Of a stretch of DNA of 64,000 nucleotides, positions 1 through 64,000 are shown in pieces. Below the pieces are notes generated by a model that saw nothing but the letters and a program-made list of their open reading frames with translations, ran no database searches and was not told the origin of the DNA. Made by a program: the position numbers and the translations under genes. Within the stretch, counting starts at the first letter, position 1. Every line of letters begins with the position of its first letter. Source of the DNA: Clavibacter capsici (GTDB lineage Bacteria; Actinomycetota; Actinomycetes; Actinomycetales; Microbacteriaceae); assembly GCF_001280205.1 (NCBI RefSeq), contig NZ_CP012573.1, positions 868,001 to 932,000 of the forward strand. The letters are read 5' to 3'.

Positions 1-1136
1 CCAAGGAGATCAACTCGCTGCGGATCGCGGACGACATCACGCTCCGCATCGGCAAGTACGGGCCGTACCTCGAGGTGCACGAGGAGGGAGCCGCGGAGGA
101 CGCGACCCCCCGCCGCGTGAACCTCCCGGAGGACCTCGCGCCCGACGAGCTCACGTCGGCGAAGGCGCGGGAGCTCATCGACGCCCCGGTCGTCACCGAC
201 CGCGTCATCGGGATCAACCCCGACAACGGCAAGCGCATCGTCGCCAAGGACGGGCGCTACGGCCCCTACGTCACCGAGCTCGACCCCGAGCCCGAGGAGG
301 CGCCGGCTGCCGTCGACACGGCGACGGGCGAGGTGCTCGAGAGCGCCCCCGCGACGACCACGGCGGCACCCGCGAAGAAGGCGCCGGCGAAGAAGACCGC
401 CGCGAAGAAGGCGGCGGCGGTCAAGCCCCGCACGGCCTCCATCTTCAAGTCGATGGACCTCGCGACGGTCGACCTCGAGACGGCGCTGCGACTGCTCGAC
501 CTCCCGCGCGTCGTGGGGGAGGACCCCGAGACGTCCACGCCCATCACCGCGCAGAACGGCAAGTACGGGCCGTACCTCAAGAAGGGGACGGACTCGCGCT
601 CGCTCACGAGCGAGGAGCAGATCTTCGAGATCGACCTCCCCGGGGCCCTCGAGGTGTTCGCGCAGCCGAAGTACGGAGCCCGCCGTCCCTCCAGCGCGCT
701 CAAGGAGTTCGACGCGGATCCGGTGAGCGGCAAGGGCATCAAGGTCAAGGACGGCCGCTTCGGTCCCTACGTCACCGACGGCGAGACCAACGCCACGATC
801 CCGAAGAGCGAGTCCGTCGAGGACATCGACTTCGACCGGGCCGTCGAGCTCCTCGCCGACAAGCGCGCCAAGGGACCCGCCAAGCCCAGGGGCAAGGCCC
901 CGGCCAAGGCGAAGGCCAAGGCGCCCGCGAAGGCGAAGGCCCCGGCGAAGCCGCGCGCCGGCGCGGCCGCCAAGACGACCACCGCGAAGACGACGGCGGC
1001 GAAGACGACCACGGCGAAGACGGCGACTGCCGCGACGCCGTCCGCCAGGTCGGTCGCCGCCACGAAGGCCGCCGCCACGCGGGCCGCCAACAGGGCCGCA
1101 GCCGCTGCCGCCATGACGGCGTCCGACGCGACGTGA
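1..1136 (+). CDS. topA: DNA topoisomerase I, C-terminal part (5' end outside window)
   Basis: Type IA topoisomerase that relaxes negative supercoils. Only the C-terminal end is present; the frame is open from base 3. Three short repeat units typical of bacterial TopA C-termini are visible, each with a GKYGPY-like or GRYGPY/GRFGPY core (near bases 52-68, 250-270, 556-575 and 752-770). These are followed by a lysine/alanine-rich tail of about 90 residues (bases 860-1130) made of AKA, PAK and TAKT blocks, as in actinobacterial TopA tails that bind DNA without a zinc finger. The catalytic tyrosine lies upstream of the window. The stop overlaps the tmk start (GTGA), so the two are probably co-translated. 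Confidence 0.95.
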   Translation, partial: KEINSLRIADDITLRIGKYGPYLEVHEEGAAEDATPRRVNLPEDLAPDELTSAKARELIDAPVVTDRVIGINPDNGKRIVAKDGRYGPYVTELDPEPEEAPAAVDTATGEVLESAPATTTAAPAKKAPAKKTAAKKAAAVKPRTASIFKSMDLATVDLETALRLLDLPRVVGEDPETSTPITAQNGKYGPYLKKGTDSRSLTSEEQIFEIDLPGALEVFAQPKYGARRPSSALKEFDADPVSGKGIKVKDGRFGPYVTDGETNATIPKSESVEDIDFDRAVELLADKRAKGPAKPRGKAPAKAKAKAPAKAKAPAKPRAGAAAKTTTAKTTAAKTTTAKTATAATPSARSVAATKAAATRAANRAAAAAAMTASDAT

Positions 1137-1768
1137 CCGGCGTCTTCATCACGCTGGAGGGCGGCGACGGCGTGGGGAAGTCCACGCAGTCGGCGCTCCT
1201 CCGGGAGTGGTTGGAGGGCCAGGGCCGGGAGGTCGTCGTCACCCGCGAGCCGGGAGGCAGCGAGCTGGGGGCGGAGATCCGCGAGATCGTGCTGCACCGT
1301 CGAGGCCACATCGCCCCTCGCGCGGAGGCCCTGCTCTACGCGGCCGACCGCGCGCACCACATCGAGACGGTCGTCCGGCCCGCCCTCGAGCGGGGCGCCG
1401 TGGTCCTGCAGGACCGCTACCTCGACTCGTCCGTCGCCTACCAGGGAGCCGGGCGGGTGCTCGACGCCGGCGAGATCTGCGAGCTGTCGCTCTGGGCGGC
1501 CGAGGGGCTCCTGCCCGACCTCACCGTCCTGCTGGACCTCGACCAGGCGGCCGCCCGGATCCGGCTCGACGCCGCCCGGACCCGTTTCGACCGGCTCGAG
1601 GCCGAGCGCGGGGAGTTCCACGAGCGCGTCCGCCACGCGTTCCTCGGGCTCGCCGAGGCCGAGCCCGACCGCTTCCTCGTCGTCGACGCCGCGCGTCCCC
1701 GCGAGGAGATCGCCGACGTGATCCGCACGCGGGCCGCCGCGCTCCTCGAGGCGGGGGCGCGCGCATGA
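1133..1768 (+). CDS. tmk: Thymidylate kinase (dTMP kinase)
   Basis: Phosphorylates dTMP to dTDP with ATP in DNA precursor synthesis. The 211-residue length is normal for the family. The P-loop GGDGVGKST is at residues 10-18, followed by the TREPGG motif near residue 38 and the DRYLDSSVAYQG motif near residue 94, both diagnostic of Tmk. The GTG start overlaps the topA stop by four bases, and the 3' end overlaps holB by four bases (ATGA). The topA-tmk-holB order is typical of Actinobacteria. Confidence 0.97.
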   Translation: MTGVFITLEGGDGVGKSTQSALLREWLEGQGREVVVTREPGGSELGAEIREIVLHRRGHIAPRAEALLYAADRAHHIETVVRPALERGAVVLQDRYLDSSVAYQGAGRVLDAGEICELSLWAAEGLLPDLTVLLDLDQAAARIRLDAARTRFDRLEAERGEFHERVRHAFLGLAEAEPDRFLVVDAARPREEIADVIRTRAAALLEAGARA

Positions 1769-2994
1769 GCGACGAGGCGACGGATCCGGCCGTGGCGACG
1801 CCCGCCAGCCCGGACGGGCGCGCCATCTGGGACGAGCTCACGGGCCAGTCCGAGGCCGTCGCGCTCCTCGCCGCGGCCAGCAGCCCGCGGGCCACCGCCC
1901 GCGACGCCAGCGGCACCGCGCTCGCGCACTCCTGGCTCATCACCGGTCCTCCGGGATCCGGCCGTTCGAACCTGGCCTACGCGTTCGCGACCGCGCTGCT
2001 CAGCGACGGCACGCCGGAGGGGGACGCCGCCACCGCCCGCCAGGTCGCCGCCCGGAGCCACCCCGACCTCGGCGTGCTCGCGACGGAGCGCGTCATCATC
2101 GCGATCGACGAGGTGCGGGCGCTCGTCACGTCGTCCCAGTACTCGCCGTCGGTGGGGCGCTACCGGGTCATGGTGGTCGAGGACGCGGATCGCATGACCG
2201 AGCGCACCTCGAACCTGCTGCTCAAGGCGCTCGAGGAGCCGCCGGAGCGCACCATCTGGATCCTCTGCGCGCCCAGCGAGGCCGACCTGATCCCCACCAT
2301 CCGCTCGCGCGTGCGCAGCGTGCGGCTGCGGATCCCGTCCGTCGAGGACGTGGCGGCGCTGATTCGCCGGCGCGACGGCGTCGACGCGGCCACCGCGACG
2401 CGTGCGGCCCGCGAGGCGCAGAGCCACATCGGCATGGCCCACCGCCTCGCCACGGACGCGGAGGCGCGGGAGCGCCGCAGCCGCACGCTCGAGCTCGCGC
2501 TCGGCATCCGCACTGTCGGCGACGCCGTGCGCGCCGCGGCCGCGATGCTCGAGCTCGCGGGCCAGGACGCCAAGGCGTTCACGGTGCAGCGCGACGCCGA
2601 CGAGCGCGAGCGCGCGCTGCGATCCCTCGGCGTGCAGGAGGGCGGGTCCATCCCGCCGCAGCTGCGGTCGCAGATCCGGCAGCTCGAGGAGGACCAGAAG
2701 CGGCGCGCCACCCGGAGTCTCCGGGACGGCATCGACCGGATCCTCGTCGACCTCATGTCCCTGCACCGCGACGTGCTCCTCCACCAGCTGGGCGCCGACC
2801 TGCCGCAGGTGAACGAGGCCATCGCGCCGCGCATCGCCGAGGCGGCCGAGGCCGGGTCCGCCGCGGCATCGCTCGCGGTCCTCGACGCGGTCGGCGTCGC
2901 CCGCCGCCGGATCGACGGCAACGTCTCCCCGGCGCTCGCGCTGGAGGCCATGCTCGTCTCCATCACCCGCACGCGCTCGGCGGGCGTCGCGTGA
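1765..2994 (+). CDS. holB: DNA polymerase III subunit delta'
   Basis: Clamp-loader delta' subunit, 409 residues, AAA+ fold. A Walker-A-like GPPGSGRS lies at residues 61-68, followed by VVEDADRMTERTSNLLLKALEEPP, the conserved delta'/gamma core (quoted here as VVEDADRM and LLKALEEPP). The start is the ATG that overlaps tmk by four bases; an upstream in-frame extension would only run through tmk. Oddities: the cysteine cluster of the usual zinc module is missing between the Walker A motif and the DEVR strand, and the SRC motif reads SRVR. Clamp loading in replication is expected to be retained, since the rest of the fold is intact. Confidence 0.9.
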   Translation: MSDEATDPAVATPASPDGRAIWDELTGQSEAVALLAAASSPRATARDASGTALAHSWLITGPPGSGRSNLAYAFATALLSDGTPEGDAATARQVAARSHPDLGVLATERVIIAIDEVRALVTSSQYSPSVGRYRVMVVEDADRMTERTSNLLLKALEEPPERTIWILCAPSEADLIPTIRSRVRSVRLRIPSVEDVAALIRRRDGVDAATATRAAREAQSHIGMAHRLATDAEARERRSRTLELALGIRTVGDAVRAAAAMLELAGQDAKAFTVQRDADERERALRSLGVQEGGSIPPQLRSQIRQLEEDQKRRATRSLRDGIDRILVDLMSLHRDVLLHQLGADLPQVNEAIAPRIAEAAEAGSAAASLAVLDAVGVARRRIDGNVSPALALEAMLVSITRTRSAGVA

Positions 2995-4568
2995 CGGGCC
3001 GGCGCACGCGCCCGGGGGCGCTCCGCCGCGCCGGGGCGCTGGGAGCGGTGCTGGCCGCCGCCGCGGTCGCGCTGAGCGGATGCGGCCTGATCCCCGTGCC
3101 CGAGCCGCGGAGCTCCACGTCGAGCCCCACCACGGAGGAGGTGGCTCCCGACCTCGCCCGCTACTACGAGCAGGCCATCACGTGGGCGCCCTGCGAGGAC
3201 GGCGCCCAGTGCGCCACCGTGACGGCGCCGCTCGACTGGTCCGCGCCGGATCCCGCCACCGACATCCAGCTCGCCCTCACCCGGCACACCGCGCGCGGCT
3301 CCGGCGGACCGCGCGGATCGCTCTTCGTGAACCCGGGCGGTCCCGGGGCGTCTGGCGTCGACTTCGTGAAGGCCGGCGTCGACCAGGCGGTCTCGCGCGA
3401 CCTGCAGGACGCCTACGACGTGGTCGGCTGGGATCCCCGGGGCGTCGGCGCCTCGACGGCGGTCGACTGCGTCGACGACGCCCAGCTCGACTCCTTCCTC
3501 TACGGCGAGACGGAGGCGCCCCCGGGTACGCCCCAGCACGACGAGGAGCTCGAGCAGGCAGCCCGGTCCTTCGCCGAGTCGTGCGCGACGCGGTCCGGCT
3601 CGCTGCTCGAGTTCATCGACACGCAGAGCACCGTGCACGACCTGGACATGCTGCGCGCCCTGGTGGGGGATCCGCAGCTGAACTACCTCGGCTACTCGTA
3701 CGGCACGAGCATCGGCGCGCAGTACGCGCAGGACTTCCCGACGCACGTCGGGCGCATGGTGCTCGACGGCGCGACGGATCCGTCCGCCACCTCGTTCGAC
3801 GTCCTGCTCGCGCAGGCCCAGGGGTTCCGCACCTCGTTCGAGTCGTACATGGCCGGCTGCCTCGCGGGGCAGGGGTGCCCCTTCCGCGGGTCCGTCGAGG
3901 AGGGCGTGCAGACCGCGTCCGCCCTCCTCGACCGCCTCGACCAGAGCCCGCTGCGCGGCCGCGACGGGCGGGAGCTCGACGGCCAGGTCATGCGCAGCGC
4001 GATCGACTCCGCCCTCTACAGCGAGCGCCAGTGGCCCGCGCTCACGACGGCGTTCGCCGAGGCGCTGCGCGGCGAGTCCGCCACGGCGTTCGCGCTCGCC
4101 GACTCCTACTTCGGCCGCAGCCCGGACGGCAGCTACGCGAGCAACTTCTACGAGGCGTTCCTCGCCATCCAGTGCGTCGACTACCCGGTGGAGCGCGATC
4201 CGGCCGTGCTCGTCCGGGAGGCGGCCGAGATCCGGGCCGCGAGCGGCGAGCTGGCCGACGACGACACGTCCCGGGACGGCGTGCCGGATCCGCTGTGCGG
4301 CAACTGGCCGTACGCGGCGCGCCAGGCGCCGGCGCCCGTGTCGGCGGAGGGCGCGGCGCCCATCGTGGTCGTCGGCACGACGGGCGACCCCGCCACCCCG
4401 TACTCGTGGGCGCAGGCGCTCGCCGGTCAGCTCTCCTCGGGCGTCCTCCTCACCTACGAGGGCGAGGGGCACATCGCCTACGACGAGCGGGATCCCTGCA
4501 TCGTCGCGGCGGTCGACGGGTACCTGCTCGGCGGGGACCCGCCGGCGGCAGGCACCAGCTGCGGCTGA
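2991..4568 (+). CDS. Secreted lipoprotein, alpha/beta hydrolase of the tripeptidyl-aminopeptidase (TAP/SlpD) type
   Basis: 525 residues. A basic N-terminus and hydrophobic stretch end in the lipobox LSGC (Cys near residue 30), so the protein should be a surface lipoprotein. The oxyanion region NPGGPGASG is near residue 115. The nucleophile is Ser236 in GYSYGTS, and the TAP-like C-terminal domain carries VVGTTGDPATPY (Asp) and GEGHIAY (His). Family members in Streptomyces and Mycobacterium release N-terminal peptides or act on ester prodrugs; the substrate here is unknown. The GTG start overlaps holB by four bases, which makes this the last gene of the topA-tmk-holB chain. Confidence 0.88.
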   Translation: MTGRRTRPGALRRAGALGAVLAAAAVALSGCGLIPVPEPRSSTSSPTTEEVAPDLARYYEQAITWAPCEDGAQCATVTAPLDWSAPDPATDIQLALTRHTARGSGGPRGSLFVNPGGPGASGVDFVKAGVDQAVSRDLQDAYDVVGWDPRGVGASTAVDCVDDAQLDSFLYGETEAPPGTPQHDEELEQAARSFAESCATRSGSLLEFIDTQSTVHDLDMLRALVGDPQLNYLGYSYGTSIGAQYAQDFPTHVGRMVLDGATDPSATSFDVLLAQAQGFRTSFESYMAGCLAGQGCPFRGSVEEGVQTASALLDRLDQSPLRGRDGRELDGQVMRSAIDSALYSERQWPALTTAFAEALRGESATAFALADSYFGRSPDGSYASNFYEAFLAIQCVDYPVERDPAVLVREAAEIRAASGELADDDTSRDGVPDPLCGNWPYAARQAPAPVSAEGAAPIVVVGTTGDPATPYSWAQALAGQLSSGVLLTYEGEGHIAYDERDPCIVAAVDGYLLGGDPPAAGTSCG

Positions 4569-4637
4569 CGTCGCGGCGAGGGCGGCGCCCCGTGGTCGGC
4601 GCGGCGTCGCGTGTGCGGGAGGGCCCTCCGGATCCGG

Positions 4638-4643
4638 TATGCT
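4638..4643 (+). promoter_or_regulatory. -10 box of the tRNA-Thr promoter
   Basis: TATGCT lies 37 bases before the mature tRNA 5' end, in the 112-base gap after the hydrolase gene. No convincing -35 box is visible. The rest of the gap holds nothing else recognisable. Confidence 0.5.
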
Positions 4644-4680
4644 CTCTACTCGTGCCCGGTACTCGCTGAGTCCGGGCCGG

Positions 4681-4756
4681 GCCGCCTTAGCTCAGTCGGT
4701 AGAGCATCTCACTCGTAATGAGAAGGTCGTCAGTTCGATTCTGACAGGCGGCTCCA
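4681..4756 (+). tRNA. tRNA-Thr (anticodon CGT)
   Basis: Full cloverleaf. The acceptor pairs GCCGCCT (4681-4687) with AGGCGGC (4746-4752), followed by discriminator T and an encoded CCA. The D stem is GCTC/GAGC. The anticodon stem TCTCA/TGAGA encloses loop CTCGTAA with anticodon CGT at 4714-4716. The T stem is GTCAG/CTGAC with loop TTCGATT. It reads ACG, a frequent Thr codon in this high-GC genome. The flanking DNA shows no integrase or repeated 3' end, so it does not look like an occupied attachment site. Confidence 0.97.
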
Positions 4757-4899
4757 TCACGCCACCCGCGTCGCACGTCCGGTCCCGATCCGGTGCGTCG
4801 TGTCGTGCGTCCGACTCCGGGTCGCGTCCTCCCCAGGTCGCCGCGTCCGTGCCCGTCCCGTGCACCCCGCCATGCCGGCCCCCGTTCGGGGACGGCGTC

Positions 4900-4905
4900 T
4901 AACAT
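4900..4905 (+). promoter_or_regulatory. -10 box of a probable leaderless promoter (dacB)
   Basis: TAACAT is followed by exactly six bases and then the ATG at 4912. Transcription would start at or within a base of the start codon. There is no Shine-Dalgarno sequence. Confidence 0.6.
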
Positions 4906-4911
4906 GGCCCC

Positions 4912-6408
4912 ATGCGATCCCCCGCCGACGGCCCCGAGCACGAGCGCGCCGACGGCACCGGGCCGGGCGCCTCGCGCGGCGCCTCGCGCCGCACCACGCG
5001 AAGCGCGGACCGCCGTCGGGCGCGCACCGTGACCGCCGCCGTGGCCGTCGTCGCCGTGCTCGCCGCCGGATCCGTCGGCGCGGGAGCGCTCACCGGCCGG
5101 GCGGGCAGCGCGTCCGCGAGCGTCGCCGCCACGGCCGACCCGACGCCCACGCCGAGCCCCACGCCCACCGCGGATCCCGCGCGTCCCGCGCCCGCCGCCC
5201 CGGCCGCCGCCCGCGACCTCCGCATGTGCTCCATCTCCTCCCTCGCGAAGGACCCGCGACTCGCCACCTTCGAGGGCCAGGTCCGCGACGTCGCGAGCGG
5301 TCGCGTCCTGTTCGACCGGAACGGCAGCACGCCGGAGCGCACGGCCAGCGTCATGAAGGTCATCACGTCGGCCGCGGCCCTCGCCGCGCTCGGGCCGGAC
5401 CACCGCATCGCCACCACCGTCGTCCGCGGGGCGGAGCCGGGCACGGTCGTCCTGGTCGGCGGCGGCGACCCGACGCTCTCCCGTCTCACCTCGGGCAGCT
5501 CCGTCTACCCGGGGGCCCCGCGCCTCAGCGACCTCGCGCAGCAGGTCCGCGCGGCCTGGGCCGCGGATCCGGCCACGGCGGGCACGCCCATCACCCGCAT
5601 CGTGCTCGACACCTCGCTCTTCTCCGGCGACACGTGGATCCCGTCGTGGGCCGCCAGCGAGCGCAAGGCCGGGTACTCGAGCTTCATGACGCCGCTGCAG
5701 CTCGACGCCGACCGGGCGGACCCCGTGGCCGTCGTGTCGGCGCGCAGCGAGGACCCGCTGGCTCGCGTCGGCAGCACGTTCCGCTCCATGCTCGGCGGAT
5801 CGGCCGACGTCACCCAGGGCACGGCCCCCGCGGGAGCGGCCGTGCTCGGGAAGGTGGAGTCGCAGCCGGTCTCGTCCCTCATCCAGACCGCGCTCATCAA
5901 CTCGGACAACGTGCTCGCCGAGTCGCTCGCGCGGCTCGTGAGCATCCAGGTGGGCGCCGGGAGCACGCAGCAGTCGCTCGCCACGGGCATCCCGAAGGCG
6001 CTGCAGGCGTACGGCCTCGACACCTCCACCCTCGGCATCGTCGACGGGCAGGGGCTGAGCCCCGAGAACCGGGTGCCGCCGTCGCTGCTCGCGCAGCTCA
6101 TGATCCAGGTCGACCAGCGGCAGCAGTCGCTCGGCTACCTGCACGACGGGCTCCCCGTCGCGGGCCGCACCGGCACCCTCGCCGGCCGCTTCACGGGCGA
6201 CAGCGCCGTGGCGCGCGGGCACGTCGTGGCCAAGACCGGCTGGATCGACACGGGCTACACCCTCGCCGGCATCGTCGACGCGGCCGACGGCACCAAGCTC
6301 GCCTTCGCGTTCTACGCCATCGGGAACGTGACGGGCGACGCGAAGATCGCCCTCGACGCGCTCGCGGCGGGCACCTACCGCTGCGGGGCGGACCTGGGGG
6401 ACGAGTGA
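4912..6408 (+). CDS. dacB: D-alanyl-D-alanine carboxypeptidase/endopeptidase, PBP4 (S13) family
   Basis: Periplasmic or wall-side penicillin-binding protein that trims peptidoglycan stem peptides. 498 residues. An Arg-rich N-terminus precedes one membrane or signal segment (about residues 40-60), then a Pro/Thr linker. The three catalytic motifs are all visible: SVMK at 146-149 (nucleophile Ser146), SDN at 331-333 and KTG at 441-443. The S13 layout, with a long insertion between the first two motifs, fits. The gene stands alone behind a probable leaderless promoter. Confidence 0.92.
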   Translation: MRSPADGPEHERADGTGPGASRGASRRTTRSADRRRARTVTAAVAVVAVLAAGSVGAGALTGRAGSASASVAATADPTPTPSPTPTADPARPAPAAPAAARDLRMCSISSLAKDPRLATFEGQVRDVASGRVLFDRNGSTPERTASVMKVITSAAALAALGPDHRIATTVVRGAEPGTVVLVGGGDPTLSRLTSGSSVYPGAPRLSDLAQQVRAAWAADPATAGTPITRIVLDTSLFSGDTWIPSWAASERKAGYSSFMTPLQLDADRADPVAVVSARSEDPLARVGSTFRSMLGGSADVTQGTAPAGAAVLGKVESQPVSSLIQTALINSDNVLAESLARLVSIQVGAGSTQQSLATGIPKALQAYGLDTSTLGIVDGQGLSPENRVPPSLLAQLMIQVDQRQQSLGYLHDGLPVAGRTGTLAGRFTGDSAVARGHVVAKTGWIDTGYTLAGIVDAADGTKLAFAFYAIGNVTGDAKIALDALAAGTYRCGADLGDE

Positions 6409-6472
6409 CGCGCGGCCCGGTCCCGGGCCGCCGGACCACGGCACCGGGCCCGTCCCGGGGAAGGAGCGGCGC

Positions 6473-7063
6473 ATGACGAGGGCACTGTTCATCATCGACG
6501 TCCAGAACGACTTCACGGAGGGCGGCGCGCTCGGCGTCGAGGGCGGCGGCGACGTCGCGCGGGGGATCACCCGGCTCCTCGCCCAGGAGCCGTACCGCTA
6601 CGACCACGTCCTCGCGTCCCGGGACTGGCACGAGGCGACCGGCGACAACGGCGGGCACTTCGCCGCGGCCGGCACCGTGCCCGACTTCTCCACCACCTGG
6701 CCGGAGCACTGCGTGCAGGGCACCCGCGGCGCCGAGTACCACCCCGACCTCGACGTGACCGCCGTCGACTTCCACCTCCGCAAGGGCCAGGGAGCCCCCG
6801 CCTACTCGATCTTCGAGGGCACGACGGAGGACGGCGTGCCGCTCGCGGACCTGCTGGAGCTGCACGACATCACCGACATCGACGTCGTGGGCCTCGCGAC
6901 CGACTACTGCGTGCTGGCCTCGGCGCTCGACGCCGTGCACCAGGGCAAGCGCGTGCGGGTCATCGCCGACCTCGTCGCGGGCGTGGCGCCGGCCACCAGC
7001 GCGGCGGCCCTCGACCGGCTCCGCGACGCCGGGGCGGAGATCGTCGAGGGGCCGGCCGACTGA
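6473..7063 (+). CDS. pncA: Nicotinamidase / pyrazinamidase
   Basis: Hydrolyses nicotinamide to nicotinate in NAD salvage, in the cytoplasm. 196 residues. The catalytic triad is present: Asp9 in IIDVQNDF, Lys104 in HLRKGQ and Cys146 in ATDYCV. The metal-site region with the DWH motif is near residue 50. The ribosome site AAGGAG sits seven bases before the ATG. The next gene is an NAD(P)-dependent dehydrogenase on the same strand 49 bases downstream, possibly co-transcribed. Confidence 0.95.
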   Translation: MTRALFIIDVQNDFTEGGALGVEGGGDVARGITRLLAQEPYRYDHVLASRDWHEATGDNGGHFAAAGTVPDFSTTWPEHCVQGTRGAEYHPDLDVTAVDFHLRKGQGAPAYSIFEGTTEDGVPLADLLELHDITDIDVVGLATDYCVLASALDAVHQGKRVRVIADLVAGVAPATSAAALDRLRDAGAEIVEGPAD

Positions 7064-7112
7064 CGGCCGCCAGCACGCGCACCATCACCACCACGGACGA
7101 AGCGAGGACAGC

Positions 7113-8588
7113 ATGACCGCATCCACCGAGACCGACCTCCTGTCGGCGACGCCCACCACGCTCCTCATCGGGGGCGAGCGCGTGGACGCGGAGGGCGGCG
7201 CCGCGTTCGACGTGCGGGATCCGGCGACCGACGCCGTGATCGCGCGCGTGGCCGACGCGAGCCCGGCCGACGGCATGCGCGCCCTCGACGCCGCGGCGGA
7301 GGCCGCCGCGGACTGGGCCGCCACCGCTCCCCGCGTCCGCGGCGAGATCCTCCGCCGCGCGTTCGACCTCCTGCAGGAGCGCAAGGACGAGTTCGCGCTC
7401 CTCATGACGCTCGAGATGGGCAAGCCGCTCGCCGAGTCTCTCGGCGAGGTCACGTACGGCGGCGAGTTCCTCCGCTGGTTCTCCGAGGAGGCCGTCCGCA
7501 TCACGGGCCGCTACGGCGTCAACCCCGAGGGCACGGGGCGCATGATCGTCTCGCAGCACCCGGTCGGTCCGGTGCTCCTCATCACGCCATGGAACTTCCC
7601 GCTCGCGATGGCGACCCGCAAGATCGCGCCCGCGCTCGCGGCCGGCTGCACCGTCGTCATCAAGCCGGCGGACCTCACGCCGCTCACCACGCTGCGCTTC
7701 GCCGAGCTGCTGGCGGAGGCGGGGCTGCCGGCGGGCGTGCTGAACGTGATCCCCACCACGGACGCCGCGGGCGTCACCGGTCCGATCATCGCCGACCCGC
7801 GGCTGCGCAAGCTGAGCTTCACCGGATCCACGCCCGTCGGCCGCCAGCTCGGGGCGCAGGCGGCCGAGAACGTGCTCCGCGTGTCGCTCGAGCTGGGCGG
7901 CAACGCGCCGTTCGTGGTCTTCGCGGACGCCGACCTCGACAAGGCCGTCGAGGGCGCCATGGCGGCGAAGTTCCGCAACGTCGGGCAGGCGTGCACGGCC
8001 GCGAACCGCTTCATCGTGGAGGCGTCCATCGCGGACGCGTTCGCCGACCGGCTGCAGGAGCGCATCGACGCCATGCAGATCGGGCGCGGCACGGAGGAGG
8101 GCGTGACGGTGGGCCCGCTCATCGACGGCCGCGCGGTCGACAAGGCCGACCGGCTCGTGCGCGACGCCGTCGAGCGCGGCGCGACCGTGCGCGCGGGCGG
8201 CGCGCCGCGGGAGGGCGCGGGGCATTTCTACCCGCCGACCCTCGTCACGGGCGTCGCCGAGGGCAGCGACATCCTGCGCGAGGAGATCTTCGGGCCCGTC
8301 GTCGCGATCGTGCCGTTCGACGACGAGGACGACGCCGTGCGCCTCGCCAACGACACCGAGTACGGCCTCGTCTCCTACGTCTTCACGCGCGACCTCGCCC
8401 TCGGCCAGCGCATGATCGAGCGGCTCGAGACCGGCATGACGGGCCTCAACATGGGCGTCATCTCCAACGCGGCGGCGCCGTTCGGCGGGGTGAAGCAGTC
8501 GGGGCTCGGCCGCGAGGGCGGGCTCGAGGGGATCCACGAGTACCTGAACACGAAGTACACGCTCACGCCCGACCCGTTCGCCTCCTAG
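7113..8588 (+). CDS. gabD: NAD(P)-dependent succinate-semialdehyde dehydrogenase-like aldehyde dehydrogenase
   Basis: 491 residues. Aldehyde dehydrogenase superfamily with general base Glu260 (LELGGN) and nucleophile Cys294 (GQACTAANRF). The N-terminal half resembles GabD (MGKPLAES, TPWNFPLAM, the cofactor loop near FTGSTPVGRQL). It would oxidise succinate semialdehyde or a related aldehyde to the acid. No gabT transaminase is nearby, so a GABA role is unproven and the exact substrate is open. The last base overlaps the next gene's GTG. Confidence 0.88.
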   Translation: MTASTETDLLSATPTTLLIGGERVDAEGGAAFDVRDPATDAVIARVADASPADGMRALDAAAEAAADWAATAPRVRGEILRRAFDLLQERKDEFALLMTLEMGKPLAESLGEVTYGGEFLRWFSEEAVRITGRYGVNPEGTGRMIVSQHPVGPVLLITPWNFPLAMATRKIAPALAAGCTVVIKPADLTPLTTLRFAELLAEAGLPAGVLNVIPTTDAAGVTGPIIADPRLRKLSFTGSTPVGRQLGAQAAENVLRVSLELGGNAPFVVFADADLDKAVEGAMAAKFRNVGQACTAANRFIVEASIADAFADRLQERIDAMQIGRGTEEGVTVGPLIDGRAVDKADRLVRDAVERGATVRAGGAPREGAGHFYPPTLVTGVAEGSDILREEIFGPVVAIVPFDDEDDAVRLANDTEYGLVSYVFTRDLALGQRMIERLETGMTGLNMGVISNAAAPFGGVKQSGLGREGGLEGIHEYLNTKYTLTPDPFAS

Positions 8589-9400
8589 TGGCGCACGTCG
8601 TCCCTATCGAGGATCTGGCGGATCCGCGGCTCGCCGACTACAGCCACCGCACCGACGTCGCGCTCCGCAAGGCCGAGGGCGCGGGGCACGGGATCTACCT
8701 GGCGGAGTCCGCGCTCGTGCTCGAGCGGGCGCTGAGGGCCGGGCACGCGCCGCGGTCGGTCCTCGCGCTCGGCGGCACGGTGGACGAGGCGCTGGCGCTG
8801 GTCGGCGACCGCGACGTCCCCGTGTTCACCGGTCCGGGCGAGCTGCTCGCGGAGCTCACCGGGTACGTGCTGCACCGCGGTGTCGTCGCGTCGCTCGACC
8901 GACCGCCGCTGCCGTCCGTCGCGTCGCTGCTCGCGGACGCGCGGCGGGTGGTCGTGCTGGAGGACGTCGTGGATCCCACGAACGTCGGCGCGATCTTCCG
9001 CTCCGTCGGCGCGATCGGGGCGGACGCGGTGCTCGTCACGCCGCGCTGCACGGACCCGTTCTACCGCCGCGCCATCCGCGTCAGCATGGGGACGGTGCTG
9101 CAGGTGCCGTGGACGCGCACGGGGGAGTGGCCCGAGACGCGGGCAGCCCTCGCGGACGCCGGCTTCCACGTGGCGGCGCTCGCGCTGACGCCCGACGCCG
9201 TCTCGATCCGCGACTTCCCGGCCGAGGAGCACGCACGGCTCGCCATCGTGCTGGGCTCCGAGGGGCCGGGGCTGTCGGCGGAGGCGATCCGGTCGGCGGA
9301 CACGGTCGTCCGGATCCCGATGGCGCACGGCATCGACTCGCTCAACGTGGCGGCGGCCAGCGCGGTCGCGCTCTACGCGCTCACCGCTCCCGCTGGCTGA
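8588..9400 (+). CDS. SpoU/TrmH-family RNA 2'-O-ribose methyltransferase
   Basis: 270 residues with an N-terminal substrate-binding domain (to about residue 105) and a C-terminal SPOUT knot domain. The three SpoU motifs are visible: VVLEDVVDPTNVGAIFRS near residue 120, IVLGSEGPGLS near residue 217 and RIPMAHGIDSLNVAAASAV near the end. This arrangement fits 23S rRNA or tRNA 2'-O-methylation with SAM. The GTG start shares one base with the gabD stop, so translation is coupled. The specific target nucleotide cannot be read from sequence. Confidence 0.9.
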   Translation: MAHVVPIEDLADPRLADYSHRTDVALRKAEGAGHGIYLAESALVLERALRAGHAPRSVLALGGTVDEALALVGDRDVPVFTGPGELLAELTGYVLHRGVVASLDRPPLPSVASLLADARRVVVLEDVVDPTNVGAIFRSVGAIGADAVLVTPRCTDPFYRRAIRVSMGTVLQVPWTRTGEWPETRAALADAGFHVAALALTPDAVSIRDFPAEEHARLAIVLGSEGPGLSAEAIRSADTVVRIPMAHGIDSLNVAAASAVALYALTAPAG

Positions 9401-9488
9401 GGGATCCCGGGCCGGCGGGTCGCGGCCGGCGCCCCCGTCGGCCGGCTCGAGCGCCTAGCCTGGCGTCGTCCACGAGAGGGGTCCCGCC

Positions 9489-9857
9489 ATGACCGCACGT
9501 CCTGCCCGCCGCCGCCCCACGCGCCTCGCCGTCGTCTACCTGCTGCTCGCCGCGGTCGGCCTCGTCGCGACCTGGAGCGCTAACATCCAGGTGATCACGT
9601 CGGGCCGCGACTTCCTCGCCGACCTGTCGGCCGGCGGCCCGGCGGTGTCGTCGCTCTCCTGGGACCTGCTCGTGGCCGCGGTCGCGAGCGTCGTCTTCAT
9701 CATCGTCGAGGGGCGGCGGCTGCGGATGCGGCACGTGTGGGCGTACCTCGTCCTCGTCCCGCTCGTGGCGTTCGCGGTCGCCCTGCCGGTGTTCCTCGCG
9801 GCGCGGGAGATGTGGATCACCGCGCCCGACCGGTCGGACCCGACGCCGGGAGCCTGA
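9489..9857 (+). CDS. Small integral membrane protein, DUF2834-like
   Basis: 122 residues with three hydrophobic segments (about 15-35, 55-75 and 82-105). The stretch around WSANIQVITSGRDFLADL resembles DUF2834 proteins, which have no assigned role. A -10 box TAGCCT lies at 9456-9461 and a GAGAGGGG ribosome site is just before the ATG. It stands alone and converges with the ABC exporter. The 90-base gap to the exporter (9858-9947) holds GC-rich repeats but no clear terminator. Confidence 0.7.
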   Translation: MTARPARRRPTRLAVVYLLLAAVGLVATWSANIQVITSGRDFLADLSAGGPAVSSLSWDLLVAAVASVVFIIVEGRRLRMRHVWAYLVLVPLVAFAVALPVFLAAREMWITAPDRSDPTPGA

Positions 9858-9947
9858 GCGCGCACCGACGCGAGGCCACGCGCCAGCGCCGACACCCACC
9901 CCGCGCCAGCGCCGGGGCCCGCGCCTGGGCAGCGCCGCCGCCGGCGG

Positions 9948-11885
9948 CTACACGAGCAGCTGGTGCTTCGCGAGGTCGCGGTAGAGCGGCGTCGAGACGA
10001 CGAGCTCGGCGTGCGTGCCCGTGCCGACCACGCGGCCCTTCTCGACGACGACGATGAGGTCGCTGTCGACGACGGTGGAGAGGCGGTGCGCGATCACGAT
10101 GAGGGTGCGGTGCTCGGCGACCGCGTCGATCGCCTTGCGGAGCAGCTGCTCGTTGAGGCCGTCGAGGCTGGACGTCGACTCGTCGAGCAGGAGGATCGGC
10201 GGGGCGGACAGCAGGGTGCGCGCGATCGCGAGGCGCTGGCGCTCGCCGCCGGAGAGCATGATCCCGTCCTCGCCGACGGGCGCGTCGAGGCCGAGCTCGT
10301 TGCGCGCGAGCACCTCGGTGAGGTTGACGGCGTGCAGGACCTGCACGCAGTCCTCGTCGGTCGCGTCGAACGCCGTGAGCGTGAGGTTCTCGCGCAGCGT
10401 GCCGGCGAGCACGGGGGCGTCCTGCTCGACGTAGCCGATCTGGCGGCGGAGGTCCTCGCGGTCGAGGGTGCGGATGTCGCGGCCGCCGACGCGCACGACG
10501 CCGGACGTCGGGTCGTAGAAGCGCTCGATGAGCGCGAGGATCGTGCTCTTGCCGGCGCCCGAGGGGCCGACCAGCGCGATCCGCGTGCCCCGCTCGGCGC
10601 GGAAGCTGACGCCCTGGAGGACGCCGCCGCCGGTGCGGTCGGCGCCGGGGGCGTCGTCGGCCACGTCGGCGCGGGCGCTCGCGGCGGACGCGGGCGCCTC
10701 GCCGCCCGCGACCTCGTCGTCGTCGTCGGCCGCGGCCGCCACCGGGTACGCGAAGCGCACGTCCACGAGCTCGACGGCGGGCGCGTCCGTGCGGTCGGTC
10801 GTCGCCGGCTCGTCGTCGCGGAGGCGTCCGGCGAGCGTGGCGTCGCCGTCGGTCTCGCCGGGCAGCTTCACGATCTCCTGGATCCGGCCGAGCGCGCCGA
10901 GCGCCTGGTTGACCGCGGTCACGGCGCCGAAGGCCTGGCCGAGCGGCATGATCATGAGGAAGAGGAACAGGATGAAGGCCACCAGGTCACCGACCGCGAT
11001 GGCGCCCGACGCGACGCGGAACCCGCCCACGCCGACCACCACGAGGAACGACGCCTGCAGCGCGATCCCGGCGATCGGCACGACGACGGCCGACGCCTTC
11101 GCGACCTTGATGCCCATCTCCCACGCGCCCTCGGCGTCGGCCTCGATGGTGCGGATCTCGCGGTCGGTCGCGTTGCTGGCACGCACGGTGCGGATCGCGC
11201 CGATGGCCCGCTCGACGCTCGCGGCCAGGTCGCCGACCTTGCGCTGGGCGCGCTGGCTGGCGACGCGGATCCGCCCGGAGAGGCCCACGACCGCGATCAC
11301 CGAGACGGCGACGACCAGCACGGTGAGGCCGAGGAGCACCGGGTCGATGACGAACATCGCGACGATGGCGCCGAGGAACGTGACCGCCCCGCCGATCGCC
11401 TCGACGAGGCCCTGCGTGAGGACGGCGCGGAGCAGCGTGGTGTCGGAGCCGACGCGGGAGACGAGGTCGCCCGTGCGGCGCGTGTCGAACTCGGAGATGG
11501 GGAGGCGGAGGATCCGGCGCACGAGCGTGCGGCGCGACGAGAGCACGATGCCCTCGCCCATCCGCTGCAGCAGGTAGTGCTGGTAGCCGGAGAGGAGCCC
11601 GGACACGACGACCAGGCCGACGAGCGCCCACACGAGCGCGCCGAGCGCGCCGCCGGCCTGCACGACGCCCACCACGCGCTGCACGAGGAGCGGCTGCGCG
11701 AGGCTCGCGGCCGCGCCGAGCACGCTGAGCACGACGACGAACGCCATCAGCCCGCGCTGCTCGAGGATGTACGGCAGCAGCTCCGAGAAGCGCGCGCGGG
11801 GGCCGTCGTCGGCGGAGTCGCGGCGCGCGAACGGGTTGCGGGAGCGGGCGCGCGGGGCGGCGGTCTCGGGGCGGGCGGTGCTCAT
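9948..11885 (-). CDS. ABC exporter half-transporter (fused membrane and ATPase domains)
   Basis: 645 residues. Six membrane segments fill residues about 45-330, followed by an ATPase domain. It carries Walker A GPSGAGKST near residue 440, signature LSGGERQRLAIART, Walker B ILLLDESTSSLD and an H-loop in IAHRLST. The type matches MsbA/LmrA-like multidrug or lipid exporters; the substrate is unknown. The ATG at 11885 was chosen because GGGAGA precedes it; an in-frame GTG/ATG extension upstream is Arg-rich and unlike a coding start. A -10 box TAGAGT (12016-12021) would give a leader of about 120 bases. A 40-residue Asp/Ala-rich insertion splits the start of the ATPase domain. Confidence 0.92.
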   Translation of the reverse strand: MSTARPETAAPRARSRNPFARRDSADDGPRARFSELLPYILEQRGLMAFVVVLSVLGAAASLAQPLLVQRVVGVVQAGGALGALVWALVGLVVVSGLLSGYQHYLLQRMGEGIVLSSRRTLVRRILRLPISEFDTRRTGDLVSRVGSDTTLLRAVLTQGLVEAIGGAVTFLGAIVAMFVIDPVLLGLTVLVVAVSVIAVVGLSGRIRVASQRAQRKVGDLAASVERAIGAIRTVRASNATDREIRTIEADAEGAWEMGIKVAKASAVVVPIAGIALQASFLVVVGVGGFRVASGAIAVGDLVAFILFLFLMIMPLGQAFGAVTAVNQALGALGRIQEIVKLPGETDGDATLAGRLRDDEPATTDRTDAPAVELVDVRFAYPVAAAADDDDEVAGGEAPASAASARADVADDAPGADRTGGGVLQGVSFRAERGTRIALVGPSGAGKSTILALIERFYDPTSGVVRVGGRDIRTLDREDLRRQIGYVEQDAPVLAGTLRENLTLTAFDATDEDCVQVLHAVNLTEVLARNELGLDAPVGEDGIMLSGGERQRLAIARTLLSAPPILLLDESTSSLDGLNEQLLRKAIDAVAEHRTLIVIAHRLSTVVDSDLIVVVEKGRVVGTGTHAELVVSTPLYRDLAKHQLLV

Positions 11886-11944
11886 GCGTGGTCTCCCGGG
11901 TGGTGGGGTGCGATCGTGGTGCCGGCGCGCGGGCGGCCGTGCGG

Positions 11945-11963
11945 ACGACCGACGGGCGGTCGT
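11945..11963. promoter_or_regulatory. Perfect inverted repeat in the ABC exporter leader (candidate operator)
   Basis: Arms ACGACCG and CGGTCGT surround a 5-base centre ACGGG. It lies between the exporter -10 box (12016-12021) and its ATG (11885), inside the transcribed leader. Its size suits a repressor dimer; it could also form an RNA hairpin. Confidence 0.4.
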
Positions 11964-12085
11964 GATGCGGGGCGGCCGGCGAGCGGACCATCGCGCGCGT
12001 CGCATCGCCGTGGCGACTCTACGCGCCGGCCGCCGCGTGCCCGCCGGGAGCTATTCAGCTCATGGAGAAAAGGCCCGGCCGACCC

Positions 12086-12091
12086 TAGGCT
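12086..12091 (+). promoter_or_regulatory. -10 box of a probable leaderless promoter (ABC-2 exporter operon)
   Basis: TAGGCT is followed by eight bases and the GTG start at 12100. No ribosome-binding site is present. Confidence 0.55.
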
Positions 12092-12099
12092 GGGGACTC

Positions 12100-13026
12100 G
12101 TGCCCACCCCCGTCATCACCGCCGACCGCCTCGTGAAGAAGTACGGCGACCACGTCGCCGTCGACGGCCTCTCCTTCGAGGTCGCGCCCGGCGAGTCCTT
12201 CGGGCTGCTCGGCCCGAACGGCGCCGGCAAGTCCACGACCATGCGAATGATCGGCGCGGTCTCCTCGCGCACGGGCGGCACGCTGGACATCCTCGGGCTC
12301 GACCCCGACACGCACGGCCCGGAGATCCGCTCGCAGCTGGGCGTCGTGCCGCAGGCCGACAACCTCGACCTGGAGCTCAAGGCGCGCGACAACCTCATCG
12401 TCTACGGCCGCTACTTCGGACTGCCGCGCAAGCGGGTCGCGGCGCGCGCCGACGAGCTGCTCGAGTTCGCGCAGCTCAGCGACCGCGCGGGCGCCAAGGT
12501 CGACGACCTCTCCGGCGGCATGAAGCGGCGGCTCACCATCGCGCGCGCCCTGATCAGCGACCCGCGGATCCTGCTGCTCGACGAGCCGACCACGGGCCTC
12601 GACCCGCAGGCCCGCCACATCCTCTGGGACCGCCTGTTCCGCCTCAAGGAGCAGGGCACGACGCTCGTGCTCACCACGCACTACATGGACGAGGCCGAGC
12701 AGCTGTGCGACCGGATCGTCGTGGTCGACGAGGGCCGGATCATGGCGGAGGGCTCGCCCGCCTCCCTCATCCGCGACCACTCGAGCCGCGAGGTGCTCGA
12801 GGTGCGCTTCGGGTCCGACCGCAACGAGTCCGCGTCGCGCGAGATCGCCGGGTACGGCGACCGCGTGGAGGTGCTGCCCGACCGCGTGCTCGTCTACGCG
12901 TCCGACGGCGAGGCCGTGCTCAGCCGGATCCTCGAGCAGGGCCTCAAGCCCATCACCACGCTCGTCCGCCGCTCGAGCCTCGAGGACGTCTTCCTCCGCC
13001 TCACCGGACGGAGCCTCGTCGAATGA
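12100..13026 (+). CDS. ABC-2 exporter ATP-binding protein (DrrA/NodI type)
   Basis: 308 residues. Walker A GPNGAGKST is near residue 40, signature LSGGMKRRLTIARAL near residue 142, Walker B ILLLDEPTTGLDPQ near residue 160 and the H-loop TTHYMDEAEQL. A C-terminal extension of about 80 residues is typical of the daunorubicin-resistance/NodI subfamily. It energises export through the two permeases that follow, with which it is translationally coupled (ATGA). The GTG start is set by homology to the ATPase N-terminus and by the leaderless promoter; longer in-frame starts run into the divergent exporter region. Confidence 0.92.
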   Translation: MPTPVITADRLVKKYGDHVAVDGLSFEVAPGESFGLLGPNGAGKSTTMRMIGAVSSRTGGTLDILGLDPDTHGPEIRSQLGVVPQADNLDLELKARDNLIVYGRYFGLPRKRVAARADELLEFAQLSDRAGAKVDDLSGGMKRRLTIARALISDPRILLLDEPTTGLDPQARHILWDRLFRLKEQGTTLVLTTHYMDEAEQLCDRIVVVDEGRIMAEGSPASLIRDHSSREVLEVRFGSDRNESASREIAGYGDRVEVLPDRVLVYASDGEAVLSRILEQGLKPITTLVRRSSLEDVFLRLTGRSLVE

Positions 13027-13901
13027 GCGTCGTCGACCGCGCCGCCGCCGGGGGACCCGCGGCCGAGGGCACCGGCGCCGATCACCGCGCCCGTGCCGTC
13101 GCCGGCGGCGTCCGCCCGCGCCGCTTCGGCGGCTGGTACGCGGCCGAGCACCGGCTGCTCGGGATCCGCGCCTACCTCGGCACCGCGCTCGCCACCGGCA
13201 TCGCGAGCCCCTACGTCTACCTCTACGCGCTCGGCGTCGGCCTCGCCACGGTCGTCGACCGCGGCACGGACGCGAACCAGGCCCTCGGCGTCAGCTTCCT
13301 GGTGTTCGTCGCGCCCGCGCTCCTCGCGACGAGCGCCATGACGGTGGCGAGCGAGGAGTTCAGCTACCCGATCTTCGGCGGCTTCAAGTGGAACCCCGTG
13401 TTCCAGGCGATGAACGCCTCGCCGCTCACCCCGGCGCAGATCGTCGACGGCCAGGTCATCGGCGTCGCGATCCGCATGGCGCCCACCTGCATCGCCTACT
13501 TCGCGTTCATGCTCCTGTTCGGCGCGGTGCCGCTCGGCACCGGGTTCCTCGCGATCGGCGCCGCGGTCCTCACGGGCATGGCGATCGGCGTGATGCTCAT
13601 GGCCTACGTCGCGACCCTCACCCAGGACACCGGTCAGATCGCGATGGTCATGCGCTTCGTCATCACCCCGCTGTCGCTGTTCTCGGGCACCTTCTTCCCG
13701 CTCACGCAGTTCCCGGTGTGGCTGCAGTGGATCGGCTGGATCTCGCCGCTCTGGCACGGCACGGAGCTCGGTCGGGTCGCCACCTACGGCATGGAGGAGC
13801 CGCTCTGGCTGACGATCGCGCACGTGGCGTACCTGCTGCTCTGGCTCGCGGTGGGCTGGACCCTCTCGCGCCGCGTCGCGACGAGGAGGCTGCGCGCATG
13901 A
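13023..13901 (+). CDS. ABC-2 type permease (NodJ/DrrB-like), first of two
   Basis: 292 residues with an Ala/Gly/Arg-rich cytoplasmic N-terminus of about 40 residues and six hydrophobic segments. Family marks include the VFQAMNASPLTP region and FSGTFFPLTQFPVWLQWIGWISPLWH. This loop is characteristic of NodJ-type permeases. It starts inside the ATPase stop (ATGA) and its own stop overlaps the second permease, giving a 1:1:1 cassette. The substrate is unknown; lipid, glycan or drug export are the usual family roles. Confidence 0.88.
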   Translation: MSVVDRAAAGGPAAEGTGADHRARAVAGGVRPRRFGGWYAAEHRLLGIRAYLGTALATGIASPYVYLYALGVGLATVVDRGTDANQALGVSFLVFVAPALLATSAMTVASEEFSYPIFGGFKWNPVFQAMNASPLTPAQIVDGQVIGVAIRMAPTCIAYFAFMLLFGAVPLGTGFLAIGAAVLTGMAIGVMLMAYVATLTQDTGQIAMVMRFVITPLSLFSGTFFPLTQFPVWLQWIGWISPLWHGTELGRVATYGMEEPLWLTIAHVAYLLLWLAVGWTLSRRVATRRLRA

Positions 13902-14746
13902 CCGGATCCACGATGCCGGCGCCCGCCCCGGCCCCCGCGCCCGCCGCCCGTCGGAGCCGCGGCGGACCCCGTGCGCTCTACGCCGGCAACGCTCGCTCGG
14001 TGCTCTCCCGCGGCCTGCTGGCCACGCGCAGCACCAACTGGACCGTCGTCCTCTCCGGCTTCTTCGAGCCCGTCTTCTACCTGCTCGCGATGGGGATCGG
14101 CCTCGGCTCGCTCGTGGGCGACGTGACCACGAGCACCGGGCAGCCCGTCCCGTATGCCGCGTACATCGCGCCCGCCCTCCTCGCGGTCTCGGCCATGAAC
14201 GGCGCCGTCTACGACTCCACCTGGAACGTCTTCTTCAAGATGAACCACTCGAAGCTGTACCAGGGCATGCTCGCGACCTCGCTCGGGCCGCTCGACGTGG
14301 CGTTCGGCGAGATCGGCCTGGCGCTGCTCCGCGGCGTCGTGTACTCGTCGGGCTTCCTCGTCGTGATGCAGGTGCTCGGCTTGAACCTCTCGTGGTGGGC
14401 GATCCTCGCGCTGCCGTCCGTCGTGCTCGTCGCGCTGGCCTTCGCGAGCTTCGGCATGGCGGTGACGAGCTACATGAAGACGTTCCAGCAGATGGACTGG
14501 ATCAACTTCATCCTGCTGCCGATGTTCCTGTTCTCGGCGACCTTCTACCCGCTGTCGGTGTACCCGGCGTGGATCCAGACGGTCATCCAGGCGCTCCCGC
14601 TCTGGCACGCCGTGGAGCTCGTCCGCGGCTTCACGACGGGCGCGCTCTCCATCGCGATCGTCGGCCACGTGCTCTACTTCGCGGTGATGACGGCCATCGG
14701 CCTGGTCTTCACGACGCGGCGGCTGCGGGTCCTCTTCCTCGACTGA
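13898..14746 (+). CDS. ABC-2 type permease (NodJ/DrrB-like), second of two
   Basis: 282 residues with a Pro/Ala-rich N-terminus and six hydrophobic segments. The late motif FLFSATFYPLSVYPAWIQTVIQALPLWH is the counterpart of that in the upstream gene (quoted pieces: FLFSATFYPLSVYP, ALPLWH). The two permeases are clear paralogues and probably form a heterodimer. The start overlaps the first permease by four bases. The 3' end overlaps an antisense MFS remnant by 38 bases. Confidence 0.88.
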   Translation: MTGSTMPAPAPAPAPAARRSRGGPRALYAGNARSVLSRGLLATRSTNWTVVLSGFFEPVFYLLAMGIGLGSLVGDVTTSTGQPVPYAAYIAPALLAVSAMNGAVYDSTWNVFFKMNHSKLYQGMLATSLGPLDVAFGEIGLALLRGVVYSSGFLVVMQVLGLNLSWWAILALPSVVLVALAFASFGMAVTSYMKTFQQMDWINFILLPMFLFSATFYPLSVYPAWIQTVIQALPLWHAVELVRGFTTGALSIAIVGHVLYFAVMTAIGLVFTTRRLRVLFLD

Positions 14747-15002
14747 CGGCCCCCGCGGCGAGAGCGAGGCCGGCGACGCCCATGACGACCGCGGCCGTCG
14801 CGACGGCGACCGGGTACGCGGCGGGCTGGGCGGCGACGGGCAGGAGGGCGAGGACCTGCGCCGTCACGACCGTGGCGACCAGCGACGAGCCGGCCAGCAC
14901 CGTCGACGTGAGCGACGAGACCCGGCCCATCGTGCCGACCGGCGCCTCCGCCTGCAGGATCGGACCCTGCGAGACCAGGTACACGGCGAAGACGAGGCGG
15001 TG
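14709..15002 (-). pseudogene. Remnant: C-terminal end of an MFS transporter
   Basis: On the minus strand about 95 codons read like the last two or three membrane helices of a major-facilitator pump (YLVSQGPILQAEAPVGTMGR, then two hydrophobic stretches). Homology-like sequence begins abruptly near 15002. Upstream of that, the DNA is the ribokinase promoter region and the reading becomes Pro/Arg-rich. No ribosome site or full-length gene is present, so it looks like a decayed copy. It fills most of the 340-base gap between the permease and ribokinase. Confidence 0.5.
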
Positions 15003-15085
15003 CGGGCGCGCCGGATCCGGTCGGTACCCTGGCGGGGAGCGCCACCCGGGCGCGGCCGGCCGCGTGCCGGGGGAGGCAGGTGCCC

Positions 15086-15910
15086 ATGGGCCGCGTCGTG
15101 GTGCTCGGATCGCTCAACGTCGACCAGGTGGTGCGCGTCCCGCGCCACCCGCAGCCGGGGGAGACGCTCATGGGCTCCGACCCCGAGCGGCTCTGGGGCG
15201 GCAAGGGCGCGAACCAGGCGGTCGCCGCGGCCGACGCCGGCGGCGAGGTCGCGATGGTGGGCGCCGTGGGCGACGACGCCGACGGAGCCGCCTACCGCGC
15301 CCGTCTCGCCGACCGCGGAATCGACGTGTCCGGCCTCGTCACCGTGGACGACGCCACGACGGGCCTCGCGGTCATCGCGGTGGACGACGACGGCGAGAAC
15401 ACGATCATCGTGGCGCCCGGCGCCAACGCGCGCGTGGAGGCGGCCCACCTGGATCCGCTCGACGCGCTCGCCGCGGGCGACGTCCTGCTCGCCTCGCTCG
15501 AGCTGCCGCTCGACACGATCGCCCAGGGCGTCCGCCGCGCGCACGCCGCCGGCGCCCGCGTCGTGCTGAACCTCGCGCCCTTCGCCGCGCTGCCCGCCGA
15601 CGTGCAGGCGCTCGCGGATCCCGTGGTCGTCAACGAGCACGAGGCCGGGCTCCTCCGCGAGTCCGGCGTACCCGCGCCGGCGTCCCTGCTCGTCACCCTC
15701 GGCGCCGAGGGCGCGATGTGGGGCGACGTCGAGGTCCCCGCGTCGAAGGTCTCCCGCGTCGCCGACACCACGGGTGCGGGCGACGCGTTCTGCGGCGCGC
15801 TGGCGTCGGCGCTCGCCGCGGGCGCCGACCGCGAGGCCGCCCTGGTCGTCGCGGCCGACGCCGCCGCGGTCGTCGTGCAGCGGCAGGGCGCGCAGCCGGC
15901 GGACGACTGA
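15086..15910 (+). CDS. rbsK: Ribokinase (PfkB family sugar kinase)
   Basis: Phosphorylates ribose to ribose-5-phosphate. 274 residues. The N-terminal VVVLGSLNVDQVVRVPRHP and GGKGANQAVAAA motifs are the ribokinase sugar-binding signature, and TTGAGDAFCGALAS carries the catalytic base Asp233. The ATG at 15086 is preferred over the GTG at 15080 because GGGAGG (15071-15076) is then nine bases away rather than three. A -10 box TACCCT lies at 15025-15030. No ribose transporter is adjacent. It could process ribose released by the nucleoside hydrolase encoded 38 kb away (inference). Confidence 0.93.
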   Translation: MGRVVVLGSLNVDQVVRVPRHPQPGETLMGSDPERLWGGKGANQAVAAADAGGEVAMVGAVGDDADGAAYRARLADRGIDVSGLVTVDDATTGLAVIAVDDDGENTIIVAPGANARVEAAHLDPLDALAAGDVLLASLELPLDTIAQGVRRAHAAGARVVLNLAPFAALPADVQALADPVVVNEHEAGLLRESGVPAPASLLVTLGAEGAMWGDVEVPASKVSRVADTTGAGDAFCGALASALAAGADREAALVVAADAAAVVVQRQGAQPADD

Positions 15911-15915
15911 ACCCC

Positions 15916-16458
15916 GTGGGCGACGCCGCACCGGATCCGCGCGAGGCGACCGCTGCGGTGGTCGCCCTCGTCCGGGCCCTCGCGAGGCCGCCGTGGCCGG
16001 ACGACCCGGCCGACGCGGAGCGGATGCTCGCCCGCCTCTGCGTGCATCCTGCGGAGGAGGTCGACGCGCACGCCCTCGACGCGGACCTCCGCGCCCTGGC
16101 CGGGGGACCCGATGCCGTCCACCACCTGTCCTACGGCACCCACGCGGGTGCGCTGACGAGCGTCGGCTTCTTCCTGGCGCGGCACGGCGGCCCCCGTGAT
16201 CCACGCGTCCGAAGCGACCACGACGCCCTCGTCGCGGCCCTCGGAGGCGCCTTCGGTCCGTCCCGCTCGCCGATGGAGGGCCAGCCGAGCCCCGTGCTAT
16301 GGGACATGGGCGAGCTGGAGGTGGGCGTCCAGCTCTTCGACCGCGTCGACAGCAGCGTCATGGTCGGGGTGGATCACCGCGAGCGCTCGGCGCGCGCCGA
16401 GGCGGCAGCGTCCGGGGGAGCCCCGGCCGTCAGACCGGACGCCGCCGACCGCGCCTGA
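15916..16458 (+). CDS. Uncharacterised protein
   Basis: 180 residues, soluble, with no signal peptide or membrane segment. I do not recognise the family. It has an acidic, Ala-rich N-terminal half and a conserved-looking middle (YGTHAGALTSVGFFLARHGG), then MGELEVGVQLFDRVDSS. The GTG start lies five bases after the ribokinase stop, so it is probably co-transcribed with rbsK. Its last 29 bases overlap the end of the convergent XRE regulator gene. Confidence 0.6.
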   Translation: MGDAAPDPREATAAVVALVRALARPPWPDDPADAERMLARLCVHPAEEVDAHALDADLRALAGGPDAVHHLSYGTHAGALTSVGFFLARHGGPRDPRVRSDHDALVAALGGAFGPSRSPMEGQPSPVLWDMGELEVGVQLFDRVDSSVMVGVDHRERSARAEAAASGGAPAVRPDAADRA

Positions 16459-16951
16459 CCGCCCGCTCCTCGGACGACCGGTCGCGGGACAGCGGGTAGG
16501 CACGGTCGAGGCGCGGGCCGACGACCACGCGGAGCAGGAACCCGGAGAGCAGCGCGCCGCCCGCCCAGTACGCCCCGATGAGGAGCGCCGCGACGCCGGG
16601 CAGCACGCGCGTGGCGATGCCGAGCACCACGAGCAGGGTCCAGACGATCCCCACGCCCGAGTACAGCGACCGGAACGCGTCCGTCATCGCGTCGCGCCGC
16701 TCCTGCTGGCGCTCCGCGCGGTCGTCGAGGGCGGACACCGTCCGGCCGAAGCCGTCCTCGCCGACCGTGCCGAAGAGATCCCGCACGGGCACCTCCAGCG
16801 CCTTCGCGACGAGCGACAGCGTCTCGAGGCTCGCGTCGTTCCCGGCCTCCAGCCGCTGCACCGTGCGCACCGTGATCCCGCTGGCCTCGGCCAGCCTGTC
16901 CTGCGTCCAGCCTCGCTCGCGGCGGAGCTCCGCCACCCGTGTCTCGTTCAT
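16430..16951 (-). CDS. XRE-family transcriptional regulator with two membrane segments
   Basis: 173 residues. Residues 5-60 form a Cro/C1-type helix-turn-helix (RRERGWTQDRLAEASGITVR, then TVQRLEAGNDASLETL). Two hydrophobic segments follow at about 100-120 and 123-145, and an Arg-rich tail ends the protein. It is a DNA-binding protein tethered to the membrane, probably responding to a membrane or envelope signal (inference). The ATG is six bases after a CAGGCT hexamer, resembling the leaderless promoters elsewhere in the window. A phased CGAC array sits 36-95 bases upstream. Confidence 0.82.
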   Translation of the reverse strand: MNETRVAELRRERGWTQDRLAEASGITVRTVQRLEAGNDASLETLSLVAKALEVPVRDLFGTVGEDGFGRTVSALDDRAERQQERRDAMTDAFRSLYSGVGIVWTLLVVLGIATRVLPGVAALLIGAYWAGGALLSGFLLRVVVGPRLDRAYPLSRDRSSEERAVRRGRRRPV

Positions 16952-16986
16952 GGGCCCAGCCTGGCGGGCGGACGCCGTCCGCACCA

Positions 16987-17045
16987 CGACGCCGACCCGA
17001 CAGGCCCACGACATCCGCCCGACAGCGGGGCGACAGCGGGGCGAC
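16987..17045. repeat. Six CGAC units phased at exactly 11 bases (candidate operator array)
   Basis: CGAC begins at 16987, 16998, 17009, 17020, 17031 and 17042. Units four and five are identical over 11 bases (CGACAGCGGGG); unit three shares CGACA. The spacing is one helical turn, so bound proteins would line up on one DNA face. It lies in the 241-base gap between the XRE regulator (minus) and the glycoside operon (plus). Read on the minus strand, the units resemble the GCTGTC-N5 direct repeats bound by OmpR/PhoB-type regulators. Confidence 0.55.
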
Positions 17046-17132
17046 CCCGCCCGGAGCCCGCACGGCGCCGGGCTCCGGATCCCGCGCTTGCCCCCTGCAC
17101 GGGGTCCGTGAGATGCTCGTCGCGCTGCGCTT

Positions 17133-17146
17133 CTTATGCGCATAAG
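17133..17146. promoter_or_regulatory. Palindromic operator candidate for the LacI-family repressor
   Basis: CTTATGCGCATAAG is a perfect 14-base palindrome with a central CG step, the form recognised by LacI-family dimers. It is AT-rich compared with its surroundings and ends 46 bases before the GTG of the sugar-binding lipoprotein gene. The LacI-type gene at 22310 closes the same cluster and is the obvious candidate partner. Confidence 0.65.
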
Positions 17147-17192
17147 TAGATCACCGGCTCGCGACGCGGGCGCTTCGTTCAAGGAGGAACAC

Positions 17193-18461
17193 GTGAGGAC
17201 ATCCATGCGTCTCGGCGCGGTCGCGACCGTGCTGGCGGCCACCGTCGCGCTGACCGGCTGCGGCCGCTCGGCCGACGAGGGCTCCGGTGCCGCGGCCGCG
17301 ACCACGCTCGGCTCCGAGCCCGCGACCGGCAAGGTCACCATGTGGGCGATGGGAGCGGAGGGCGAGGCCCTGCCCGCCTTCGTGAAGACGTTCGAGGACG
17401 CGAACCCGGGCGTCGAGGTCGACGTCACGGCGATCCCGTGGGACGCCGCGCACAACAAGTTCCAGACGGCCATCGCGGGCGGCACCACCCCGGACATCGC
17501 GATGATGGGCACCACGTGGATGGCGGACTTCGCCGACGCCCTCACCACCGTCCCGACCGACGTCGACACGAGCGGCTCCTTCCCCGGCCCCCTCGCGACC
17601 AACACCGTGGGGGACCGCGCCGCCGGCATCCCCTGGTACGTCGACACCCGCGTCCTCTACTACCGCACCGACCTCGCGGCGAAGGCCGGCTGGACGACGG
17701 CACCCACGACGTGGGACGAGCTCAAGCAGATGGCGTCCGACATGCAGACGAAGGCCGGCGCCGCCCACGGCATCCGCCTCCCGGCCGGCAACGACGCCTT
17801 CCAGGGCACGCTCTGGATGCCGTGGTCGAACGGCGCCGAGATCGCCGACGGCGCGAAGTGGACGCTCGACACCCCCGAGATGCGGGAGGCCTACGAGTAC
17901 TACGGCAGCTTCTTCGCCGACGGCATCGCGGATCCCGACGTGGACGTCTCGTCCGGCGCGCAGGAGTCGTCGTTCGTCGACGGATCCACGCCCATGCTCA
18001 TCGAGGGCCCCTTCGAGATCGGCCAGCTGAAGGCGGTCGGCGGCGCGGACTTCGCGTCGAGGTTCACCACCGCCGTGCTCCCGTCGAAGGAGACCTCCGC
18101 GTCGTTCAGCGGCGGCGCCAACCTGGTCGTCTTCGACCAGGCGAAGAACCAGGACGCCGCGTGGAAGCTCGCCCGCTGGCTCGGCCAGCCGGACACCCAG
18201 GCGGCCTGGTACGCCGCGACGGGCGACCTCCCCGCGTCGCAGTCGGCCTGGCAGGATCCCGCGCTCCAGGGCGACCCGACCCTCGCGGCCTTCGGCGAGC
18301 AGCTCAAGACGGCGAAGTCGGTGCCCGTGAGCACGAACTGGGTCAAGGTCGGATCCGCCGCGGATTCCGCGCTCGAGCGGATCCGCCGCGGCACCGCCAC
18401 CGTGCCCGACGCGCTGGCGAAGCTGCAGTCGGACGCGGACTCCATCGGGTCGGCGGAGTAG
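17193..18461 (+). CDS. Sugar ABC transporter substrate-binding lipoprotein
   Basis: 422 residues. A signal peptide ends in lipobox ALTGC (Cys about residue 23). The mature part is a family-1 extracellular solute-binding protein, with motifs such as VTMWAMGAEGEALPAF, PDIAMMGTTWMADF and GGANLVVFDQAKNQDAAWKL. It should capture a saccharide at the cell surface for the two permeases that follow. The GTG start is fixed by AAGGAGG at 17181-17187. The linked GH3 glycosidase suggests an oligosaccharide or beta-glucoside as substrate (inference). Confidence 0.92.
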   Translation: MRTSMRLGAVATVLAATVALTGCGRSADEGSGAAAATTLGSEPATGKVTMWAMGAEGEALPAFVKTFEDANPGVEVDVTAIPWDAAHNKFQTAIAGGTTPDIAMMGTTWMADFADALTTVPTDVDTSGSFPGPLATNTVGDRAAGIPWYVDTRVLYYRTDLAAKAGWTTAPTTWDELKQMASDMQTKAGAAHGIRLPAGNDAFQGTLWMPWSNGAEIADGAKWTLDTPEMREAYEYYGSFFADGIADPDVDVSSGAQESSFVDGSTPMLIEGPFEIGQLKAVGGADFASRFTTAVLPSKETSASFSGGANLVVFDQAKNQDAAWKLARWLGQPDTQAAWYAATGDLPASQSAWQDPALQGDPTLAAFGEQLKTAKSVPVSTNWVKVGSAADSALERIRRGTATVPDALAKLQSDADSIGSAE

Positions 18462-18464
18462 CCG

Positions 18465-19406
18465 TTGGCCCTCACCGTCACGCGTGCGGCCGGGACCCGT
18501 CCCGGCCGCACCCGGTCCCCGCTCGTCGCCCGGCGGCGCCGTCGCCAGGCGCTCATCGCCTGGGGCTTCTGCCTCCCGTTCGTCGCCGTGTTCGCGGTCT
18601 TCATGCTCGTGCCGCTCGTCAGCTCGTTCGCGATGTCGTTCACGGACTTCCGCGCCACGGACATCCGCTCGCCGTTCGCGGTCGACTTCATCGGCCTCGA
18701 CCAGTACGCGAAGCTCCTCGGCGACGCCACGTTCCTCCGCTCCATCGGCGTGACGGCGTCCTTCGTGGTCGTCGGGATCCCCGTGACGATGGTGACCGCG
18801 CTCGCGCTGGCCCTCGCGCTCAACTCCGGGAGGGGCCGCATCGTCTCGTTCTTCCGGGTCGGCTTCTACGCGCCCGTCGTGACGAGCATCGTCGCGGTCT
18901 CGGTCGTGTGGCGCTACATCCTGCAGCCGGACGGGCTGCTCAACTCGGCGCTCGCGGTGGTCGGGATCACCGGCCCCAACTGGCTGAGCGACACCGCGTG
19001 GGCCCTGCCCTCGCTCGTCGCGATGGCGGTCTGGCGGAACGTCGGCACCCTCATGATCATCTTCCTGGCCGGCCTCCAGGCCGTGCCCGAGGAGGTGCAG
19101 GAGGCGGCCGTGATGGACGGCGCGAGCCCCTGGCGCCGCCTCGTCTCGGTCACGCTGCCGCTGCTGCGGCCGACCCTGCTGCTCGGATCCGTGCTCATCT
19201 CGGTCGGCTTCCTGCAGTTCTTCGAGGAGGCGTTCGTGATGACGCGCGGCGGCCCCCTCGACTCCACGCTGTCCGTCGCGTACTACACGTACCGGCAGTT
19301 CGGCTTCGGCGAGTACGGCCTCGCCTCCGCGGCGAGCTACGTCCTCTTCCTCGCCATCGCCCTGCTCAGCCTGCTGCAGTTCCGGCTGCTGCGGTCGAAG
19401 GACTGA
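18465..19406 (+). CDS. Sugar ABC transporter permease (MalF type)
   Basis: 313 residues with an Arg-rich N-terminus and six membrane segments. The EAA loop near residues 205-225 (EEVQEAAVMDGASPWRRLVS) contacts the ATPase. A TTG start three bases after the upstream stop is the best placed; GGAG precedes it. It pairs with the MalG-type permease 11 bases downstream. No ATP-binding gene is present in the cluster, so a shared ATPase such as MsiK, encoded elsewhere, is likely. Confidence 0.92.
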   Translation: MALTVTRAAGTRPGRTRSPLVARRRRRQALIAWGFCLPFVAVFAVFMLVPLVSSFAMSFTDFRATDIRSPFAVDFIGLDQYAKLLGDATFLRSIGVTASFVVVGIPVTMVTALALALALNSGRGRIVSFFRVGFYAPVVTSIVAVSVVWRYILQPDGLLNSALAVVGITGPNWLSDTAWALPSLVAMAVWRNVGTLMIIFLAGLQAVPEEVQEAAVMDGASPWRRLVSVTLPLLRPTLLLGSVLISVGFLQFFEEAFVMTRGGPLDSTLSVAYYTYRQFGFGEYGLASAASYVLFLAIALLSLLQFRLLRSKD

Positions 19407-19417
19407 AAGGCACGCGC

Positions 19418-20329
19418 ATGACCACCACCGCATCCGCCCCCGCCGCCACGGCCGCCGTCGTCACAGGCGCCGCGGCCGGCACCCCGCCCCGCCGCCGGCG
19501 CCGCACCGACCGCGGCCGGCGCACCCGCGCGATCGTCTACCTCGTCCTCGCCGCCGTGCTCTGCGTCTGGCTCCTGCCCTTCATCTGGATGGCGCTCGGG
19601 TCCGTGAAGACGCAGGGCGAGATCCTGCAGCGACCGCCCACGTGGTGGCCCCAGGATCCCGTCGCGGACAACTTCGCCCAGTGGTTCGGGCCGCTGGACT
19701 TCGGCACGTTCTTCTCCAACAGCCTCGTCGTCGCGCTCGTCACGGTGCTCGGCAACCTCGTGTTCTGCTCGATGGTCGGCTACGCGCTCGCGAAGATGGA
19801 GTTCCCCGGCAAGCGCATCCTCTTCCTGACCGTGATGGTGACGCTCATGGTGCCGGGCGTCGTCACCTTCGTGCCGCTGTTCGTCATGGTCTCGGGGCTC
19901 GGCCTCGTGAACACGTACGCGGCGCTCATCCTCCCCTTCATCACGGCGCCCATCGGGGTGTTCCTCATGCGGCAGTTCATGCTCGGGATCCCGGAGGCGC
20001 TCATCGAGGCCGCCCGGCTCGACGGCGCGGGGGAGTTCCGCATCTTCGCCCGCATCGTGATGCCGCTGTGCGGGCCGCCGCTCGCGACGCTCGGGATCCT
20101 CACGTTCCTCGCGTCGTGGAACAACTTCCTCTGGCCGCTCGTCGCGGCGCAGACGGAGCAGATGTACACGCTGCCGATCGCGCTGTCGCTGTACTCGACC
20201 GGGCAGAACGCGACCGACTACGGCCTGCTGCTCGCCGGATCCGTGCTGGTGATCGCGCCGATCCTCGCCCTGTTCGTGTTCCTGCAGCGCTACTTCATCC
20301 AGGGCGTCGCGACCGCCGGCCTCAAGTGA
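19418..20329 (+). CDS. Sugar ABC transporter permease (MalG type)
   Basis: 303 residues. A Thr/Ala-rich and then Arg-rich N-terminus precedes six membrane segments. The EAA loop reads EALIEAARLDGAGEFRIFARI near residue 195, followed by MPLCGPPLATLGILTFLASWNNF, typical of MalG-like permeases. It forms the membrane channel together with the preceding gene. GAAAGG lies about nine bases before the ATG. Confidence 0.92.
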   Translation: MTTTASAPAATAAVVTGAAAGTPPRRRRRTDRGRRTRAIVYLVLAAVLCVWLLPFIWMALGSVKTQGEILQRPPTWWPQDPVADNFAQWFGPLDFGTFFSNSLVVALVTVLGNLVFCSMVGYALAKMEFPGKRILFLTVMVTLMVPGVVTFVPLFVMVSGLGLVNTYAALILPFITAPIGVFLMRQFMLGIPEALIEAARLDGAGEFRIFARIVMPLCGPPLATLGILTFLASWNNFLWPLVAAQTEQMYTLPIALSLYSTGQNATDYGLLLAGSVLVIAPILALFVFLQRYFIQGVATAGLK

Positions 20330-20361
20330 CCCCCTCCCGCCTCCGACCCCTGGAGACCCCC

Positions 20362-22224
20362 ATGCCCCGCGCCCCGCGCACGCTCCTCACCGCCCCCGAC
20401 GGCACCCGGTTCCGCGACCTCGACGGCGACGGGGTGATGGCGCCGTACGAGGACCCGCGGCTGACCCCCGAGGAGCGGACGGCCGACCTGGTGGGCCGCC
20501 TCAGCCTCGCCGAGAAGGCCGGCCTCATGTTCCAGACCGTGATCGAGGTGGGCGCCGACGGCGAGCTGAAGGAGGAGCCGGGCGCGATCTCGAAGTCCGG
20601 CACCACGGAGGTCGTGGTGGGCAAGGCCATGAACCACTTCAACGTGCACGAGATCCGCACGGCCCGGCAGGCCGCGCGCTGGAGCAACCGGCTGCAGGAG
20701 CTGGCGGAGTCGACGCCGCACGGGATCCCCGTCACGGTCAGCACGGATCCGCGGCACGCCTTCGTCGAGAACGCGGGCGTCGCCTTCTCGGCGGGCCCGT
20801 TCTCCCAGTGGCCGGAGGCGCTCGGCCTCGCGGCCCTCGACGACGTCGACGCGATCCGCGCGTTCGCCGACACCGCGCGGCAGGAGTACGTGGCCGTGGG
20901 GATCCGCGCGGCGCTGCACCCCCAGATCGACCTCGCCACCGAGCCGCGCTGGGGCCGGCAGGCGCAGACGCTCGGGCACGACGCCGACCGCGTCGCCGAG
21001 TTCACGGCCGCGTACCTCGAGGGCTTCCAGGGCGACGCGCTCGGATCCACGAGCGTCGCCTGCACCACCAAGCACTTCCCGGGCGGCGGCCCGCAGAAGG
21101 ACGGCGAGGACGCGCACTTCCCCTACGGCCGCGAGCAGGTGTACCCGGGCGGCATGTTCGAGTACCACCTGCGCCCGTTCCGCGAGGCGATCGCGCGCGG
21201 GACCGCCGCGATGATGCCGTACTACGGCATGCCCGAGGGGCTCGTGCGCGGCGGCGAGGAGATCGAGCCGGTGGGCTTCGGCTTCAACCGGCAGGTGATC
21301 ACGGGGCTGCTGCGCGAGGAGCTCGGCTACGACGGCGTCGTGGTCACCGACTGGGAGCTCGTGAACGACAACCACGTGGGCGACCAGGTGCTGCCGGCGC
21401 GCGCGTGGGGCGTCGAGGAGCTGACGCCGCACGAGCGGATGCAGCGGATCATCGAGGCGGGCTGCGACCAGTTCGGCGGCGAGGAGTGCGTCGACGTGCT
21501 GCTCGACCTCGTGGCGGACGGCCGCGTGACGGAGGCGCGCATCGACGAGTCGGTGCGCCGCCTGCTGCTCGTGAAGTTCCAGCTGGGGCTCTTCGACGAC
21601 CCGTACGTCGACGAGGACGCGGCCGAGCGGATCGTCGGCCGCGCCGACTTCCGCGAGCTCGGCACCCGCGCGCAGGCCGCGTCGGTCACGGTGCTGGAGA
21701 ACCGGGAGCGCGACGGGCGCCCGACGCTGCCGCTCCCGGTCGACGGGCCGCGGCTGCGCGTGCACGTCGAGGGGCTGCGGCCGGAGGCGCTCGACGGCTG
21801 GGCGGATCCCGCCGCGACCCCCGAGGAGGCCGACCTCGCCATCGTGCGGCTCGGCGCCCCCTTCGAGCCGCGCTCCGACCTGTTCCTCGAGGCGTGGTTC
21901 CACCAGGGGTCGCTCGAGTTCCCGCCCGGGCTCGTGCACCGGCTGCGGCGGATCGCCGACCGTTGCCCGCTCGTCGTCGTCGTCAACCTCGACCGGCCGG
22001 CGATCATGACGCCGCTGCTGCCGTTCGTCTCCGCGCTCGCCGTGGACTACGGCAGCTCCGACGCGGCCGTGCTCGACGCGCTCACGGGCAGGGTCGCGCC
22101 GGTGGGGCGGCTGCCGGTGGAGATCCCGCGCTCGATGGACGCCGTGCGCGCCTCGCGCACGGACGTGCCCTCGGACACGGAGGACCCGGTGTACCCGCTG
22201 CACCACGGTCTCCGGATCCCCTGA
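20362..22224 (+). CDS. Glycoside hydrolase family 3 (beta-glucosidase/beta-xylosidase type), cytoplasmic
   Basis: 620 residues with no signal peptide. The N-terminal barrel carries LSLAEKAGLMFQ, the KHFPGGG motif near residue 236 and the nucleophile Asp330 in VVVTDWELV. A second alpha/beta domain follows (VVNLDRPAIMTPLLP, GRLPVEIPRS). It should hydrolyse a beta-linked sugar after import by the preceding ABC transporter. The ATG at 20362 has TGGAG seven bases upstream and lies 32 bases after the permease stop, consistent with one operon. The exact sugar cannot be read from the sequence. Confidence 0.9.
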   Translation: MPRAPRTLLTAPDGTRFRDLDGDGVMAPYEDPRLTPEERTADLVGRLSLAEKAGLMFQTVIEVGADGELKEEPGAISKSGTTEVVVGKAMNHFNVHEIRTARQAARWSNRLQELAESTPHGIPVTVSTDPRHAFVENAGVAFSAGPFSQWPEALGLAALDDVDAIRAFADTARQEYVAVGIRAALHPQIDLATEPRWGRQAQTLGHDADRVAEFTAAYLEGFQGDALGSTSVACTTKHFPGGGPQKDGEDAHFPYGREQVYPGGMFEYHLRPFREAIARGTAAMMPYYGMPEGLVRGGEEIEPVGFGFNRQVITGLLREELGYDGVVVTDWELVNDNHVGDQVLPARAWGVEELTPHERMQRIIEAGCDQFGGEECVDVLLDLVADGRVTEARIDESVRRLLLVKFQLGLFDDPYVDEDAAERIVGRADFRELGTRAQAASVTVLENRERDGRPTLPLPVDGPRLRVHVEGLRPEALDGWADPAATPEEADLAIVRLGAPFEPRSDLFLEAWFHQGSLEFPPGLVHRLRRIADRCPLVVVVNLDRPAIMTPLLPFVSALAVDYGSSDAAVLDALTGRVAPVGRLPVEIPRSMDAVRASRTDVPSDTEDPVYPLHHGLRIP

Positions 22225-22240
22225 TCGCGGCGGTGCCCGC

Positions 22241-22257
22241 CCCGCGGTCGCCGCGGG
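22241..22257 (+). terminator. Hairpin after the glycoside operon
   Basis: CCCGCGG and CCGCGGG pair perfectly around a TCG loop, 16 bases after the GH3 stop. There is no T-run. The following lacI-type gene has its own -10 box (TACGCT, 22283-22288). Confidence 0.4.
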
Positions 22258-22309
22258 CTCGGTCGGCCGCGCCCTCCTCGCCTACGCTTCCAGGAGAGAG
22301 GACGGTCGC

Positions 22310-23449
22310 ATGAGCCCCCGACGCCCCACGGTCTACGACGTCGCCGAACGCGCGAAGGTCTCCATCGCGACCGTGTCGTTCGCGTTCAGCCGACCGGACC
22401 AGATCAGCCAGGCGACCCGGGAGCGGGTGCTCGAGACGGCCCGCGAGATCGGCTACATGCCGAGCGCGTCCGCCCGCGGCCTCGCCCGGGGCCGCACGGG
22501 CGCGCTCGGCCTGCACTCGTTCGACCTCCTCATCGACCGGCCGCTCCAGCGCGAGCCCGACGAGCCGGCCGCGGCGGCCGACGCCGGGGCCCAGCGGGAG
22601 CCGTACGCGCCCGGCCGCACGTTCCTCCCGTGGGACGAGGCGGGCGAGGTCGCGGCGGATCCGCGCGCGTTCCCGCTCTACGTCGACGAGGTGCGGCGCG
22701 GCTTCGAGCTCGAGTGCCGCGCCCACGACCGGCCCGTGATGCTCAGCCGCGGCAGCGACACGACGACCGCGGTCGCGGAGTCCGCCGGCCGCGTCGACGG
22801 GCTCGCGATCTTCCCGGGCCCGTCCGCGGCGGCGTCGCTCACGCGCGTCTCGCTCAGGATGCCGATCGTGCTCTTCAGCTACCCGCCGGCCGACGACGGG
22901 CACCACCGGGTCACGTCCGACAACGCCGGGGGAGCGCGCGACCTGGTGCGGCACCTCGTCATCGAGCACGGGATCACCGACCTGGGCTTCGTGGGCGCCA
23001 CGACCGTCGGCGACTACCGGGAGCGGTTCGAGGGGTGCATGGCGGCGCTGGCGGAGCTCGGCGTCCCGGCTCCGGACGAGGTGCTCGACGACACCGTGCT
23101 CGGCGAGGGATCCGGCTTCGGCGGCGTCATGGCCGCGCTCCGGGCGGGCCGCCTGCCGCGCGCGCTCGTGTGCGCGAGCGACCAGCTGGCCCTCGCGCTC
23201 GTCGACCTGCTGCGGGCGGAGGGCGTGGACGTTCCGGGCGACGTGGTGGTCACGGGCTTCGACGGGATCCTCGCGGGCCTCCTCTCGACGCCGCGGCTGA
23301 CGACCGTGCGGCAGCCCATGGAGGCCATGGGGCGCGCGGCCGCCCGCATCCTCATCGACACGACGAGCGCCCCGCAGCAGGCGGATCCGGTGACCCTGCG
23401 GCTCGGCACGAAGCTCGTGGTGCGCGAGAGCTGCGGCTGCCGGGGCTGA
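22310..23449 (+). CDS. LacI-family transcriptional regulator
   Basis: 379 residues. The HTH is at residues 6-30 (TVYDVAERAKVSIATVSFAF) with hinge ASARGLARGRTGALGL. The sugar-sensing core ends in LVVRESCGC. An unusual proline/alanine/acid-rich stretch of about 45 residues (about 80-125) separates the first core strand from the YVDEVRRGFE helix; typical relatives lack it. It probably represses the upstream ABC-GH3 operon through the palindrome at 17133. RBS AGGAGAG and -10 TACGCT (22283-22288) indicate independent transcription. Confidence 0.9.
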   Translation: MSPRRPTVYDVAERAKVSIATVSFAFSRPDQISQATRERVLETAREIGYMPSASARGLARGRTGALGLHSFDLLIDRPLQREPDEPAAAADAGAQREPYAPGRTFLPWDEAGEVAADPRAFPLYVDEVRRGFELECRAHDRPVMLSRGSDTTTAVAESAGRVDGLAIFPGPSAAASLTRVSLRMPIVLFSYPPADDGHHRVTSDNAGGARDLVRHLVIEHGITDLGFVGATTVGDYRERFEGCMAALAELGVPAPDEVLDDTVLGEGSGFGGVMAALRAGRLPRALVCASDQLALALVDLLRAEGVDVPGDVVVTGFDGILAGLLSTPRLTTVRQPMEAMGRAAARILIDTTSAPQQADPVTLRLGTKLVVRESCGCRG

Positions 23450-23455
23450 CGTCGC

Positions 23456-23668
23456 CTAGCGCCGCAGCGACCGCCGGCGCACGACCTCCACGACGAGGCC
23501 GATCACGACGAGCGCGGCGCCGGCCGCGACGAACGCCCAGGCCACCCCGATGCCGTCCGGCTCCTCGCCCGCGATCCCGCCCATCACGGCGCCGAGCGCC
23601 ACGGCGAGGACGAGCGCGCCGGATCCCGCGACGACGGCGGCCAGGACCTTCACGTCGATCGCCGTCAC
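23456..23668 (-). CDS. Small membrane protein, two helices
   Basis: 70 residues. Hydrophobic segments lie at about 8-30 and 42-62, with a basic C-terminus (VRRRSLRR). The GTG start overlaps the stop of the MOSC gene by four bases (GTGA), which supports real, coupled translation. No family is recognised. It ends seven bases from the convergent lacI-type gene. Confidence 0.6.
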   Translation of the reverse strand: MTAIDVKVLAAVVAGSGALVLAVALGAVMGGIAGEEPDGIGVAWAFVAAGAALVVIGLVVEVVRRRSLRR

Positions 23669-24219
23669 ACCGGCTGCAGCGCCAGCTGCTCGCCCGCGGG
23701 CAGCTCCACGCGCACGGCGTCGTCGGGGCGGACCTCGCCGCCGGTGATCACGACGCCCATGACGCCGGACTTCCGCACGACGTTGCCGTCGGCGTCGCGG
23801 TCGAGCACCGCCTTCATGGCGCCCGCGCCGAGCGCGTCGATCTGGATGCAGGGGTTCCGCAGCCCGGTCAGCTCCACGACGGCCTCGTCGCCGAGGTGCA
23901 GCCGGGTGCCGGTCGGCAGGTCGAGGAGCGGGACGCCCGCGGTCGTGACGTTCTCGCCGAGGTCACCGGGGCCCACCGCGTAGCCCTTGCCCGCGAGCTC
24001 CTCGTGCAGCTCGGCGTGGACCAGGTGCACCTGGCGGAGGTTCGGCGCGTCCGGGTCGCGGCGCTTCCGGGAGAGGTGCTGCACGGTGGTGCCGAGGTGC
24101 GCGTCGCCCTCGACGCCGAGCCCGGCGAGGAGCGTGATCGACGTGCGGACGGGCTTGGAGAAGCGGTGGGCGTCGTCGCGCGCGACCGCGAGGACCCGGG
24201 GCGAGGGGGACGGCTGCAT
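23665..24219 (-). CDS. MOSC-domain protein
   Basis: 184 residues. MOSC domains are molybdenum-cofactor sulfurase C-terminal folds that carry or transfer sulfur. The motifs GVEGDAHLG, GDLGENVTT and LTGLRNPCIQID are diagnostic; the cysteine in NPC is the conserved one. Stand-alone bacterial MOSC proteins (YiiM-like) have been linked to molybdenum-dependent reduction of N-hydroxylated compounds. No molybdenum cofactor gene is nearby. The ATG follows a probable leaderless promoter. Confidence 0.88.
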   Translation of the reverse strand: MQPSPSPRVLAVARDDAHRFSKPVRTSITLLAGLGVEGDAHLGTTVQHLSRKRRDPDAPNLRQVHLVHAELHEELAGKGYAVGPGDLGENVTTAGVPLLDLPTGTRLHLGDEAVVELTGLRNPCIQIDALGAGAMKAVLDRDADGNVVRKSGVMGVVITGGEVRPDDAVRVELPAGEQLALQPV

Positions 24220-24226
24220 GCCTGCG

Positions 24227-24232
24227 ACGATA
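24227..24232 (-). promoter_or_regulatory. -10 box of a probable leaderless promoter (MOSC gene)
   Basis: On the minus strand TATCGT is followed by seven bases and then the ATG at 24219. Confidence 0.5.
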
Positions 24233-24337
24233 GCGACGCCGCGCCCGCGGGGCGAGCCCTCCCGCCGGACGGGGGCGCGACGTGCCGCACGTGCCGCCCG
24301 GCATGCGTCGTGGTCGCGCCGTGGGCGGGGGACGCGC

Positions 24338-24371
24338 GGAGGGCCGGGCCGACGTGTCGGCCCGGCCCTCC
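24338..24371 (-). terminator. Long perfect hairpin after the first MHS transporter gene
   Basis: GGAGGGCCGGGCCGAC (24338-24353) pairs over all 16 bases with 24356-24371. It sits 21 bases beyond the stop of the MHS gene read on the minus strand, and within the 172-base gap that precedes it. There is no T-run, as is common for actinobacterial terminators. Confidence 0.7.
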
Positions 24372-24391
24372 CGATCGTCGGCTCGCGGTGA

Positions 24392-25795
24392 TCAGTTCGC
24401 CGCGTCGGACGTCGTCGCGCCCTCGCCGTGCTCGCGCAGCACGAGGAGCGCCGCGAACGAGATCGCCGACGCGACGCTGAGGTAGACGCCGACGAGCATG
24501 ACGCCGCCGCCCCCGACGTCCCACAGCCAGGTGGCGATGAAGGGCGCCACGGCGCCGCCGATGATGCCCGCGAGGCTGAACGCGAGGGACGCGCCCGTGT
24601 AGCGGACGTCGGTGGCGAACATGGCCGGCAGCAGGGATCCCACGGCGCCGTAGGCGAGGCCGATGAGCACGAAGCCGAGGATCACGAACATGAGCGTGCC
24701 CGGCAGGCCCGCGGCGAGCAGCGGGTCCATCAGGAGGCCGAACACGACCATGCCGAGCGCGCTCCGGACGACGACCGGCCGCGCGCCCATGCGGCCCGCC
24801 AGGGCCCCGGACACCACGATGGCCGCGGCGAAGAACACGACGCCCACGAGGAGCATCAGCAGGAAGTCGGTGCGCGCGAAGCCGAGGCCGGCGTGGAACG
24901 TGGACGCGTCGAACGGCTTGCCCGCCTTCGTGGCGGCGGCCTCGGCGGCTTCGGCCGTGCGGGGCGACGTGGCGTAGGTGACCGCGAACGTGGTCATCAG
25001 GTAGAAGAGCGTGAACGTGGCGAGCAGGGCGAAGGACCCGAGGAGCAGCCCGCGCCAGCCGGTGCGGATCGTGCGGCCGAGCGGCAGCCGCGAGGTGGCG
25101 CCGCGGTCGAGCACGCGCTGGAACTCGGGCGCCTCGACGAGCTTCACGCGCACGTACAGGCCCACGAGCACGAGGGCCGCGCTCGCGATGAACGGGACGC
25201 GCCAGCCCCAGGCCTGGAGGTCGGCCGGGGTGAGCGTGAGCGACAGCACGAGGAACAGGCCGTTCGCGAGGATGAAGCCGATGGGCGCGCCGAGCTGCGG
25301 GAACGTGCCGTAGAGGGCGCGCTTGCCGGCGGGCGCGTTCTCGGTGGCGAGCAGCGCGGCGCCGCCCCACTCGCCGCCGAGGCCGAGGCCCTGGATGAAG
25401 CGGAGCACCGCCAGGGCGGCGGGGGCCGCGATCTCCCAGCCCGGCGTGAGGCCGCTCGGCAGGCAGCCGATGAGCACGGTCGCGATGCCCATGGTGAGCA
25501 GCGACGCGACGAGCGTGCGGGTGCGGCCGAAGCGGTCCCCGAAGTGGCCGAAGAGCACGGATCCGATGGGGCGGGCGAAGAACGCGACGCCGAACACGGC
25601 GAGCGACTGCAGCTGCGCGACGGTCGGGTCGTCGTTCGCGAAGAAGAGCGCGGGGAAGACGAGCACGGCGGCGGTCGCGTAGACGTAGAAGTCGAAGAAC
25701 TCGATGGAGGTGCCGACGAGGCTCGCGACCAGCACGCGGGAGCGCGGGTTGGCGGGGGCGGCGAGGGGCGGGGCGGTGGCGGGGGCAGCGGACAT
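24392..25795 (-). CDS. MFS transporter, metabolite:H+ symporter (MHS) family, copy 1
   Basis: 467 residues, 12 membrane segments. The N-terminus GTSIEFFDFYVYATAA and the loop GHFGDRFGRTRTL are hallmarks of ShiA/ProP/KgtP-like symporters for organic acids, betaine or shikimate. The loop NAPAGKRALYGTFPQLGAP is also typical. The substrate is not predictable. The ATG at 25795 (MSAAPAT) starts a normal family N-terminus; in-frame codons further upstream are Arg/Pro-rich. It is a close paralogue of the next gene, with long identical blocks. The 104-base gap between them includes inverted repeat GCCACG-N3-CGTGGC at 25828-25842. Confidence 0.9.
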   Translation of the reverse strand: MSAAPATAPPLAAPANPRSRVLVASLVGTSIEFFDFYVYATAAVLVFPALFFANDDPTVAQLQSLAVFGVAFFARPIGSVLFGHFGDRFGRTRTLVASLLTMGIATVLIGCLPSGLTPGWEIAAPAALAVLRFIQGLGLGGEWGGAALLATENAPAGKRALYGTFPQLGAPIGFILANGLFLVLSLTLTPADLQAWGWRVPFIASAALVLVGLYVRVKLVEAPEFQRVLDRGATSRLPLGRTIRTGWRGLLLGSFALLATFTLFYLMTTFAVTYATSPRTAEAAEAAATKAGKPFDASTFHAGLGFARTDFLLMLLVGVVFFAAAIVVSGALAGRMGARPVVVRSALGMVVFGLLMDPLLAAGLPGTLMFVILGFVLIGLAYGAVGSLLPAMFATDVRYTGASLAFSLAGIIGGAVAPFIATWLWDVGGGGVMLVGVYLSVASAISFAALLVLREHGEGATTSDAAN

Positions 25796-25899
25796 GGCGG
25801 TGGCTTCCGTCGGTGGGGCGGGGAGACGCCACGGATCGTGGCGCGCCGACGGTACCGGCGCTCCCCGCCCCTCGGGGCCCACCGTTCACATGACGTGGG

Positions 25900-27315
25900 T
25901 CAACTGACGTTCCCGGCGTAGTCCGCGTCGCGCGTCTCGCGGCTGATGACGAGCGCCACCAGCGTGATGGCGGCCATCGCGCTCAGGTACACGCCGACGA
26001 GCAGCACGTTCCCGTCGAGGAGCTGCCAGAGCGCCACCGCGATGAACGGCGCGACCGCGGCGCCGAGGATGCTCGCGACGTTGTAGCTGATCGCGGATCC
26101 CGTGTAGCGCACGTTCGTCGGGAACAGCTCCGGCAGCACGGCGCCCATGGGGCCGAAGGTGAGGCCCATGAGCGTGAAGCCGATGATGAGGAGCGCCATG
26201 GTGCCTGCGAAGCCGCCCGCGAACAGGGGCACGAAGAGCAGGCCGAAGACCAGGATCCCGAGGGTCGTCGCGATGAGCATCTTGCGGCGGCCGTACCTCT
26301 CGGCGAGCGGCCCCGAGACCATGGTGAAGATGCCGAAGAACACGACGCCCACGATGAGCATCAGCAGGAAGTCGTTGCGCGCGTAGCCGAGGCCCGCGGC
26401 GAACGTGTCCGGGTTGAACGGCTTGCCGGCGGCGGTCGCGGCGGCCTCGGCGGTGGCCGCGTCGCGCGCCGTGGTGCCGTAGGTGAGCGTGAACGTCGTC
26501 ATCAGGTAGAAGAGCGTGTAGGTCGCCAGCATGATGAAGGTGCCGAGGATCAGGGGGCGCCAGCTCGTGACGAACACGCGCGCGACGGGCAGCTTCGCCA
26601 CCTCGCCGGAGTCGACGACCTTCTGGAACGCGGGCGTCTCGATGAGCTTGAGGCGCACGTAGAGCCCGACGATCACGAGCACGGCGCTCGCGAGGAACGG
26701 CACGCGCCAGCCCCACGACTGGAACTGCTCGGGGCTGAGGCCGAGGCTCAGCGCGAGGAAGACGCCGTTCGCGACGATGAAGCCGATGGGCGCGCCGAGC
26801 TGCGGGAACGTGCCGTAGATGGCGCGCTTGCCGGCGGGCGCGTTCTCGGTCGCCAGCAGCGCCGCGCCGCTCCACTCGCCGCCGAGGCCGAGGCCCTGGC
26901 CGAAGCGCATGATCACGAGGAGCGCGGGCGCCGCGACCTCCCAGCCGGGCGTGAGCGCGGTGGGCAGGCAGCCGATGAGCACGGTCGCGATGCCCATGGT
27001 GAGCAGCGACGCCACGAGCGTCCCCTTGCGGCCGATGCGGTCGCCGAAGTGGCCGAAGAGGATGGATCCGATGGGCCGGGCGATGAACGCGACGCCGAAC
27101 ACCGCGAACGACGCGAGCTGCGCGACGGTCGGGTCGTCGTTCGCGAAGAACAGCGCGGGGAAGACGAGCACGGCGGCGGTCGCGTAGACGTAGAAGTCGT
27201 AGAACTCGATCGACGTGCCGATGAGGCTCGCGATGATGACGCGCGAGCGCGAGTTCCCGGCGGGCGGGGTGGTGGAGGGGGTGGCGGCGGTGCGGGCCGC
27301 GGGGGTCGTGGACAT
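25900..27315 (-). CDS. MFS transporter, metabolite:H+ symporter (MHS) family, copy 2
   Basis: 471 residues, 12 membrane segments. It shows the same signatures as copy 1 (GTSIEFYDFYVYATAA, GHFGDRIGRKGTL, NAPAGKRAIYGTFPQLGAP). The two probably arose by tandem duplication and then diverged, mostly in the C-terminal half. A -10 box TAGGCT at 27441-27446 on the minus strand would give a leader of about 120 bases. The 187-base gap upstream (27316-27502) otherwise shows only GC-rich sequence. Confidence 0.9.
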   Translation of the reverse strand: MSTTPAARTAATPSTTPPAGNSRSRVIIASLIGTSIEFYDFYVYATAAVLVFPALFFANDDPTVAQLASFAVFGVAFIARPIGSILFGHFGDRIGRKGTLVASLLTMGIATVLIGCLPTALTPGWEVAAPALLVIMRFGQGLGLGGEWSGAALLATENAPAGKRAIYGTFPQLGAPIGFIVANGVFLALSLGLSPEQFQSWGWRVPFLASAVLVIVGLYVRLKLIETPAFQKVVDSGEVAKLPVARVFVTSWRPLILGTFIMLATYTLFYLMTTFTLTYGTTARDAATAEAAATAAGKPFNPDTFAAGLGYARNDFLLMLIVGVVFFGIFTMVSGPLAERYGRRKMLIATTLGILVFGLLFVPLFAGGFAGTMALLIIGFTLMGLTFGPMGAVLPELFPTNVRYTGSAISYNVASILGAAVAPFIAVALWQLLDGNVLLVGVYLSAMAAITLVALVISRETRDADYAGNVS

Positions 27316-27502
27316 GCGGGGAGACGGCTTTCGGCTGATGCGGCGTGAGCGGCAGGGGCGCGCGGAGGGGCGGGCGCGCCGGTCGGGCGCGGGCGCCGGG
27401 TGCGGCGGGAGTCGAGGGGGCCACTCGTGATGGCTCCCTGAGCCTACGCCCGCCGGGGAGTCGGCTGGGAATCCGGGGGCGGGGTTGCAGAGGTGGCGCG
27501 GG

Positions 27503-28771
27503 TCAGCCGCCGGTGGGCGTCGGGGCGGGTGCCGGCAGCGGAGCGTCTACCGCGCCCGCGACCGCGGCGCGCGGCAGGAGCCGGGGCAGGCCGACGGCGG
27601 CGGCGACGGGGAGCGCCGCGAGGATCCCCCAGGCCAGCGCGGGCGCCGTGTCGAGCAGCGCGCCGACCGCGCTGCCGCCCACCAGCACCGCGACCCCGCC
27701 GCAGCTCGCCAGCAGCCCGTAGTAGGAGGCGGTGGGGCGGCCGGCCGCGAAGGCCGGCACGAGCTCCATCGTCACGGGGCCGACGAGCATGTGCGCGACG
27801 GTCAGGCACACGATCAGCACCGCGACGGGAGCGAGCACGGCGCCGGCCGGCGGTGGCACCGCGGCGGCGAGGGCGACCGCGGCGAACCCGACGGCGCTCG
27901 TGCCGAAGCCCAGGGCGAGCGCGCGGGCGGGTCCGATGCGGCGGGCGAGGAGCGCGACCGGCCACTGCAGCGAGATGGTGAGGAGCGAGACGGCGAGGAA
28001 CGCGGATCCGACGGCGCCCGCCCCGGCGCCCGCGCGGCCGAGCTCGAGCGGCAGGCCGAGGTAGAGCTGGTTGTAGGCGAGGAGGTCGACGGCGAAGAGG
28101 GCGGCGTAGGCGAGGAAGCGGCGGTCGCGGACGGCGGCCCACGGGTCGCGCGGCGTCCTGGTGCCGGCCGCCCGATCGGCTGCGGCCGAGCGGCCGGCGC
28201 CCGTCGGGATCACGCACCGGAGCGCCACCCCGACGACCGTGAAGAGCGCGGCCGCCGACAGGGCGGTCGTCGCGAAGCCGTGGCCGAGGAGCGCCGCGCC
28301 GACGAGCGGACCCGTGGCGGCGCCGACCTCGCCCACCAGCACGAGCGCCGCGAACAGCGACGGGCGTCCCGGCCCTCGCGTCTCCCGGGCGCGGACGTCC
28401 GCGGCGGCGACGAGGCTCTGCAGCGCCGGGCTGAAGAGCGCGCCGCCGAGCCCCGTGAGGATCGCGCCGAGGAGGAAGCCCGGCAGGTCCGCGGCCAGCG
28501 CGAGGCCGAGGTAGCCGGAGACGCGCACGGCGCAGCCGGCCGTGATGAGGATCCGCGGGCCGAACCGGTCGGCGAGCATCCCGCCGAGGAGGAAGAGGCC
28601 CTGCTGGCTGAAGGTGCGTGCGCCGAGGACCACGCCGATCGCGAGGGCGCCGAGCCCGAGGTCGTCGCGCATGACGGTCGCGAGGAACGGCACGACGGCG
28701 TAGAAGCCCACGTTGAAGACGAGCTGGCTGCCGAGGAGCACCGCGGGGCGGGGGCGGGCTCCAGCGGGCAT
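27503..28771 (-). CDS. MFS efflux-type transporter
   Basis: 422 residues, about 12 hydrophobic segments, from a different MFS branch to the two MHS genes. It carries loop motif ADRFGPRILI between helices 2 and 3, and resembles drug-efflux permeases of the MdtH/YfcJ kind; the substrate is unknown. The ATG at 28771 has GAGGAGG 11 bases upstream. A GTG at 28813 is an alternative: it lies exactly six bases after -10 TAGGGT (28820-28825), fits the leaderless pattern, and would add 14 mostly basic residues. Confidence 0.85.
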   Translation of the reverse strand: MPAGARPRPAVLLGSQLVFNVGFYAVVPFLATVMRDDLGLGALAIGVVLGARTFSQQGLFLLGGMLADRFGPRILITAGCAVRVSGYLGLALAADLPGFLLGAILTGLGGALFSPALQSLVAAADVRARETRGPGRPSLFAALVLVGEVGAATGPLVGAALLGHGFATTALSAAALFTVVGVALRCVIPTGAGRSAAADRAAGTRTPRDPWAAVRDRRFLAYAALFAVDLLAYNQLYLGLPLELGRAGAGAGAVGSAFLAVSLLTISLQWPVALLARRIGPARALALGFGTSAVGFAAVALAAAVPPPAGAVLAPVAVLIVCLTVAHMLVGPVTMELVPAFAAGRPTASYYGLLASCGGVAVLVGGSAVGALLDTAPALAWGILAALPVAAAVGLPRLLPRAAVAGAVDAPLPAPAPTPTGG

Positions 28772-28955
28772 GCGGCGTCGGACCTCCTCGCGGCGTCGGG
28801 CGGTCCGACGCACCGACCGACCCTAGTGACAGCGGTTCTCCGGAGCGAATCCGGTGCGGGCCCGATGGCGGGACGAGCGTTCCGTAGGGTCGGGGCAGGC
28901 GCCCCGTCGGATCCCGTGCCGCGGGACCGCCGTCGCCGACGACGCGAGGAGCCGC

Positions 28956-29264
28956 ATGGAGCACGAGACCGGACGCATCGTCCTCCCGAACGTCGCGAAG
29001 GTGCTCGGCGCGGTCGCGCTCGTGTCCTTCGGCACCGGCTACTGGTACGCGGCGATCCCGTGCGTCGTCGTCGTGGTGCTCTGCGTCCTGCAGCTGCGGC
29101 GCTGGACGCAGCGCGAGCTCGAGGAGCGCGCCCGACTCGGGGAGTCGCCGACCGAGGAGGAGCAGGAGGCCGCCCCGCGGTGGGACGCGGACGGCGGGAT
29201 CTCGCTGGGCCCGCGCCCGGACGGGGATCGAGCGGACGAGGATCGGCCGGACGCCCCGCGCTAG
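28956..29264 (+). CDS. Small membrane protein with acidic tail
   Basis: 102 residues. A hydrophobic hairpin covers about 13-45 (VLGAVALVSFG, then AAIPCVVVVVLCVLQL). The rest is a charged Glu/Asp/Arg-rich cytoplasmic tail. It is not assigned to a family I recognise. A -10 box TAGGGT (28885-28890) and GAGGAG before the ATG support expression. It is divergent from the MFS gene and convergent with ribH. Confidence 0.6.
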   Translation: MEHETGRIVLPNVAKVLGAVALVSFGTGYWYAAIPCVVVVVLCVLQLRRWTQRELEERARLGESPTEEEQEAAPRWDADGGISLGPRPDGDRADEDRPDAPR

Positions 29265-29292
29265 CACGGCGAGGGGAGTCCGGCCGGGCCGA

Positions 29293-29775
29293 TCACGCCC
29301 CGCGGATCCCCTTCAGCAGCAGCGCGGTGGTGACCGCGGCCTCGGCCGCCTCGGCGCCCTTGTCCTCCTTCGAGCCCGGGAGCCCCGCGCGGTCGATGCC
29401 CTGCTGCTCGTCGTCGAGCGTGAGCAGCCCGAAGCCGATCGGCTTGCCGGTGAGGAGCGATGCCTGCGTGAGCCCGGAGGTCGCGGCGTCGGAGACGTAC
29501 TCGAAGTGCGGGGTGCCGCCGCGGATGATGACGCCGAGCGCGACGACCGCGTCGGCTCCCGCATCCAGCGCCGCGCGCGCGACCACGGGCAGCTCGAAGC
29601 TGCCGGGTACGCGGATCACCGTGGTGGTGACGCCGGCCGCGTCGAGCACGCGCTGCGCGCCCGCGAGGAGGCCCGCGCTGATCTCGTCGTGCCAGCGTCC
29701 GGCGACGACGGTGACCCGGAGGCCCGTCCCGTCGAGCGCGGTGGGGTCGATCTCGGGTGCTCCGTGTCCGCTCAT
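29293..29775 (-). CDS. ribH: 6,7-dimethyl-8-ribityllumazine synthase
   Basis: Joins the ribityl-pyrimidine with dihydroxybutanone phosphate to form lumazine, the penultimate riboflavin step. 160 residues. The motifs VPGSFELPVVA, ALGVIIRGGTPHFEYV (catalytic His) and GKPIGFGLLT match the family. Last gene of the rib operon; its ATG overlaps the ribBA stop by four bases. Confidence 0.96.
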   Translation of the reverse strand: MSGHGAPEIDPTALDGTGLRVTVVAGRWHDEISAGLLAGAQRVLDAAGVTTTVIRVPGSFELPVVARAALDAGADAVVALGVIIRGGTPHFEYVSDAATSGLTQASLLTGKPIGFGLLTLDDEQQGIDRAGLPGSKEDKGAEAAEAAVTTALLLKGIRGA

Positions 29776-31130
29776 GCGGTCTCCTCCTCAGGGGTGGTGA
29801 TGGTGGTCGTGGCGGCGGTCGCCGTGGTGGTGCGCAGCCCGTCGGGCGCCTCCGCGTCCGGGTAGGCGTCGGGGCCGATGTGCATGTCGGTGTCGAGCAC
29901 CATGCGGTGCCCCATCCGGTCGCGCTTCGTCTCGAGGTAGCCCGCGTTCACGTCGTTGACGCCCACGACGAGCGGCACGCGCTCCGTCACCTCGACGCCG
30001 TGCGCCTCGAGCTGACGGACCTTCTCGGGGTTGTTGGTGAGCAGGCGCACGTCCTCGATCCCCATCTCCTGCAGGATCGCGGACGCCGCGCCGTAGTCGC
30101 GCGCGTCCGCGGGCAGGCCGAGGGCGACGTTGGCGTCGAGCGTGTCGAAGCCGTCCTCCTGCAGCCGGTAGGCGCGCAGCTTGTTGACCAGGCCGATGCC
30201 GCGTCCCTCGTGCCCGCGCAGGTACACGACCACGCCGCCGGTGCGCTGGATCTCGTCGAGCGCCGCGTCGAGCTGCGGCCCGCACTCGCACTTGAGGGAT
30301 CCGAGCGCCTCGCCCGTCAGGCACTCCGAGTGCACGCGCACCAGGGTGCCGTGCGCGCTCGGCTCGCCCGCGACGATCGCGACGTGGTCGGCGCCCGTCG
30401 TGCGGTCGCGGTAGGCGCGCAGCCTGACCGTGCCGTGCGTGGTGGGCACGGTGGTCTCGACCTCGAAGATCACGCGCGACGCCTCGGGGATCTCCACCGC
30501 CGGCTCCAGCGCCCGGTCGCAGTGGAACTCCTCCAGGTGCGCCTTCAGCGCCTCGATCGTGACGACGAGCACGCCCTCGCGCTCGCCGAGGGCGAGGAGG
30601 CCGGGCAGGCGCATCATCTCGCCGTCGTCCTGCACGATCTCGCTGATCGCGCCGACGGGCGTGAGGCCCGCGAGCGTGAGCAGGTCGACCGCGGCCTCGG
30701 TGTGGCCGTCGCGCTCGCGCACGCCGCCGTCCACCGCGCGCAGCGGGAGGATGTGGCCGGGCCGGTGCAGGCTCGTCGGCACGCTGTCGAGGTCGGCGAG
30801 CACGCGGAGGGTGTGCGCGCGGTCGGACGCGCTGATGCCCGTGGACAGCCGGTCGGCCGCGTCCACGGAGACCGTGTACGCGGTGCCGCGCGGATCCCGG
30901 TTGTCGGCCACCATGAGCGGCAGCTCCAGCCGGTCGGCGATCTCGTTCGTCATGGGCGCGCAGATGAACCCGGACGAGTGCTTCACCAGCCAGGCCACCC
31001 ACTCGGGCGAGGCGGACTCGGCGGCGAGCAGCACGTCGCCCTCGTTCTCGCGGCCCTCGTCGTCGACGACGATCACGGGCCGGCCGGCGCGCAGCTCCTG
31101 CAGCGCGGCGGGGATGTCGGCGAGGCTCAC
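29772..31130 (-). CDS. ribBA: Bifunctional 3,4-dihydroxy-2-butanone-4-phosphate synthase / GTP cyclohydrolase II
   Basis: 452 residues. The N-terminal RibB domain (to about residue 200) has DDEGRENEGD and the H/R residues in LHRPGHILPLRA. The C-terminal RibA domain has the zinc-binding C-x-TGEALGSLKCECG cluster and YLRGHEGRGIGL. It supplies both precursors of lumazine. The GTG start overlaps the ribE stop (GTGA). Both active sites look intact. Confidence 0.95.
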   Translation of the reverse strand: MSLADIPAALQELRAGRPVIVVDDEGRENEGDVLLAAESASPEWVAWLVKHSSGFICAPMTNEIADRLELPLMVADNRDPRGTAYTVSVDAADRLSTGISASDRAHTLRVLADLDSVPTSLHRPGHILPLRAVDGGVRERDGHTEAAVDLLTLAGLTPVGAISEIVQDDGEMMRLPGLLALGEREGVLVVTIEALKAHLEEFHCDRALEPAVEIPEASRVIFEVETTVPTTHGTVRLRAYRDRTTGADHVAIVAGEPSAHGTLVRVHSECLTGEALGSLKCECGPQLDAALDEIQRTGGVVVYLRGHEGRGIGLVNKLRAYRLQEDGFDTLDANVALGLPADARDYGAASAILQEMGIEDVRLLTNNPEKVRQLEAHGVEVTERVPLVVGVNDVNAGYLETKRDRMGHRMVLDTDMHIGPDAYPDAEAPDGLRTTTATAATTTITTPEEETA

Positions 31131-31768
31131 GAGCGGGCCTCCGTCCGGCCGTCGCGCGCGTCGAGCGCGAGCATCCGCTGCACGTGGCGGGCGAGGACGT
31201 CGGTCTCGAGGTTCACCTCGTCGCCGGGCTCGAGCGCGCCGAGCGTGGTGGCGGTGAGCGTCTCGGGGATGAGCGACACCTCGAACCACGCGTCCTCCGC
31301 GGGCACGTCGGTGGGGCTGACGGCGCTCACGGTGAGGCTCACGCCCTGCACGGTGATGGATCCGCGGTCCACCACGAGCGGCGACAGGTCGGCGGGCAGC
31401 GAGAAGCGGAGGATCCGCCACGCCTCTCCCGGCGTGGTCGCGAGCAGGCGCCCGGTGCCGTCGACGTGGCCCTGCACGATGTGGCCGCCGAGCCGGTCGC
31501 CGACGCGCGCGGCGCGCTCGAGGTTCACGGGGTCGCCCACCGCGAGCCGCCCGAGCGAGCTCATCACGAGCGTCTGCCGCATGACGTCGGCCGTGAACCC
31601 CTCGGGCGTCTGCGCGACGACCGTGAGGCACACGCCGTCGACGCTGATGGAGTCGCCGTGCCGGGCGTCGGACACCGCGAGCGGCGCCTCCACCGTGATC
31701 CGGGCGGAGTCGCCCTCGGTCTCGAGCGCGAGGACGCGTCCGCGCTCCTCGATGATCCCTGTGAACAT
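31127..31768 (-). CDS. ribE: Riboflavin synthase, alpha chain
   Basis: Dismutates two lumazines to riboflavin. 213 residues in two homologous beta-barrel halves. The N-terminal MFTGIIEERGRV is the family signature; paired motifs GDSISVDGVCLTV and RGSITVQGVSLTV mark the two halves, with GHIVQGHVDGTG between them. The ATG shares one base with the ribD stop, and the stop overlaps the ribBA GTG. Confidence 0.95.
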   Translation of the reverse strand: MFTGIIEERGRVLALETEGDSARITVEAPLAVSDARHGDSISVDGVCLTVVAQTPEGFTADVMRQTLVMSSLGRLAVGDPVNLERAARVGDRLGGHIVQGHVDGTGRLLATTPGEAWRILRFSLPADLSPLVVDRGSITVQGVSLTVSAVSPTDVPAEDAWFEVSLIPETLTATTLGALEPGDEVNLETDVLARHVQRMLALDARDGRTEARS

Positions 31769-32820
31769 CACTGGCCTTCCGTGGTGGGTCGCGCGATCAC
31801 GAGGAGGTCGTCCCCGAGCCGCGTCGTGCTGATGAGGGTGAGTCGGTGGGCGGCCGGCATGCTCGGCACGCCGAGGTCGCCGGTCGCGGTGCGGGGGCCG
31901 CCGAGGAGGACGGGCGCGAGGTAGGCGACCACCTCGTCCACGAGGCCGGCCGCGACGAGCGCGGAGACGATCGTGGGGCCGCCCTCGACGAACACGTGGC
32001 GGATGCCCCTCCGGCCGAGCTCGTCGAGCGCCGCCGCGGGGTCGTGGCCGGCGATGCGGACGAGGCGGCGCGGGTGCCGGTGCACGGCCGCGTCCTCCGG
32101 GATCGCGCGGTCGCCGAGCACGACGGGCGCGGGCTGGTGCGGGTACGGGATGCCGTCCGGCCGGCGGGCGGTGAGCGCGGGGTCGTCGGCGAGGACGGTG
32201 CCCGTGCCCACGAGGATCGCGTCGGCCTCCGTGCGGCGGCGGTGCACGTCCTCCCGGGCGGCGGCTCCGGTGATCCAGCGGCTGGTGCCGTCGGCGGCGG
32301 CGATGCGGCCGTCGAGGCTGGAGGCCCACTTCGCCGTGACGAAGGGGCGGCCGAGCCGGGCGGATCCGAGCCACACGCGCAGGAACGCCTCCGCGTCCTC
32401 CGCCAGCACGCCCGCGACGACCTCGACGCCGGCCGCGCGCAGCCGGGCCGCGCCGCCGGAGGACGCGGCGCCCGGGTCGGCGACGGCGTAGGCGACGCGC
32501 GCGACGCCCGCCTCGACGAGCGCGGCGGCGCACGGTCCGGTGCGGCCGGTGTGGTTGCAGGGCTCGAGCGTGACGACCGCGGTCGCCCCGCGCGCGCCGC
32601 CCGCGGGCAGCTGCCGGAGCGCGTCGACCTCGGCGTGGGCGGATCCGGCGCCGCGGTGGCGGCCCTCGGCGATCACGCGGCCGGAGGCGTCGAGGATCAC
32701 GCAGCCGACGCGCGGGTTCGGCCCCCAGGCGGGACCCTCGGCGGCGAGCTCCAGGCCGCGGCGCATGGCGCTCTCGAGCGCGTCCGCGTGCGCGGGGCCT
32801 GCCGTCGGGTGGTCGTGCAT
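31768..32820 (-). CDS. ribD: Bifunctional diaminohydroxyphosphoribosylaminopyrimidine deaminase / 5-amino-6-ribosylamino-uracil reductase
   Basis: 350 residues. The deaminase half (to about residue 145) has the zinc site HAEVDAL and PCNHTGRTGPC. The reductase half has KWASSLDGRIA and GGPTIVSALV motifs. First gene of the rib operon. GAGGA lies five bases before the ATG, directly downstream of the FMN riboswitch, so initiation is the probable control point. Confidence 0.95.
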   Translation of the reverse strand: MHDHPTAGPAHADALESAMRRGLELAAEGPAWGPNPRVGCVILDASGRVIAEGRHRGAGSAHAEVDALRQLPAGGARGATAVVTLEPCNHTGRTGPCAAALVEAGVARVAYAVADPGAASSGGAARLRAAGVEVVAGVLAEDAEAFLRVWLGSARLGRPFVTAKWASSLDGRIAAADGTSRWITGAAAREDVHRRRTEADAILVGTGTVLADDPALTARRPDGIPYPHQPAPVVLGDRAIPEDAAVHRHPRRLVRIAGHDPAAALDELGRRGIRHVFVEGGPTIVSALVAAGLVDEVVAYLAPVLLGGPRTATGDLGVPSMPAAHRLTLISTTRLGDDLLVIARPTTEGQ

Positions 32821-32891
32821 GGTGTCCTCGTCCGTGGACGGACTCCGGGCGCGGTCGACGGACCTCGACGCCGGCAGGGTCGCTGGCGCCG

Positions 32892-33033
32892 CGTGCTGCC
32901 TCCCATCCGGACTTTAACCGTCGGTCCCGGAATCCCACCGGATCGGCGGACGAGGCTCCCGGGGACCCGGTCGCGCATCGTCCGTTCGCGGACTGTCACC
33001 GCCGGCTCGGACTTCCACCGACCCCGGAGCACG
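32892..33033 (-). promoter_or_regulatory. FMN riboswitch (RFN element)
   Basis: The minus strand carries the conserved RFN core. It has GGTCGGTGGAAGTCC near the 5' side, GGTGACAGTCC in the middle and CCGACGGTTAAAGTCCGGATG then GGGAGGCAGCACG at the 3' side. The closing stem pairs CGTGCT (33028-33033) with AGCACG (32892-32897). FMN binding would reduce rib expression. Between the aptamer and ribD, GTCCG and CGGAC form a small hairpin next to the ribD GAGGAC ribosome site. There is no T-run, so translational control is more likely than termination. Confidence 0.95.
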
Positions 33034-33044
33034 TGTATGGGTCG

Positions 33045-33050
33045 AGATTA
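33045..33050 (-). promoter_or_regulatory. -10 box of the riboflavin operon
   Basis: TAATCT on the minus strand lies about 11 bases before the first aptamer stem. Transcription starting near 33038 would include the whole riboswitch. No good -35 box is seen. Confidence 0.6.
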
Positions 33051-33100
33051 GCCCACGCGGCGGGGACGCAGGGGCCCGTGACGCTGCGCGACCTACGCCC

Positions 33101-35805
<2,705 letters not shown>

Positions 35806-35808
<3 letters not shown>

Positions 35809-36930
35809 ACGGCGGTGCTCGCCGCGCAGCCGGAGCAGGACCCGCGTCAGCCCGCGCGACTCGGCGTACCGCTCGCGGGCCCGGGCGCGCTCCTCCTCCT
35901 CGAGGATCCGGCGGGCCTCGTCGAGCTTCGCGAGCCTCTCCGCCTCCAGCTGCTCCGGGGTGAGGTCGCGCGCGTCGATGCCCCGGTCGGCCATGCCGAC
36001 GGCGATCCACGAGGCGCAGACCAGGATGACCTGGCAGATGAGGTTGAACCAGATCAGGAGACCGATGATCACCGCGAACGACGCGAGCAGCGGGTTGCGG
36101 CTCGCGCCGCCGAGGAGCGCGGTCCCGAGCACCTTGAGGACGCCCATCGCCACGCCGCCGAGGAGCGCGCCCTGCAGCAGCTGCGGCCGCGGGATCCGGA
36201 CGCCCGACAGGATCCGGTACGCCCCCGCGAGCACGGCCGTGTCGAGCGCGAGCACGAGGGCGAGGCCCACGGTGCGGCCGACGACGATCGCCAGCAGCGA
36301 GTCCTCGCCCACCTGCACCAGGCGGAACACGAAGCCCAGCAGGCCCGTGCTCACGACCGACAGCGCCGCCGAGAGCACCATCGCGAGCGCGAAGACCAGG
36401 GCGAGCCCCAGGTCCTTCACCTTGAGCCACAGGAAGAACGTGGTGGGCGGAGGCAGCTCGAAGATGCGCCGCACGGAGTCGCGCGTGGACGCGAGCCAGC
36501 CGAGGGCGGTCACGAGCAGGCCGATGGACCCGATGATCCCGGTCGCCCGCACGGCGTCCGACGCGAGCAGCGCCTGCGGGTCCTCGATCGCCCCGCCCTC
36601 GCCGAACAGCCCGGGGACCGCGCCCTGGATGAGCGACAGCAGGGAGTCGAGGAGCGCCGGGTTGCCGGCGAGCACGGATCCCGCGACCGAGAACCCGACC
36701 GCGAGGGCCGCGAACACCGCGAAGACCGCCTGGTACGACATGCCGGCCGCGAGGATGGGGCCGCCCGCGGCACCGTAGGCGAGGAACACCCGCACGGGCT
36801 TCAGCTCCATGACCCGCGCGATGAGGGCCGGGATGCCGGTGGGCGCCGGGCCGTCGGCGGGCGTCGCGCCGGTCGCGGGGGATCCGGGTGCGGGGCGCTC
36901 GGGGCGTCCGCGGCCGTCGGGGGCGGTCAT
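35806..36930 (-). CDS. YihY/BrkB-family membrane protein
   Basis: 374 residues with six main hydrophobic segments between about 45 and 325. An Arg/Glu-rich coiled-coil-like tail follows (EQLEAERLAKLDEARRI). Family members were once called ribonuclease BN by mistake; the true function is unknown. The N-terminal 40 residues are Pro/Gly-rich. The ATG follows TATCCT by six bases. Confidence 0.88.
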
Positions 36931-36936
36931 CCCCCG

Positions 36937-36942
36937 AGGATA
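36937..36942 (-). promoter_or_regulatory. -10 box of a probable leaderless promoter (YihY gene)
   Basis: TATCCT on the minus strand, then six bases, then the ATG at 36930. It faces away from the ptsI promoter (-10 TAGCGT, 36962-36967). Confidence 0.55.
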
Positions 36943-37055
36943 CGGCGCTCCGGGCCCCTGGTAGCGTGGACGGGCCGTTCCGGCAGCCCGGCCGGACCGC
37001 CGCTCGCGCGGACGCCACCCGACCGCGCGGCCCGCACCCGAACGAGGGAGTCCCT

Positions 37056-38711
37056 GTGCGCATCACCGGCATCGGAGTAGGACACGGAGTGGCCACCGGC
37101 CCCGTCATGCGGATGCCCGACCCGCTGCCCGAGCCCGGCACCGAGCGCTTCACGGGCGACGCCGACGCCGAGGTCGCCCGCGTCTCCGCGGCGCTCGTCG
37201 CGACCGCCGACGACCTCGCGGAGCGCGGCGCCCGCGCCGGCGGCGAGGCGAAGGACGTGCTCGACGCGCAGTCGCTCATGGCGCGCGACCCCGCCCTCCT
37301 CGACTCGGTCGGCCGCCTCGTCGGCCAGGGCCGCTCGGGCGAGCGCGCCGTCTTCGAGGCGTTCGCCACCTTCCAGGAGCTGCTCACGGGCATGGGCGGC
37401 TACATGGCCGAGCGCGCCGCCGACCTCGCGGACGTCGCCCAGCGCGTCATCGCCCGGCTCCGCGGCGTGCCCGCCCCCGGGATCCCCACCGCGGACGCGC
37501 CCTTCGTCCTCGTCGCGCGCGACCTCGCCCCGGCCGACACCGCGCTCCTCGAGCTCGACCGCGTGCTCGCCCTCGTCACCACCGACGGCGGCCCCACGAG
37601 CCACACCGCGATCCTCGCCCGCAGCCGCTCGATCCCCGCCATCGTCGGGGCGACGGCCGCCGCCGACCTCGCCGAGGGCACCCGGGTTGTCGTCGACGCC
37701 GCGGCCGGCGTCGTCATCGCGGATCCGTCCGACGCCGAGCGCGAGGACGCCCTCCGCCGGATCCGCGCCCGGGAGGAGGCGCTCGCGGCCCCGATCACCG
37801 ACGGCGCCCTCGCCGACGGCACGGCCGTCCCGCTCCTCGCCAACCTCGGTTCCCCGGCCGAGGCCGCGCGCGCCGTCGAGCTCGGCGCCGAGGGCGTGGG
37901 CCTCTTCCGCACCGAGTTCCTGTTCCTCGACGCCGCCGAGGCGCCGTCCGTCGCCGAGCAGACGGCCCAGTACACGGCGCTCCTCGAGGCGTTCCCCGGC
38001 CGCAAGGTCGTCGTCCGCGCGCTCGACGCCGGCGCCGACAAGCCGCTCGCCTTCCTCACCGACGCCCACGAGGAGAACCCCGCGCTCGGTCTCCGCGGCC
38101 TCCGCGCGCTCCGGGCGAACCCCGCCGTCCTCCGCGACCAGCTCACGGCCCTCGCCGCGGCCGACGCCGCGACCGACGCCGACCTCTGGGTCATGGCGCC
38201 CATGGTCGCCGACGCCGAGGAGACGGCGTGGTTCGTCGAGCTCGGCCGCGAGCTCGGCCTCCGGACGGTCGGCGTCATGGCCGAGGTCCCGTCGCTCGCG
38301 CTCCTCGCCGACCAGGTCGTCGAGGTCGCCGACTTCGTGAGCGTCGGCACCAACGACCTCACCCAGTACACGATGGCGGCCGACCGGATGCTCGGCTCGG
38401 TCGCGTCCTACCAGGACCCGTGGCACCCGGCCGTCCTCCGCCTCGTGCGCGCCCTCGGCGACGCGGGCCGTGCGTCCGGCACCCCGGTCGGCATCTGCGG
38501 GGAGGCGGCGGCGGATCCGCTCCTCGCGGTCGTGCTCGTCGGCCTCGGCGCGACGACCCTCTCGATGACCCCCGCCGCCCTCGCGGACGTCCGCCTCGAG
38601 CTCGGCCGCCGCACGCTCGAGGACGCGCGCGCCGCCGCGGACGCCGTGCTCGCGGCGCGCTCGGCCGCGGGTGCCCGGAAGGCCGCCGAGCAGGTGCTCG
38701 CCGGCCGCTGA
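37056..38711 (+). CDS. ptsI: Phosphoenolpyruvate-protein phosphotransferase (PTS enzyme I)
   Basis: Takes phosphate from PEP and passes it to HPr, energising all PTS sugar uptake. 551 residues. The phosphorylated residue is His183 in GGPTSHTAIL. The PEP-binding barrel has GVGLFRTEFLF, ADKPLAFL and the C-terminal SVGTNDLTQYTMA and CGEAA motifs. The GTG at 37056 has GAGGGAG five bases upstream. HPr is not adjacent. The orphan IIA and IIB proteins at 55.6-56.4 kb would depend on this enzyme. Confidence 0.96.
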   Translation: MRITGIGVGHGVATGPVMRMPDPLPEPGTERFTGDADAEVARVSAALVATADDLAERGARAGGEAKDVLDAQSLMARDPALLDSVGRLVGQGRSGERAVFEAFATFQELLTGMGGYMAERAADLADVAQRVIARLRGVPAPGIPTADAPFVLVARDLAPADTALLELDRVLALVTTDGGPTSHTAILARSRSIPAIVGATAAADLAEGTRVVVDAAAGVVIADPSDAEREDALRRIRAREEALAAPITDGALADGTAVPLLANLGSPAEAARAVELGAEGVGLFRTEFLFLDAAEAPSVAEQTAQYTALLEAFPGRKVVVRALDAGADKPLAFLTDAHEENPALGLRGLRALRANPAVLRDQLTALAAADAATDADLWVMAPMVADAEETAWFVELGRELGLRTVGVMAEVPSLALLADQVVEVADFVSVGTNDLTQYTMAADRMLGSVASYQDPWHPAVLRLVRALGDAGRASGTPVGICGEAAADPLLAVVLVGLGATTLSMTPAALADVRLELGRRTLEDARAAADAVLAARSAAGARKAAEQVLAGR

Positions 38712-38729
38712 CCCGCGACCCGCGCACGA

Positions 38730-38767
38730 CGACGGCCCCGCCGCTCCGAGGAGCTGCGGGGCCGTCG
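38730..38767. terminator. Bidirectional terminator between ptsI and sdhB
   Basis: CGACGGCCCCGC (38730-38741) pairs perfectly with 38756-38767 over 12 bases. The loop contains a further GCTCC/GGAGC pairing. It lies between two convergent genes and can serve both. Confidence 0.8.
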
Positions 38768-38789
38768 CACGTGCGGGGGAGCGGAGGCG

Positions 38790-39551
38790 CTACGCCTTGC
38801 CGCGCATGATCGCCTGCTTGACCTCGGCGATCGCCTGGGTGACCTGGATGCCGCGCGGGCACGCCTCGGAGCAGTTGAAGGTCGTGCGGCAGCGCCACAC
38901 GCCCTCCTTGTCGTTGAGGATGTCGAGGCGCACGTTCGACTCGTCGCGCGAGTCGAAGATGAAGCGGTGCGCGTTGACGATGGCGGCCGGGCCGAAGTAC
39001 TGGCCGTCGGTCCAGAAGACGGGGCACGACGACGTGCACGCGGCGCACAGGATGCACTTGGTGGTGTCGTCGAAGCGGGCGCGCTCGGCGGCGGACTGGA
39101 TCCGCTCCTTGCCCTTCTCCGGCTTCGTGTTGGAGATGAGGAACGGCTGCACGTCGCGGAACGACTCGAAGAAGGGCTCCATGTCGACGACCAGGTCCTT
39201 CTCCAGCGGCAGGCCCTTGATGGCCTCCACGTAAATGGGCTGGTTGATGTCGAGGTCCTTGATGAGCGTCTTGCAGGCCAGGCGGTTGCGGCCGTTGATG
39301 CGCATCGCGTCGGATCCGCACACGCCGTGCGCGCAGGAGCGGCGGAAGGTCAGCGACCCGTCCTGCTCCCACTTGATCTTGTGCAGCGCGTCGAGCACGC
39401 GGTCGGTCGGGTAGACCTCGACGTCGAAGTCCTCCCAGCGGGGCTCGGCGTCCTGGCCGGGGATGAAGCGGCGGATGATGAGGGTCACCGTGAAGGTGGG
39501 GATGGCCGAGGCCTCTCCCGCGGGGGGTGCGTCCAGGGTTGCGGTGCTCAC
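38790..39551 (-). CDS. sdhB: Succinate dehydrogenase iron-sulfur subunit
   Basis: 253 residues. A [2Fe-2S] ferredoxin domain has SCAHGVCGSDAMRING and a later Cys. The [4Fe-4S]/[3Fe-4S] domain has CILCAACTSSCP and CSEACPRGI. It passes electrons from SdhA to the membrane quinone site. Last gene of sdhCDAB; the GTG start is 57 bases after sdhA. Confidence 0.97.
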   Translation of the reverse strand: MSTATLDAPPAGEASAIPTFTVTLIIRRFIPGQDAEPRWEDFDVEVYPTDRVLDALHKIKWEQDGSLTFRRSCAHGVCGSDAMRINGRNRLACKTLIKDLDINQPIYVEAIKGLPLEKDLVVDMEPFFESFRDVQPFLISNTKPEKGKERIQSAAERARFDDTTKCILCAACTSSCPVFWTDGQYFGPAAIVNAHRFIFDSRDESNVRLDILNDKEGVWRCRTTFNCSEACPRGIQVTQAIAEVKQAIMRGKA

Positions 39552-39608
39552 GGGTGCTGTCCTATTCCGTAGGTGGTGCGGTGATGTGCGTCGGTGCCGA
39601 CCGGAGGG

Positions 39609-41432
39609 TCAGTACTTCCGCTCCATCGGCTGGTAGTTCGTGATGACCACGGGCTTGGTGCTGAGCTTGATGTGGTCGCCGGCGTCGGTGCTGTGCGCGT
39701 CGCCGGTGAGGTACGCCATGGTGTGGACCATGTAGTTCTCGTCGTCCCGCTTCGGGAAGTCCTCGCGGAAGTGGCCGCCGCGGCTCTCCTTGCGGTACAT
39801 CGCCGAGTACACGACGACCTCCGCGAGGTCGAGCAGGAAGCCGAGCTCGATGGCCTCGAGCAGGTCCGTGTTGAAGCGCTGGCCCTTGTCCTGCACCTGG
39901 ATGTTCGTGTACCGCTCGCGCAGGTCGGCGATCACCCTGGTGACCTCGATGAGCGTCTCCTCGGTGCGGAACACCTGGGCGTTGCGGTCCATCGACTCCT
40001 GCAGCTCGCGACGCAGCGTCGAGATCCGCTCGGTGCCGTTGGAGTTGCGCGCGCCCTCGACGAGGCCCTTCACGAAGTCGGCCGCGTCGGCGGGCAGCGG
40101 CGTGAAGTCGACCGTCTTCACGTACTCGGCCGCGTAGTTGCCCGCGCGCTTGCCGAACACGTTGATGTCGAGGAGCGAGTTGGTGCCGAGGCGGTTGGAT
40201 CCGTGCACCGAGACGCACGCGCACTCGCCGGCCGCGTAGAGGCCGGGCACCACGGTCGTGTTGTCCGAGAGGACCTCGGCCTTGATGTTCGTGGGGATGC
40301 CGCCCATCGCGTAGTGCGCGGTGGGGAGCACGGGCACGGGCTCCGTGTACGGCTCGACACCGAGGTACGTGCGCGCGAACTCCGTGATGTCCGGGAGCTT
40401 CGCGTCGATGACGGCGGGCTCCAGATGGGTGATGTCGAGGTAGACGTAGTCCTTGTTGGGGCCCGCGCCGCGGCCCTCGCGGATCTCGGTCGCCATGCAG
40501 CGGGCCACGATGTCGCGCGGCGCGAGGTCCTTGATGGTGGGGGCGTACCGCTCCATGAAGCGCTCGCCCTCGCTGTTGCGGAGGATCGCGCCCTCGCCGC
40601 GGGCCGCCTCCGACAGGAGGATGCCGAGGCCGGCGAGGCCGGTCGGGTGGAACTGGAAGAACTCCATGTCCTCGAGCGGCAGGCCCTTGCGCCAGATGAT
40701 CCCGACGCCGTCGCCCGTGAGGGTGTGCGCGTTCGAGGTGGTCTTGTAGATCTTGCCGAAGCCGCCGGTGGCGAAGATGACGGCCTTGGACTGGAAGACG
40801 TGGATCTCGCCGGTCGAGAGCTCGAGGGCCACGACGCCCGCGGGCTGCTGCTTCCCGTCGACCTCGGCCATGACGAGGTCGAGCACGTAGAACTCGTTGT
40901 AGAAGTTGATGCCGAACTTGACGCAGTTCTGGTACAGCGTCTGCAGGATCATGTGGCCCGTGCGGTCGGCCGCGTAGCAGGACCGGCGGACGGGGCTCTT
41001 GCCGTGGTCGGCCGTGTGGCCGCCGAAGCGGCGCTGGTCGATCTTGCCGTCCGGCGTGCGGTTGAAGGGGAGGCCCATGTTCTCGAGGTCGATGACCGCG
41101 TCGATGGCCTCCTTGGCGAGGATCTCCGCCGCGTCCTGGTCGACGAGGTAGTCGCCGCCCTTGACGGTGTCGAAGGTGTGCCACTCCCAGCTGTCCTCCT
41201 CCACGTTCGCGAGCGCCGCGGCCATGCCGCCCTGCGCCGCGCCGGTGTGGGAGCGGGTGGGGTAGAGCTTCGAGATGACGGCCGTGTTCGCCTGCGGTCC
41301 CGCCTCGATCGCCGCGCGCATGCCGGCACCGCCCGCACCCACGATCACGATGTCGAACTGGTGGTAGTGGACGCCGTCCACGATGGTGCTCGCGGAGGGC
41401 TCGGAACCGGGGGTGGCGGTGTCAGTGGTCAC
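39609..41432 (-). CDS. sdhA: Succinate dehydrogenase flavoprotein subunit
   Basis: 607 residues. The FAD Rossmann motif is [16 protein letters not shown], and His62 in [11 protein letters not shown] is the covalent FAD attachment site. The substrate-site motif [20 protein letters not shown] and the C-terminal region are normal. Oxidises succinate to fumarate at the inner face of the membrane. The GTG start lies 33 bases after sdhD. Confidence 0.97.
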
Positions 41433-41465
41433 GGGCTTCTTTCTCGAGGCGGATGGGGAAGCGGG

Positions 41466-41930
41466 CTACAGGTCGCCGCAGAAGGAGGGGAGCAGGTCCG
41501 CGGGCTGGCCGGCGGGGCACGGGTCGAACGTGAAGACCACGAGCGTGCCGAGCACGAGGAGGACCACCGTGGACGCGACGAGCGCGCCCTTGAGGATCTT
41601 CCGGGTGCGGGGCGACGCCGCGTAGTCGTTCACGAGCGTGCGCATGCCGTTGGCGCCGTGGATGACCGCGAGCCAGAGCAGCGCGATGTCCCAGACCTTC
41701 CAGAACGGGTCGGACAGCTTGCCGCCGACGAACGCGAAGTCGATGGCCTTGATGCCCTCGCCGTTGACGAGGTTGACGTAGAGGTGGCCGAAGATGAGCA
41801 CGACGAGCACGACGCCCGAGGCGCGCATGTACATCCAGCCCCACTTCTCCCAGTTGACGCCGCCCTGGGGACGGGGCTGCCGGGCCTGGCGGGGACGCTC
41901 GATGCTCACCTGCTGTGCGATGTCGCTCAC
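41466..41930 (-). CDS. sdhD: Succinate dehydrogenase membrane anchor subunit
   Basis: 154 residues from the GTG at 41930; an ATG at 41942 overlapping sdhC by ten bases would add four residues. Three membrane segments. Conserved histidines in FGHLYVNL and VIHGANGMR fit haem ligation. The basic N-terminus contains VNWEKWGWMYMRASG, typical of the actinobacterial subunit. It anchors SdhAB and helps form the quinone site. Confidence 0.9.
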   Translation of the reverse strand: MSDIAQQVSIERPRQARQPRPQGGVNWEKWGWMYMRASGVVLVVLIFGHLYVNLVNGEGIKAIDFAFVGGKLSDPFWKVWDIALLWLAVIHGANGMRTLVNDYAASPRTRKILKGALVASTVVLLVLGTLVVFTFDPCPAGQPADLLPSFCGDL

Positions 41931-41932
41931 GA

Positions 41933-42367
41933 TCAGATCCATCCCGCTTCGCTGAACACGTTCATGAGGTGGCGCGGCACGAAGCCGGCCATGAGGACGA
42001 CCCACAGGCCGATGACCACGTAGAACATCAGGCGCTGGTGCTTGGCGCCGAAGCGCCAGAAGTCGATGAGGATGATGCGCAGCCCGTTGAGCGCGTGGAA
42101 CCCGATGGCCCCGACGAGGGCGACCTCGCCGATGCCCATGATCGGGTTCTTGTAGGTGCCGATGACCGCGTTGTAGGCCTCGGGGCTCACGCGGATGAGG
42201 CTCGTGTCGAGCACGTGCACGAGGAGGAAGAAGAAGATGGACACGCCGGTGATGCGGTGCAGCACCCAGGACCACATGCCCTCGCGGCCCCGGTACAGCG
42301 TCCCGGCGGGGACCTTCGGTGCGCGCGAGCTCTGCGGCTCCCGGGTTCCTGTCGTCTTGATGGACAC
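41933..42367 (-). CDS. sdhC: Succinate dehydrogenase cytochrome b556 subunit
   Basis: 144 residues, three membrane segments. The signature GREGMWSWVLHRITGV and histidines in LLVHVLDTS and GFHALNGLR match SdhC. First gene of the operon. The GTG start follows a leader of about 65 bases from -10 TAGACT. Confidence 0.94.
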   Translation of the reverse strand: MSIKTTGTREPQSSRAPKVPAGTLYRGREGMWSWVLHRITGVSIFFFLLVHVLDTSLIRVSPEAYNAVIGTYKNPIMGIGEVALVGAIGFHALNGLRIILIDFWRFGAKHQRLMFYVVIGLWVVLMAGFVPRHLMNVFSEAGWI

Positions 42368-42437
42368 GGAACGACCCTCCCTGATGCTGGTGCCCCGTGG
42401 GCGGAGCGCCTTCGCGCCGACATTGCGCGAGGTCCTC

Positions 42438-42443
42438 AGTCTA
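42438..42443 (-). promoter_or_regulatory. -10 box of the sdhCDAB operon
   Basis: TAGACT on the minus strand, about 70 bases before the sdhC GTG. No strong -35 box is visible. An inverted repeat lies just upstream. Confidence 0.5.
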
Positions 42444-42468
42444 CGGCCGCCCTCCGAGCGGTCGCCCG

Positions 42469-42482
42469 TTAGGGCACCCTAA
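42469..42482. promoter_or_regulatory. Inverted repeat TTAGGG-N2-CCCTAA upstream of the sdh promoter
   Basis: TTAGGGCACCCTAA has perfect six-base arms. It lies just upstream of the expected -35 position and downstream of the glycosyltransferase stop. Its TTAGG...CCTAA ends recall DtxR/IdeR iron boxes, but the spacing is shorter than in the 19-base consensus. It is a candidate activator or repressor site. Confidence 0.45.
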
Positions 42483-42507
42483 GCGGGCAGGCGTCCGGCC
42501 GGCCGGC

Positions 42508-43683
42508 TCAGGCGCCGACGGGCACGGCGCCGGCGCCCGTGGGATCCGCGGTCTGGAGCGCCGAGCGGCGGGCCGAGACGGCGCGGTCGTAGTGGCCGAT
42601 GAGCTCGTCGCCGATGGTCGCCCAGGAGCGGCCGAGCACCGCGCGGCGACCGGCCTCGCCCATCCGGAGGCGCATCGGCCCGCTCGCGACGACCTCGTCC
42701 ACGAGGCGGCGGAGGTCGGCGTCGCGCGGCGACGCGGGGTCGAAGAGGAACCCGTCCGTGCCGTGGTCGACGAGGTCGATCGGGCCGCCCGCGTGCGGGG
42801 CGACGACGGGGAGGCCCGAGGCGTGCGCCTCCTGCACCGTCTGGCCGAAGGTCTCCTCGGTCCCGGTGTGCACGAAGACGTCCATCGCGGCGTACGCGGC
42901 GGCCAGCTCCCGGCCGCCGACCCGGCCGAGCCACGTGACGGGCATTCCCGCGAGCGCGCGGCGGGCGGAGGCCTGGCTCGGGCCGTCGCCGGCGACGAGG
43001 AACCGCACGCCGGGCATCCCGCGGAGCGCGGCGAGCCGCTCGAGCTGCTTCTCGGGCGCGATGCGTCCGACGTAGCCCACGACCGTCTCGCCGCCCGGCG
43101 CGACGCGGTGGCGGAGCGCGACCGCGTCGTCCATCGCGCGGTTGCGGGGGTGGTAGCGGTCGAGGTCCACGCCGCGGCCCCAGCGGGCCACGCGCTCGAC
43201 CCCCGCGGCGGCGAGGTCGGCGGCCGCGGCGCTCGAGGGCGCGAGGGTCAGGTCGGCGCCCTGGTGGATCCAGCGCACGAGCCGCCAGACGTACGGCGCG
43301 GTCGCGGCCAGCCGGTTGCGGCGCGCGTAGCCGGCGACGTCGGTCTGGAACACCGCGACCGACGGGGTGTCGATGCGCGTCGCGGCCGCGATGGCCTGGG
43401 CGCCGAGGAAGAGGGGGGAGGCGGCGTGCAGCACGTCGGGCGCGAAGTCCGTGAGGAGGCGCAGGACGTGGGGGCTCGGGATCCCGACCGGGAACTGCCG
43501 GTAGGCGATGGCCGGGACGCCGTGCACGCGGAATCCCGCGAACTGGGACGGGGCGCCGGCGTCCGGGGCGATCACGAGCACCTCGTGCCCGCGGTCCCGC
43601 AGGTGCTCGAGCACCCGGCAGACGCTGGTGGTGACGCCGTTGACGGTGGGGAGGAAGCTCTCGCTGACGACGGCTACGCGCAT
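42508..43683 (-). CDS. Glycosyltransferase family 4 (probable GDP-mannose-dependent alpha-mannosyltransferase)
   Basis: 391 residues, GT-B fold. The N-terminal domain starts VVSESFLPTVNGVTTSV, characteristic of MgtA/PimB-like mannosyltransferases. The C-terminal domain has GYVGRIAPEKQLERL and the E-x7-E motif (TEETFGQTVQE). Cytoplasmic face of the membrane. The divergent neighbour makes GDP-mannose, which supports mannose as donor; the acceptor (lipid or glycan) is unknown. The ATG follows TAGCGT by seven bases. Confidence 0.85.
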   Translation of the reverse strand: MRVAVVSESFLPTVNGVTTSVCRVLEHLRDRGHEVLVIAPDAGAPSQFAGFRVHGVPAIAYRQFPVGIPSPHVLRLLTDFAPDVLHAASPLFLGAQAIAAATRIDTPSVAVFQTDVAGYARRNRLAATAPYVWRLVRWIHQGADLTLAPSSAAAADLAAAGVERVARWGRGVDLDRYHPRNRAMDDAVALRHRVAPGGETVVGYVGRIAPEKQLERLAALRGMPGVRFLVAGDGPSQASARRALAGMPVTWLGRVGGRELAAAYAAMDVFVHTGTEETFGQTVQEAHASGLPVVAPHAGGPIDLVDHGTDGFLFDPASPRDADLRRLVDEVVASGPMRLRMGEAGRRAVLGRSWATIGDELIGHYDRAVSARRSALQTADPTGAGAVPVGA

Positions 43684-43690
43684 GCCCACG

Positions 43691-43696
43691 ACGCTA
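43691..43696 (-). promoter_or_regulatory. -10 box of a probable leaderless promoter (glycosyltransferase)
   Basis: TAGCGT on the minus strand, seven bases before the ATG at 43683. Confidence 0.55.
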
Positions 43697-43788
43697 GGCA
43701 GGGGCGCCGACCGTGCCGCCGCGGGGCCGTGAACGGGCCGTTGCGGTCGCGTGAACTCGGCGCATCCGGCTGTTTCCCAGGGTGCCGA

Positions 43789-43794
43789 TAGTGT
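43789..43794 (+). promoter_or_regulatory. -10 box of a probable leaderless promoter (manC)
   Basis: TAGTGT, then six bases, then the ATG at 43801. The two divergent -10 boxes are 92 bases apart. Confidence 0.6.
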
Positions 43795-43800
43795 GGGCCC

Positions 43801-44922
43801 ATGGCCGAGCAGACGAGCGCGATCTCCCGTTTCCACAGCGTCATCCCCGCGGGGGGCGTGGGCTCCCGGCTCTGGCCGCTGTCGCGCGCCGACGCCCCGA
43901 AGTTCCTCCACGACCTCACCGGATCCGGCCGCACGCTGCTCCGGGACACGTGGGAGCGCCTCGCCCCCCTCTCCGGCGCCGACCGGATCATGGTCGTCAC
44001 GGGACGCGCCCACCGTGCCGCCGTCGAGGCCCAGCTCCCCGAGCTCGCCGACCCGAACGTGGTCCTCGAGAGCGAGGGACGCGACAGCACCGCCGCTATC
44101 GCGCTCGCCGCCGCCATCCTCGAGCGCCGCGAGCCGGGCGTCATCATCGGCTCGTTCGCGGCCGACCACGTCATCGCCGACCCGGACCGCTTCCGCGACA
44201 CCGTGCGCGAGGCGGTCATCGCCGCCGACGCCGGCTACATCACGACCATCGGCATCACGCCGACGGAGCCCGCCACCGGCTTCGGCTACATCCACACGGG
44301 CAAGGCGCTCAGCATCCCCGGAGCCCCGCACGCGCTCGAGGTCGCGTCCTTCGTGGAGAAGCCGAGCATCGGGGTCGCCCGCGGCTACGTGAAGGGGGGC
44401 ACGCACCTCTGGAACGCCGGCATGTTCATCGCGCGCGCCGACCGCCTGCTGGAAGAGCTCGGCCGCACCGAGCCGGAGCTGCTGAAGGGCGTGCTCGAGC
44501 TCGCCGAGGCGTGGGACACCGCCGACCGCGGCCTCGTCGTCGACCGCGTGTGGCCGAACCTCAAGAAGATCGCCATCGACTACTCGGTCGCCGAGCCGGC
44601 CGCCGCCCGCGGCGCGCTCGCCGTGATCCCCGGCCGCTTCACCTGGGACGACGTGGGCGACTTCGCCTCCGTCGCGAAGATGCACTCGAGCGGGCGCAAG
44701 TCCGACCTCGTGATCCTCGGCGAGGACGCGCGCGTCCTGTCCGACGCGTCGAGCGGCATCGTGGTGGCGAACAGCAAGCGCGTGATCAGCCTCATCGGCG
44801 TCCGCGACATCGTCGTGGTCGACACCCCGGACGCCCTCCTCGTGACCACCAAGGAGAACGCGCAGCGGGTGAAGAGCGTCGTCGACGCGCTCAAGCTCAG
44901 CGGCGGCACGGACGTGCTGTAA
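43801..44922 (+). CDS. manC: Mannose-1-phosphate guanylyltransferase (GDP-mannose pyrophosphorylase)
   Basis: Makes GDP-mannose from GTP and mannose-1-phosphate. 373 residues, the single-domain form without the isomerase domain. The nucleotide loop AGGVGSRLWPLSR is at residues 17-29, followed by FAADHVI and the metal/sugar motif FVEKP. The neighbouring glycosyltransferase is a plausible consumer of the product. Confidence 0.93.
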   Translation: MAEQTSAISRFHSVIPAGGVGSRLWPLSRADAPKFLHDLTGSGRTLLRDTWERLAPLSGADRIMVVTGRAHRAAVEAQLPELADPNVVLESEGRDSTAAIALAAAILERREPGVIIGSFAADHVIADPDRFRDTVREAVIAADAGYITTIGITPTEPATGFGYIHTGKALSIPGAPHALEVASFVEKPSIGVARGYVKGGTHLWNAGMFIARADRLLEELGRTEPELLKGVLELAEAWDTADRGLVVDRVWPNLKKIAIDYSVAEPAAARGALAVIPGRFTWDDVGDFASVAKMHSSGRKSDLVILGEDARVLSDASSGIVVANSKRVISLIGVRDIVVVDTPDALLVTTKENAQRVKSVVDALKLSGGTDVL

Positions 44923-44984
44923 CGAAGGGGTAACGAAGGTCGCGGGGGCTCTCCGCGGCCGGAGGGCGCCCCGAGCCCCGCCGC

Positions 44985-44990
44985 TAGATT
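44985..44990 (+). promoter_or_regulatory. -10 box of a probable leaderless promoter (first BMP lipoprotein)
   Basis: TAGATT, six bases, then the ATG at 44997. Confidence 0.6.
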
Positions 44991-44996
44991 CCGGGG

Positions 44997-46070
44997 ATGC
45001 CCCGCACCCGCCGCGTCATTCGCGCCGCCTCCCTGCCCCTCGCCCTCCTCGCCGCCGCGGCCCTCGCCGGATGCGGCGCGGCCCCCGAGCCCGGCGCCAC
45101 CTCGGCCGCCGCGAGCGACTACTGCGCCCGCATGGTCACCAACTCCGGCGGCCTGCAGGACCGCTCCTTCAACCAGTCGAGCTGGGAGGGGCTGCAGCGG
45201 GCGGAGGAGGAGCTCGGGATCCAGGCCGACGTGCTCGTCTCCACCTCGGAGACGGACCTCGCGCCCAACGTCGAGCAGGCGGTCGGCACGGGCTGCGGCT
45301 TCGTCCTCACCGTCGGCTACGAGCTGGCGGAGGCGACGTCCGCGGCGGCGGCCGAGAACCCGGACGTGCACTTCTCCATCGTCGACGAGGTCGTCGACGC
45401 CCCGAACGTGAAGCCGCTCGTCTTCGACACCGCGCAGGCCTCGTACCTCGCGGGCTACCTGGCGGCGGGCGTGAGCGAGACCGGCAAGGTCGGGACCTTC
45501 GGCGGCGGGAACCAGCCGCCCGTCACCCTCTTCATGGACGGCTTCGTCGACGGCGTCGCCGCCTACAACCAGGCGCACGGCACGAGCGTCCAGGCTCTCG
45601 GCTGGGACGCGGCCGCGCAGGACGGCACGTTCACGGGCGACTTCGAGGACGTGTCGAAGGGCCAGACCACCACGCAGAACCTCCTCGACCAGGGCGCCGA
45701 CGTGATCATGCCGGTCGCCGGGCAGGTGGGGGAGGGCGCCGCGTCCGCGATCCTGGCGCACGGCAGCGGCAAGCTCATCTGGGTGGACAACGACGGCTAC
45801 GACACCCTGCCGGCCGAGTACCGGCCGCTCCTGCTCACGAGCGTGCTCAAGGACACCGGGCAGGCCGTGGTCGACATCGTGGGCGACGACCAGAAGGGGT
45901 CCTTCACCTCGGAGCCCTACGTCGGCACGCTCGCGAACGGCGGCGTGGGCCTCGCCGGGTACCACGACCTCGCGGCCTCGGTGCCGGCCGGGCTGCAGTC
46001 CGAGCTCGACGCGCTGAAGGCCCGGATCGTCTCCGGCGACGTGCGGGTGGAGTCGGTCTCGACGCCGTAG
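44997..46070 (+). CDS. BMP/PnrA-family nucleoside-binding lipoprotein, copy 1
   Basis: 357 residues. Signal peptide with lipobox LAGC (Cys near residue 26). The mature region has the BMP signature SGGLQDRSFNQSSWEGL and VGTFGGGNQPPVTLFMDGFVDG. PnrA-type proteins bind purine or pyrimidine nucleosides for an ABC importer. It is a paralogue of the next gene. Own leaderless promoter and a hairpin downstream suggest independent expression. Confidence 0.9.
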   Translation: MPRTRRVIRAASLPLALLAAAALAGCGAAPEPGATSAAASDYCARMVTNSGGLQDRSFNQSSWEGLQRAEEELGIQADVLVSTSETDLAPNVEQAVGTGCGFVLTVGYELAEATSAAAAENPDVHFSIVDEVVDAPNVKPLVFDTAQASYLAGYLAAGVSETGKVGTFGGGNQPPVTLFMDGFVDGVAAYNQAHGTSVQALGWDAAAQDGTFTGDFEDVSKGQTTTQNLLDQGADVIMPVAGQVGEGAASAILAHGSGKLIWVDNDGYDTLPAEYRPLLLTSVLKDTGQAVVDIVGDDQKGSFTSEPYVGTLANGGVGLAGYHDLAASVPAGLQSELDALKARIVSGDVRVESVSTP

Positions 46071-46122
46071 CAGGGCCTGCGTTTCCGCGGTGTTTCGCGG
46101 CCGTCGCGGATCGATAACGCTT

Positions 46123-46147
46123 GCGCCCGGAGGCCCGATCCGGGCGC
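46123..46147 (+). terminator. Hairpin between the two BMP genes
   Basis: GCGCCCGGA (46123-46131) pairs with TCCGGGCGC (46139-46147) around a seven-base loop. It lies 50 bases after the first BMP stop and before the second gene's promoter. No T-run. Confidence 0.5.
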
Positions 46148-46169
46148 CGGGAGCATTCCCGCGCATGGG

Positions 46170-46175
46170 TAACAT
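46170..46175 (+). promoter_or_regulatory. -10 box of the second BMP gene
   Basis: TAACAT lies 45 bases before the GTG. The transcript would have a leader of about 38 bases containing GGAGG (46211-46215). Confidence 0.5.
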
Positions 46176-46220
46176 GAACGCACATCGCCCGGCGGACCCG
46201 GGCTGCATCTGGAGGCCACA

Positions 46221-47315
46221 GTGACCATCACCACCCGAAAGGCCGCCCTCGGCGGTCTCGCCGCCGTCGGCATCACCGCGATCCTCGCGGGCTGCGGCGC
46301 CGCCCCCGAGTCGACCGCGGGAGGCGCCGGCGGAGCCGCGAAGAGCGACCTGCTCACCTGCATGGTCTCCGACTCCGGCGGATTCGACGACAAGTCGTTC
46401 AACCAGCTCGGCTACGAGGGCCTCACCAAGGCCGTCGACGACCTCGGCCTCCCGGCCCCCAAGCCCGTCGAGTCGGCGTCCGAGACCGACTTCGCGCCCA
46501 ACCTCACCAACCTCGCCGACCAGGGCTGCGGCCTCATCGTCACCGTCGGCTTCCTCCTCAAGGAGGCCACCGAGGAGGCGGCGAAGGCCAACCCCGACAT
46601 CGAGTACGCGATCATCGACGACGCGCAGATCACCGCGGACAACGTGAAGCCGATCACCTTCAACACGAGCGAGGCCGCGTTCCTCGCGGGCTACTCGGCC
46701 GCGGCCTACTCGAAGACCGGCACGGTCGGCACCTTCGGCGGCCTGCAGATCCCGACCGTCACGATCTTCATGGACGGCTTCGTGGACGGCGTGGAGTACT
46801 ACAACGAGCAGAAGGGCAAGGACGTCAAGGCCATCGGCTGGGACGTCGCGAGCCAGAGCGGGTCGTTCACGGGCGAGTTCGTCGCCAACCAGACGGCCAA
46901 GACCGCCGCTCAGACCCTCATCGACCAGGGCGCGGACGTCATCATGCCCGTCGGCGGACCGATCTTCCTCAGCGCCGGCGAGGCCATCCGCGACTCCAGC
47001 GACAAGAAGGTCGTCATGGTGGGCGTCGACTCCGACGCCTACGAGACCGCGCCCGACCTCAAGGACCTCTTCCTCACCTCGGTGCTCAAGGGCATCGACG
47101 CGGGCGTCGAGGACGTCGTGAAGACCGCGGCGGACGACCAGTTCGACGCGACGCCCTACGTGGGGACGCTGAAGAACGGCGGCGTGGACATCGCCCCGTT
47201 CCACGACTACGAGTCCGAGGTCCCGTCGGACCTCTCGGGCGAGATCGAGACGATCAAGGCCGGCATCGTCGACGGCTCGATCACCGTCGAGTCGCCGTCG
47301 TCGCTGACGAAGTAG
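46221..47315 (+). CDS. BMP/PnrA-family nucleoside-binding lipoprotein, copy 2
   Basis: 364 residues. Signal peptide with lipobox LAGC (Cys near residue 23). Motifs SGGFDDKSFNQLGYEGL and TVTIFMDGFVDGVEYY match copy 1. It precedes the ABC genes and is the likely main binding protein of the nucleoside importer. GGAGG is placed five bases before the GTG. Copies 1 and 2 differ in the ligand-facing middle segment, which may widen the range of nucleosides bound (inference). Confidence 0.92.
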   Translation: MTITTRKAALGGLAAVGITAILAGCGAAPESTAGGAGGAAKSDLLTCMVSDSGGFDDKSFNQLGYEGLTKAVDDLGLPAPKPVESASETDFAPNLTNLADQGCGLIVTVGFLLKEATEEAAKANPDIEYAIIDDAQITADNVKPITFNTSEAAFLAGYSAAAYSKTGTVGTFGGLQIPTVTIFMDGFVDGVEYYNEQKGKDVKAIGWDVASQSGSFTGEFVANQTAKTAAQTLIDQGADVIMPVGGPIFLSAGEAIRDSSDKKVVMVGVDSDAYETAPDLKDLFLTSVLKGIDAGVEDVVKTAADDQFDATPYVGTLKNGGVDIAPFHDYESEVPSDLSGEIETIKAGIVDGSITVESPSSLTK

Positions 47316-47328
47316 CATCGAACGCACC

Positions 47329-47360
47329 GCGGGGGGATCGGCAGTCGCCGGTCCCCCCGC
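47329..47360 (+). terminator. Hairpin between the BMP gene and ABC ATPase gene
   Basis: GCGGGGGGA (47329-47337) pairs with TCCCCCCGC (47352-47360), with an inner CGG/CCG pairing. As a partial terminator it could set a high ratio of binding protein to transporter. Confidence 0.6.
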
Positions 47361-47384
47361 CGCGTGCTCACCACACCCACCGAA

Positions 47385-47390
47385 CAGATT
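47385..47390 (+). promoter_or_regulatory. Candidate leaderless -10 box (ABC ATPase)
   Basis: CAGATT, six bases, then ATG at 47397. It differs from the other boxes at its first base. No ribosome site precedes the ATG, which supports leaderless initiation. Confidence 0.35.
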
Positions 47391-47396
47391 GATCCG

Positions 47397-48938
47397 ATGA
47401 AGCTCGAACTGCGGGGCATCACCAAGCGCTTCGGCGCGCTGGTGGCCAACGACCACATCGACCTCGTCGTCCGCCCGGGGGAGATCCACTGCCTCCTCGG
47501 CGAGAACGGCGCCGGCAAGTCCACGCTGATGAACGTGCTCTACGGCCTGTACCAGGCCGAGGAGGGCGAGATCCTGCTGGACGACCGGGTGGCGCGGTTC
47601 GCCGGACCCGGCGACGCGATGGCCGCCGGCATCGGCATGGTCCACCAGCACTTCATGCTCATCCCCGTGTTCACGGTCGCGGAGAACGTCATGCTCGGGC
47701 ACGAGCAGACGAAGCTCGGCGGCCGGCTCGACCTCGCCGGAGCACGCGCGAAGGTGCGCGAGATCTCGGCCCGGTTCGGCTTCGACGTGGATCCCGACGC
47801 GCTCGTCGCCGACCTGCCCGTCGGCGTGCAGCAGCGCGTGGAGATCATCAAGGCCCTGTCGCGCGACGCGGAGGTGCTCGTGTTCGACGAGCCGACCGCG
47901 GTGCTCACCCCGCAGGAGACCGACGAGCTCATGGTGATCATGAAGCAGCTGCGGGACGCCGGGACGGGCATCGTCTTCATCACCCACAAGCTGCGCGAGG
48001 TGCGCGAGGTCGCGGACCGCATCACCGTGATTCGGCTCGGCAAGGTGGTCGGCGAGGCCGAGCCCACAGCCACCAACGCGGAGCTCGCCTCGCTCATGGT
48101 CGGCCGGAGCGTGTCGCTCACCGTCCAGAAGGCGCCGGCGACGCCGGGCGACGCGGCCCTCGTGGTCCGCGACCTCACGGTCGTGGACGCCGCCGGCCAG
48201 GTCGTCGTCGACGGCGTGAGCTTCGAGGTGCACGCGGGGGAGATCCTCGCCATCGCGGGCGTGCAGGGCAACGGCCAGACCGAGCTCACCGAGGCGATCC
48301 TCGGGCTGCAGCCCCGCGTGTCCGGCACCATCGACCTCGACGGGACGCGCCTCACCGGCCGCTCCGTCCGGCGCGTGCTCGACGCGGGCGTCGGCTTCGT
48401 GCCCGAGGACCGCAACGAGGACGGTCTCGTCGCCGAGTTCTCCATCGCCGAGAACCTCATGCTCGACCGCTCCGACAGCCCGCCGTTCGTGGTCGCCGGA
48501 TCCCTGAAGCTCGGCTACCTCGACTCGTTCGCGCGCGACCGCGTGCGCGAGTTCGACATCCGGACGCAGGGCATCGAGACCCACGTCGGCCGGCTCTCCG
48601 GCGGCAACGCGCAGAAGGTCGTGCTCGCCCGCGAGCTGAGCCGGGAGCTCCGCCTGTTCGTCGCCGCGCAGCCCACGCGCGGCCTCGACGTCGGCTCCAT
48701 CGAGTTCGTGCACACCCGCGTCGTCGAGACGCGCGACCGGGGCCTGCCCGTCATCGTCGTCTCCACGGAGCTCGACGAGGTCGTCGCGCTCGCCGACCGG
48801 ATCGCCGTCATGTACCGCGGCGGCATCGTCGGCATCGTCCCGGGCGACACCCCGCGCGACGTGCTCGGCCTCATGATGGCCGGCGAGGTCCCGGCATCCG
48901 TCCCCACCACCACGACCGCCGGAGGGCGCCCCGCATGA
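47397..48938 (+). CDS. Nucleoside ABC transporter ATP-binding protein (two ATPase domains)
   Basis: 513 residues, two tandem ATPase modules as in RbsA/NupO/BmpB-type importers. Module 1: Walker A GENGAGKST at 36-44, Walker B VLVFDEPTAVL. Module 2: degenerate Walker A GVQGNGQTEL near residue 288 and signature LSGGNAQKVVLAREL. The second module probably has reduced hydrolysis, as in relatives. The ATG start is set by the family N-terminus MKLELRGITKRFG. Overlaps the first permease (ATGA). Confidence 0.94.
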   Translation: MKLELRGITKRFGALVANDHIDLVVRPGEIHCLLGENGAGKSTLMNVLYGLYQAEEGEILLDDRVARFAGPGDAMAAGIGMVHQHFMLIPVFTVAENVMLGHEQTKLGGRLDLAGARAKVREISARFGFDVDPDALVADLPVGVQQRVEIIKALSRDAEVLVFDEPTAVLTPQETDELMVIMKQLRDAGTGIVFITHKLREVREVADRITVIRLGKVVGEAEPTATNAELASLMVGRSVSLTVQKAPATPGDAALVVRDLTVVDAAGQVVVDGVSFEVHAGEILAIAGVQGNGQTELTEAILGLQPRVSGTIDLDGTRLTGRSVRRVLDAGVGFVPEDRNEDGLVAEFSIAENLMLDRSDSPPFVVAGSLKLGYLDSFARDRVREFDIRTQGIETHVGRLSGGNAQKVVLARELSRELRLFVAAQPTRGLDVGSIEFVHTRVVETRDRGLPVIVVSTELDEVVALADRIAVMYRGGIVGIVPGDTPRDVLGLMMAGEVPASVPTTTTAGGRPA

Positions 48939-50317
48939 CCGACGACACCACTCGTCCCGAGGGCCACGGTCCCGAGGACCCGTCCGCGGGGCAGCTGCCC
49001 GCCTCCGGTCGCGAGTCCGGATCCGTGGGCGACCCCACGCGCTCGGAGGCGCCCGCGGGCGTGCCCGCCGTCGCCACCGCCGAGCCCGCCCCCGGCTCCG
49101 GCTCCGACGGCGGGGGATCCCGCGCCGGTCAGGTGCTCCGCGAGATCGCGAGCGGCAGCGCGCTGCTGTCGGTGCTCGCGGTCGTGCTGTCGCTCGTCGT
49201 CGGCGCCCTGCTCATCGCCGTCACCGACGAGGCGACGCAGAAGGCGGCCGGCTACTTCTTCAGCCGCCCGCTCGACACGCTGCGGGCCGGATGGGATGCG
49301 GCCAGCGGCGCGTACTCCGCTCTCTTCCAGGGCTCGATCTACAACTTCCGCCGCCCGGGCTTCGCGAACGGCATCAAGCCGCTCACCGAGACGCTCACCT
49401 TCGCCACCCCGCTCATCGCGGCCGGCCTCGGCGTGGCGCTCGCGTTCCGCGTGGGCCTGTTCAACATCGGCGCCCGCGGGCAGATGCTCATCGCCGCCGC
49501 GTGCGCCGGCTGGGTCGGCTTCAGCTTCGACATGCCGCCCGTGGTCCACCTGGTGCTCGCGGTCGGCGCGGGCATCCTCGGCGGCGCGGTCTGGGGCGGG
49601 ATCGTCGGCCTCCTCAAGGCGCGCACGGGCGCGCACGAGGTGATCGTCACGATCATGCTCAACTACGTCGCGTTCTACCTCCTCTCCTACCTGCTGCGGA
49701 CGCCGGGCCTCCTCCAGGCGCCCGGGTCCAACAACCCGAAGACCCCGGGCATGAAGGACAGCGCGGTCTTCCCCGCCCTCCTCGGCGACGGGTACTCGCT
49801 GCACGCGGGCTTCCTCGTCGTCGTGGTCGCCACGGTGATCGTCTGGTACCTCCTCAACCGCTCCGGACTCGGCTTCCGGTTCCGCGCGGTGGGCGAGAAC
49901 CCGAGCGCGGCGCGGGTCGCGGGCATCGACGTCAAGAACTCGTACCTCTACGCCATGCTCATCTCCGGCGGGCTCGCGGGCCTCGCCGGGGCGAGCCAGG
50001 TGCTCGGCACGGTCACCACGGGCTTCAGCTCGGGGATCGACGCGGGCATCGGCTTCGACGCCATCACGGTGGCGCTGCTCGGCCGCAGCCGGCCGTGGGG
50101 CGTGTTCGTCGCGGGGATCCTGTTCGGCGCGTTCAAGGCCGGCGGGTTCTCCATGCAGGCGGCCGAGGGCGTGCCCATCGACATCGTCGTGGTCGTCCAG
50201 TCGCTCATCGTCCTGTTCATCGCGGCGCCGCCGCTCGTCCGGGCGGTCTTCCGACTGCCCGCGCCGGGCCAGGCGCGTCGCACCATCCGGATCCGGAAGG
50301 CGGCGCTCAGCTCGTGA
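48935..50317 (+). CDS. Nucleoside ABC transporter permease 1
   Basis: 460 residues. The first 65 are Pro/Gly/Ser-rich and hydrophilic, an extension not usual in BmpC/NupP permeases. The rest has about ten membrane segments of the branched-chain/ribose permease type, with GARGQMLIAAACAGW and GHEVIVTIMLNYVA-like motifs (here AHEVIVTIMLNYVAFYLL). Pairs with the next permease; GTGA overlap. Confidence 0.92.
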   Translation: MTDDTTRPEGHGPEDPSAGQLPASGRESGSVGDPTRSEAPAGVPAVATAEPAPGSGSDGGGSRAGQVLREIASGSALLSVLAVVLSLVVGALLIAVTDEATQKAAGYFFSRPLDTLRAGWDAASGAYSALFQGSIYNFRRPGFANGIKPLTETLTFATPLIAAGLGVALAFRVGLFNIGARGQMLIAAACAGWVGFSFDMPPVVHLVLAVGAGILGGAVWGGIVGLLKARTGAHEVIVTIMLNYVAFYLLSYLLRTPGLLQAPGSNNPKTPGMKDSAVFPALLGDGYSLHAGFLVVVVATVIVWYLLNRSGLGFRFRAVGENPSAARVAGIDVKNSYLYAMLISGGLAGLAGASQVLGTVTTGFSSGIDAGIGFDAITVALLGRSRPWGVFVAGILFGAFKAGGFSMQAAEGVPIDIVVVVQSLIVLFIAAPPLVRAVFRLPAPGQARRTIRIRKAALSS

Positions 50318-51618
50318 CCGCGACCACCCCCACCGCCGCGCCCACGCCGGCGCCCCACGGCCCCGCGGCCGCCGCCCTCGAGCGCGCCGTCGCGACGAGC
50401 TGGAAGGCGCCCGTCGCCTTCGGGATCTTCACCGTCGTCTCGCTCGTCCTCTTCGTGCTCCTCGGGCGCGAGGGATCCAGCACGTTCGGGCTCTCCACGG
50501 GCACCGACCTCATCCAGCTGGCGCCGCTCGTGCTGCCGACCGCCGCGACGGGCGTCGCCGTGACGGTGCTGCTCGCCGCGCTCACGGTGGTGTCCGCCCT
50601 GCTGGTGCGCCGGTCGGCGAAGGTGCCGCTGTGGCTCACGGTCGTGTTCGCGATCCTGTTCCTCGTGGCGTTCCTCACCTGGGCGTCCGCGGGCCAGACC
50701 ATCCCCGTGCCCGGCCTCCTCGTCGGGACCGTGAGCCTGTCCGTGCCGCTCATCTTCGGCGCGCTCGGCGGCGTGCTGTCGGAGCGGGTCGGCGTCGTCA
50801 ACGTCGCGATCGAGGGGCAGCTGCTCGCGGGCGCGTTCGTGTCGGCGGTCGTCGCCTCCGTGACGGGCCAGCCGCTCATCGGCCTCGCCTCCGCGATGGT
50901 GGCCGGCATGCTCGTGTCGTTCGTGCTGGCGGCCTTCGCCATCAAGTACCTGGTCGACCAGGTCATCGTGGGCGTCGTGCTCAACGTGCTCGTCACGGGC
51001 CTCACGAGCTTCCTGTTCTCGCAGGTGCTCTCGGCCGACCCGGGCACGCTCAACTCGCCGCCGCGCTTCGACCGCATCGACATCCCGGTCCTCGGCCAGA
51101 TCCCCATCATCGGACCCGTGCTGTTCCGGCAGACGATCATCGTCTACCTCATGTACGTGGCCGTCTTCCTCGTCTGGTACTGCCTCTTCCACACCCGCTG
51201 GGGCCTCCGCCTCCGCGCGGTGGGCGAGCACCCGCAGGCCGCCGACACCGTGGGCATCAAGGTCGCGGGCACCCGGTTCTGGAACGTCTCCCTCGCGGGC
51301 GCGATCGCGGGCCTGGGCGGCGCGTTCTTCACGCTCGGCTCCGTCGGCGCGTTCAACAAGGAGATGACGGCGGGCGCGGGCTTCATCGCGCTGGCCGCGG
51401 TCATCTTCGGCCGGTGGGATCCGCTGCGCGCCACGCTCGCGGCCCTCCTGTTCGGGTTCGCGAGCAACCTGCAGAACGTCCTCGGCGTCATCGGGTCGCC
51501 CGTGCCGAGCGAGTTCATGCTGATGCTGCCGTACGTCGTGACCATCGCCGCGGTCGCAGGCCTCGTGGGGCAGGTGCGCGGCCCCGCCGCCGCCGGCAAG
51601 CCCTACGTGAAGTCGTGA
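50314..51618 (+). CDS. Nucleoside ABC transporter permease 2
   Basis: 434 residues, about ten membrane segments. Motifs LGGVLSERVGVVNVAIEGQLLAGAF and FITLGSVGAFNKEM-like loops (here GGAFFTLGSVGAFNKEMTAG) mark the NupQ/BmpD class. The GTG start overlaps permease 1, and the stop overlaps cdd. This links import directly to nucleoside degradation. Confidence 0.92.
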   Translation: MTATTPTAAPTPAPHGPAAAALERAVATSWKAPVAFGIFTVVSLVLFVLLGREGSSTFGLSTGTDLIQLAPLVLPTAATGVAVTVLLAALTVVSALLVRRSAKVPLWLTVVFAILFLVAFLTWASAGQTIPVPGLLVGTVSLSVPLIFGALGGVLSERVGVVNVAIEGQLLAGAFVSAVVASVTGQPLIGLASAMVAGMLVSFVLAAFAIKYLVDQVIVGVVLNVLVTGLTSFLFSQVLSADPGTLNSPPRFDRIDIPVLGQIPIIGPVLFRQTIIVYLMYVAVFLVWYCLFHTRWGLRLRAVGEHPQAADTVGIKVAGTRFWNVSLAGAIAGLGGAFFTLGSVGAFNKEMTAGAGFIALAAVIFGRWDPLRATLAALLFGFASNLQNVLGVIGSPVPSEFMLMLPYVVTIAAVAGLVGQVRGPAAAGKPYVKS

Positions 51619-52046
51619 GCGCCGTGGAGCCCGTGGAGTCGGGCGGCATCGACTGGGGGTCGCTCCGCGAGGCGGCCCATGAGGCCATGGGCCGCGCGTA
51701 CGTCCCGTACTCGCGCTTCCCGGTGGGCGTCGCGGCCATCGCCACCGACGGCCGCGTCATCACCGGCTGCAACGTGGAGAACGCGTCCTACGGCCTGACG
51801 CTCTGCGCCGAGTGCGCGCTCGTCTCGGTCCTCCACCTCACGGGCGGCGGCCAGCTGGTCGCCTTCACGTGCGTGGACGGCGACGGGAACATCCTCATGC
51901 CGTGCGGGCGCTGCCGGCAGCTGCTGTTCGAGCACGCGGTGCCGGGGATGCTGCTGGAGACCGTGTCGGGGATCCGCACGATCGACGAGGTCCTGCCCGA
52001 CGCCTTCGGGCCGAGCACGCTGGACGCCTACGGGGTCCGCCCGTGA
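51615..52046 (+). CDS. cdd: Cytidine deaminase
   Basis: Deaminates cytidine and deoxycytidine to uridines. 143 residues, homotetramer class. Zinc ligands are Cys64, Cys97 and Cys100; catalytic Glu66 lies in CAEC. VPYSRFPVGVAA is the substrate loop. GTG overlaps the permease stop; the stop overlaps deoA. Confidence 0.96.
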   Translation: MSAVEPVESGGIDWGSLREAAHEAMGRAYVPYSRFPVGVAAIATDGRVITGCNVENASYGLTLCAECALVSVLHLTGGGQLVAFTCVDGDGNILMPCGRCRQLLFEHAVPGMLLETVSGIRTIDEVLPDAFGPSTLDAYGVRP

Positions 52047-53341
52047 GCGCCGCGTACGACGTCGTCGACCTGATCCGCGCCAAGCGCGACGGCGGCCGGC
52101 TCTCCACCGCCGAGATCGACTGGCTCGTCGCGGCGTACACCGACCGCTACGTGGCGGACGAGCAGATGGCCGCGCTCGCGATGGCGATCCTGCTCCGCGG
52201 CATGGACCGCACCGAGATCCGCGACCTGACGCTCGCCATGATCGCGAGCGGCGAGACCCTCGACTTCTCGGGTCTCGGCAAGCCCACGGTCGACAAGCAC
52301 TCCACGGGCGGCGTGGGCGACAAGATCACCCTCCCGCTGATGCCGCTGGTCGCCTCCTACGGCGTCGCGGTGCCGCAGCTCTCGGGCCGCGGCCTCGGTC
52401 ACACGGGCGGCACGCTCGACAAGCTCGAGTCGATCCCCGGCTGGCGCGCCGACCTCTCCACGGAGGAGATGGTGCAGCAGATGAGGGACCACGGCGGCGT
52501 GGTCTGCGCGGCCGGCAGCGGCCTCGCCCCCGCGGACAAGCGCCTCTACGCGCTCCGCGACACGACGGGCACGGTCGAGGCGATCCCGCTCATCGCCTCC
52601 AGCATCATGAGCAAGAAGATCGCGGAGGGCACGGGCGCGCTCGTCCTGGACGTGAAGTTCGGCGGCGGCGCCTTCATGACCGACATCGACCGGTCGCGCG
52701 AGCTCGCGCGCACCATGGTCGAGCTCGGCACCGACGCGGGCGTGCGGACGACCGCGCTCCTCACCGACATGGACGTGCCGCTCGGCCTCGCCATCGGCAA
52801 CGCCAACGAGGTGCGCGAGTCCGTCGAGGTGCTCGCGGGCGGCGGCCCCGCCGACGTCGTGGAGCTCACCCTCGCGCTCGCGCGCGAGATGCTCGCGGCC
52901 GTCGGGATCCCCGACGCCGACGTCGAGGAGGCCCTCCGCGACGGCCGGGCCATGGACTCGTGGCGCGCCACCGTGCGCGCGCAGGGCGGGGATCCGGACG
53001 CCGCGCTGCCCGTGGCCCGCGAGACGCACGTGGTCACCGCCGAGCGCGACGGCGTGCTCGTGCAGCAGGAGGCGCTCCCGTTCGGCATCGCCGCCTGGCG
53101 CCTCGGCGCCGGACGCGCGCGCCAGGGCGACGCCGTGCAGCACGCCGCGGGAGTGGACCTGCACGCGAAGCCCGGGGACCGCGTCCGCCGCGGCGACCCG
53201 CTGTTCACGCTGTCCGCCGACGAGCCCGAGCGGTTCGCCCGCGCGCTGGAGTCGCTCGAGGGCGCCTACCGCGTCGGCGACCCGGAGGAGCACGTCGCGC
53301 GCGGCCCGCTCGTGCGGGAGCGCATCACCGCAGAGGGCTGA
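52043..53341 (+). CDS. deoA: Thymidine (pyrimidine-nucleoside) phosphorylase
   Basis: Splits thymidine or uridine with phosphate to base and (deoxy)ribose-1-phosphate. 432 residues. Signature KHSTGGVGDKITLPLMP, then SGRGLGHTGGTLDKLESIPG, and the C-terminal domain with HAKPGDRVRRGDPLF. Last gene of the ABC-cdd-deoA operon, joined to cdd by GTGA. The product sugar phosphate can be handled by the mutase at 58-59.7 kb. Confidence 0.95.
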   Translation: MSAAYDVVDLIRAKRDGGRLSTAEIDWLVAAYTDRYVADEQMAALAMAILLRGMDRTEIRDLTLAMIASGETLDFSGLGKPTVDKHSTGGVGDKITLPLMPLVASYGVAVPQLSGRGLGHTGGTLDKLESIPGWRADLSTEEMVQQMRDHGGVVCAAGSGLAPADKRLYALRDTTGTVEAIPLIASSIMSKKIAEGTGALVLDVKFGGGAFMTDIDRSRELARTMVELGTDAGVRTTALLTDMDVPLGLAIGNANEVRESVEVLAGGGPADVVELTLALAREMLAAVGIPDADVEEALRDGRAMDSWRATVRAQGGDPDAALPVARETHVVTAERDGVLVQQEALPFGIAAWRLGAGRARQGDAVQHAAGVDLHAKPGDRVRRGDPLFTLSADEPERFARALESLEGAYRVGDPEEHVARGPLVRERITAEG

Positions 53342-53353
53342 TCCGGTCGCGTC

Positions 53354-53380
53354 CGGCCGCCGTCCGCGCGACGACGGCCG
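53354..53380. terminator. Hairpin between deoA and the nucleoside hydrolase
   Basis: CGGCCG-C-CGTC pairs with GACG-A-CGGCCG around CGCGC, one mismatch. It lies between convergent genes and can act for both. Confidence 0.5.
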
Positions 53381-53413
53381 GGCGCGCCGCCCCTCGCGAC
53401 GTCGCGCCGCGCC

Positions 53414-54349
53414 TCAGCCGATGCGCTCGAGGGCGTCGACCACCACGTCCCAGAAGCCGGCGTGGTCGAGGTCGACCGCCACCTGCGTCGTGCAGCCGGT
53501 GGGCGCGGGACGGCGGAGGTCGGCCACGGTCATGCCGGTCGTGTGCGTGCCCGAGAGCTCCACCGAGATCGGCGCGCGCCGCACCGAGACGAGCCGCGGG
53601 TCGATGACGCGGGCGACCGCGCACGGGTCGTGCACGGGCGGGCTCGGGAAGTCCTGCCGGTCGTGGTAGGCCCGGCCGTACGACTCCATCGAGTCGACGA
53701 CGAAGCGCGCCGCCGGCGTGCCGATGGCGGCGATGCGCGCCATGACCTCGGGCGTCGCGGTCGCCTGGTAGGTGAGGTCGAGCCCCACCATGGTCACGGG
53801 CCACGCCTCGCCGAACACGATGTGGGCGGCCTCCGGATCCACCGCGACGTTGAACTCCGCGACCGCCGTGCTGTTGCCGTGGTGGTACCCGCCGCCCATG
53901 AGCACGACCTCCTTCACGCGCTCGACGATGCGCGGCTCGCGGCGCACGGCGAGGGCGACGTTGGTGAGCGCCCCGATGGGCACGAGGGTGATCTCGCCGG
54001 GCGCGTGCGCCATGACGGTTTCGATGATGAGGTCCACCGCGTGCCGCCGGTCGAGCGCCACGGTCGGCTCCGGCAGCTCGGGCCCGTCGAGGCCGGTCTC
54101 CCCGTGGATCTCGGGCGCCGTCATCACGGGCCGGACCAGCGGGCGCGCGCAGCCGGCCGCGACGGGCACGCCGTGGATCCCGGCGACCGTCGCGACCGCG
54201 AGCGCGTTCCGCGTGACCTTCTCGAGCGTCTGGTTCCCGGCGACCGTGGTGATGCCGACGAGCTCCACCTCGGGGCTGCCGTGCGCGAGCATCAGCGCGA
54301 GGGCGTCGTCGTGCCCGGGGTCGCAGTCGATCAGGATCTTGCGGGGCAT
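53414..54349 (-). CDS. Inosine-uridine preferring nucleoside hydrolase
   Basis: Cleaves ribonucleosides to base plus ribose. 311 residues. The calcium/ribose cluster IDCDPGHDDALALMLA (Asp8, 10, 14, 15) is intact, with VPIGALTNVALAV and EFNVAVDPEAAHIVF further on. GGAGG precedes the ATG by three to four bases. Free ribose released here needs ribokinase, found at 15.1 kb. Confidence 0.94.
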   Translation of the reverse strand: MPRKILIDCDPGHDDALALMLAHGSPEVELVGITTVAGNQTLEKVTRNALAVATVAGIHGVPVAAGCARPLVRPVMTAPEIHGETGLDGPELPEPTVALDRRHAVDLIIETVMAHAPGEITLVPIGALTNVALAVRREPRIVERVKEVVLMGGGYHHGNSTAVAEFNVAVDPEAAHIVFGEAWPVTMVGLDLTYQATATPEVMARIAAIGTPAARFVVDSMESYGRAYHDRQDFPSPPVHDPCAVARVIDPRLVSVRRAPISVELSGTHTTGMTVADLRRPAPTGCTTQVAVDLDHAGFWDVVVDALERIG

Positions 54350-54377
54350 GGGTCCTCCGGCTCGGGTCGCGCCCCGC

Positions 54378-54394
54378 CGGTGCGTGGCGCACCG
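54378..54394. promoter_or_regulatory. Inverted repeat between the nucleoside hydrolase and add genes
   Basis: CGGTGCG and CGCACCG are perfect arms around TGG in a 103-base divergent gap. It is a candidate operator shared by both genes. Confidence 0.4.
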
Positions 54395-54440
54395 ATCGTT
54401 CGTGTGCCGACGACCTCCGCGTGGGCCTCGACGAGGCTAG

Positions 54441-54446
54441 TAGATT
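54441..54446 (+). promoter_or_regulatory. -10 box of a probable leaderless promoter (add)
   Basis: TAGATT, six bases, then the ATG at 54453; identical in form to the box before the first BMP gene. Confidence 0.6.
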
Positions 54447-54452
54447 CGTCCC

Positions 54453-55571
54453 ATGACACGCGCTCCCGAGGACTCCACGCTGCCCGGCGGAGGGTCGTAC
54501 CGCGACCTCCCCAAGGTCTCCCTGCACGACCACCTCGACGGCGGCCTCCGCCCCGGCACGATCGTCGAGCTCGGCGACGAGGCCGGCATCGAGCTCCCCG
54601 CCCAGGAGGCCGACGCGCTCGGCGAGTGGTTCCGCACCAGCGCCGACTCCGGATCCCTCGTCGACTACCTGAAGACCTTCGACGTCACCATCGCCGTCAT
54701 GCAGACCGAGGAGAACCTGGCGCGCGTCGCCCGGGAGTTCGTCGAGGACCTCGCGGACGACGGCGTCGTCTACGGCGAGATCCGGTGGGCGCCCGAGCAG
54801 CACCTTACCCGGGGCCTGTCGCTCGACGCCGTCGTCGAGGCCGTGCAGTCCGGCATCGAGGAGGGCGTGCGCGGCGTCGAGGAGGCGGGCGGATCCATCC
54901 GCGTCGGCCAGCTGGTCAGCGCCATGCGCCACCTCGACCGCGGCACCGAGATCGCCGAGCTCGCCGTCCGGCACCGCGACCGCGGCGTCGTCGGCTTCGA
55001 CATCGCGGGCCCCGAGGCCGGATTCCCGCCGTCCCGCCTGCAGGGCGCGTTCGACCTCCTGGCGCGCGAGTGGATGCCCCGCACGGTCCACGCGGGCGAG
55101 GCCGACGGCCTCGAGTCCATCCGCTCCGCCCTGCTCGACGGCCGCGCGCTCCGCCTCGGCCACGGCGTGCGCATCGCCGAGGACATCGAGATCGACAGCG
55201 AGGAGGGCGAGGACGTCTTCGTCACCCTCGGCACGCTCGCGCAGTGGGTGAAGGACCGCGGGATCCCGCTCGAGCTCAGCCCGTCGTCCAACCTGCAGAC
55301 CGGCGCCATCGAGGCGTGGGGCGACACGATGCGCGACCACCCCTTCGACCTGCTCTACCAGCTCGGCTTCGCCGTCACGGTGAACACCGACAACCGCCTC
55401 ATGAGCGGCACCTCCATCAGCCGGGAGCTCGCGCTCCTCACGGACGCGTTCGCGTACGACCTCGACGACCACGAGGCCTTCCAGCTGAACGCGGCCGCCG
55501 CGGCCTTCCTGCCGCTGGAGGAGCGCGAGGCGCTCGCCGACATCGTCTCCGACGGTTTCGCCCGCCTGTAG
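54453..55571 (+). CDS. add: Adenosine deaminase
   Basis: Converts (deoxy)adenosine to (deoxy)inosine. 372 residues. Zinc site HDHLDGG (His25, His27), VHAGEA, and C-terminal SNLQTGAI and VNTDNRLMSGTS with the catalytic Asp. Product inosine is the substrate of the hydrolase and of the PNP at 59.7 kb. Confidence 0.95.
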   Translation: MTRAPEDSTLPGGGSYRDLPKVSLHDHLDGGLRPGTIVELGDEAGIELPAQEADALGEWFRTSADSGSLVDYLKTFDVTIAVMQTEENLARVAREFVEDLADDGVVYGEIRWAPEQHLTRGLSLDAVVEAVQSGIEEGVRGVEEAGGSIRVGQLVSAMRHLDRGTEIAELAVRHRDRGVVGFDIAGPEAGFPPSRLQGAFDLLAREWMPRTVHAGEADGLESIRSALLDGRALRLGHGVRIAEDIEIDSEEGEDVFVTLGTLAQWVKDRGIPLELSPSSNLQTGAIEAWGDTMRDHPFDLLYQLGFAVTVNTDNRLMSGTSISRELALLTDAFAYDLDDHEAFQLNAAAAAFLPLEEREALADIVSDGFARL

Positions 55572-55641
55572 CCCGGGCGCCACGGCCTCCCGTCCCGCTC
55601 GTCCCGTCCCGCTCGCCGCTTCGACAGAGAGGTCGCACCCC

Positions 55642-56091
55642 GTGCTCCCACCGCTCCCGGACGACGCCGTCACCCTCGGCGCCGAGGCCGCCGACTGGCG
55701 CGCGGCCGTGCGCCTCGTCGGCGACGCGCTCGTGCGCACCGGCGCGGCCACGGCCGACTACGCCGACGCCATGATCCGGGTCGTGGAGGAGTTCGGGGCC
55801 TACGTCGTCATCGCCCCGGGCCTCGCGCTCGCCCACGCCCGGCCAGGCCCCGACACCCTCGCGGACGGCCTCGCGGTCGTGACCCTCACGGAGCCCGTCG
55901 CGTTCGGGCACGCGCACAACGACCCGGTCGACGTCATCGTCGGCCTCGCGCTGACCACGGTCGACCGGCACGTCTCGTCGGTCGCCGACATGGCCAACAT
56001 CTTCAACGATGCCACCGCCATCCCGCGGCTGCGCGCCGCCACCACGGTCGACGAGGTCCGGCGCATCATGGCCGGCGAGGAGAGCGCATGA
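55642..56091 (+). CDS. PTS IIA component (mannitol/ascorbate EIIA-2 family)
   Basis: 149 residues. The phosphorylated His65 lies in LALAHARPGP, with VIAPGLALAH and VTLTEPVAFGHAHNDPVDVI as family marks (UlaC/SgaA-like). It receives phosphate from HPr and passes it to IIB. GTG start 70 bases after add; overlaps IIB by four bases. No IIC permease gene is in this window. Confidence 0.9.
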   Translation: MLPPLPDDAVTLGAEAADWRAAVRLVGDALVRTGAATADYADAMIRVVEEFGAYVVIAPGLALAHARPGPDTLADGLAVVTLTEPVAFGHAHNDPVDVIVGLALTTVDRHVSSVADMANIFNDATAIPRLRAATTVDEVRRIMAGEESA

Positions 56092-56360
56092 AGGTCGTCG
56101 CCATCTGCGGCGTGGGGATCGGCACGTCCGGCATCCTCAAGGTCAACGCGGAACGGGCGCTCGCGCGCCTCGGCATCGAGGCGGACGTCACGGCGGCCGA
56201 CCTCGCCAGCGTCGCCTCGATCGGGGAGGACGCGCAGGTCATCCTCACGTCGCCCGAGCTGGTCGACCGCATCGGCGCCACGTACGCCGACATCGTGGTG
56301 ATCGAGAACTACTTCGACCTCGAGGAGATCTCGGCCAAGCTCGACGCCGCGCTCGGCTGA
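56088..56360 (+). CDS. PTS IIB component (ascorbate/galactitol type)
   Basis: 90 residues. Phosphorylated Cys7 in the loop ICGVGIGTSG. Compact one-domain IIB like UlaB. Coupled to IIA by ATGA. The last 52 bases overlap the end of a convergent gene. The expected IIC membrane partner does not follow. Confidence 0.9.
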   Translation: MKVVAICGVGIGTSGILKVNAERALARLGIEADVTAADLASVASIGEDAQVILTSPELVDRIGATYADIVVIENYFDLEEISAKLDAALG

Positions 56361-57316
56361 GCCGGCGCGTCGTCCGGCGACCGCCCGACCGGCGACGCGG
56401 GGGCCGCGCCACCCCTCCAGACCACGATCCCCGCCGCCAGCAGCGACGCGCCGACGATCCCGGCGCCCGCCGCGAGCACCGCGGGCGACGGGCCGTTGAT
56501 CGGCTGCCCCGCGAGCGCCTGCACGGTGACGAGCGCGACCACCGCGAGGTACGCGACCGCCGCGACGGCCGTGAGCCGCACGCGCACCCGGTCGGGCGCG
56601 AGCGCCGGGATCCGCCGGGCCGCGAGCCCGAGCAGGAGCGCCGCGATCGGCAGCGCCTGCAGCGCGTGCATGCCGACGAAGTGGGGGATCCGCAGGTCGC
56701 CCGAGGCGGTGCTCCAGCCGAGGACGGGCAGCCCCGGCCCGCCGTCCTCCGCCCCCACGGTGTGCGCGCCCGCGACGCCGTGGAAGTCGGCGAGCTGGGC
56801 TGCGGTCGGCGACGTCATGAGGTACGCCAGGCCGATCCCGACGAGCGAGATGAGGGCGCCCGCGCGGATCCCGAGCGTCAGCGCCGGATCGGGCAGCCGG
56901 AGCCGGAGGACCGCGATGCTCGTGACGAAGGCGCAGAGGTAGAGCACGGTGATCGACACGGCCATCACGCCCCACAGCGTCGTCGCGAGCGGGCTCGTGA
57001 CGTTGAAGTGGCTCGTCGTCCCGGCCGCCGCCGCGCCCACGATGACCGCCTGCTCGACGACGAGCGCGACCGCCACCACGGTGCCCACGAGGTGCGCCTG
57101 CCGCCGGAAGCGGGGGAGGCGCGCGATGAGCCAGGCCCAGGTGACGGCGTAGACGAGGATCGAGAGCGCGAACTTCGCGGGCTTGTCCCAGACGGGCGCA
57201 CCCGACACGATCCGGTCGTCGACCACGCGGCCCACGACGCAGACGGCGGCGACCACGACCATGAGCGCCGCGACCGTCATCAGCGGCAGGTGCCAGCCGA
57301 AGGCGCGGCGGATCAC
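56309..57316 (-). CDS. Polytopic membrane protein of unknown function
   Basis: 335 residues with about eight hydrophobic segments spread over residues 8-315. A conserved-looking motif RIPHFVGMHALQALP lies before segment six; histidines in membrane segments can bind haem or metal, but this is speculative. GTG overlaps the stop of the MerR-type gene (GTGA), so the regulator and membrane protein are co-expressed. The tail (SRSK) overlaps the IIB gene by 52 bases antisense. Confidence 0.75.
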   Translation of the reverse strand: MIRRAFGWHLPLMTVAALMVVVAAVCVVGRVVDDRIVSGAPVWDKPAKFALSILVYAVTWAWLIARLPRFRRQAHLVGTVVAVALVVEQAVIVGAAAAGTTSHFNVTSPLATTLWGVMAVSITVLYLCAFVTSIAVLRLRLPDPALTLGIRAGALISLVGIGLAYLMTSPTAAQLADFHGVAGAHTVGAEDGGPGLPVLGWSTASGDLRIPHFVGMHALQALPIAALLLGLAARRIPALAPDRVRVRLTAVAAVAYLAVVALVTVQALAGQPINGPSPAVLAAGAGIVGASLLAAGIVVWRGGAAPASPVGRSPDDAPAQPSAASSLAEISSRSK

Positions 57317-57939
57317 GACGCGGCTCCCGTCGGCATCGCGACGGTGGCCTGCGCGATGCGCCGCAGCCCGGCGGCGAGGTGGTCGCCGAGCACCGTGCCG
57401 ACGACCATCAGCTCGGCCATCGCCGTGCGGTCCGGCCGGGCCCGCACCGCGGCGAGGTCGGCGTCGGCCTGGATCCCCGCGGCCTCGGCGTACCGGTCCA
57501 GGTAGCCGTCGTCCATCCGGTGCCCCGAACGCTCGAGGGCGTCGACGGCCCGCGCCGCCTGAGCCCGGCCCGCATGCCCCTCGAGCACGCACCATCCCGC
57601 CCGGCGCGTGACCGCGTCGATGCGGTCGAGCGCGTCGGCCGCGGGCGGATCCGCGGGCGCCGGTCCGGGCGTCAGGGCGTCCTGCGCCACCGCGAACACG
57701 TCCTGCACCTCGCGGGCGTCGTCGTCGAGGACGGCGAGCACCTCGCGGGCCCGGGCGACCGGCAGCCGCCCGACGTCGATGAGCGCGCGGACCAGGCGCA
57801 CCCGGCGGACGTGCGCGTCGTCGTACTCGGTGCGGTTGTCGCTCACGCGCGCCCCCGCGGGCAGCAGGCCCTCGCGGACGTAGTACTTGATGGTGGCCGG
57901 CGCGACGCCCGTGGCGTCGGCGAGCTCGGTGATGCGCAT
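57313..57939 (-). CDS. MerR-family transcriptional regulator
   Basis: 208 residues. The winged HTH is at residues 1-70 (MRITELADATGVAPATIKYY, then REGLLP). A helical C-terminal domain lacks the paired cysteines of metal sensors, so the ligand is unknown. It probably controls itself and the co-transcribed membrane protein through the dyad in its own promoter. Confidence 0.88.
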   Translation of the reverse strand: MRITELADATGVAPATIKYYVREGLLPAGARVSDNRTEYDDAHVRRVRLVRALIDVGRLPVARAREVLAVLDDDAREVQDVFAVAQDALTPGPAPADPPAADALDRIDAVTRRAGWCVLEGHAGRAQAARAVDALERSGHRMDDGYLDRYAEAAGIQADADLAAVRARPDRTAMAELMVVGTVLGDHLAAGLRRIAQATVAMPTGAAS

Positions 57940-57945
57940 GGCGTG

Positions 57946-57977
57946 AGGCTAGCGCACTGATAGCGGCACTACCAGTG
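57946..57977 (-). promoter_or_regulatory. MerR-type promoter with operator dyad in the spacer; leaderless start
   Basis: -10 TAGCCT (57946-57951) is six bases before the ATG at 57939. Directly upstream, CACTGATAG (57955-57963) and CTACCAGTG (57969-57977) form an inverted repeat with one mismatch around CGGCA. The dyad lies where the -35/-10 spacer should be, the usual site for MerR-family regulators. Confidence 0.6.
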
Positions 57978-57991
57978 GCGCGCGGAAGGGG

Positions 57992-58018
57992 TCCGCGGGC
58001 CGTCGTGCGGCCCGCGGA
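57992..58018 (-). terminator. Hairpin after the PNP-phosphomutase operon
   Basis: TCCGCGGGCCG (57992-58002) pairs perfectly with CGGCCCGCGGA (58008-58018). It begins 11 bases beyond the phosphomutase stop. Confidence 0.7.
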
Positions 58019-58028
58019 TCCTCCTCGG

Positions 58029-59732
58029 CTACAGCTCGAGCAGGGCGGGGACGGCCTGCGCGAGGTCGGCCACGATCGCGCGCGCCGCATCCCGTCGCTC
58101 GGCGACGGTGCCCTGGGTGCTCTGCGCGTCGAGGTACACCTTGACCTTGGGCTCCGTGCCGCTCGGCCGCACGATGAGGCGCGCGCCGTCGCCCAGGTGG
58201 AAGCGCAGCACGTCGCTCGGCGGCAGGTCGCCGAACCCGTCGGCGAGGTCGTCCATGCGCTCGACCCGACGGGACCCGATGGCGGCGGGCGGCGACTGCC
58301 GGAGCTTCGCCATGATCCGCGGGATGACGGCCAGGTCGGTGACGCGCACCGAGATCTGGTCGCTCGCGAACGACCCGAACCGCTCGGCGAACTCGCGGTC
58401 GTAGTCGTCGATGGTCAGCCCGCGCGCCTTCAGCGTCATGACGCCGTGCAGCACCGCGACGGCTGCGGAGATGCCGTCCTTGTCGCTCGTGATCCACGGC
58501 GCGACCAGGTAGCCGAGCGCCTCCTCGTAGCCGTAGATGAGGTCGGGTGCGCGCGAGATCCACTTGAAGCCCGTGAGCGTCTCGCGGTACCCGAAGCCGA
58601 GCTCGCGGGCCACCACCTCGAGCGCGGGGGAGGAGACGAGCGAGGACGCGAAGGTGCCCGTGTTGCCGTCCTCGGCGTAGCGCTCGGCGATCCCGAGGCC
58701 GAGCAGCATGCCGACCTCGTTGCCCGAGAGGCGGCGCCAGGCCCCGTGCTCGTCGACGATGGCGACGGCGAGCCGGTCGGCGTCGGGGTCGTTGGCGATG
58801 ATGAGCTCCGCGTCGGCCTCGACGGCCGCCTGGAACGCGAGGTCGAGCGCGCCCGGCTCCTCGGGGTTCGGGAAGTCGACGGTGGGGAAGTCGGGGTCGG
58901 GATCCGCCTGCGCGGCCACCAACACGGGCGCGTCCACGCCGACGGCCTCGAACACGCGCGCCGCGGTCTCCCACCCGACGCCGTGCAGCGGCGTGTACAC
59001 CCAGGCGAGCGGCGCGAGGGGGGCCGCGAACAGGTCGGCCGTCTCCCGCACGTAGGAGTCGAGGAGGGACTCGGGCGCGATCTCGTAGTCGTCCGCCACG
59101 GGCAGCTGCTGCACGGTGCGCTCGCCCGCCGCCTTGTGGATGAAGGCCGCGATGTCGCGGTCGGCCGGGCTGACGATCTGCGACCCGTGGTCCTCGTCGC
59201 CCAGGTAAACCTTGTAGCCGTTGTCGCGCGCCGGGTTGTGCGACGCGGTGACCATGACGCCGGCGCTCACGCCGAGGTGCTTGACCGCGTAGGCGAGCAC
59301 GGGCGTCGGCAGCGCGCGCGGGAGGAGTACGGTGCGGACGCCGGCGCCGGCCATGATGCGCGCGGTGTCCTCGGCGAAGACGCGCGAGTTGTGCCGGCCG
59401 TCGTACCCGATGACGATGCTCGGGCGGGGGCTGCGGCTGCGGAGGTAGTCGGCGAACCCGGCGGCGGCCTGCGACACGAGCACGCGGTTCATGCGGTTCG
59501 GGCCCGCGCCCAGCTCGCCGCGGAGGCCCGCGGTGCCGAACTGCAGGCGCGTCTGGAAGCGGTCGCGGAGGCCGGCGGCCGCCTGCTCGCGCTCGGCGGC
59601 CGACGCCCCGGTGGCGGTGCCGTCCACGAGGTCGAGCAGCCCGTCGACCTCGGCGCGCGTGACGGGATCCGGGTCCTGGGCCCGCCAGGCCCGCGCGGCG
59701 GCGGCGAGCGCGACGGTCTCCTCGCGGCTCAC
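58029..59732 (-). CDS. Phosphohexomutase/phosphopentomutase (alpha-D-phosphohexomutase superfamily)
   Basis: 567 residues. Phosphoserine Ser164 in VTASHNPARDNGYKVY, metal loop DPDADRLAVA, sugar loop GYEEALGYL and phosphate loop RPSGTEPKVKVY. Length and the GYKVY variant match the PGM2/phosphopentomutase-like branch. GTGA overlap with the PNP gene favours conversion of ribose-1-phosphate to ribose-5-phosphate, but hexose use cannot be excluded. Confidence 0.88.
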   Translation of the reverse strand: MSREETVALAAAARAWRAQDPDPVTRAEVDGLLDLVDGTATGASAAEREQAAAGLRDRFQTRLQFGTAGLRGELGAGPNRMNRVLVSQAAAGFADYLRSRSPRPSIVIGYDGRHNSRVFAEDTARIMAGAGVRTVLLPRALPTPVLAYAVKHLGVSAGVMVTASHNPARDNGYKVYLGDEDHGSQIVSPADRDIAAFIHKAAGERTVQQLPVADDYEIAPESLLDSYVRETADLFAAPLAPLAWVYTPLHGVGWETAARVFEAVGVDAPVLVAAQADPDPDFPTVDFPNPEEPGALDLAFQAAVEADAELIIANDPDADRLAVAIVDEHGAWRRLSGNEVGMLLGLGIAERYAEDGNTGTFASSLVSSPALEVVARELGFGYRETLTGFKWISRAPDLIYGYEEALGYLVAPWITSDKDGISAAVAVLHGVMTLKARGLTIDDYDREFAERFGSFASDQISVRVTDLAVIPRIMAKLRQSPPAAIGSRRVERMDDLADGFGDLPPSDVLRFHLGDGARLIVRPSGTEPKVKVYLDAQSTQGTVAERRDAARAIVADLAQAVPALLEL

Positions 59733-60556
59733 AGGGCGCCCACGATGCGGGCGAGCAGATCGCCGATGCGGCCCTCGGCGGCGCGACCGGCCTCGATGAC
59801 CTCCTCGTGGCTGAGCGGCGTCTCCTGGATGCCCGCGGCGAGGTTCGTGATGAGCGACATGCCGAGCACCTCCATGCCCGCCTCGCGCGCGGCGATGGCC
59901 TCGAGCGCGGTGGACATGCCGACGATGTGCCCGCCGATCGCCTCGGCCATGCGGACCTCGGCCGGCGTCTCGTAGTGGGGGCCGCGGAACTGGCAGTACA
60001 CGCCCTCGTCGAGCTCGGGATCCACCCCGTGGGCGATGGCGCGGAGGCGGGCCGAGTAGAGGTCCGTGAGGTCGACGAACGTCGCGCCCTCGAGCGGCGA
60101 GTCCGCGGTGAGGTTGATGTGGTCGCTGATGAGCACGGGCGTGCCGGGCGTCCAGTGGCGCTTGATGCCGCCCGCGCCGTTGGTGAGGATCATCGTGGTG
60201 GCGCCGGTCGCGGCCGCGGTGCGCACGCTGTGCACGACCCGGCGGACCCCGTGGCCCTCGTAGTAGTGGGTGCGCGCGCCGATGACGAGGGCGCGGCGGC
60301 CCGAGGGCAGCAGGACGCTCCGCAGGGATCCGACGTGGCCCTCCAGCGCGGGCTTCGAGAAGCCGACGACCTCGGTGGCCGGGACGGTCGCGGTCGTCTC
60401 GCCGATGAGATCGGCCGCGCGGCCCCATCCGCTGCCGAGGGTCAGGGCGATGTCGTGGCGCTCGACGCCCGTGAGCTCGGCGATCTGCCGGGCCGCCTGC
60501 CGCGCGATCTCCTGGGGGTCCGCGTCGGGCGACTCGAGGGGGTTGCTGTAGGTCAT
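59729..60556 (-). CDS. punA: Purine nucleoside phosphorylase (trimeric class)
   Basis: 275 residues. Motifs GSGWG, GFSKPALEGHVG, THYYEGHGV, LTNGAGGI, CQFRGPHYETPAEVRM and GMSTALEAIAAREAG match the high-specificity trimeric class. Cleaves inosine and guanosine with phosphate. Coupled to the mutase downstream. Confidence 0.95.
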   Translation of the reverse strand: MTYSNPLESPDADPQEIARQAARQIAELTGVERHDIALTLGSGWGRAADLIGETTATVPATEVVGFSKPALEGHVGSLRSVLLPSGRRALVIGARTHYYEGHGVRRVVHSVRTAAATGATTMILTNGAGGIKRHWTPGTPVLISDHINLTADSPLEGATFVDLTDLYSARLRAIAHGVDPELDEGVYCQFRGPHYETPAEVRMAEAIGGHIVGMSTALEAIAAREAGMEVLGMSLITNLAAGIQETPLSHEEVIEAGRAAEGRIGDLLARIVGAL

Positions 60557-60562
60557 GCCCCG

Positions 60563-60568
60563 ATCCTA
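60563..60568 (-). promoter_or_regulatory. -10 box of a probable leaderless promoter (PNP)
   Basis: TAGGAT on the minus strand, six bases, then the ATG at 60556. Confidence 0.6.
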
Positions 60569-60646
60569 AATGCGCGGACGGGGGCGGCCCGGGTCGCCGC
60601 GACGGGCGGGTTCGCGCGCGACGCGGGGCTACGCGATGATGTGCGC

Positions 60647-62086
60647 ATGGGATACGAGTTCGAGGCCAACCAGCGGATCGCCGTCCTCGGAGGAGGGCCC
60701 GGCGGCTACGAGGCCGCCATCGCCGGAGCCCAGCTCGGCGCGGAGGTGACGCTCGTGGAGCGCGTGGGCGTCGGCGGCTCGGCCGTGATGACCGACGTCG
60801 TCCCCTCGAAGACCCTCATCGCCACCGCCGAGGCCACCAACGCGCTCGGCGAGGCCGCGGACCTCGGCGTCCAGTTCTTCTCCCGCGGCGAGCAGACGCG
60901 CCGGCCCGTGCGGCCCGAGGTGGCCGTCAACCTCCAGGCCGTCAACGACCGCCTGCTCCGCCTCGCGCGCCAGCAGTCCGAGGACATGAAGTCGAGCCTC
61001 ATCCGCGCGGGCGTCCGCATCGTGCAGGGCGAGGGCCGGCTCGACGGGCCGAACCGCATCATTGTCTCCACCGGCCGGGGCGGGGCCGGCACCGACTTCG
61101 ACGAGATCGACGCCGACACCACGGTCATCTCCACGGGCGCGAGCCCCCGCATCCTCCCCACGGCCAAGCCGGACGGCGAGCGGATCCTCACGTGGACGCA
61201 GCTCTACACGATGGAGTGCGTGCCCGAGCACCTCATCGTCGTCGGATCCGGCGTCACGGGCGCCGAGTTCGCCTCCGCCTACACGGCGCTCGGCGCGAAG
61301 GTCACGCTCATCTCCTCCCGCGACCAGGTGCTGCCCGGCGAGGACGCCGACGCCGCCCGCGTCATCGAGGACGTCTTCACGCGCAACGGCATGACCGTGC
61401 TGTCGAAGTCCCGCGCCGAGTCGGTCGTGCGCCAGGGCGACGGCGTGGTCGCGACGCTCGCCGACGGCCGGGTCGTCGAGGGCAGCCACTGCCTCATGGC
61501 GGTCGGATCCGTGCCGAACACCTCGGGGCTCGGCCTGGAGGAGGCGGGCGTGCAGATGAGCGAGTCCGGCCACATCCGGGTCAACCGCGTCGCGCGCACC
61601 TCCGTGCCGAGCGTGTACGCGGCCGGCGACTGCACCACGTTCCTCCCGCTCGCGTCCGTCGCGTCGATGCAGGGCCGCACGGCCGTCTACCACGCGATGG
61701 GCGACGCGGTCAGCCCCACCGAGCTCCGCAACGTGACCTCGAACATCTTCACGCAGCCGGAGATCGCGACGGTCGGCTGGTCGCAGAAGCAGATCGAGGA
61801 GGGGCTCGCGCAGGGCGACATCTACAAGCTCCCGCTCGCCTCGAACCCCCGGGCCAAGATGCAGAACGTGAAGGACGGCTTCGTGAAGCTGTTCGCGCGC
61901 ACCGGCTCCGGCACGGTCATCGGCGGCGTCATCGTGGCGCCCAAGGCGAGCGAGCTGATCTTCCCGCTCGCGCTCGCGGTGGAGCACCGCCTCACCGTGG
62001 ACGACGTCGCGCGTGCGTTCACGGTCTACCCGTCGCTCTCGGGGAGCATCTCCGACGCGGCGCGCGCCATGCACATCGTCCTCTGA
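60647..62086 (+). CDS. lpdA: LpdA-type NAD(P)H:quinone oxidoreductase (flavoprotein disulfide reductase family)
   Basis: 479 residues. FAD motif AVLGGGPGGYEAA, NAD motif VVGSGVTGAEFA, second FAD motif VYAAGDCTTFLPLA and a dimerisation domain. The redox region (about 42-54) reads GVGGSAVMTDVVPSK: neither cysteine of the usual GGTCLNVGCIPSK is present. That places it with mycobacterial LpdA (Rv3303c), a quinone reductase rather than a lipoamide dehydrogenase. A GATGAT hexamer six bases before the ATG may be another leaderless promoter. Confidence 0.88.
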   Translation: MGYEFEANQRIAVLGGGPGGYEAAIAGAQLGAEVTLVERVGVGGSAVMTDVVPSKTLIATAEATNALGEAADLGVQFFSRGEQTRRPVRPEVAVNLQAVNDRLLRLARQQSEDMKSSLIRAGVRIVQGEGRLDGPNRIIVSTGRGGAGTDFDEIDADTTVISTGASPRILPTAKPDGERILTWTQLYTMECVPEHLIVVGSGVTGAEFASAYTALGAKVTLISSRDQVLPGEDADAARVIEDVFTRNGMTVLSKSRAESVVRQGDGVVATLADGRVVEGSHCLMAVGSVPNTSGLGLEEAGVQMSESGHIRVNRVARTSVPSVYAAGDCTTFLPLASVASMQGRTAVYHAMGDAVSPTELRNVTSNIFTQPEIATVGWSQKQIEEGLAQGDIYKLPLASNPRAKMQNVKDGFVKLFARTGSGTVIGGVIVAPKASELIFPLALAVEHRLTVDDVARAFTVYPSLSGSISDAARAMHIVL

Positions 62087-62394
62087 TCCAGAACATCGTC
62101 GCCTCAGGCGGGGTCGATGAGAGGGCATCCACGGGCGTCAGCCGATCGATCCCGACTTCTGAACAGGGTCGCACTGATCTCTGCCCATGCGCCTTTCCAC
62201 TGGTCACGAGGGCCCGCGTGGCGTGCCGGAGCATCCGTGAGTCAGGCGATCATGTCCATGGATCGGATGCTGGACGCGGGTTCCGAGTCGTCTAGCAAGG
62301 ACGCGCGGTTCGGGTATGGGGCTCGTCTACCGAGCGCGCGGGCTCGGTACCCACTGAGCACCGAGCCCGCGTCTGGTCATTTCGGGTCCAGCGG
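62087..62394. other. Non-coding gap with a strong terminator; start of the low-GC segment
   Basis: No convincing gene. Short open frames here lack ribosome sites and recognisable homology. The GC content falls compared with the flanking genes. A bidirectional terminator lies at 62337-62371. Confidence 0.5.
62337..62371. terminator. Bidirectional terminator between lpdA and the secreted-protein gene
   Basis: CGCGGGCTCGGT (62337-62348) pairs perfectly with 62360-62371 around an 11-base loop. On the plus strand it is followed by TCTGGTCATTT, a modest T-rich tract. Confidence 0.75.
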
Positions 62395-63072
62395 CTAAGG
62401 CGTCCGGTCACCCGTGCATGTCGGCCCTGTCCCGCATTTTGCTCGGAATTGCGTACTAGCGGCGACATCGCCCCACGGCACGCTGGCGCCACCATGGTGG
62501 GTCTTGTCCGCATAACCCAGTCCGTACCAGGCCAGCTGGATGCCGATGGTGCTTCCGTTGTACCCGCGGTAGTAGCCCAGTCCTTGGCCGAAGTTCATTT
62601 CTCCGTCAGAGAAGACGTCGAACGTGTAATCCGTCCGCGTCTCGTCGCTGAAGCCCACGACGTAATCGCCCTCGGTCGGCGTCGACCAGTCGATGGAACT
62701 GTACGCGAAGTAGGTGTGACCCGAGTCGGGCGTGATGTCTTCGCCGTCCTGCTCAGTAGCGGCTCTGGCGCTGGAGTCGCCGGCATCGGAGTCGGCCGCT
62801 GTCCGGGACGTCATGGCATCGAGCTTCTCCCGGGTCAGTCCTCCCGGTAGAGAACCATCGGGGTTCGGGATCACGACGAGGGTGCTGTCATCGATCGGTC
62901 CCGTGGGATAGAAGAGTCCTTCCGCGGTGCTCACTGCTTGGCTCGGATCGACGATCAGGTATCCGGGCGCCGAATGCGCGGAAGCCATGTCCGGTGCCGC
63001 GCTCGCGCCGGCGGCGAATGGTGTGGCGCTGAGCGCCGAGAAGGCGGCGCTCCTCCATTTCCTCATATGCAT
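62395..63072 (-). CDS. Secreted protein of unknown function
   Basis: 225 residues. Signal peptide with an AxA-type cleavage site (GASAAP, about residue 26). The middle is acidic and Ser/Ala-rich. The C-terminal third is rich in Tyr/Gly/Trp (GLGYYRGYNGSTIGIQLAWYG, quoted in part) and ends with two cysteines (KCGTGPTCTG) that could form a disulfide. I do not recognise a family. Codon use is less GC-biased than neighbours. Start uncertain between ATG 63072 and ATG 63066. Confidence 0.65.
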   Translation of the reverse strand: MHMRKWRSAAFSALSATPFAAGASAAPDMASAHSAPGYLIVDPSQAVSTAEGLFYPTGPIDDSTLVVIPNPDGSLPGGLTREKLDAMTSRTAADSDAGDSSARAATEQDGEDITPDSGHTYFAYSSIDWSTPTEGDYVVGFSDETRTDYTFDVFSDGEMNFGQGLGYYRGYNGSTIGIQLAWYGLGYADKTHHGGASVPWGDVAASTQFRAKCGTGPTCTGDRTP

Positions 63073-63271
63073 CGATCCAATCGTCAGGGACGCGATTCAT
63101 GCGTCCTCGAGAGAGGAGGATAAGAGCCGATGGCGCTGGACGCGAGCTAATGCCCGTGGCGCGCGACTGTGGTAGAGGAGATCTCTCGACAAGACTGTGC
63201 AGAACTTCAGCGCAGGCGACAAGGGGGCGATAGCGTACGGGATATTTTGCCTCGAGAAAGCAGGTTTCTCC

Positions 63272-63922
63272 ATGGAAACAGGTCGTCGTCATGCAGTCAT
63301 TCACACGTTCGCTGGCTCGGCGCTCGCATTGGCCGCGGTGGTCGGTCTTCTCCATTCTTCAGTCCATGTCGCTCGAATCAGCAGCGACGTCGGGATCTTG
63401 GCGCTCGAGGTGTTCGGCGGTCCAGCTGCACTCATCGCAGCGGACGTGCTGGTGCTGGTCGGTTGGAGCCTGATGGCGATGCTCATCGGAAGAGGGAGTG
63501 GAGAGCGGAATGCACGACTCGCCGCGGTGGGTCTCGTGCTCTTCGGCGCTTATGGCGTGGTCAGCGACATGGTCTCCATGGCATGGCCGCTCGCTGGGGA
63601 GGGTGGGTTGGCGAGAGGCGGGCTGCAGACGGGCGCTCAGGTAGTCGCCGGTGTGGTCCTCGTACTCGCGATATGGGTCGTCGGCCGAGAGGGAATCGAG
63701 AGCGGCCTGGTCCTCGCGAGCCTCAGGGGCTTCGCTGGCGTGACCGCGGTCGGCGCGCTCGCCACAGCCGCCGCCCTCTATGTGATCCCCGCGGTTCTCA
63801 CGATCCTCCAGTACACCGCGCTTCTCGAGCAGATCGCGTCGGGCGCGCTGGGGCTCATCCTCGGGTGCTCAGGGGCGCTGGCCTGGCGGCGACTCGACGA
63901 GGGGAACAGCGCAGACGCCTGA
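63272..63922 (+). CDS. Polytopic membrane protein of unknown function
   Basis: 216 residues from the ATG at 63272, with AGCAGG eight bases upstream; a GTG at 63197 would add 25 residues. About six hydrophobic segments (FAGSALALAAVVGLL, then FGGPAALIAADVLVLVGW, later ones to the C-terminus). No family recognised. It is divergent from the secreted-protein gene across 199 bases and shares its lower GC, so the two may have arrived together. Confidence 0.6.
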   Translation: METGRRHAVIHTFAGSALALAAVVGLLHSSVHVARISSDVGILALEVFGGPAALIAADVLVLVGWSLMAMLIGRGSGERNARLAAVGLVLFGAYGVVSDMVSMAWPLAGEGGLARGGLQTGAQVVAGVVLVLAIWVVGREGIESGLVLASLRGFAGVTAVGALATAAALYVIPAVLTILQYTALLEQIASGALGLILGCSGALAWRRLDEGNSADA

Positions 63923-63945
63923 GCGGCAGGCAGGGCTGGAGGGGA

Positions 63946-64000
63946 TCACACGATGTCGAGCAGGCGGTGCCCCGAGGGGACGGTCTGGCCGACCTCGGCC
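63946..64000 (-). CDS. C-terminal end of a probable biotin/lipoyl-carrier protein (partial)
   Basis: Only 17 codons before the stop: AEVGQTVPSGHRLLDIV. This matches the last strands of a biotinyl domain, as at the end of acetyl/propionyl-CoA carboxylase alpha chains. The rest lies beyond the window. The high-GC codon use indicates that core chromosome resumes here. Confidence 0.5.
   Translation of the reverse strand, partial: AEVGQTVPSGHRLLDIV

What the first reader, a model, noticed from the sequence alone, without database searches (positions are those of the whole stretch)
1..62086. GGATCC behaves as a highly iterated palindrome, about nine-fold over-represented
I counted 14 GGATCC in bases 1-5000 and 14 in 20001-25000. 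At about 73% GC, chance predicts roughly 1.6 per 5 kb. The composition-matched palindrome GGTACC appeared once in the same 10 kb. Many copies override codon preference: Asp is nearly always GAC here, yet GAT is used where GGAT-CC results (GCG GAT CCG for Ala-Asp-Pro), and Gly-Ser or Gly-Ile pairs use GGA TCC or GGG ATC CN. This resembles HIP1 (GCGATCGC) of cyanobacteria. Possible drivers are a methylase or mismatch-repair bias, a DNA-uptake or recombination mark, or a structural motif. I know of no description of it for this group, but cannot search.
Basis: partly seen in the sequence, partly recalled or inferred. Interest (0 to 1): 0.72.

Follow-up and report, generated by a model that had tools for sequence, protein, structure and literature searches.

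The report
Clavibacter dialect of repeated DNA mark
The six-letter word GGATCC is scattered thousands of times through Clavibacter genomes and kept in place by evolution, and it looks like the local version of a short DNA mark found across its bacterial family, possibly a self-recognition tag for taking up DNA.

Summary
GGATCC occurs 125 times in the window and 5,909 times in the genome. It is the most over-represented hexamer under codon-preserving nulls (3.4- to 5.6-fold). All 18 genomes of the genus, Clavibacter, are rich in it.

Two results change the reading. First, the palindrome looks like a dialect. In named relatives, 24 of 31 groups instead show an excess of the non-palindromic GGATGCC. 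Genome G202 has GGATCC where its genus-mates have GGATGCC, and G164 has both. Second, copies are maintained. Across 14 Clavibacter species GGATCC is conserved at 77% against 33% expected, first of 869 hexamers. In genus g78 GGATGCC is conserved and GGATCC is not.

No fitting methyltransferase turned up in the families searched. The nearest behavioural match is the DNA uptake sequence of Neisseriaceae, which also comes in dialects. Clavibacter carries ComEC and a Flp/Tad pilus locus, the kind of apparatus used for transformation in Micrococcus luteus. Uptake is inferred, not shown; a HIP1-like repair mark or a chromosome-organising mark remains possible.

The parts
716..61510 (.). Interspersed array of 125 copies of GGATCC (palindromic, so strandless)
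   Evidence: Start positions: 716,1557,1782,1954,2258,2330,2738,3248,3431,3668,3776,4286,4490,4630,5068,5172,5565,5636,7217,7824,8530,8620,8971,9312,9402,10880,11267,11510,12566,12926,13162,13904,14571,15013,15451,15616,15933,17077,17930,17982,18254,18351,18379,18775,19185,19654,19986,20094,20237,20723,20745,20900,21043,21804,22214,22657,23108,23265,23383,23621,24635,25559,26095,26253,27064,27622,28004,28549,28909,29304,30297,30892,31358,31411,32362,32641,33611,34344,34587,35904,36192,36210,36676,36880,37480,37721,37759,38513,39098,39312,40197,42542,43266,43479,43921,45217,47789,48498,49019,49115,50115,50289,50473,51417,51970,52905,52990,53835,54175,54651,54891,55261,56608,56686,56866,57471,57647,58016,58900,59665,60018,60326,61182,61244,61505. 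96 of 125 lie in genes called by my simple caller, in all three frames (29, 39, 28). Spacing is near random: mean 490, coefficient of variation 0.86.
1..64000 (.). Window as a sample of a genome-wide feature: chromosome G000:C1:868001-932000
   Evidence: 5,909 copies in the genome; 1.95 per kb in the window against 1.82 per kb genome-wide. The window holds 23 copies of the relatives' word GGATGCC/GGCATCC.

Best explanation
GGATCC in Clavibacter is the local dialect of an interspersed recognition word of the family Microbacteriaceae. In most sampled relatives the word is CGGATGCC(G), not palindromic; in Clavibacter, and apparently independently in two other lineages (G202, G189), it is CGGATCC, which happens to be a palindrome at its core. 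Copies are kept in place one by one against synonymous decay. Most likely mechanism: a DNA uptake signal. A cell-surface receptor, probably on the Flp/Tad pilus feeding ComEC, prefers DNA carrying the word, so incoming kin DNA brings back lost copies and spreads new ones (molecular drive) in all frames. When the receptor's preference shifts, the genome slowly changes dialect. Shown here: the excess, the family-wide related word, the opposed dialects, site-level conservation specific to the dialect, and presence of ComEC and Flp/Tad genes. Inferred: that the word is read in DNA uptake, that a pilus protein reads it, and the direction of the switch.
For: GGATCC is rank 1 of all hexamers under codon nulls. 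Dialect pattern: G202 has 6,067 GGATCC and 812 GGATGCC, its 7 sampled genus-mates 783-1,632 and 1,614-5,725; Clavibacter (10 genomes) 823-1,202 GGATGCC; G164 has 3,772 and 6,046. Codon-null excess: G202 GGATCC 161/47.3; relatives of g106 and g78 GGATGCC 567/157 and CGGATGCCG 216/34.5; G202 GACGGATCC 17/2.1 and the relatives' GACGGATGC 73/10.6 share GACGGAT. Named loci: 24 of 31 groups have GGATGCC at 1.8-fold or more, GGATCC reaches 2-fold only in Clavibacter. Maintenance: GGATCC conserved 77.4% against 33.1%, O/E 2.34, rank 1 of 869, mean 1.04, sd 0.14; GAT kept as GAT 85.8% inside the motif against 39.1% outside, difference 0.47, bootstrap over genes 0.33-0.59. Reciprocal control in g78: GGATGCC 3.89 (rank 2 of 326, behind the overlapping CGGATGC), GGATCC 0.90. 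Changes are scarce at all six positions (1,180 single mismatches against 7,202 expected). Machinery: ComEC in 45 of 45 genomes; TadA, TadB/C-, TadE- and TadG-type genes in Clavibacter. Neisseriaceae dialects behave alike: wadDUS is AT-DUS with one inserted T, and S. muelleri carries two dialects at once (PMC3630211, section read).
Against: No uptake, binding or competence data; no paper on competence in Clavibacter turned up in the listing. The core is only 6 bp in Clavibacter with weak flank preferences, shorter than known uptake sequences. ComEC is also in genomes without the word, so it does not discriminate. TadE was found in 19 of 20 word-rich genomes but also in 12 of 22 word-poor ones, and it was missed in word-rich G024; classes were set by hand and small genomes confound them. 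Tad proteins of G202 are not more Clavibacter-like than those of G362: TadE 47.4 and 47.9%, TadF 44.7 and 42.0%, TadG 39.5 and 45.3%, so no receptor is identified. Conservation of GGATGCC is weak in Agromyces (1.65, rank 425 of 1,824, 5 genes) and as a 7-mer in Cryobacterium (1.45, rank 418 of 1,893), though GCATCC there is 2.02, rank 4 of 713. GGATCC in G164 is in excess but not conserved. Excess between genes is only about 2-fold.
Confidence: 0.45

Rival explanations
1. HIP1-type mark: a methylation-dependent repair system creates and keeps GGATCC (and GGATGCC in relatives), as proposed by Elhai for cyanobacterial HIP sequences.
For: Density of 1,823 per Mb lies in the range Elhai gives for HIPs, and each HIP there comes with a methyltransferase able to modify it (PMC4390886). 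A core m6A-type (DPPF) methyltransferase is present in 18 of 18 Clavibacter genomes.
Against: That core enzyme is shared at 57-67% identity by genera of the other dialect, the aligned C-terminal half looks alike across dialects, it is in word-poor G030, and GGATCC-rich G189 lacks a close homologue (best match 63 residues, E 3.2e-6). PF00145 is absent in 11 of 18 and PF02384 in 7 of 18 Clavibacter genomes; G007 lacks both and has one PF01555 gene yet carries 5,823 copies. PF02086 was absent in G000, the only genome tested for it. Other methyltransferase families were not searched.
Confidence: 0.2
2. Chromosome-organising or recombination mark (Chi-, KOPS- or nucleoid-protein-like) read inside the cell.
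For: Site-by-site maintenance and even spread fit any intracellular reader; the non-palindromic form shows a mild strand preference, GGATGC 748 against GCATCC 636 on the + strand of 26 stretches (summed).
Against: Known KOPS and Chi sites are recalled as strongly strand-biased; a palindrome cannot carry direction. Dialect change and a genome with two dialects are harder to explain. No reader found.
Confidence: 0.2
3. Restriction-modification target (BamHI-type) or its relic.
For: GGATCC is the BamHI site (recalled).
Against: Restriction targets are usually avoided, not enriched; no candidate methyltransferase; phage CN1A of Clavibacter does not avoid it (10 against 6.9 expected in 48 kb).
Confidence: 0.05
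4. Single-substitution repair bias (Vsr-like) that turns one neighbour into GGATCC.
For: Such systems are recalled to enrich their target words.
Against: Losses are rarer than expected at all six positions and one-mismatch neighbours are not depleted overall (0.77-1.42). Vsr itself was not searched for.
Confidence: 0.03
5. Codon usage or composition artefact.
For: Fourth-order Markov o/e is only 1.4.
Against: Rank 1 under codon nulls, all frames, absent in family members of like GC, conserved at synonymous sites.
Confidence: 0.02

Closest known systems
DNA uptake sequences (DUS) and their dialects in Neisseriaceae (PMC3630211: abstract and section 'DUS dialects' read)
   Same: Thousands of copies in coding DNA, family-wide, dialects differing by one base or one inserted base around a shared core, one genome with two dialects, some members with none.
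   Different: DUS is a 10- to 12-mer with proven effect on uptake in Gram-negatives; here a 6- to 9-bp word in Actinobacteria, palindromic core in Clavibacter, no uptake data, receptor unknown.
HIP1 and alternate HIPs of cyanobacteria (PMC4390886: abstract, sections 2.3, 2.5.3, first part of 3.4, passages)
   Same: Highly iterated GC-rich palindrome at 1-2 per kb that replaces another word in a few lineages; GGGATCCC is an alternate HIP in two Synechococcus strains.
   Different: Those come with a methyltransferase for the word; none found here in the families searched. The family-wide form here is not a palindrome.
Uptake signal sequences of Pasteurellaceae (recalled; listings only)
   Same: Interspersed 9-bp core, about 1 per kb.
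   Different: Other phylum, other sequence, longer motif with flanking AT tracts.
Flp/Tad-pilus competence of Micrococcus luteus (PMC6370729: passages)
   Same: Same order; ComEA/ComEC with Flp pili; Clavibacter has ComEC and a Flp/Tad locus.
   Different: The passages seen describe no uptake sequence there; competence of Clavibacter is not shown.

Membership tests
DNA uptake sequence | Strongly over-represented short word across the genome, all frames | tested here: met
DNA uptake sequence | Lineage dialects sharing a constant core | tested here: met
   GGATCC and GGATGCC, shared CGGAT.
DNA uptake sequence | Copies maintained across related species | tested here: met
   Clavibacter; g78; weak in Agromyces.
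DNA uptake sequence | Extended word of about 9-12 bp | tested here: inconclusive
   9-mers enriched in G202 and relatives; weak flanks in Clavibacter.
DNA uptake sequence | Competence channel and pilus present | tested here: met
   ComEC 45 of 45; Tad genes; neither separates word-rich from word-poor genomes cleanly.
DNA uptake sequence | Receptor that covaries with dialect | tested here: inconclusive
   TadE/F/G of G202 not closer to Clavibacter than those of G362; one switched genome only.
DNA uptake sequence | Word raises DNA uptake | not testable with these tools
   Needs an uptake assay.
HIP sequence | Highly iterated palindrome at 0.5-2.5 per kb | tested here: met
   1.82 per kb in the genome; relatives' word is not a palindrome.
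HIP sequence | Methyltransferase specific for the word in the genome | tested here: not met
   For families PF01555, PF00145, PF02384 (18 Clavibacter genomes) and PF02086 (G000 only). Other families not searched; specificity of the core enzyme unknown.
Restriction-modification target | Cognate modification enzyme and site avoidance | tested here: not met
   Excess instead of avoidance; no candidate in the families searched.
KOPS or Chi-like polar motif | Strong strand bias | tested here: inconclusive
   748 against 636 on the + strand of 26 stretches, mild; origin positions unknown.
Vsr-type repair bias | One favoured substitution, depleted neighbour word | tested here: not met

The most novel reading that the evidence does not exclude
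A family-wide DNA uptake code exists in Actinobacteria: Microbacteriaceae tag their genomes with CGGATGCC, read by a Flp-pilus receptor, and lineages such as Clavibacter changed dialect to CGGATCC, which would cut them off from gene exchange with their relatives. It would be an uptake code in a Gram-positive phylum, with natural dialect switches to find the receptor.
Probability: 0.4. Interest if true: 0.88.

Novelty: new variant of a known kind. Interest (0 to 1): 0.8.

Why it matters
If the word is an uptake code, a large environmental and plant-associated family has sequence-tagged gene exchange, and genus-level dialect switches would help explain barriers to recombination. If it is not, there is still an unexplained reader that holds thousands of copies of a short word in place, against codon usage, in two mutually distinct versions. 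My eight library searches listed no paper describing it; those searches cover open-licence papers only and I read listings, not every paper.

Tried and rejected
Core PF01555 methyltransferase as the dialect switch: present in both dialects and in word-poor G030, no close homologue in GGATCC-rich G189, and no column in the conserved domain separates the dialects cleanly (the printed alignment was cut in the middle, so I saw its last part and the list of separating columns). C5 and N6 families as drivers: patchy in Clavibacter.

Site-level history of the switch in g106: its species are only 65-73% identical to G202 in the aligned genes, so sites do not line up and gains cannot be polarised.

ComEC and TadE as discriminating genes: ComEC universal; TadE only loosely associated. 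Comparison of Tad proteins: no signal.

Neighbour depletion (conversion model): an apparent depletion in the plain shuffle (for example GAATCC 0.33) vanished when motif codons were masked.

Cautions on data: the 13 to 14 Clavibacter species share homologous loci, so pooled counts and pair counts are not independent; about 13 kb of stretch L011 overlaps L155 and was counted twice. Of 80 named loci, 8 short ones were dropped (72 used), and all were found through a Tad gene, so they favour pilus-bearing species. Genes were called by a simple GC-frame caller of mine.
Full report
What was checked. The window is G000:C1:868001-932000 of a 3,241,713-base genome. A 12-kb stretch of its 146-kb contig is 100.0% identical to a Clavibacter capsici plasmid, and the genus label g1 is Clavibacter: contig 1 of G017 has the same length, 2,167,218, as the named Clavibacter sp. 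VKM Ac-2872 contig.

Is it more than chance. Base composition gives 20.5 expected; Markov models of order 1, 3 and 4 give 32.8, 54.2 and 91.1. Because the high-order models contain the word's own pieces, I used shuffles that keep the proteins. In 317,718 coding bases there are 549 copies against 110.3 (free synonymous shuffle) and 162.3 (shuffle that also keeps codon-junction bases); GGATCC ranks first in both, and the highest other palindrome in the second is 1.23. With codon usage from outside the motif the excess is 5.6-fold, 20- to 26-fold in the two frames that need rare codons and 2.1-fold in the third, with about equal counts per frame. So the word, not the codons, sets the density. Between genes the excess is about 2-fold.

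Where it occurs. All 18 Clavibacter genomes have 3,964 to 6,455 copies. Among 398 family genomes, only the 10 Clavibacter there, G202 (6,067 in 3.3 Mb) and G189 (2,680 in 1.9 Mb) exceed 1 per kb; G021 (0.93) and G164 (0.86) follow. Genus-mates of G202 have 783 to 1,632 and those of G189 have 137 to 592.

The related word. In genus-mates of G202 and in g78 the top codon-null hexamer is GCATCC/GGATGC instead (2.1- to 2.8-fold). The 7-mer is GGATGCC (567 against 157) and the best 9-mer CGGATGCCG (216 against 34.5). G202 shows GACGGATCC (17 against 2.1) where its relatives show GACGGATGC (73 against 10.6), the same left side. Counts over the same 398 genomes show opposed levels: G202 812 GGATGCC, its mates 1,614 to 5,725; Clavibacter 823 to 1,202; g78 2,917 to 7,429; G164 both words; two g72 genomes neither (229 and 223 against reversed-word controls 245 and 248). 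In 72 of 80 named loci, grouped into 31, GGATGCC is at 1.8-fold or more in 24 groups, among them Agromyces, Salinibacterium, Humibacter, Leifsonia, Mycetocola, Cryobacterium and Glaciihabitans; GGATCC reaches 2-fold only in Clavibacter; Plantibacter, Amnibacterium, Homoserinimonas, Agreia and two more groups fall below the mark for both. Outside the family 139 genomes of the order mostly show low ratios of word to reversed word; the highest are in family f4 (up to 1,361 against 206).

Maintenance of copies. In 33 genes from 14 Clavibacter species, a GGATCC is found again in another species in 77.4% of comparisons against 33.1% expected from how its codons behave elsewhere; O/E 2.34 is first of 869 hexamers with enough instances, whose mean is 1.04 and sd 0.14. 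Single-base changes are 1,180 against 7,202 expected, low at every position. GAT codons stay GAT in 85.8% inside the motif against 39.1% outside; GGA 79.5% against 36.7%; TCC 92.1% against 76.6%. The reciprocal test in g78 gives GGATGCC 3.89 and GGATCC 0.90; in Cryobacterium GCATCC 2.02 and GGATCC 0.71; in Agromyces the signal is weak on 5 genes. So each lineage keeps its own dialect. Species and pairs are related, so these counts are not independent events; the gene bootstrap gives 0.33 to 0.59 for the GAT difference.

What reads it. A methyltransferase was the obvious candidate after HIP1. Every Clavibacter genome has one core PF01555 gene (some have more), an m6A-type enzyme by its DPPF motif, but it occurs at 57-67% identity in genera of the other dialect and G189 lacks a close homologue. 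PF00145 is missing in 11 of 18 and PF02384 in 7 of 18 Clavibacter genomes, and G007 lacks both. This leaves no shared candidate in the families searched. Uptake is the next candidate. ComEC is in all 45 genomes tested. Clavibacter has a Flp/Tad locus with ATPase, membrane, TadE and TadG-type genes and a second TadE-type gene about 2.6 kb before the window. TadE was found in 19 of 20 word-rich genomes, 12 of 22 word-poor ones and 2 of 3 in between; the classes were set by me, and genome reduction confounds the comparison. Micrococcus luteus, of the same order, needs Flp pili and has comEA and comEC (PMC6370729 passages). No receptor that follows the dialect was found.

Comparison with the known. 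Neisseriaceae DUS dialects offer the same pattern: thousands of copies, dialects that differ by a base or an inserted base, one genome with two dialects (PMC3630211). HIP1 offers the same density and palindromy but comes with methyltransferases (PMC4390886). Searches of the paper library listed no description of either word in this family.

Verdict. The excess is certain; that it is one dialect of a family-wide word is well supported (I would say 0.85); that the word is an uptake signal is the best single mechanism (0.45) but rests on analogy and on the presence of the machinery.

Noticed in passing
G000:C1:376890-377741 (L045 9689-10834, - strand): A CcrM/YhdJ-like m6A-type methyltransferase conserved across much of the family, of unknown specificity; highly conserved C-terminal half.
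   Followed up: partly
L079 (G034) and L121-L123 (G127): CGATCC is in excess (49 against 23, and 49 against 26), a possible third dialect of the word.
   Followed up: no
23 chromosomal stretches of G000: GGATCC density rises with local GC (r = 0.82; two stretches overlap by 13 kb), though the word itself is less GC-rich than the genome; low-GC and plasmid DNA is poorer (plasmid o/e 1.7 and 2.0).
   Followed up: partly
coding sample: CCCCCC is strongly depleted: 42 against 143 in the junction-preserving null.
   Followed up: no
L170 (G000:C1:862001-868000): A second TadE-type gene beside a DUF4244 reading frame, ending about 2.6 kb before the window.
   Followed up: no
Family f4, genus g23 (G470, G483, G535): Moderate GGATGCC surplus outside Microbacteriaceae (about 5- to 6.6-fold over the reversed word).
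   Followed up: no
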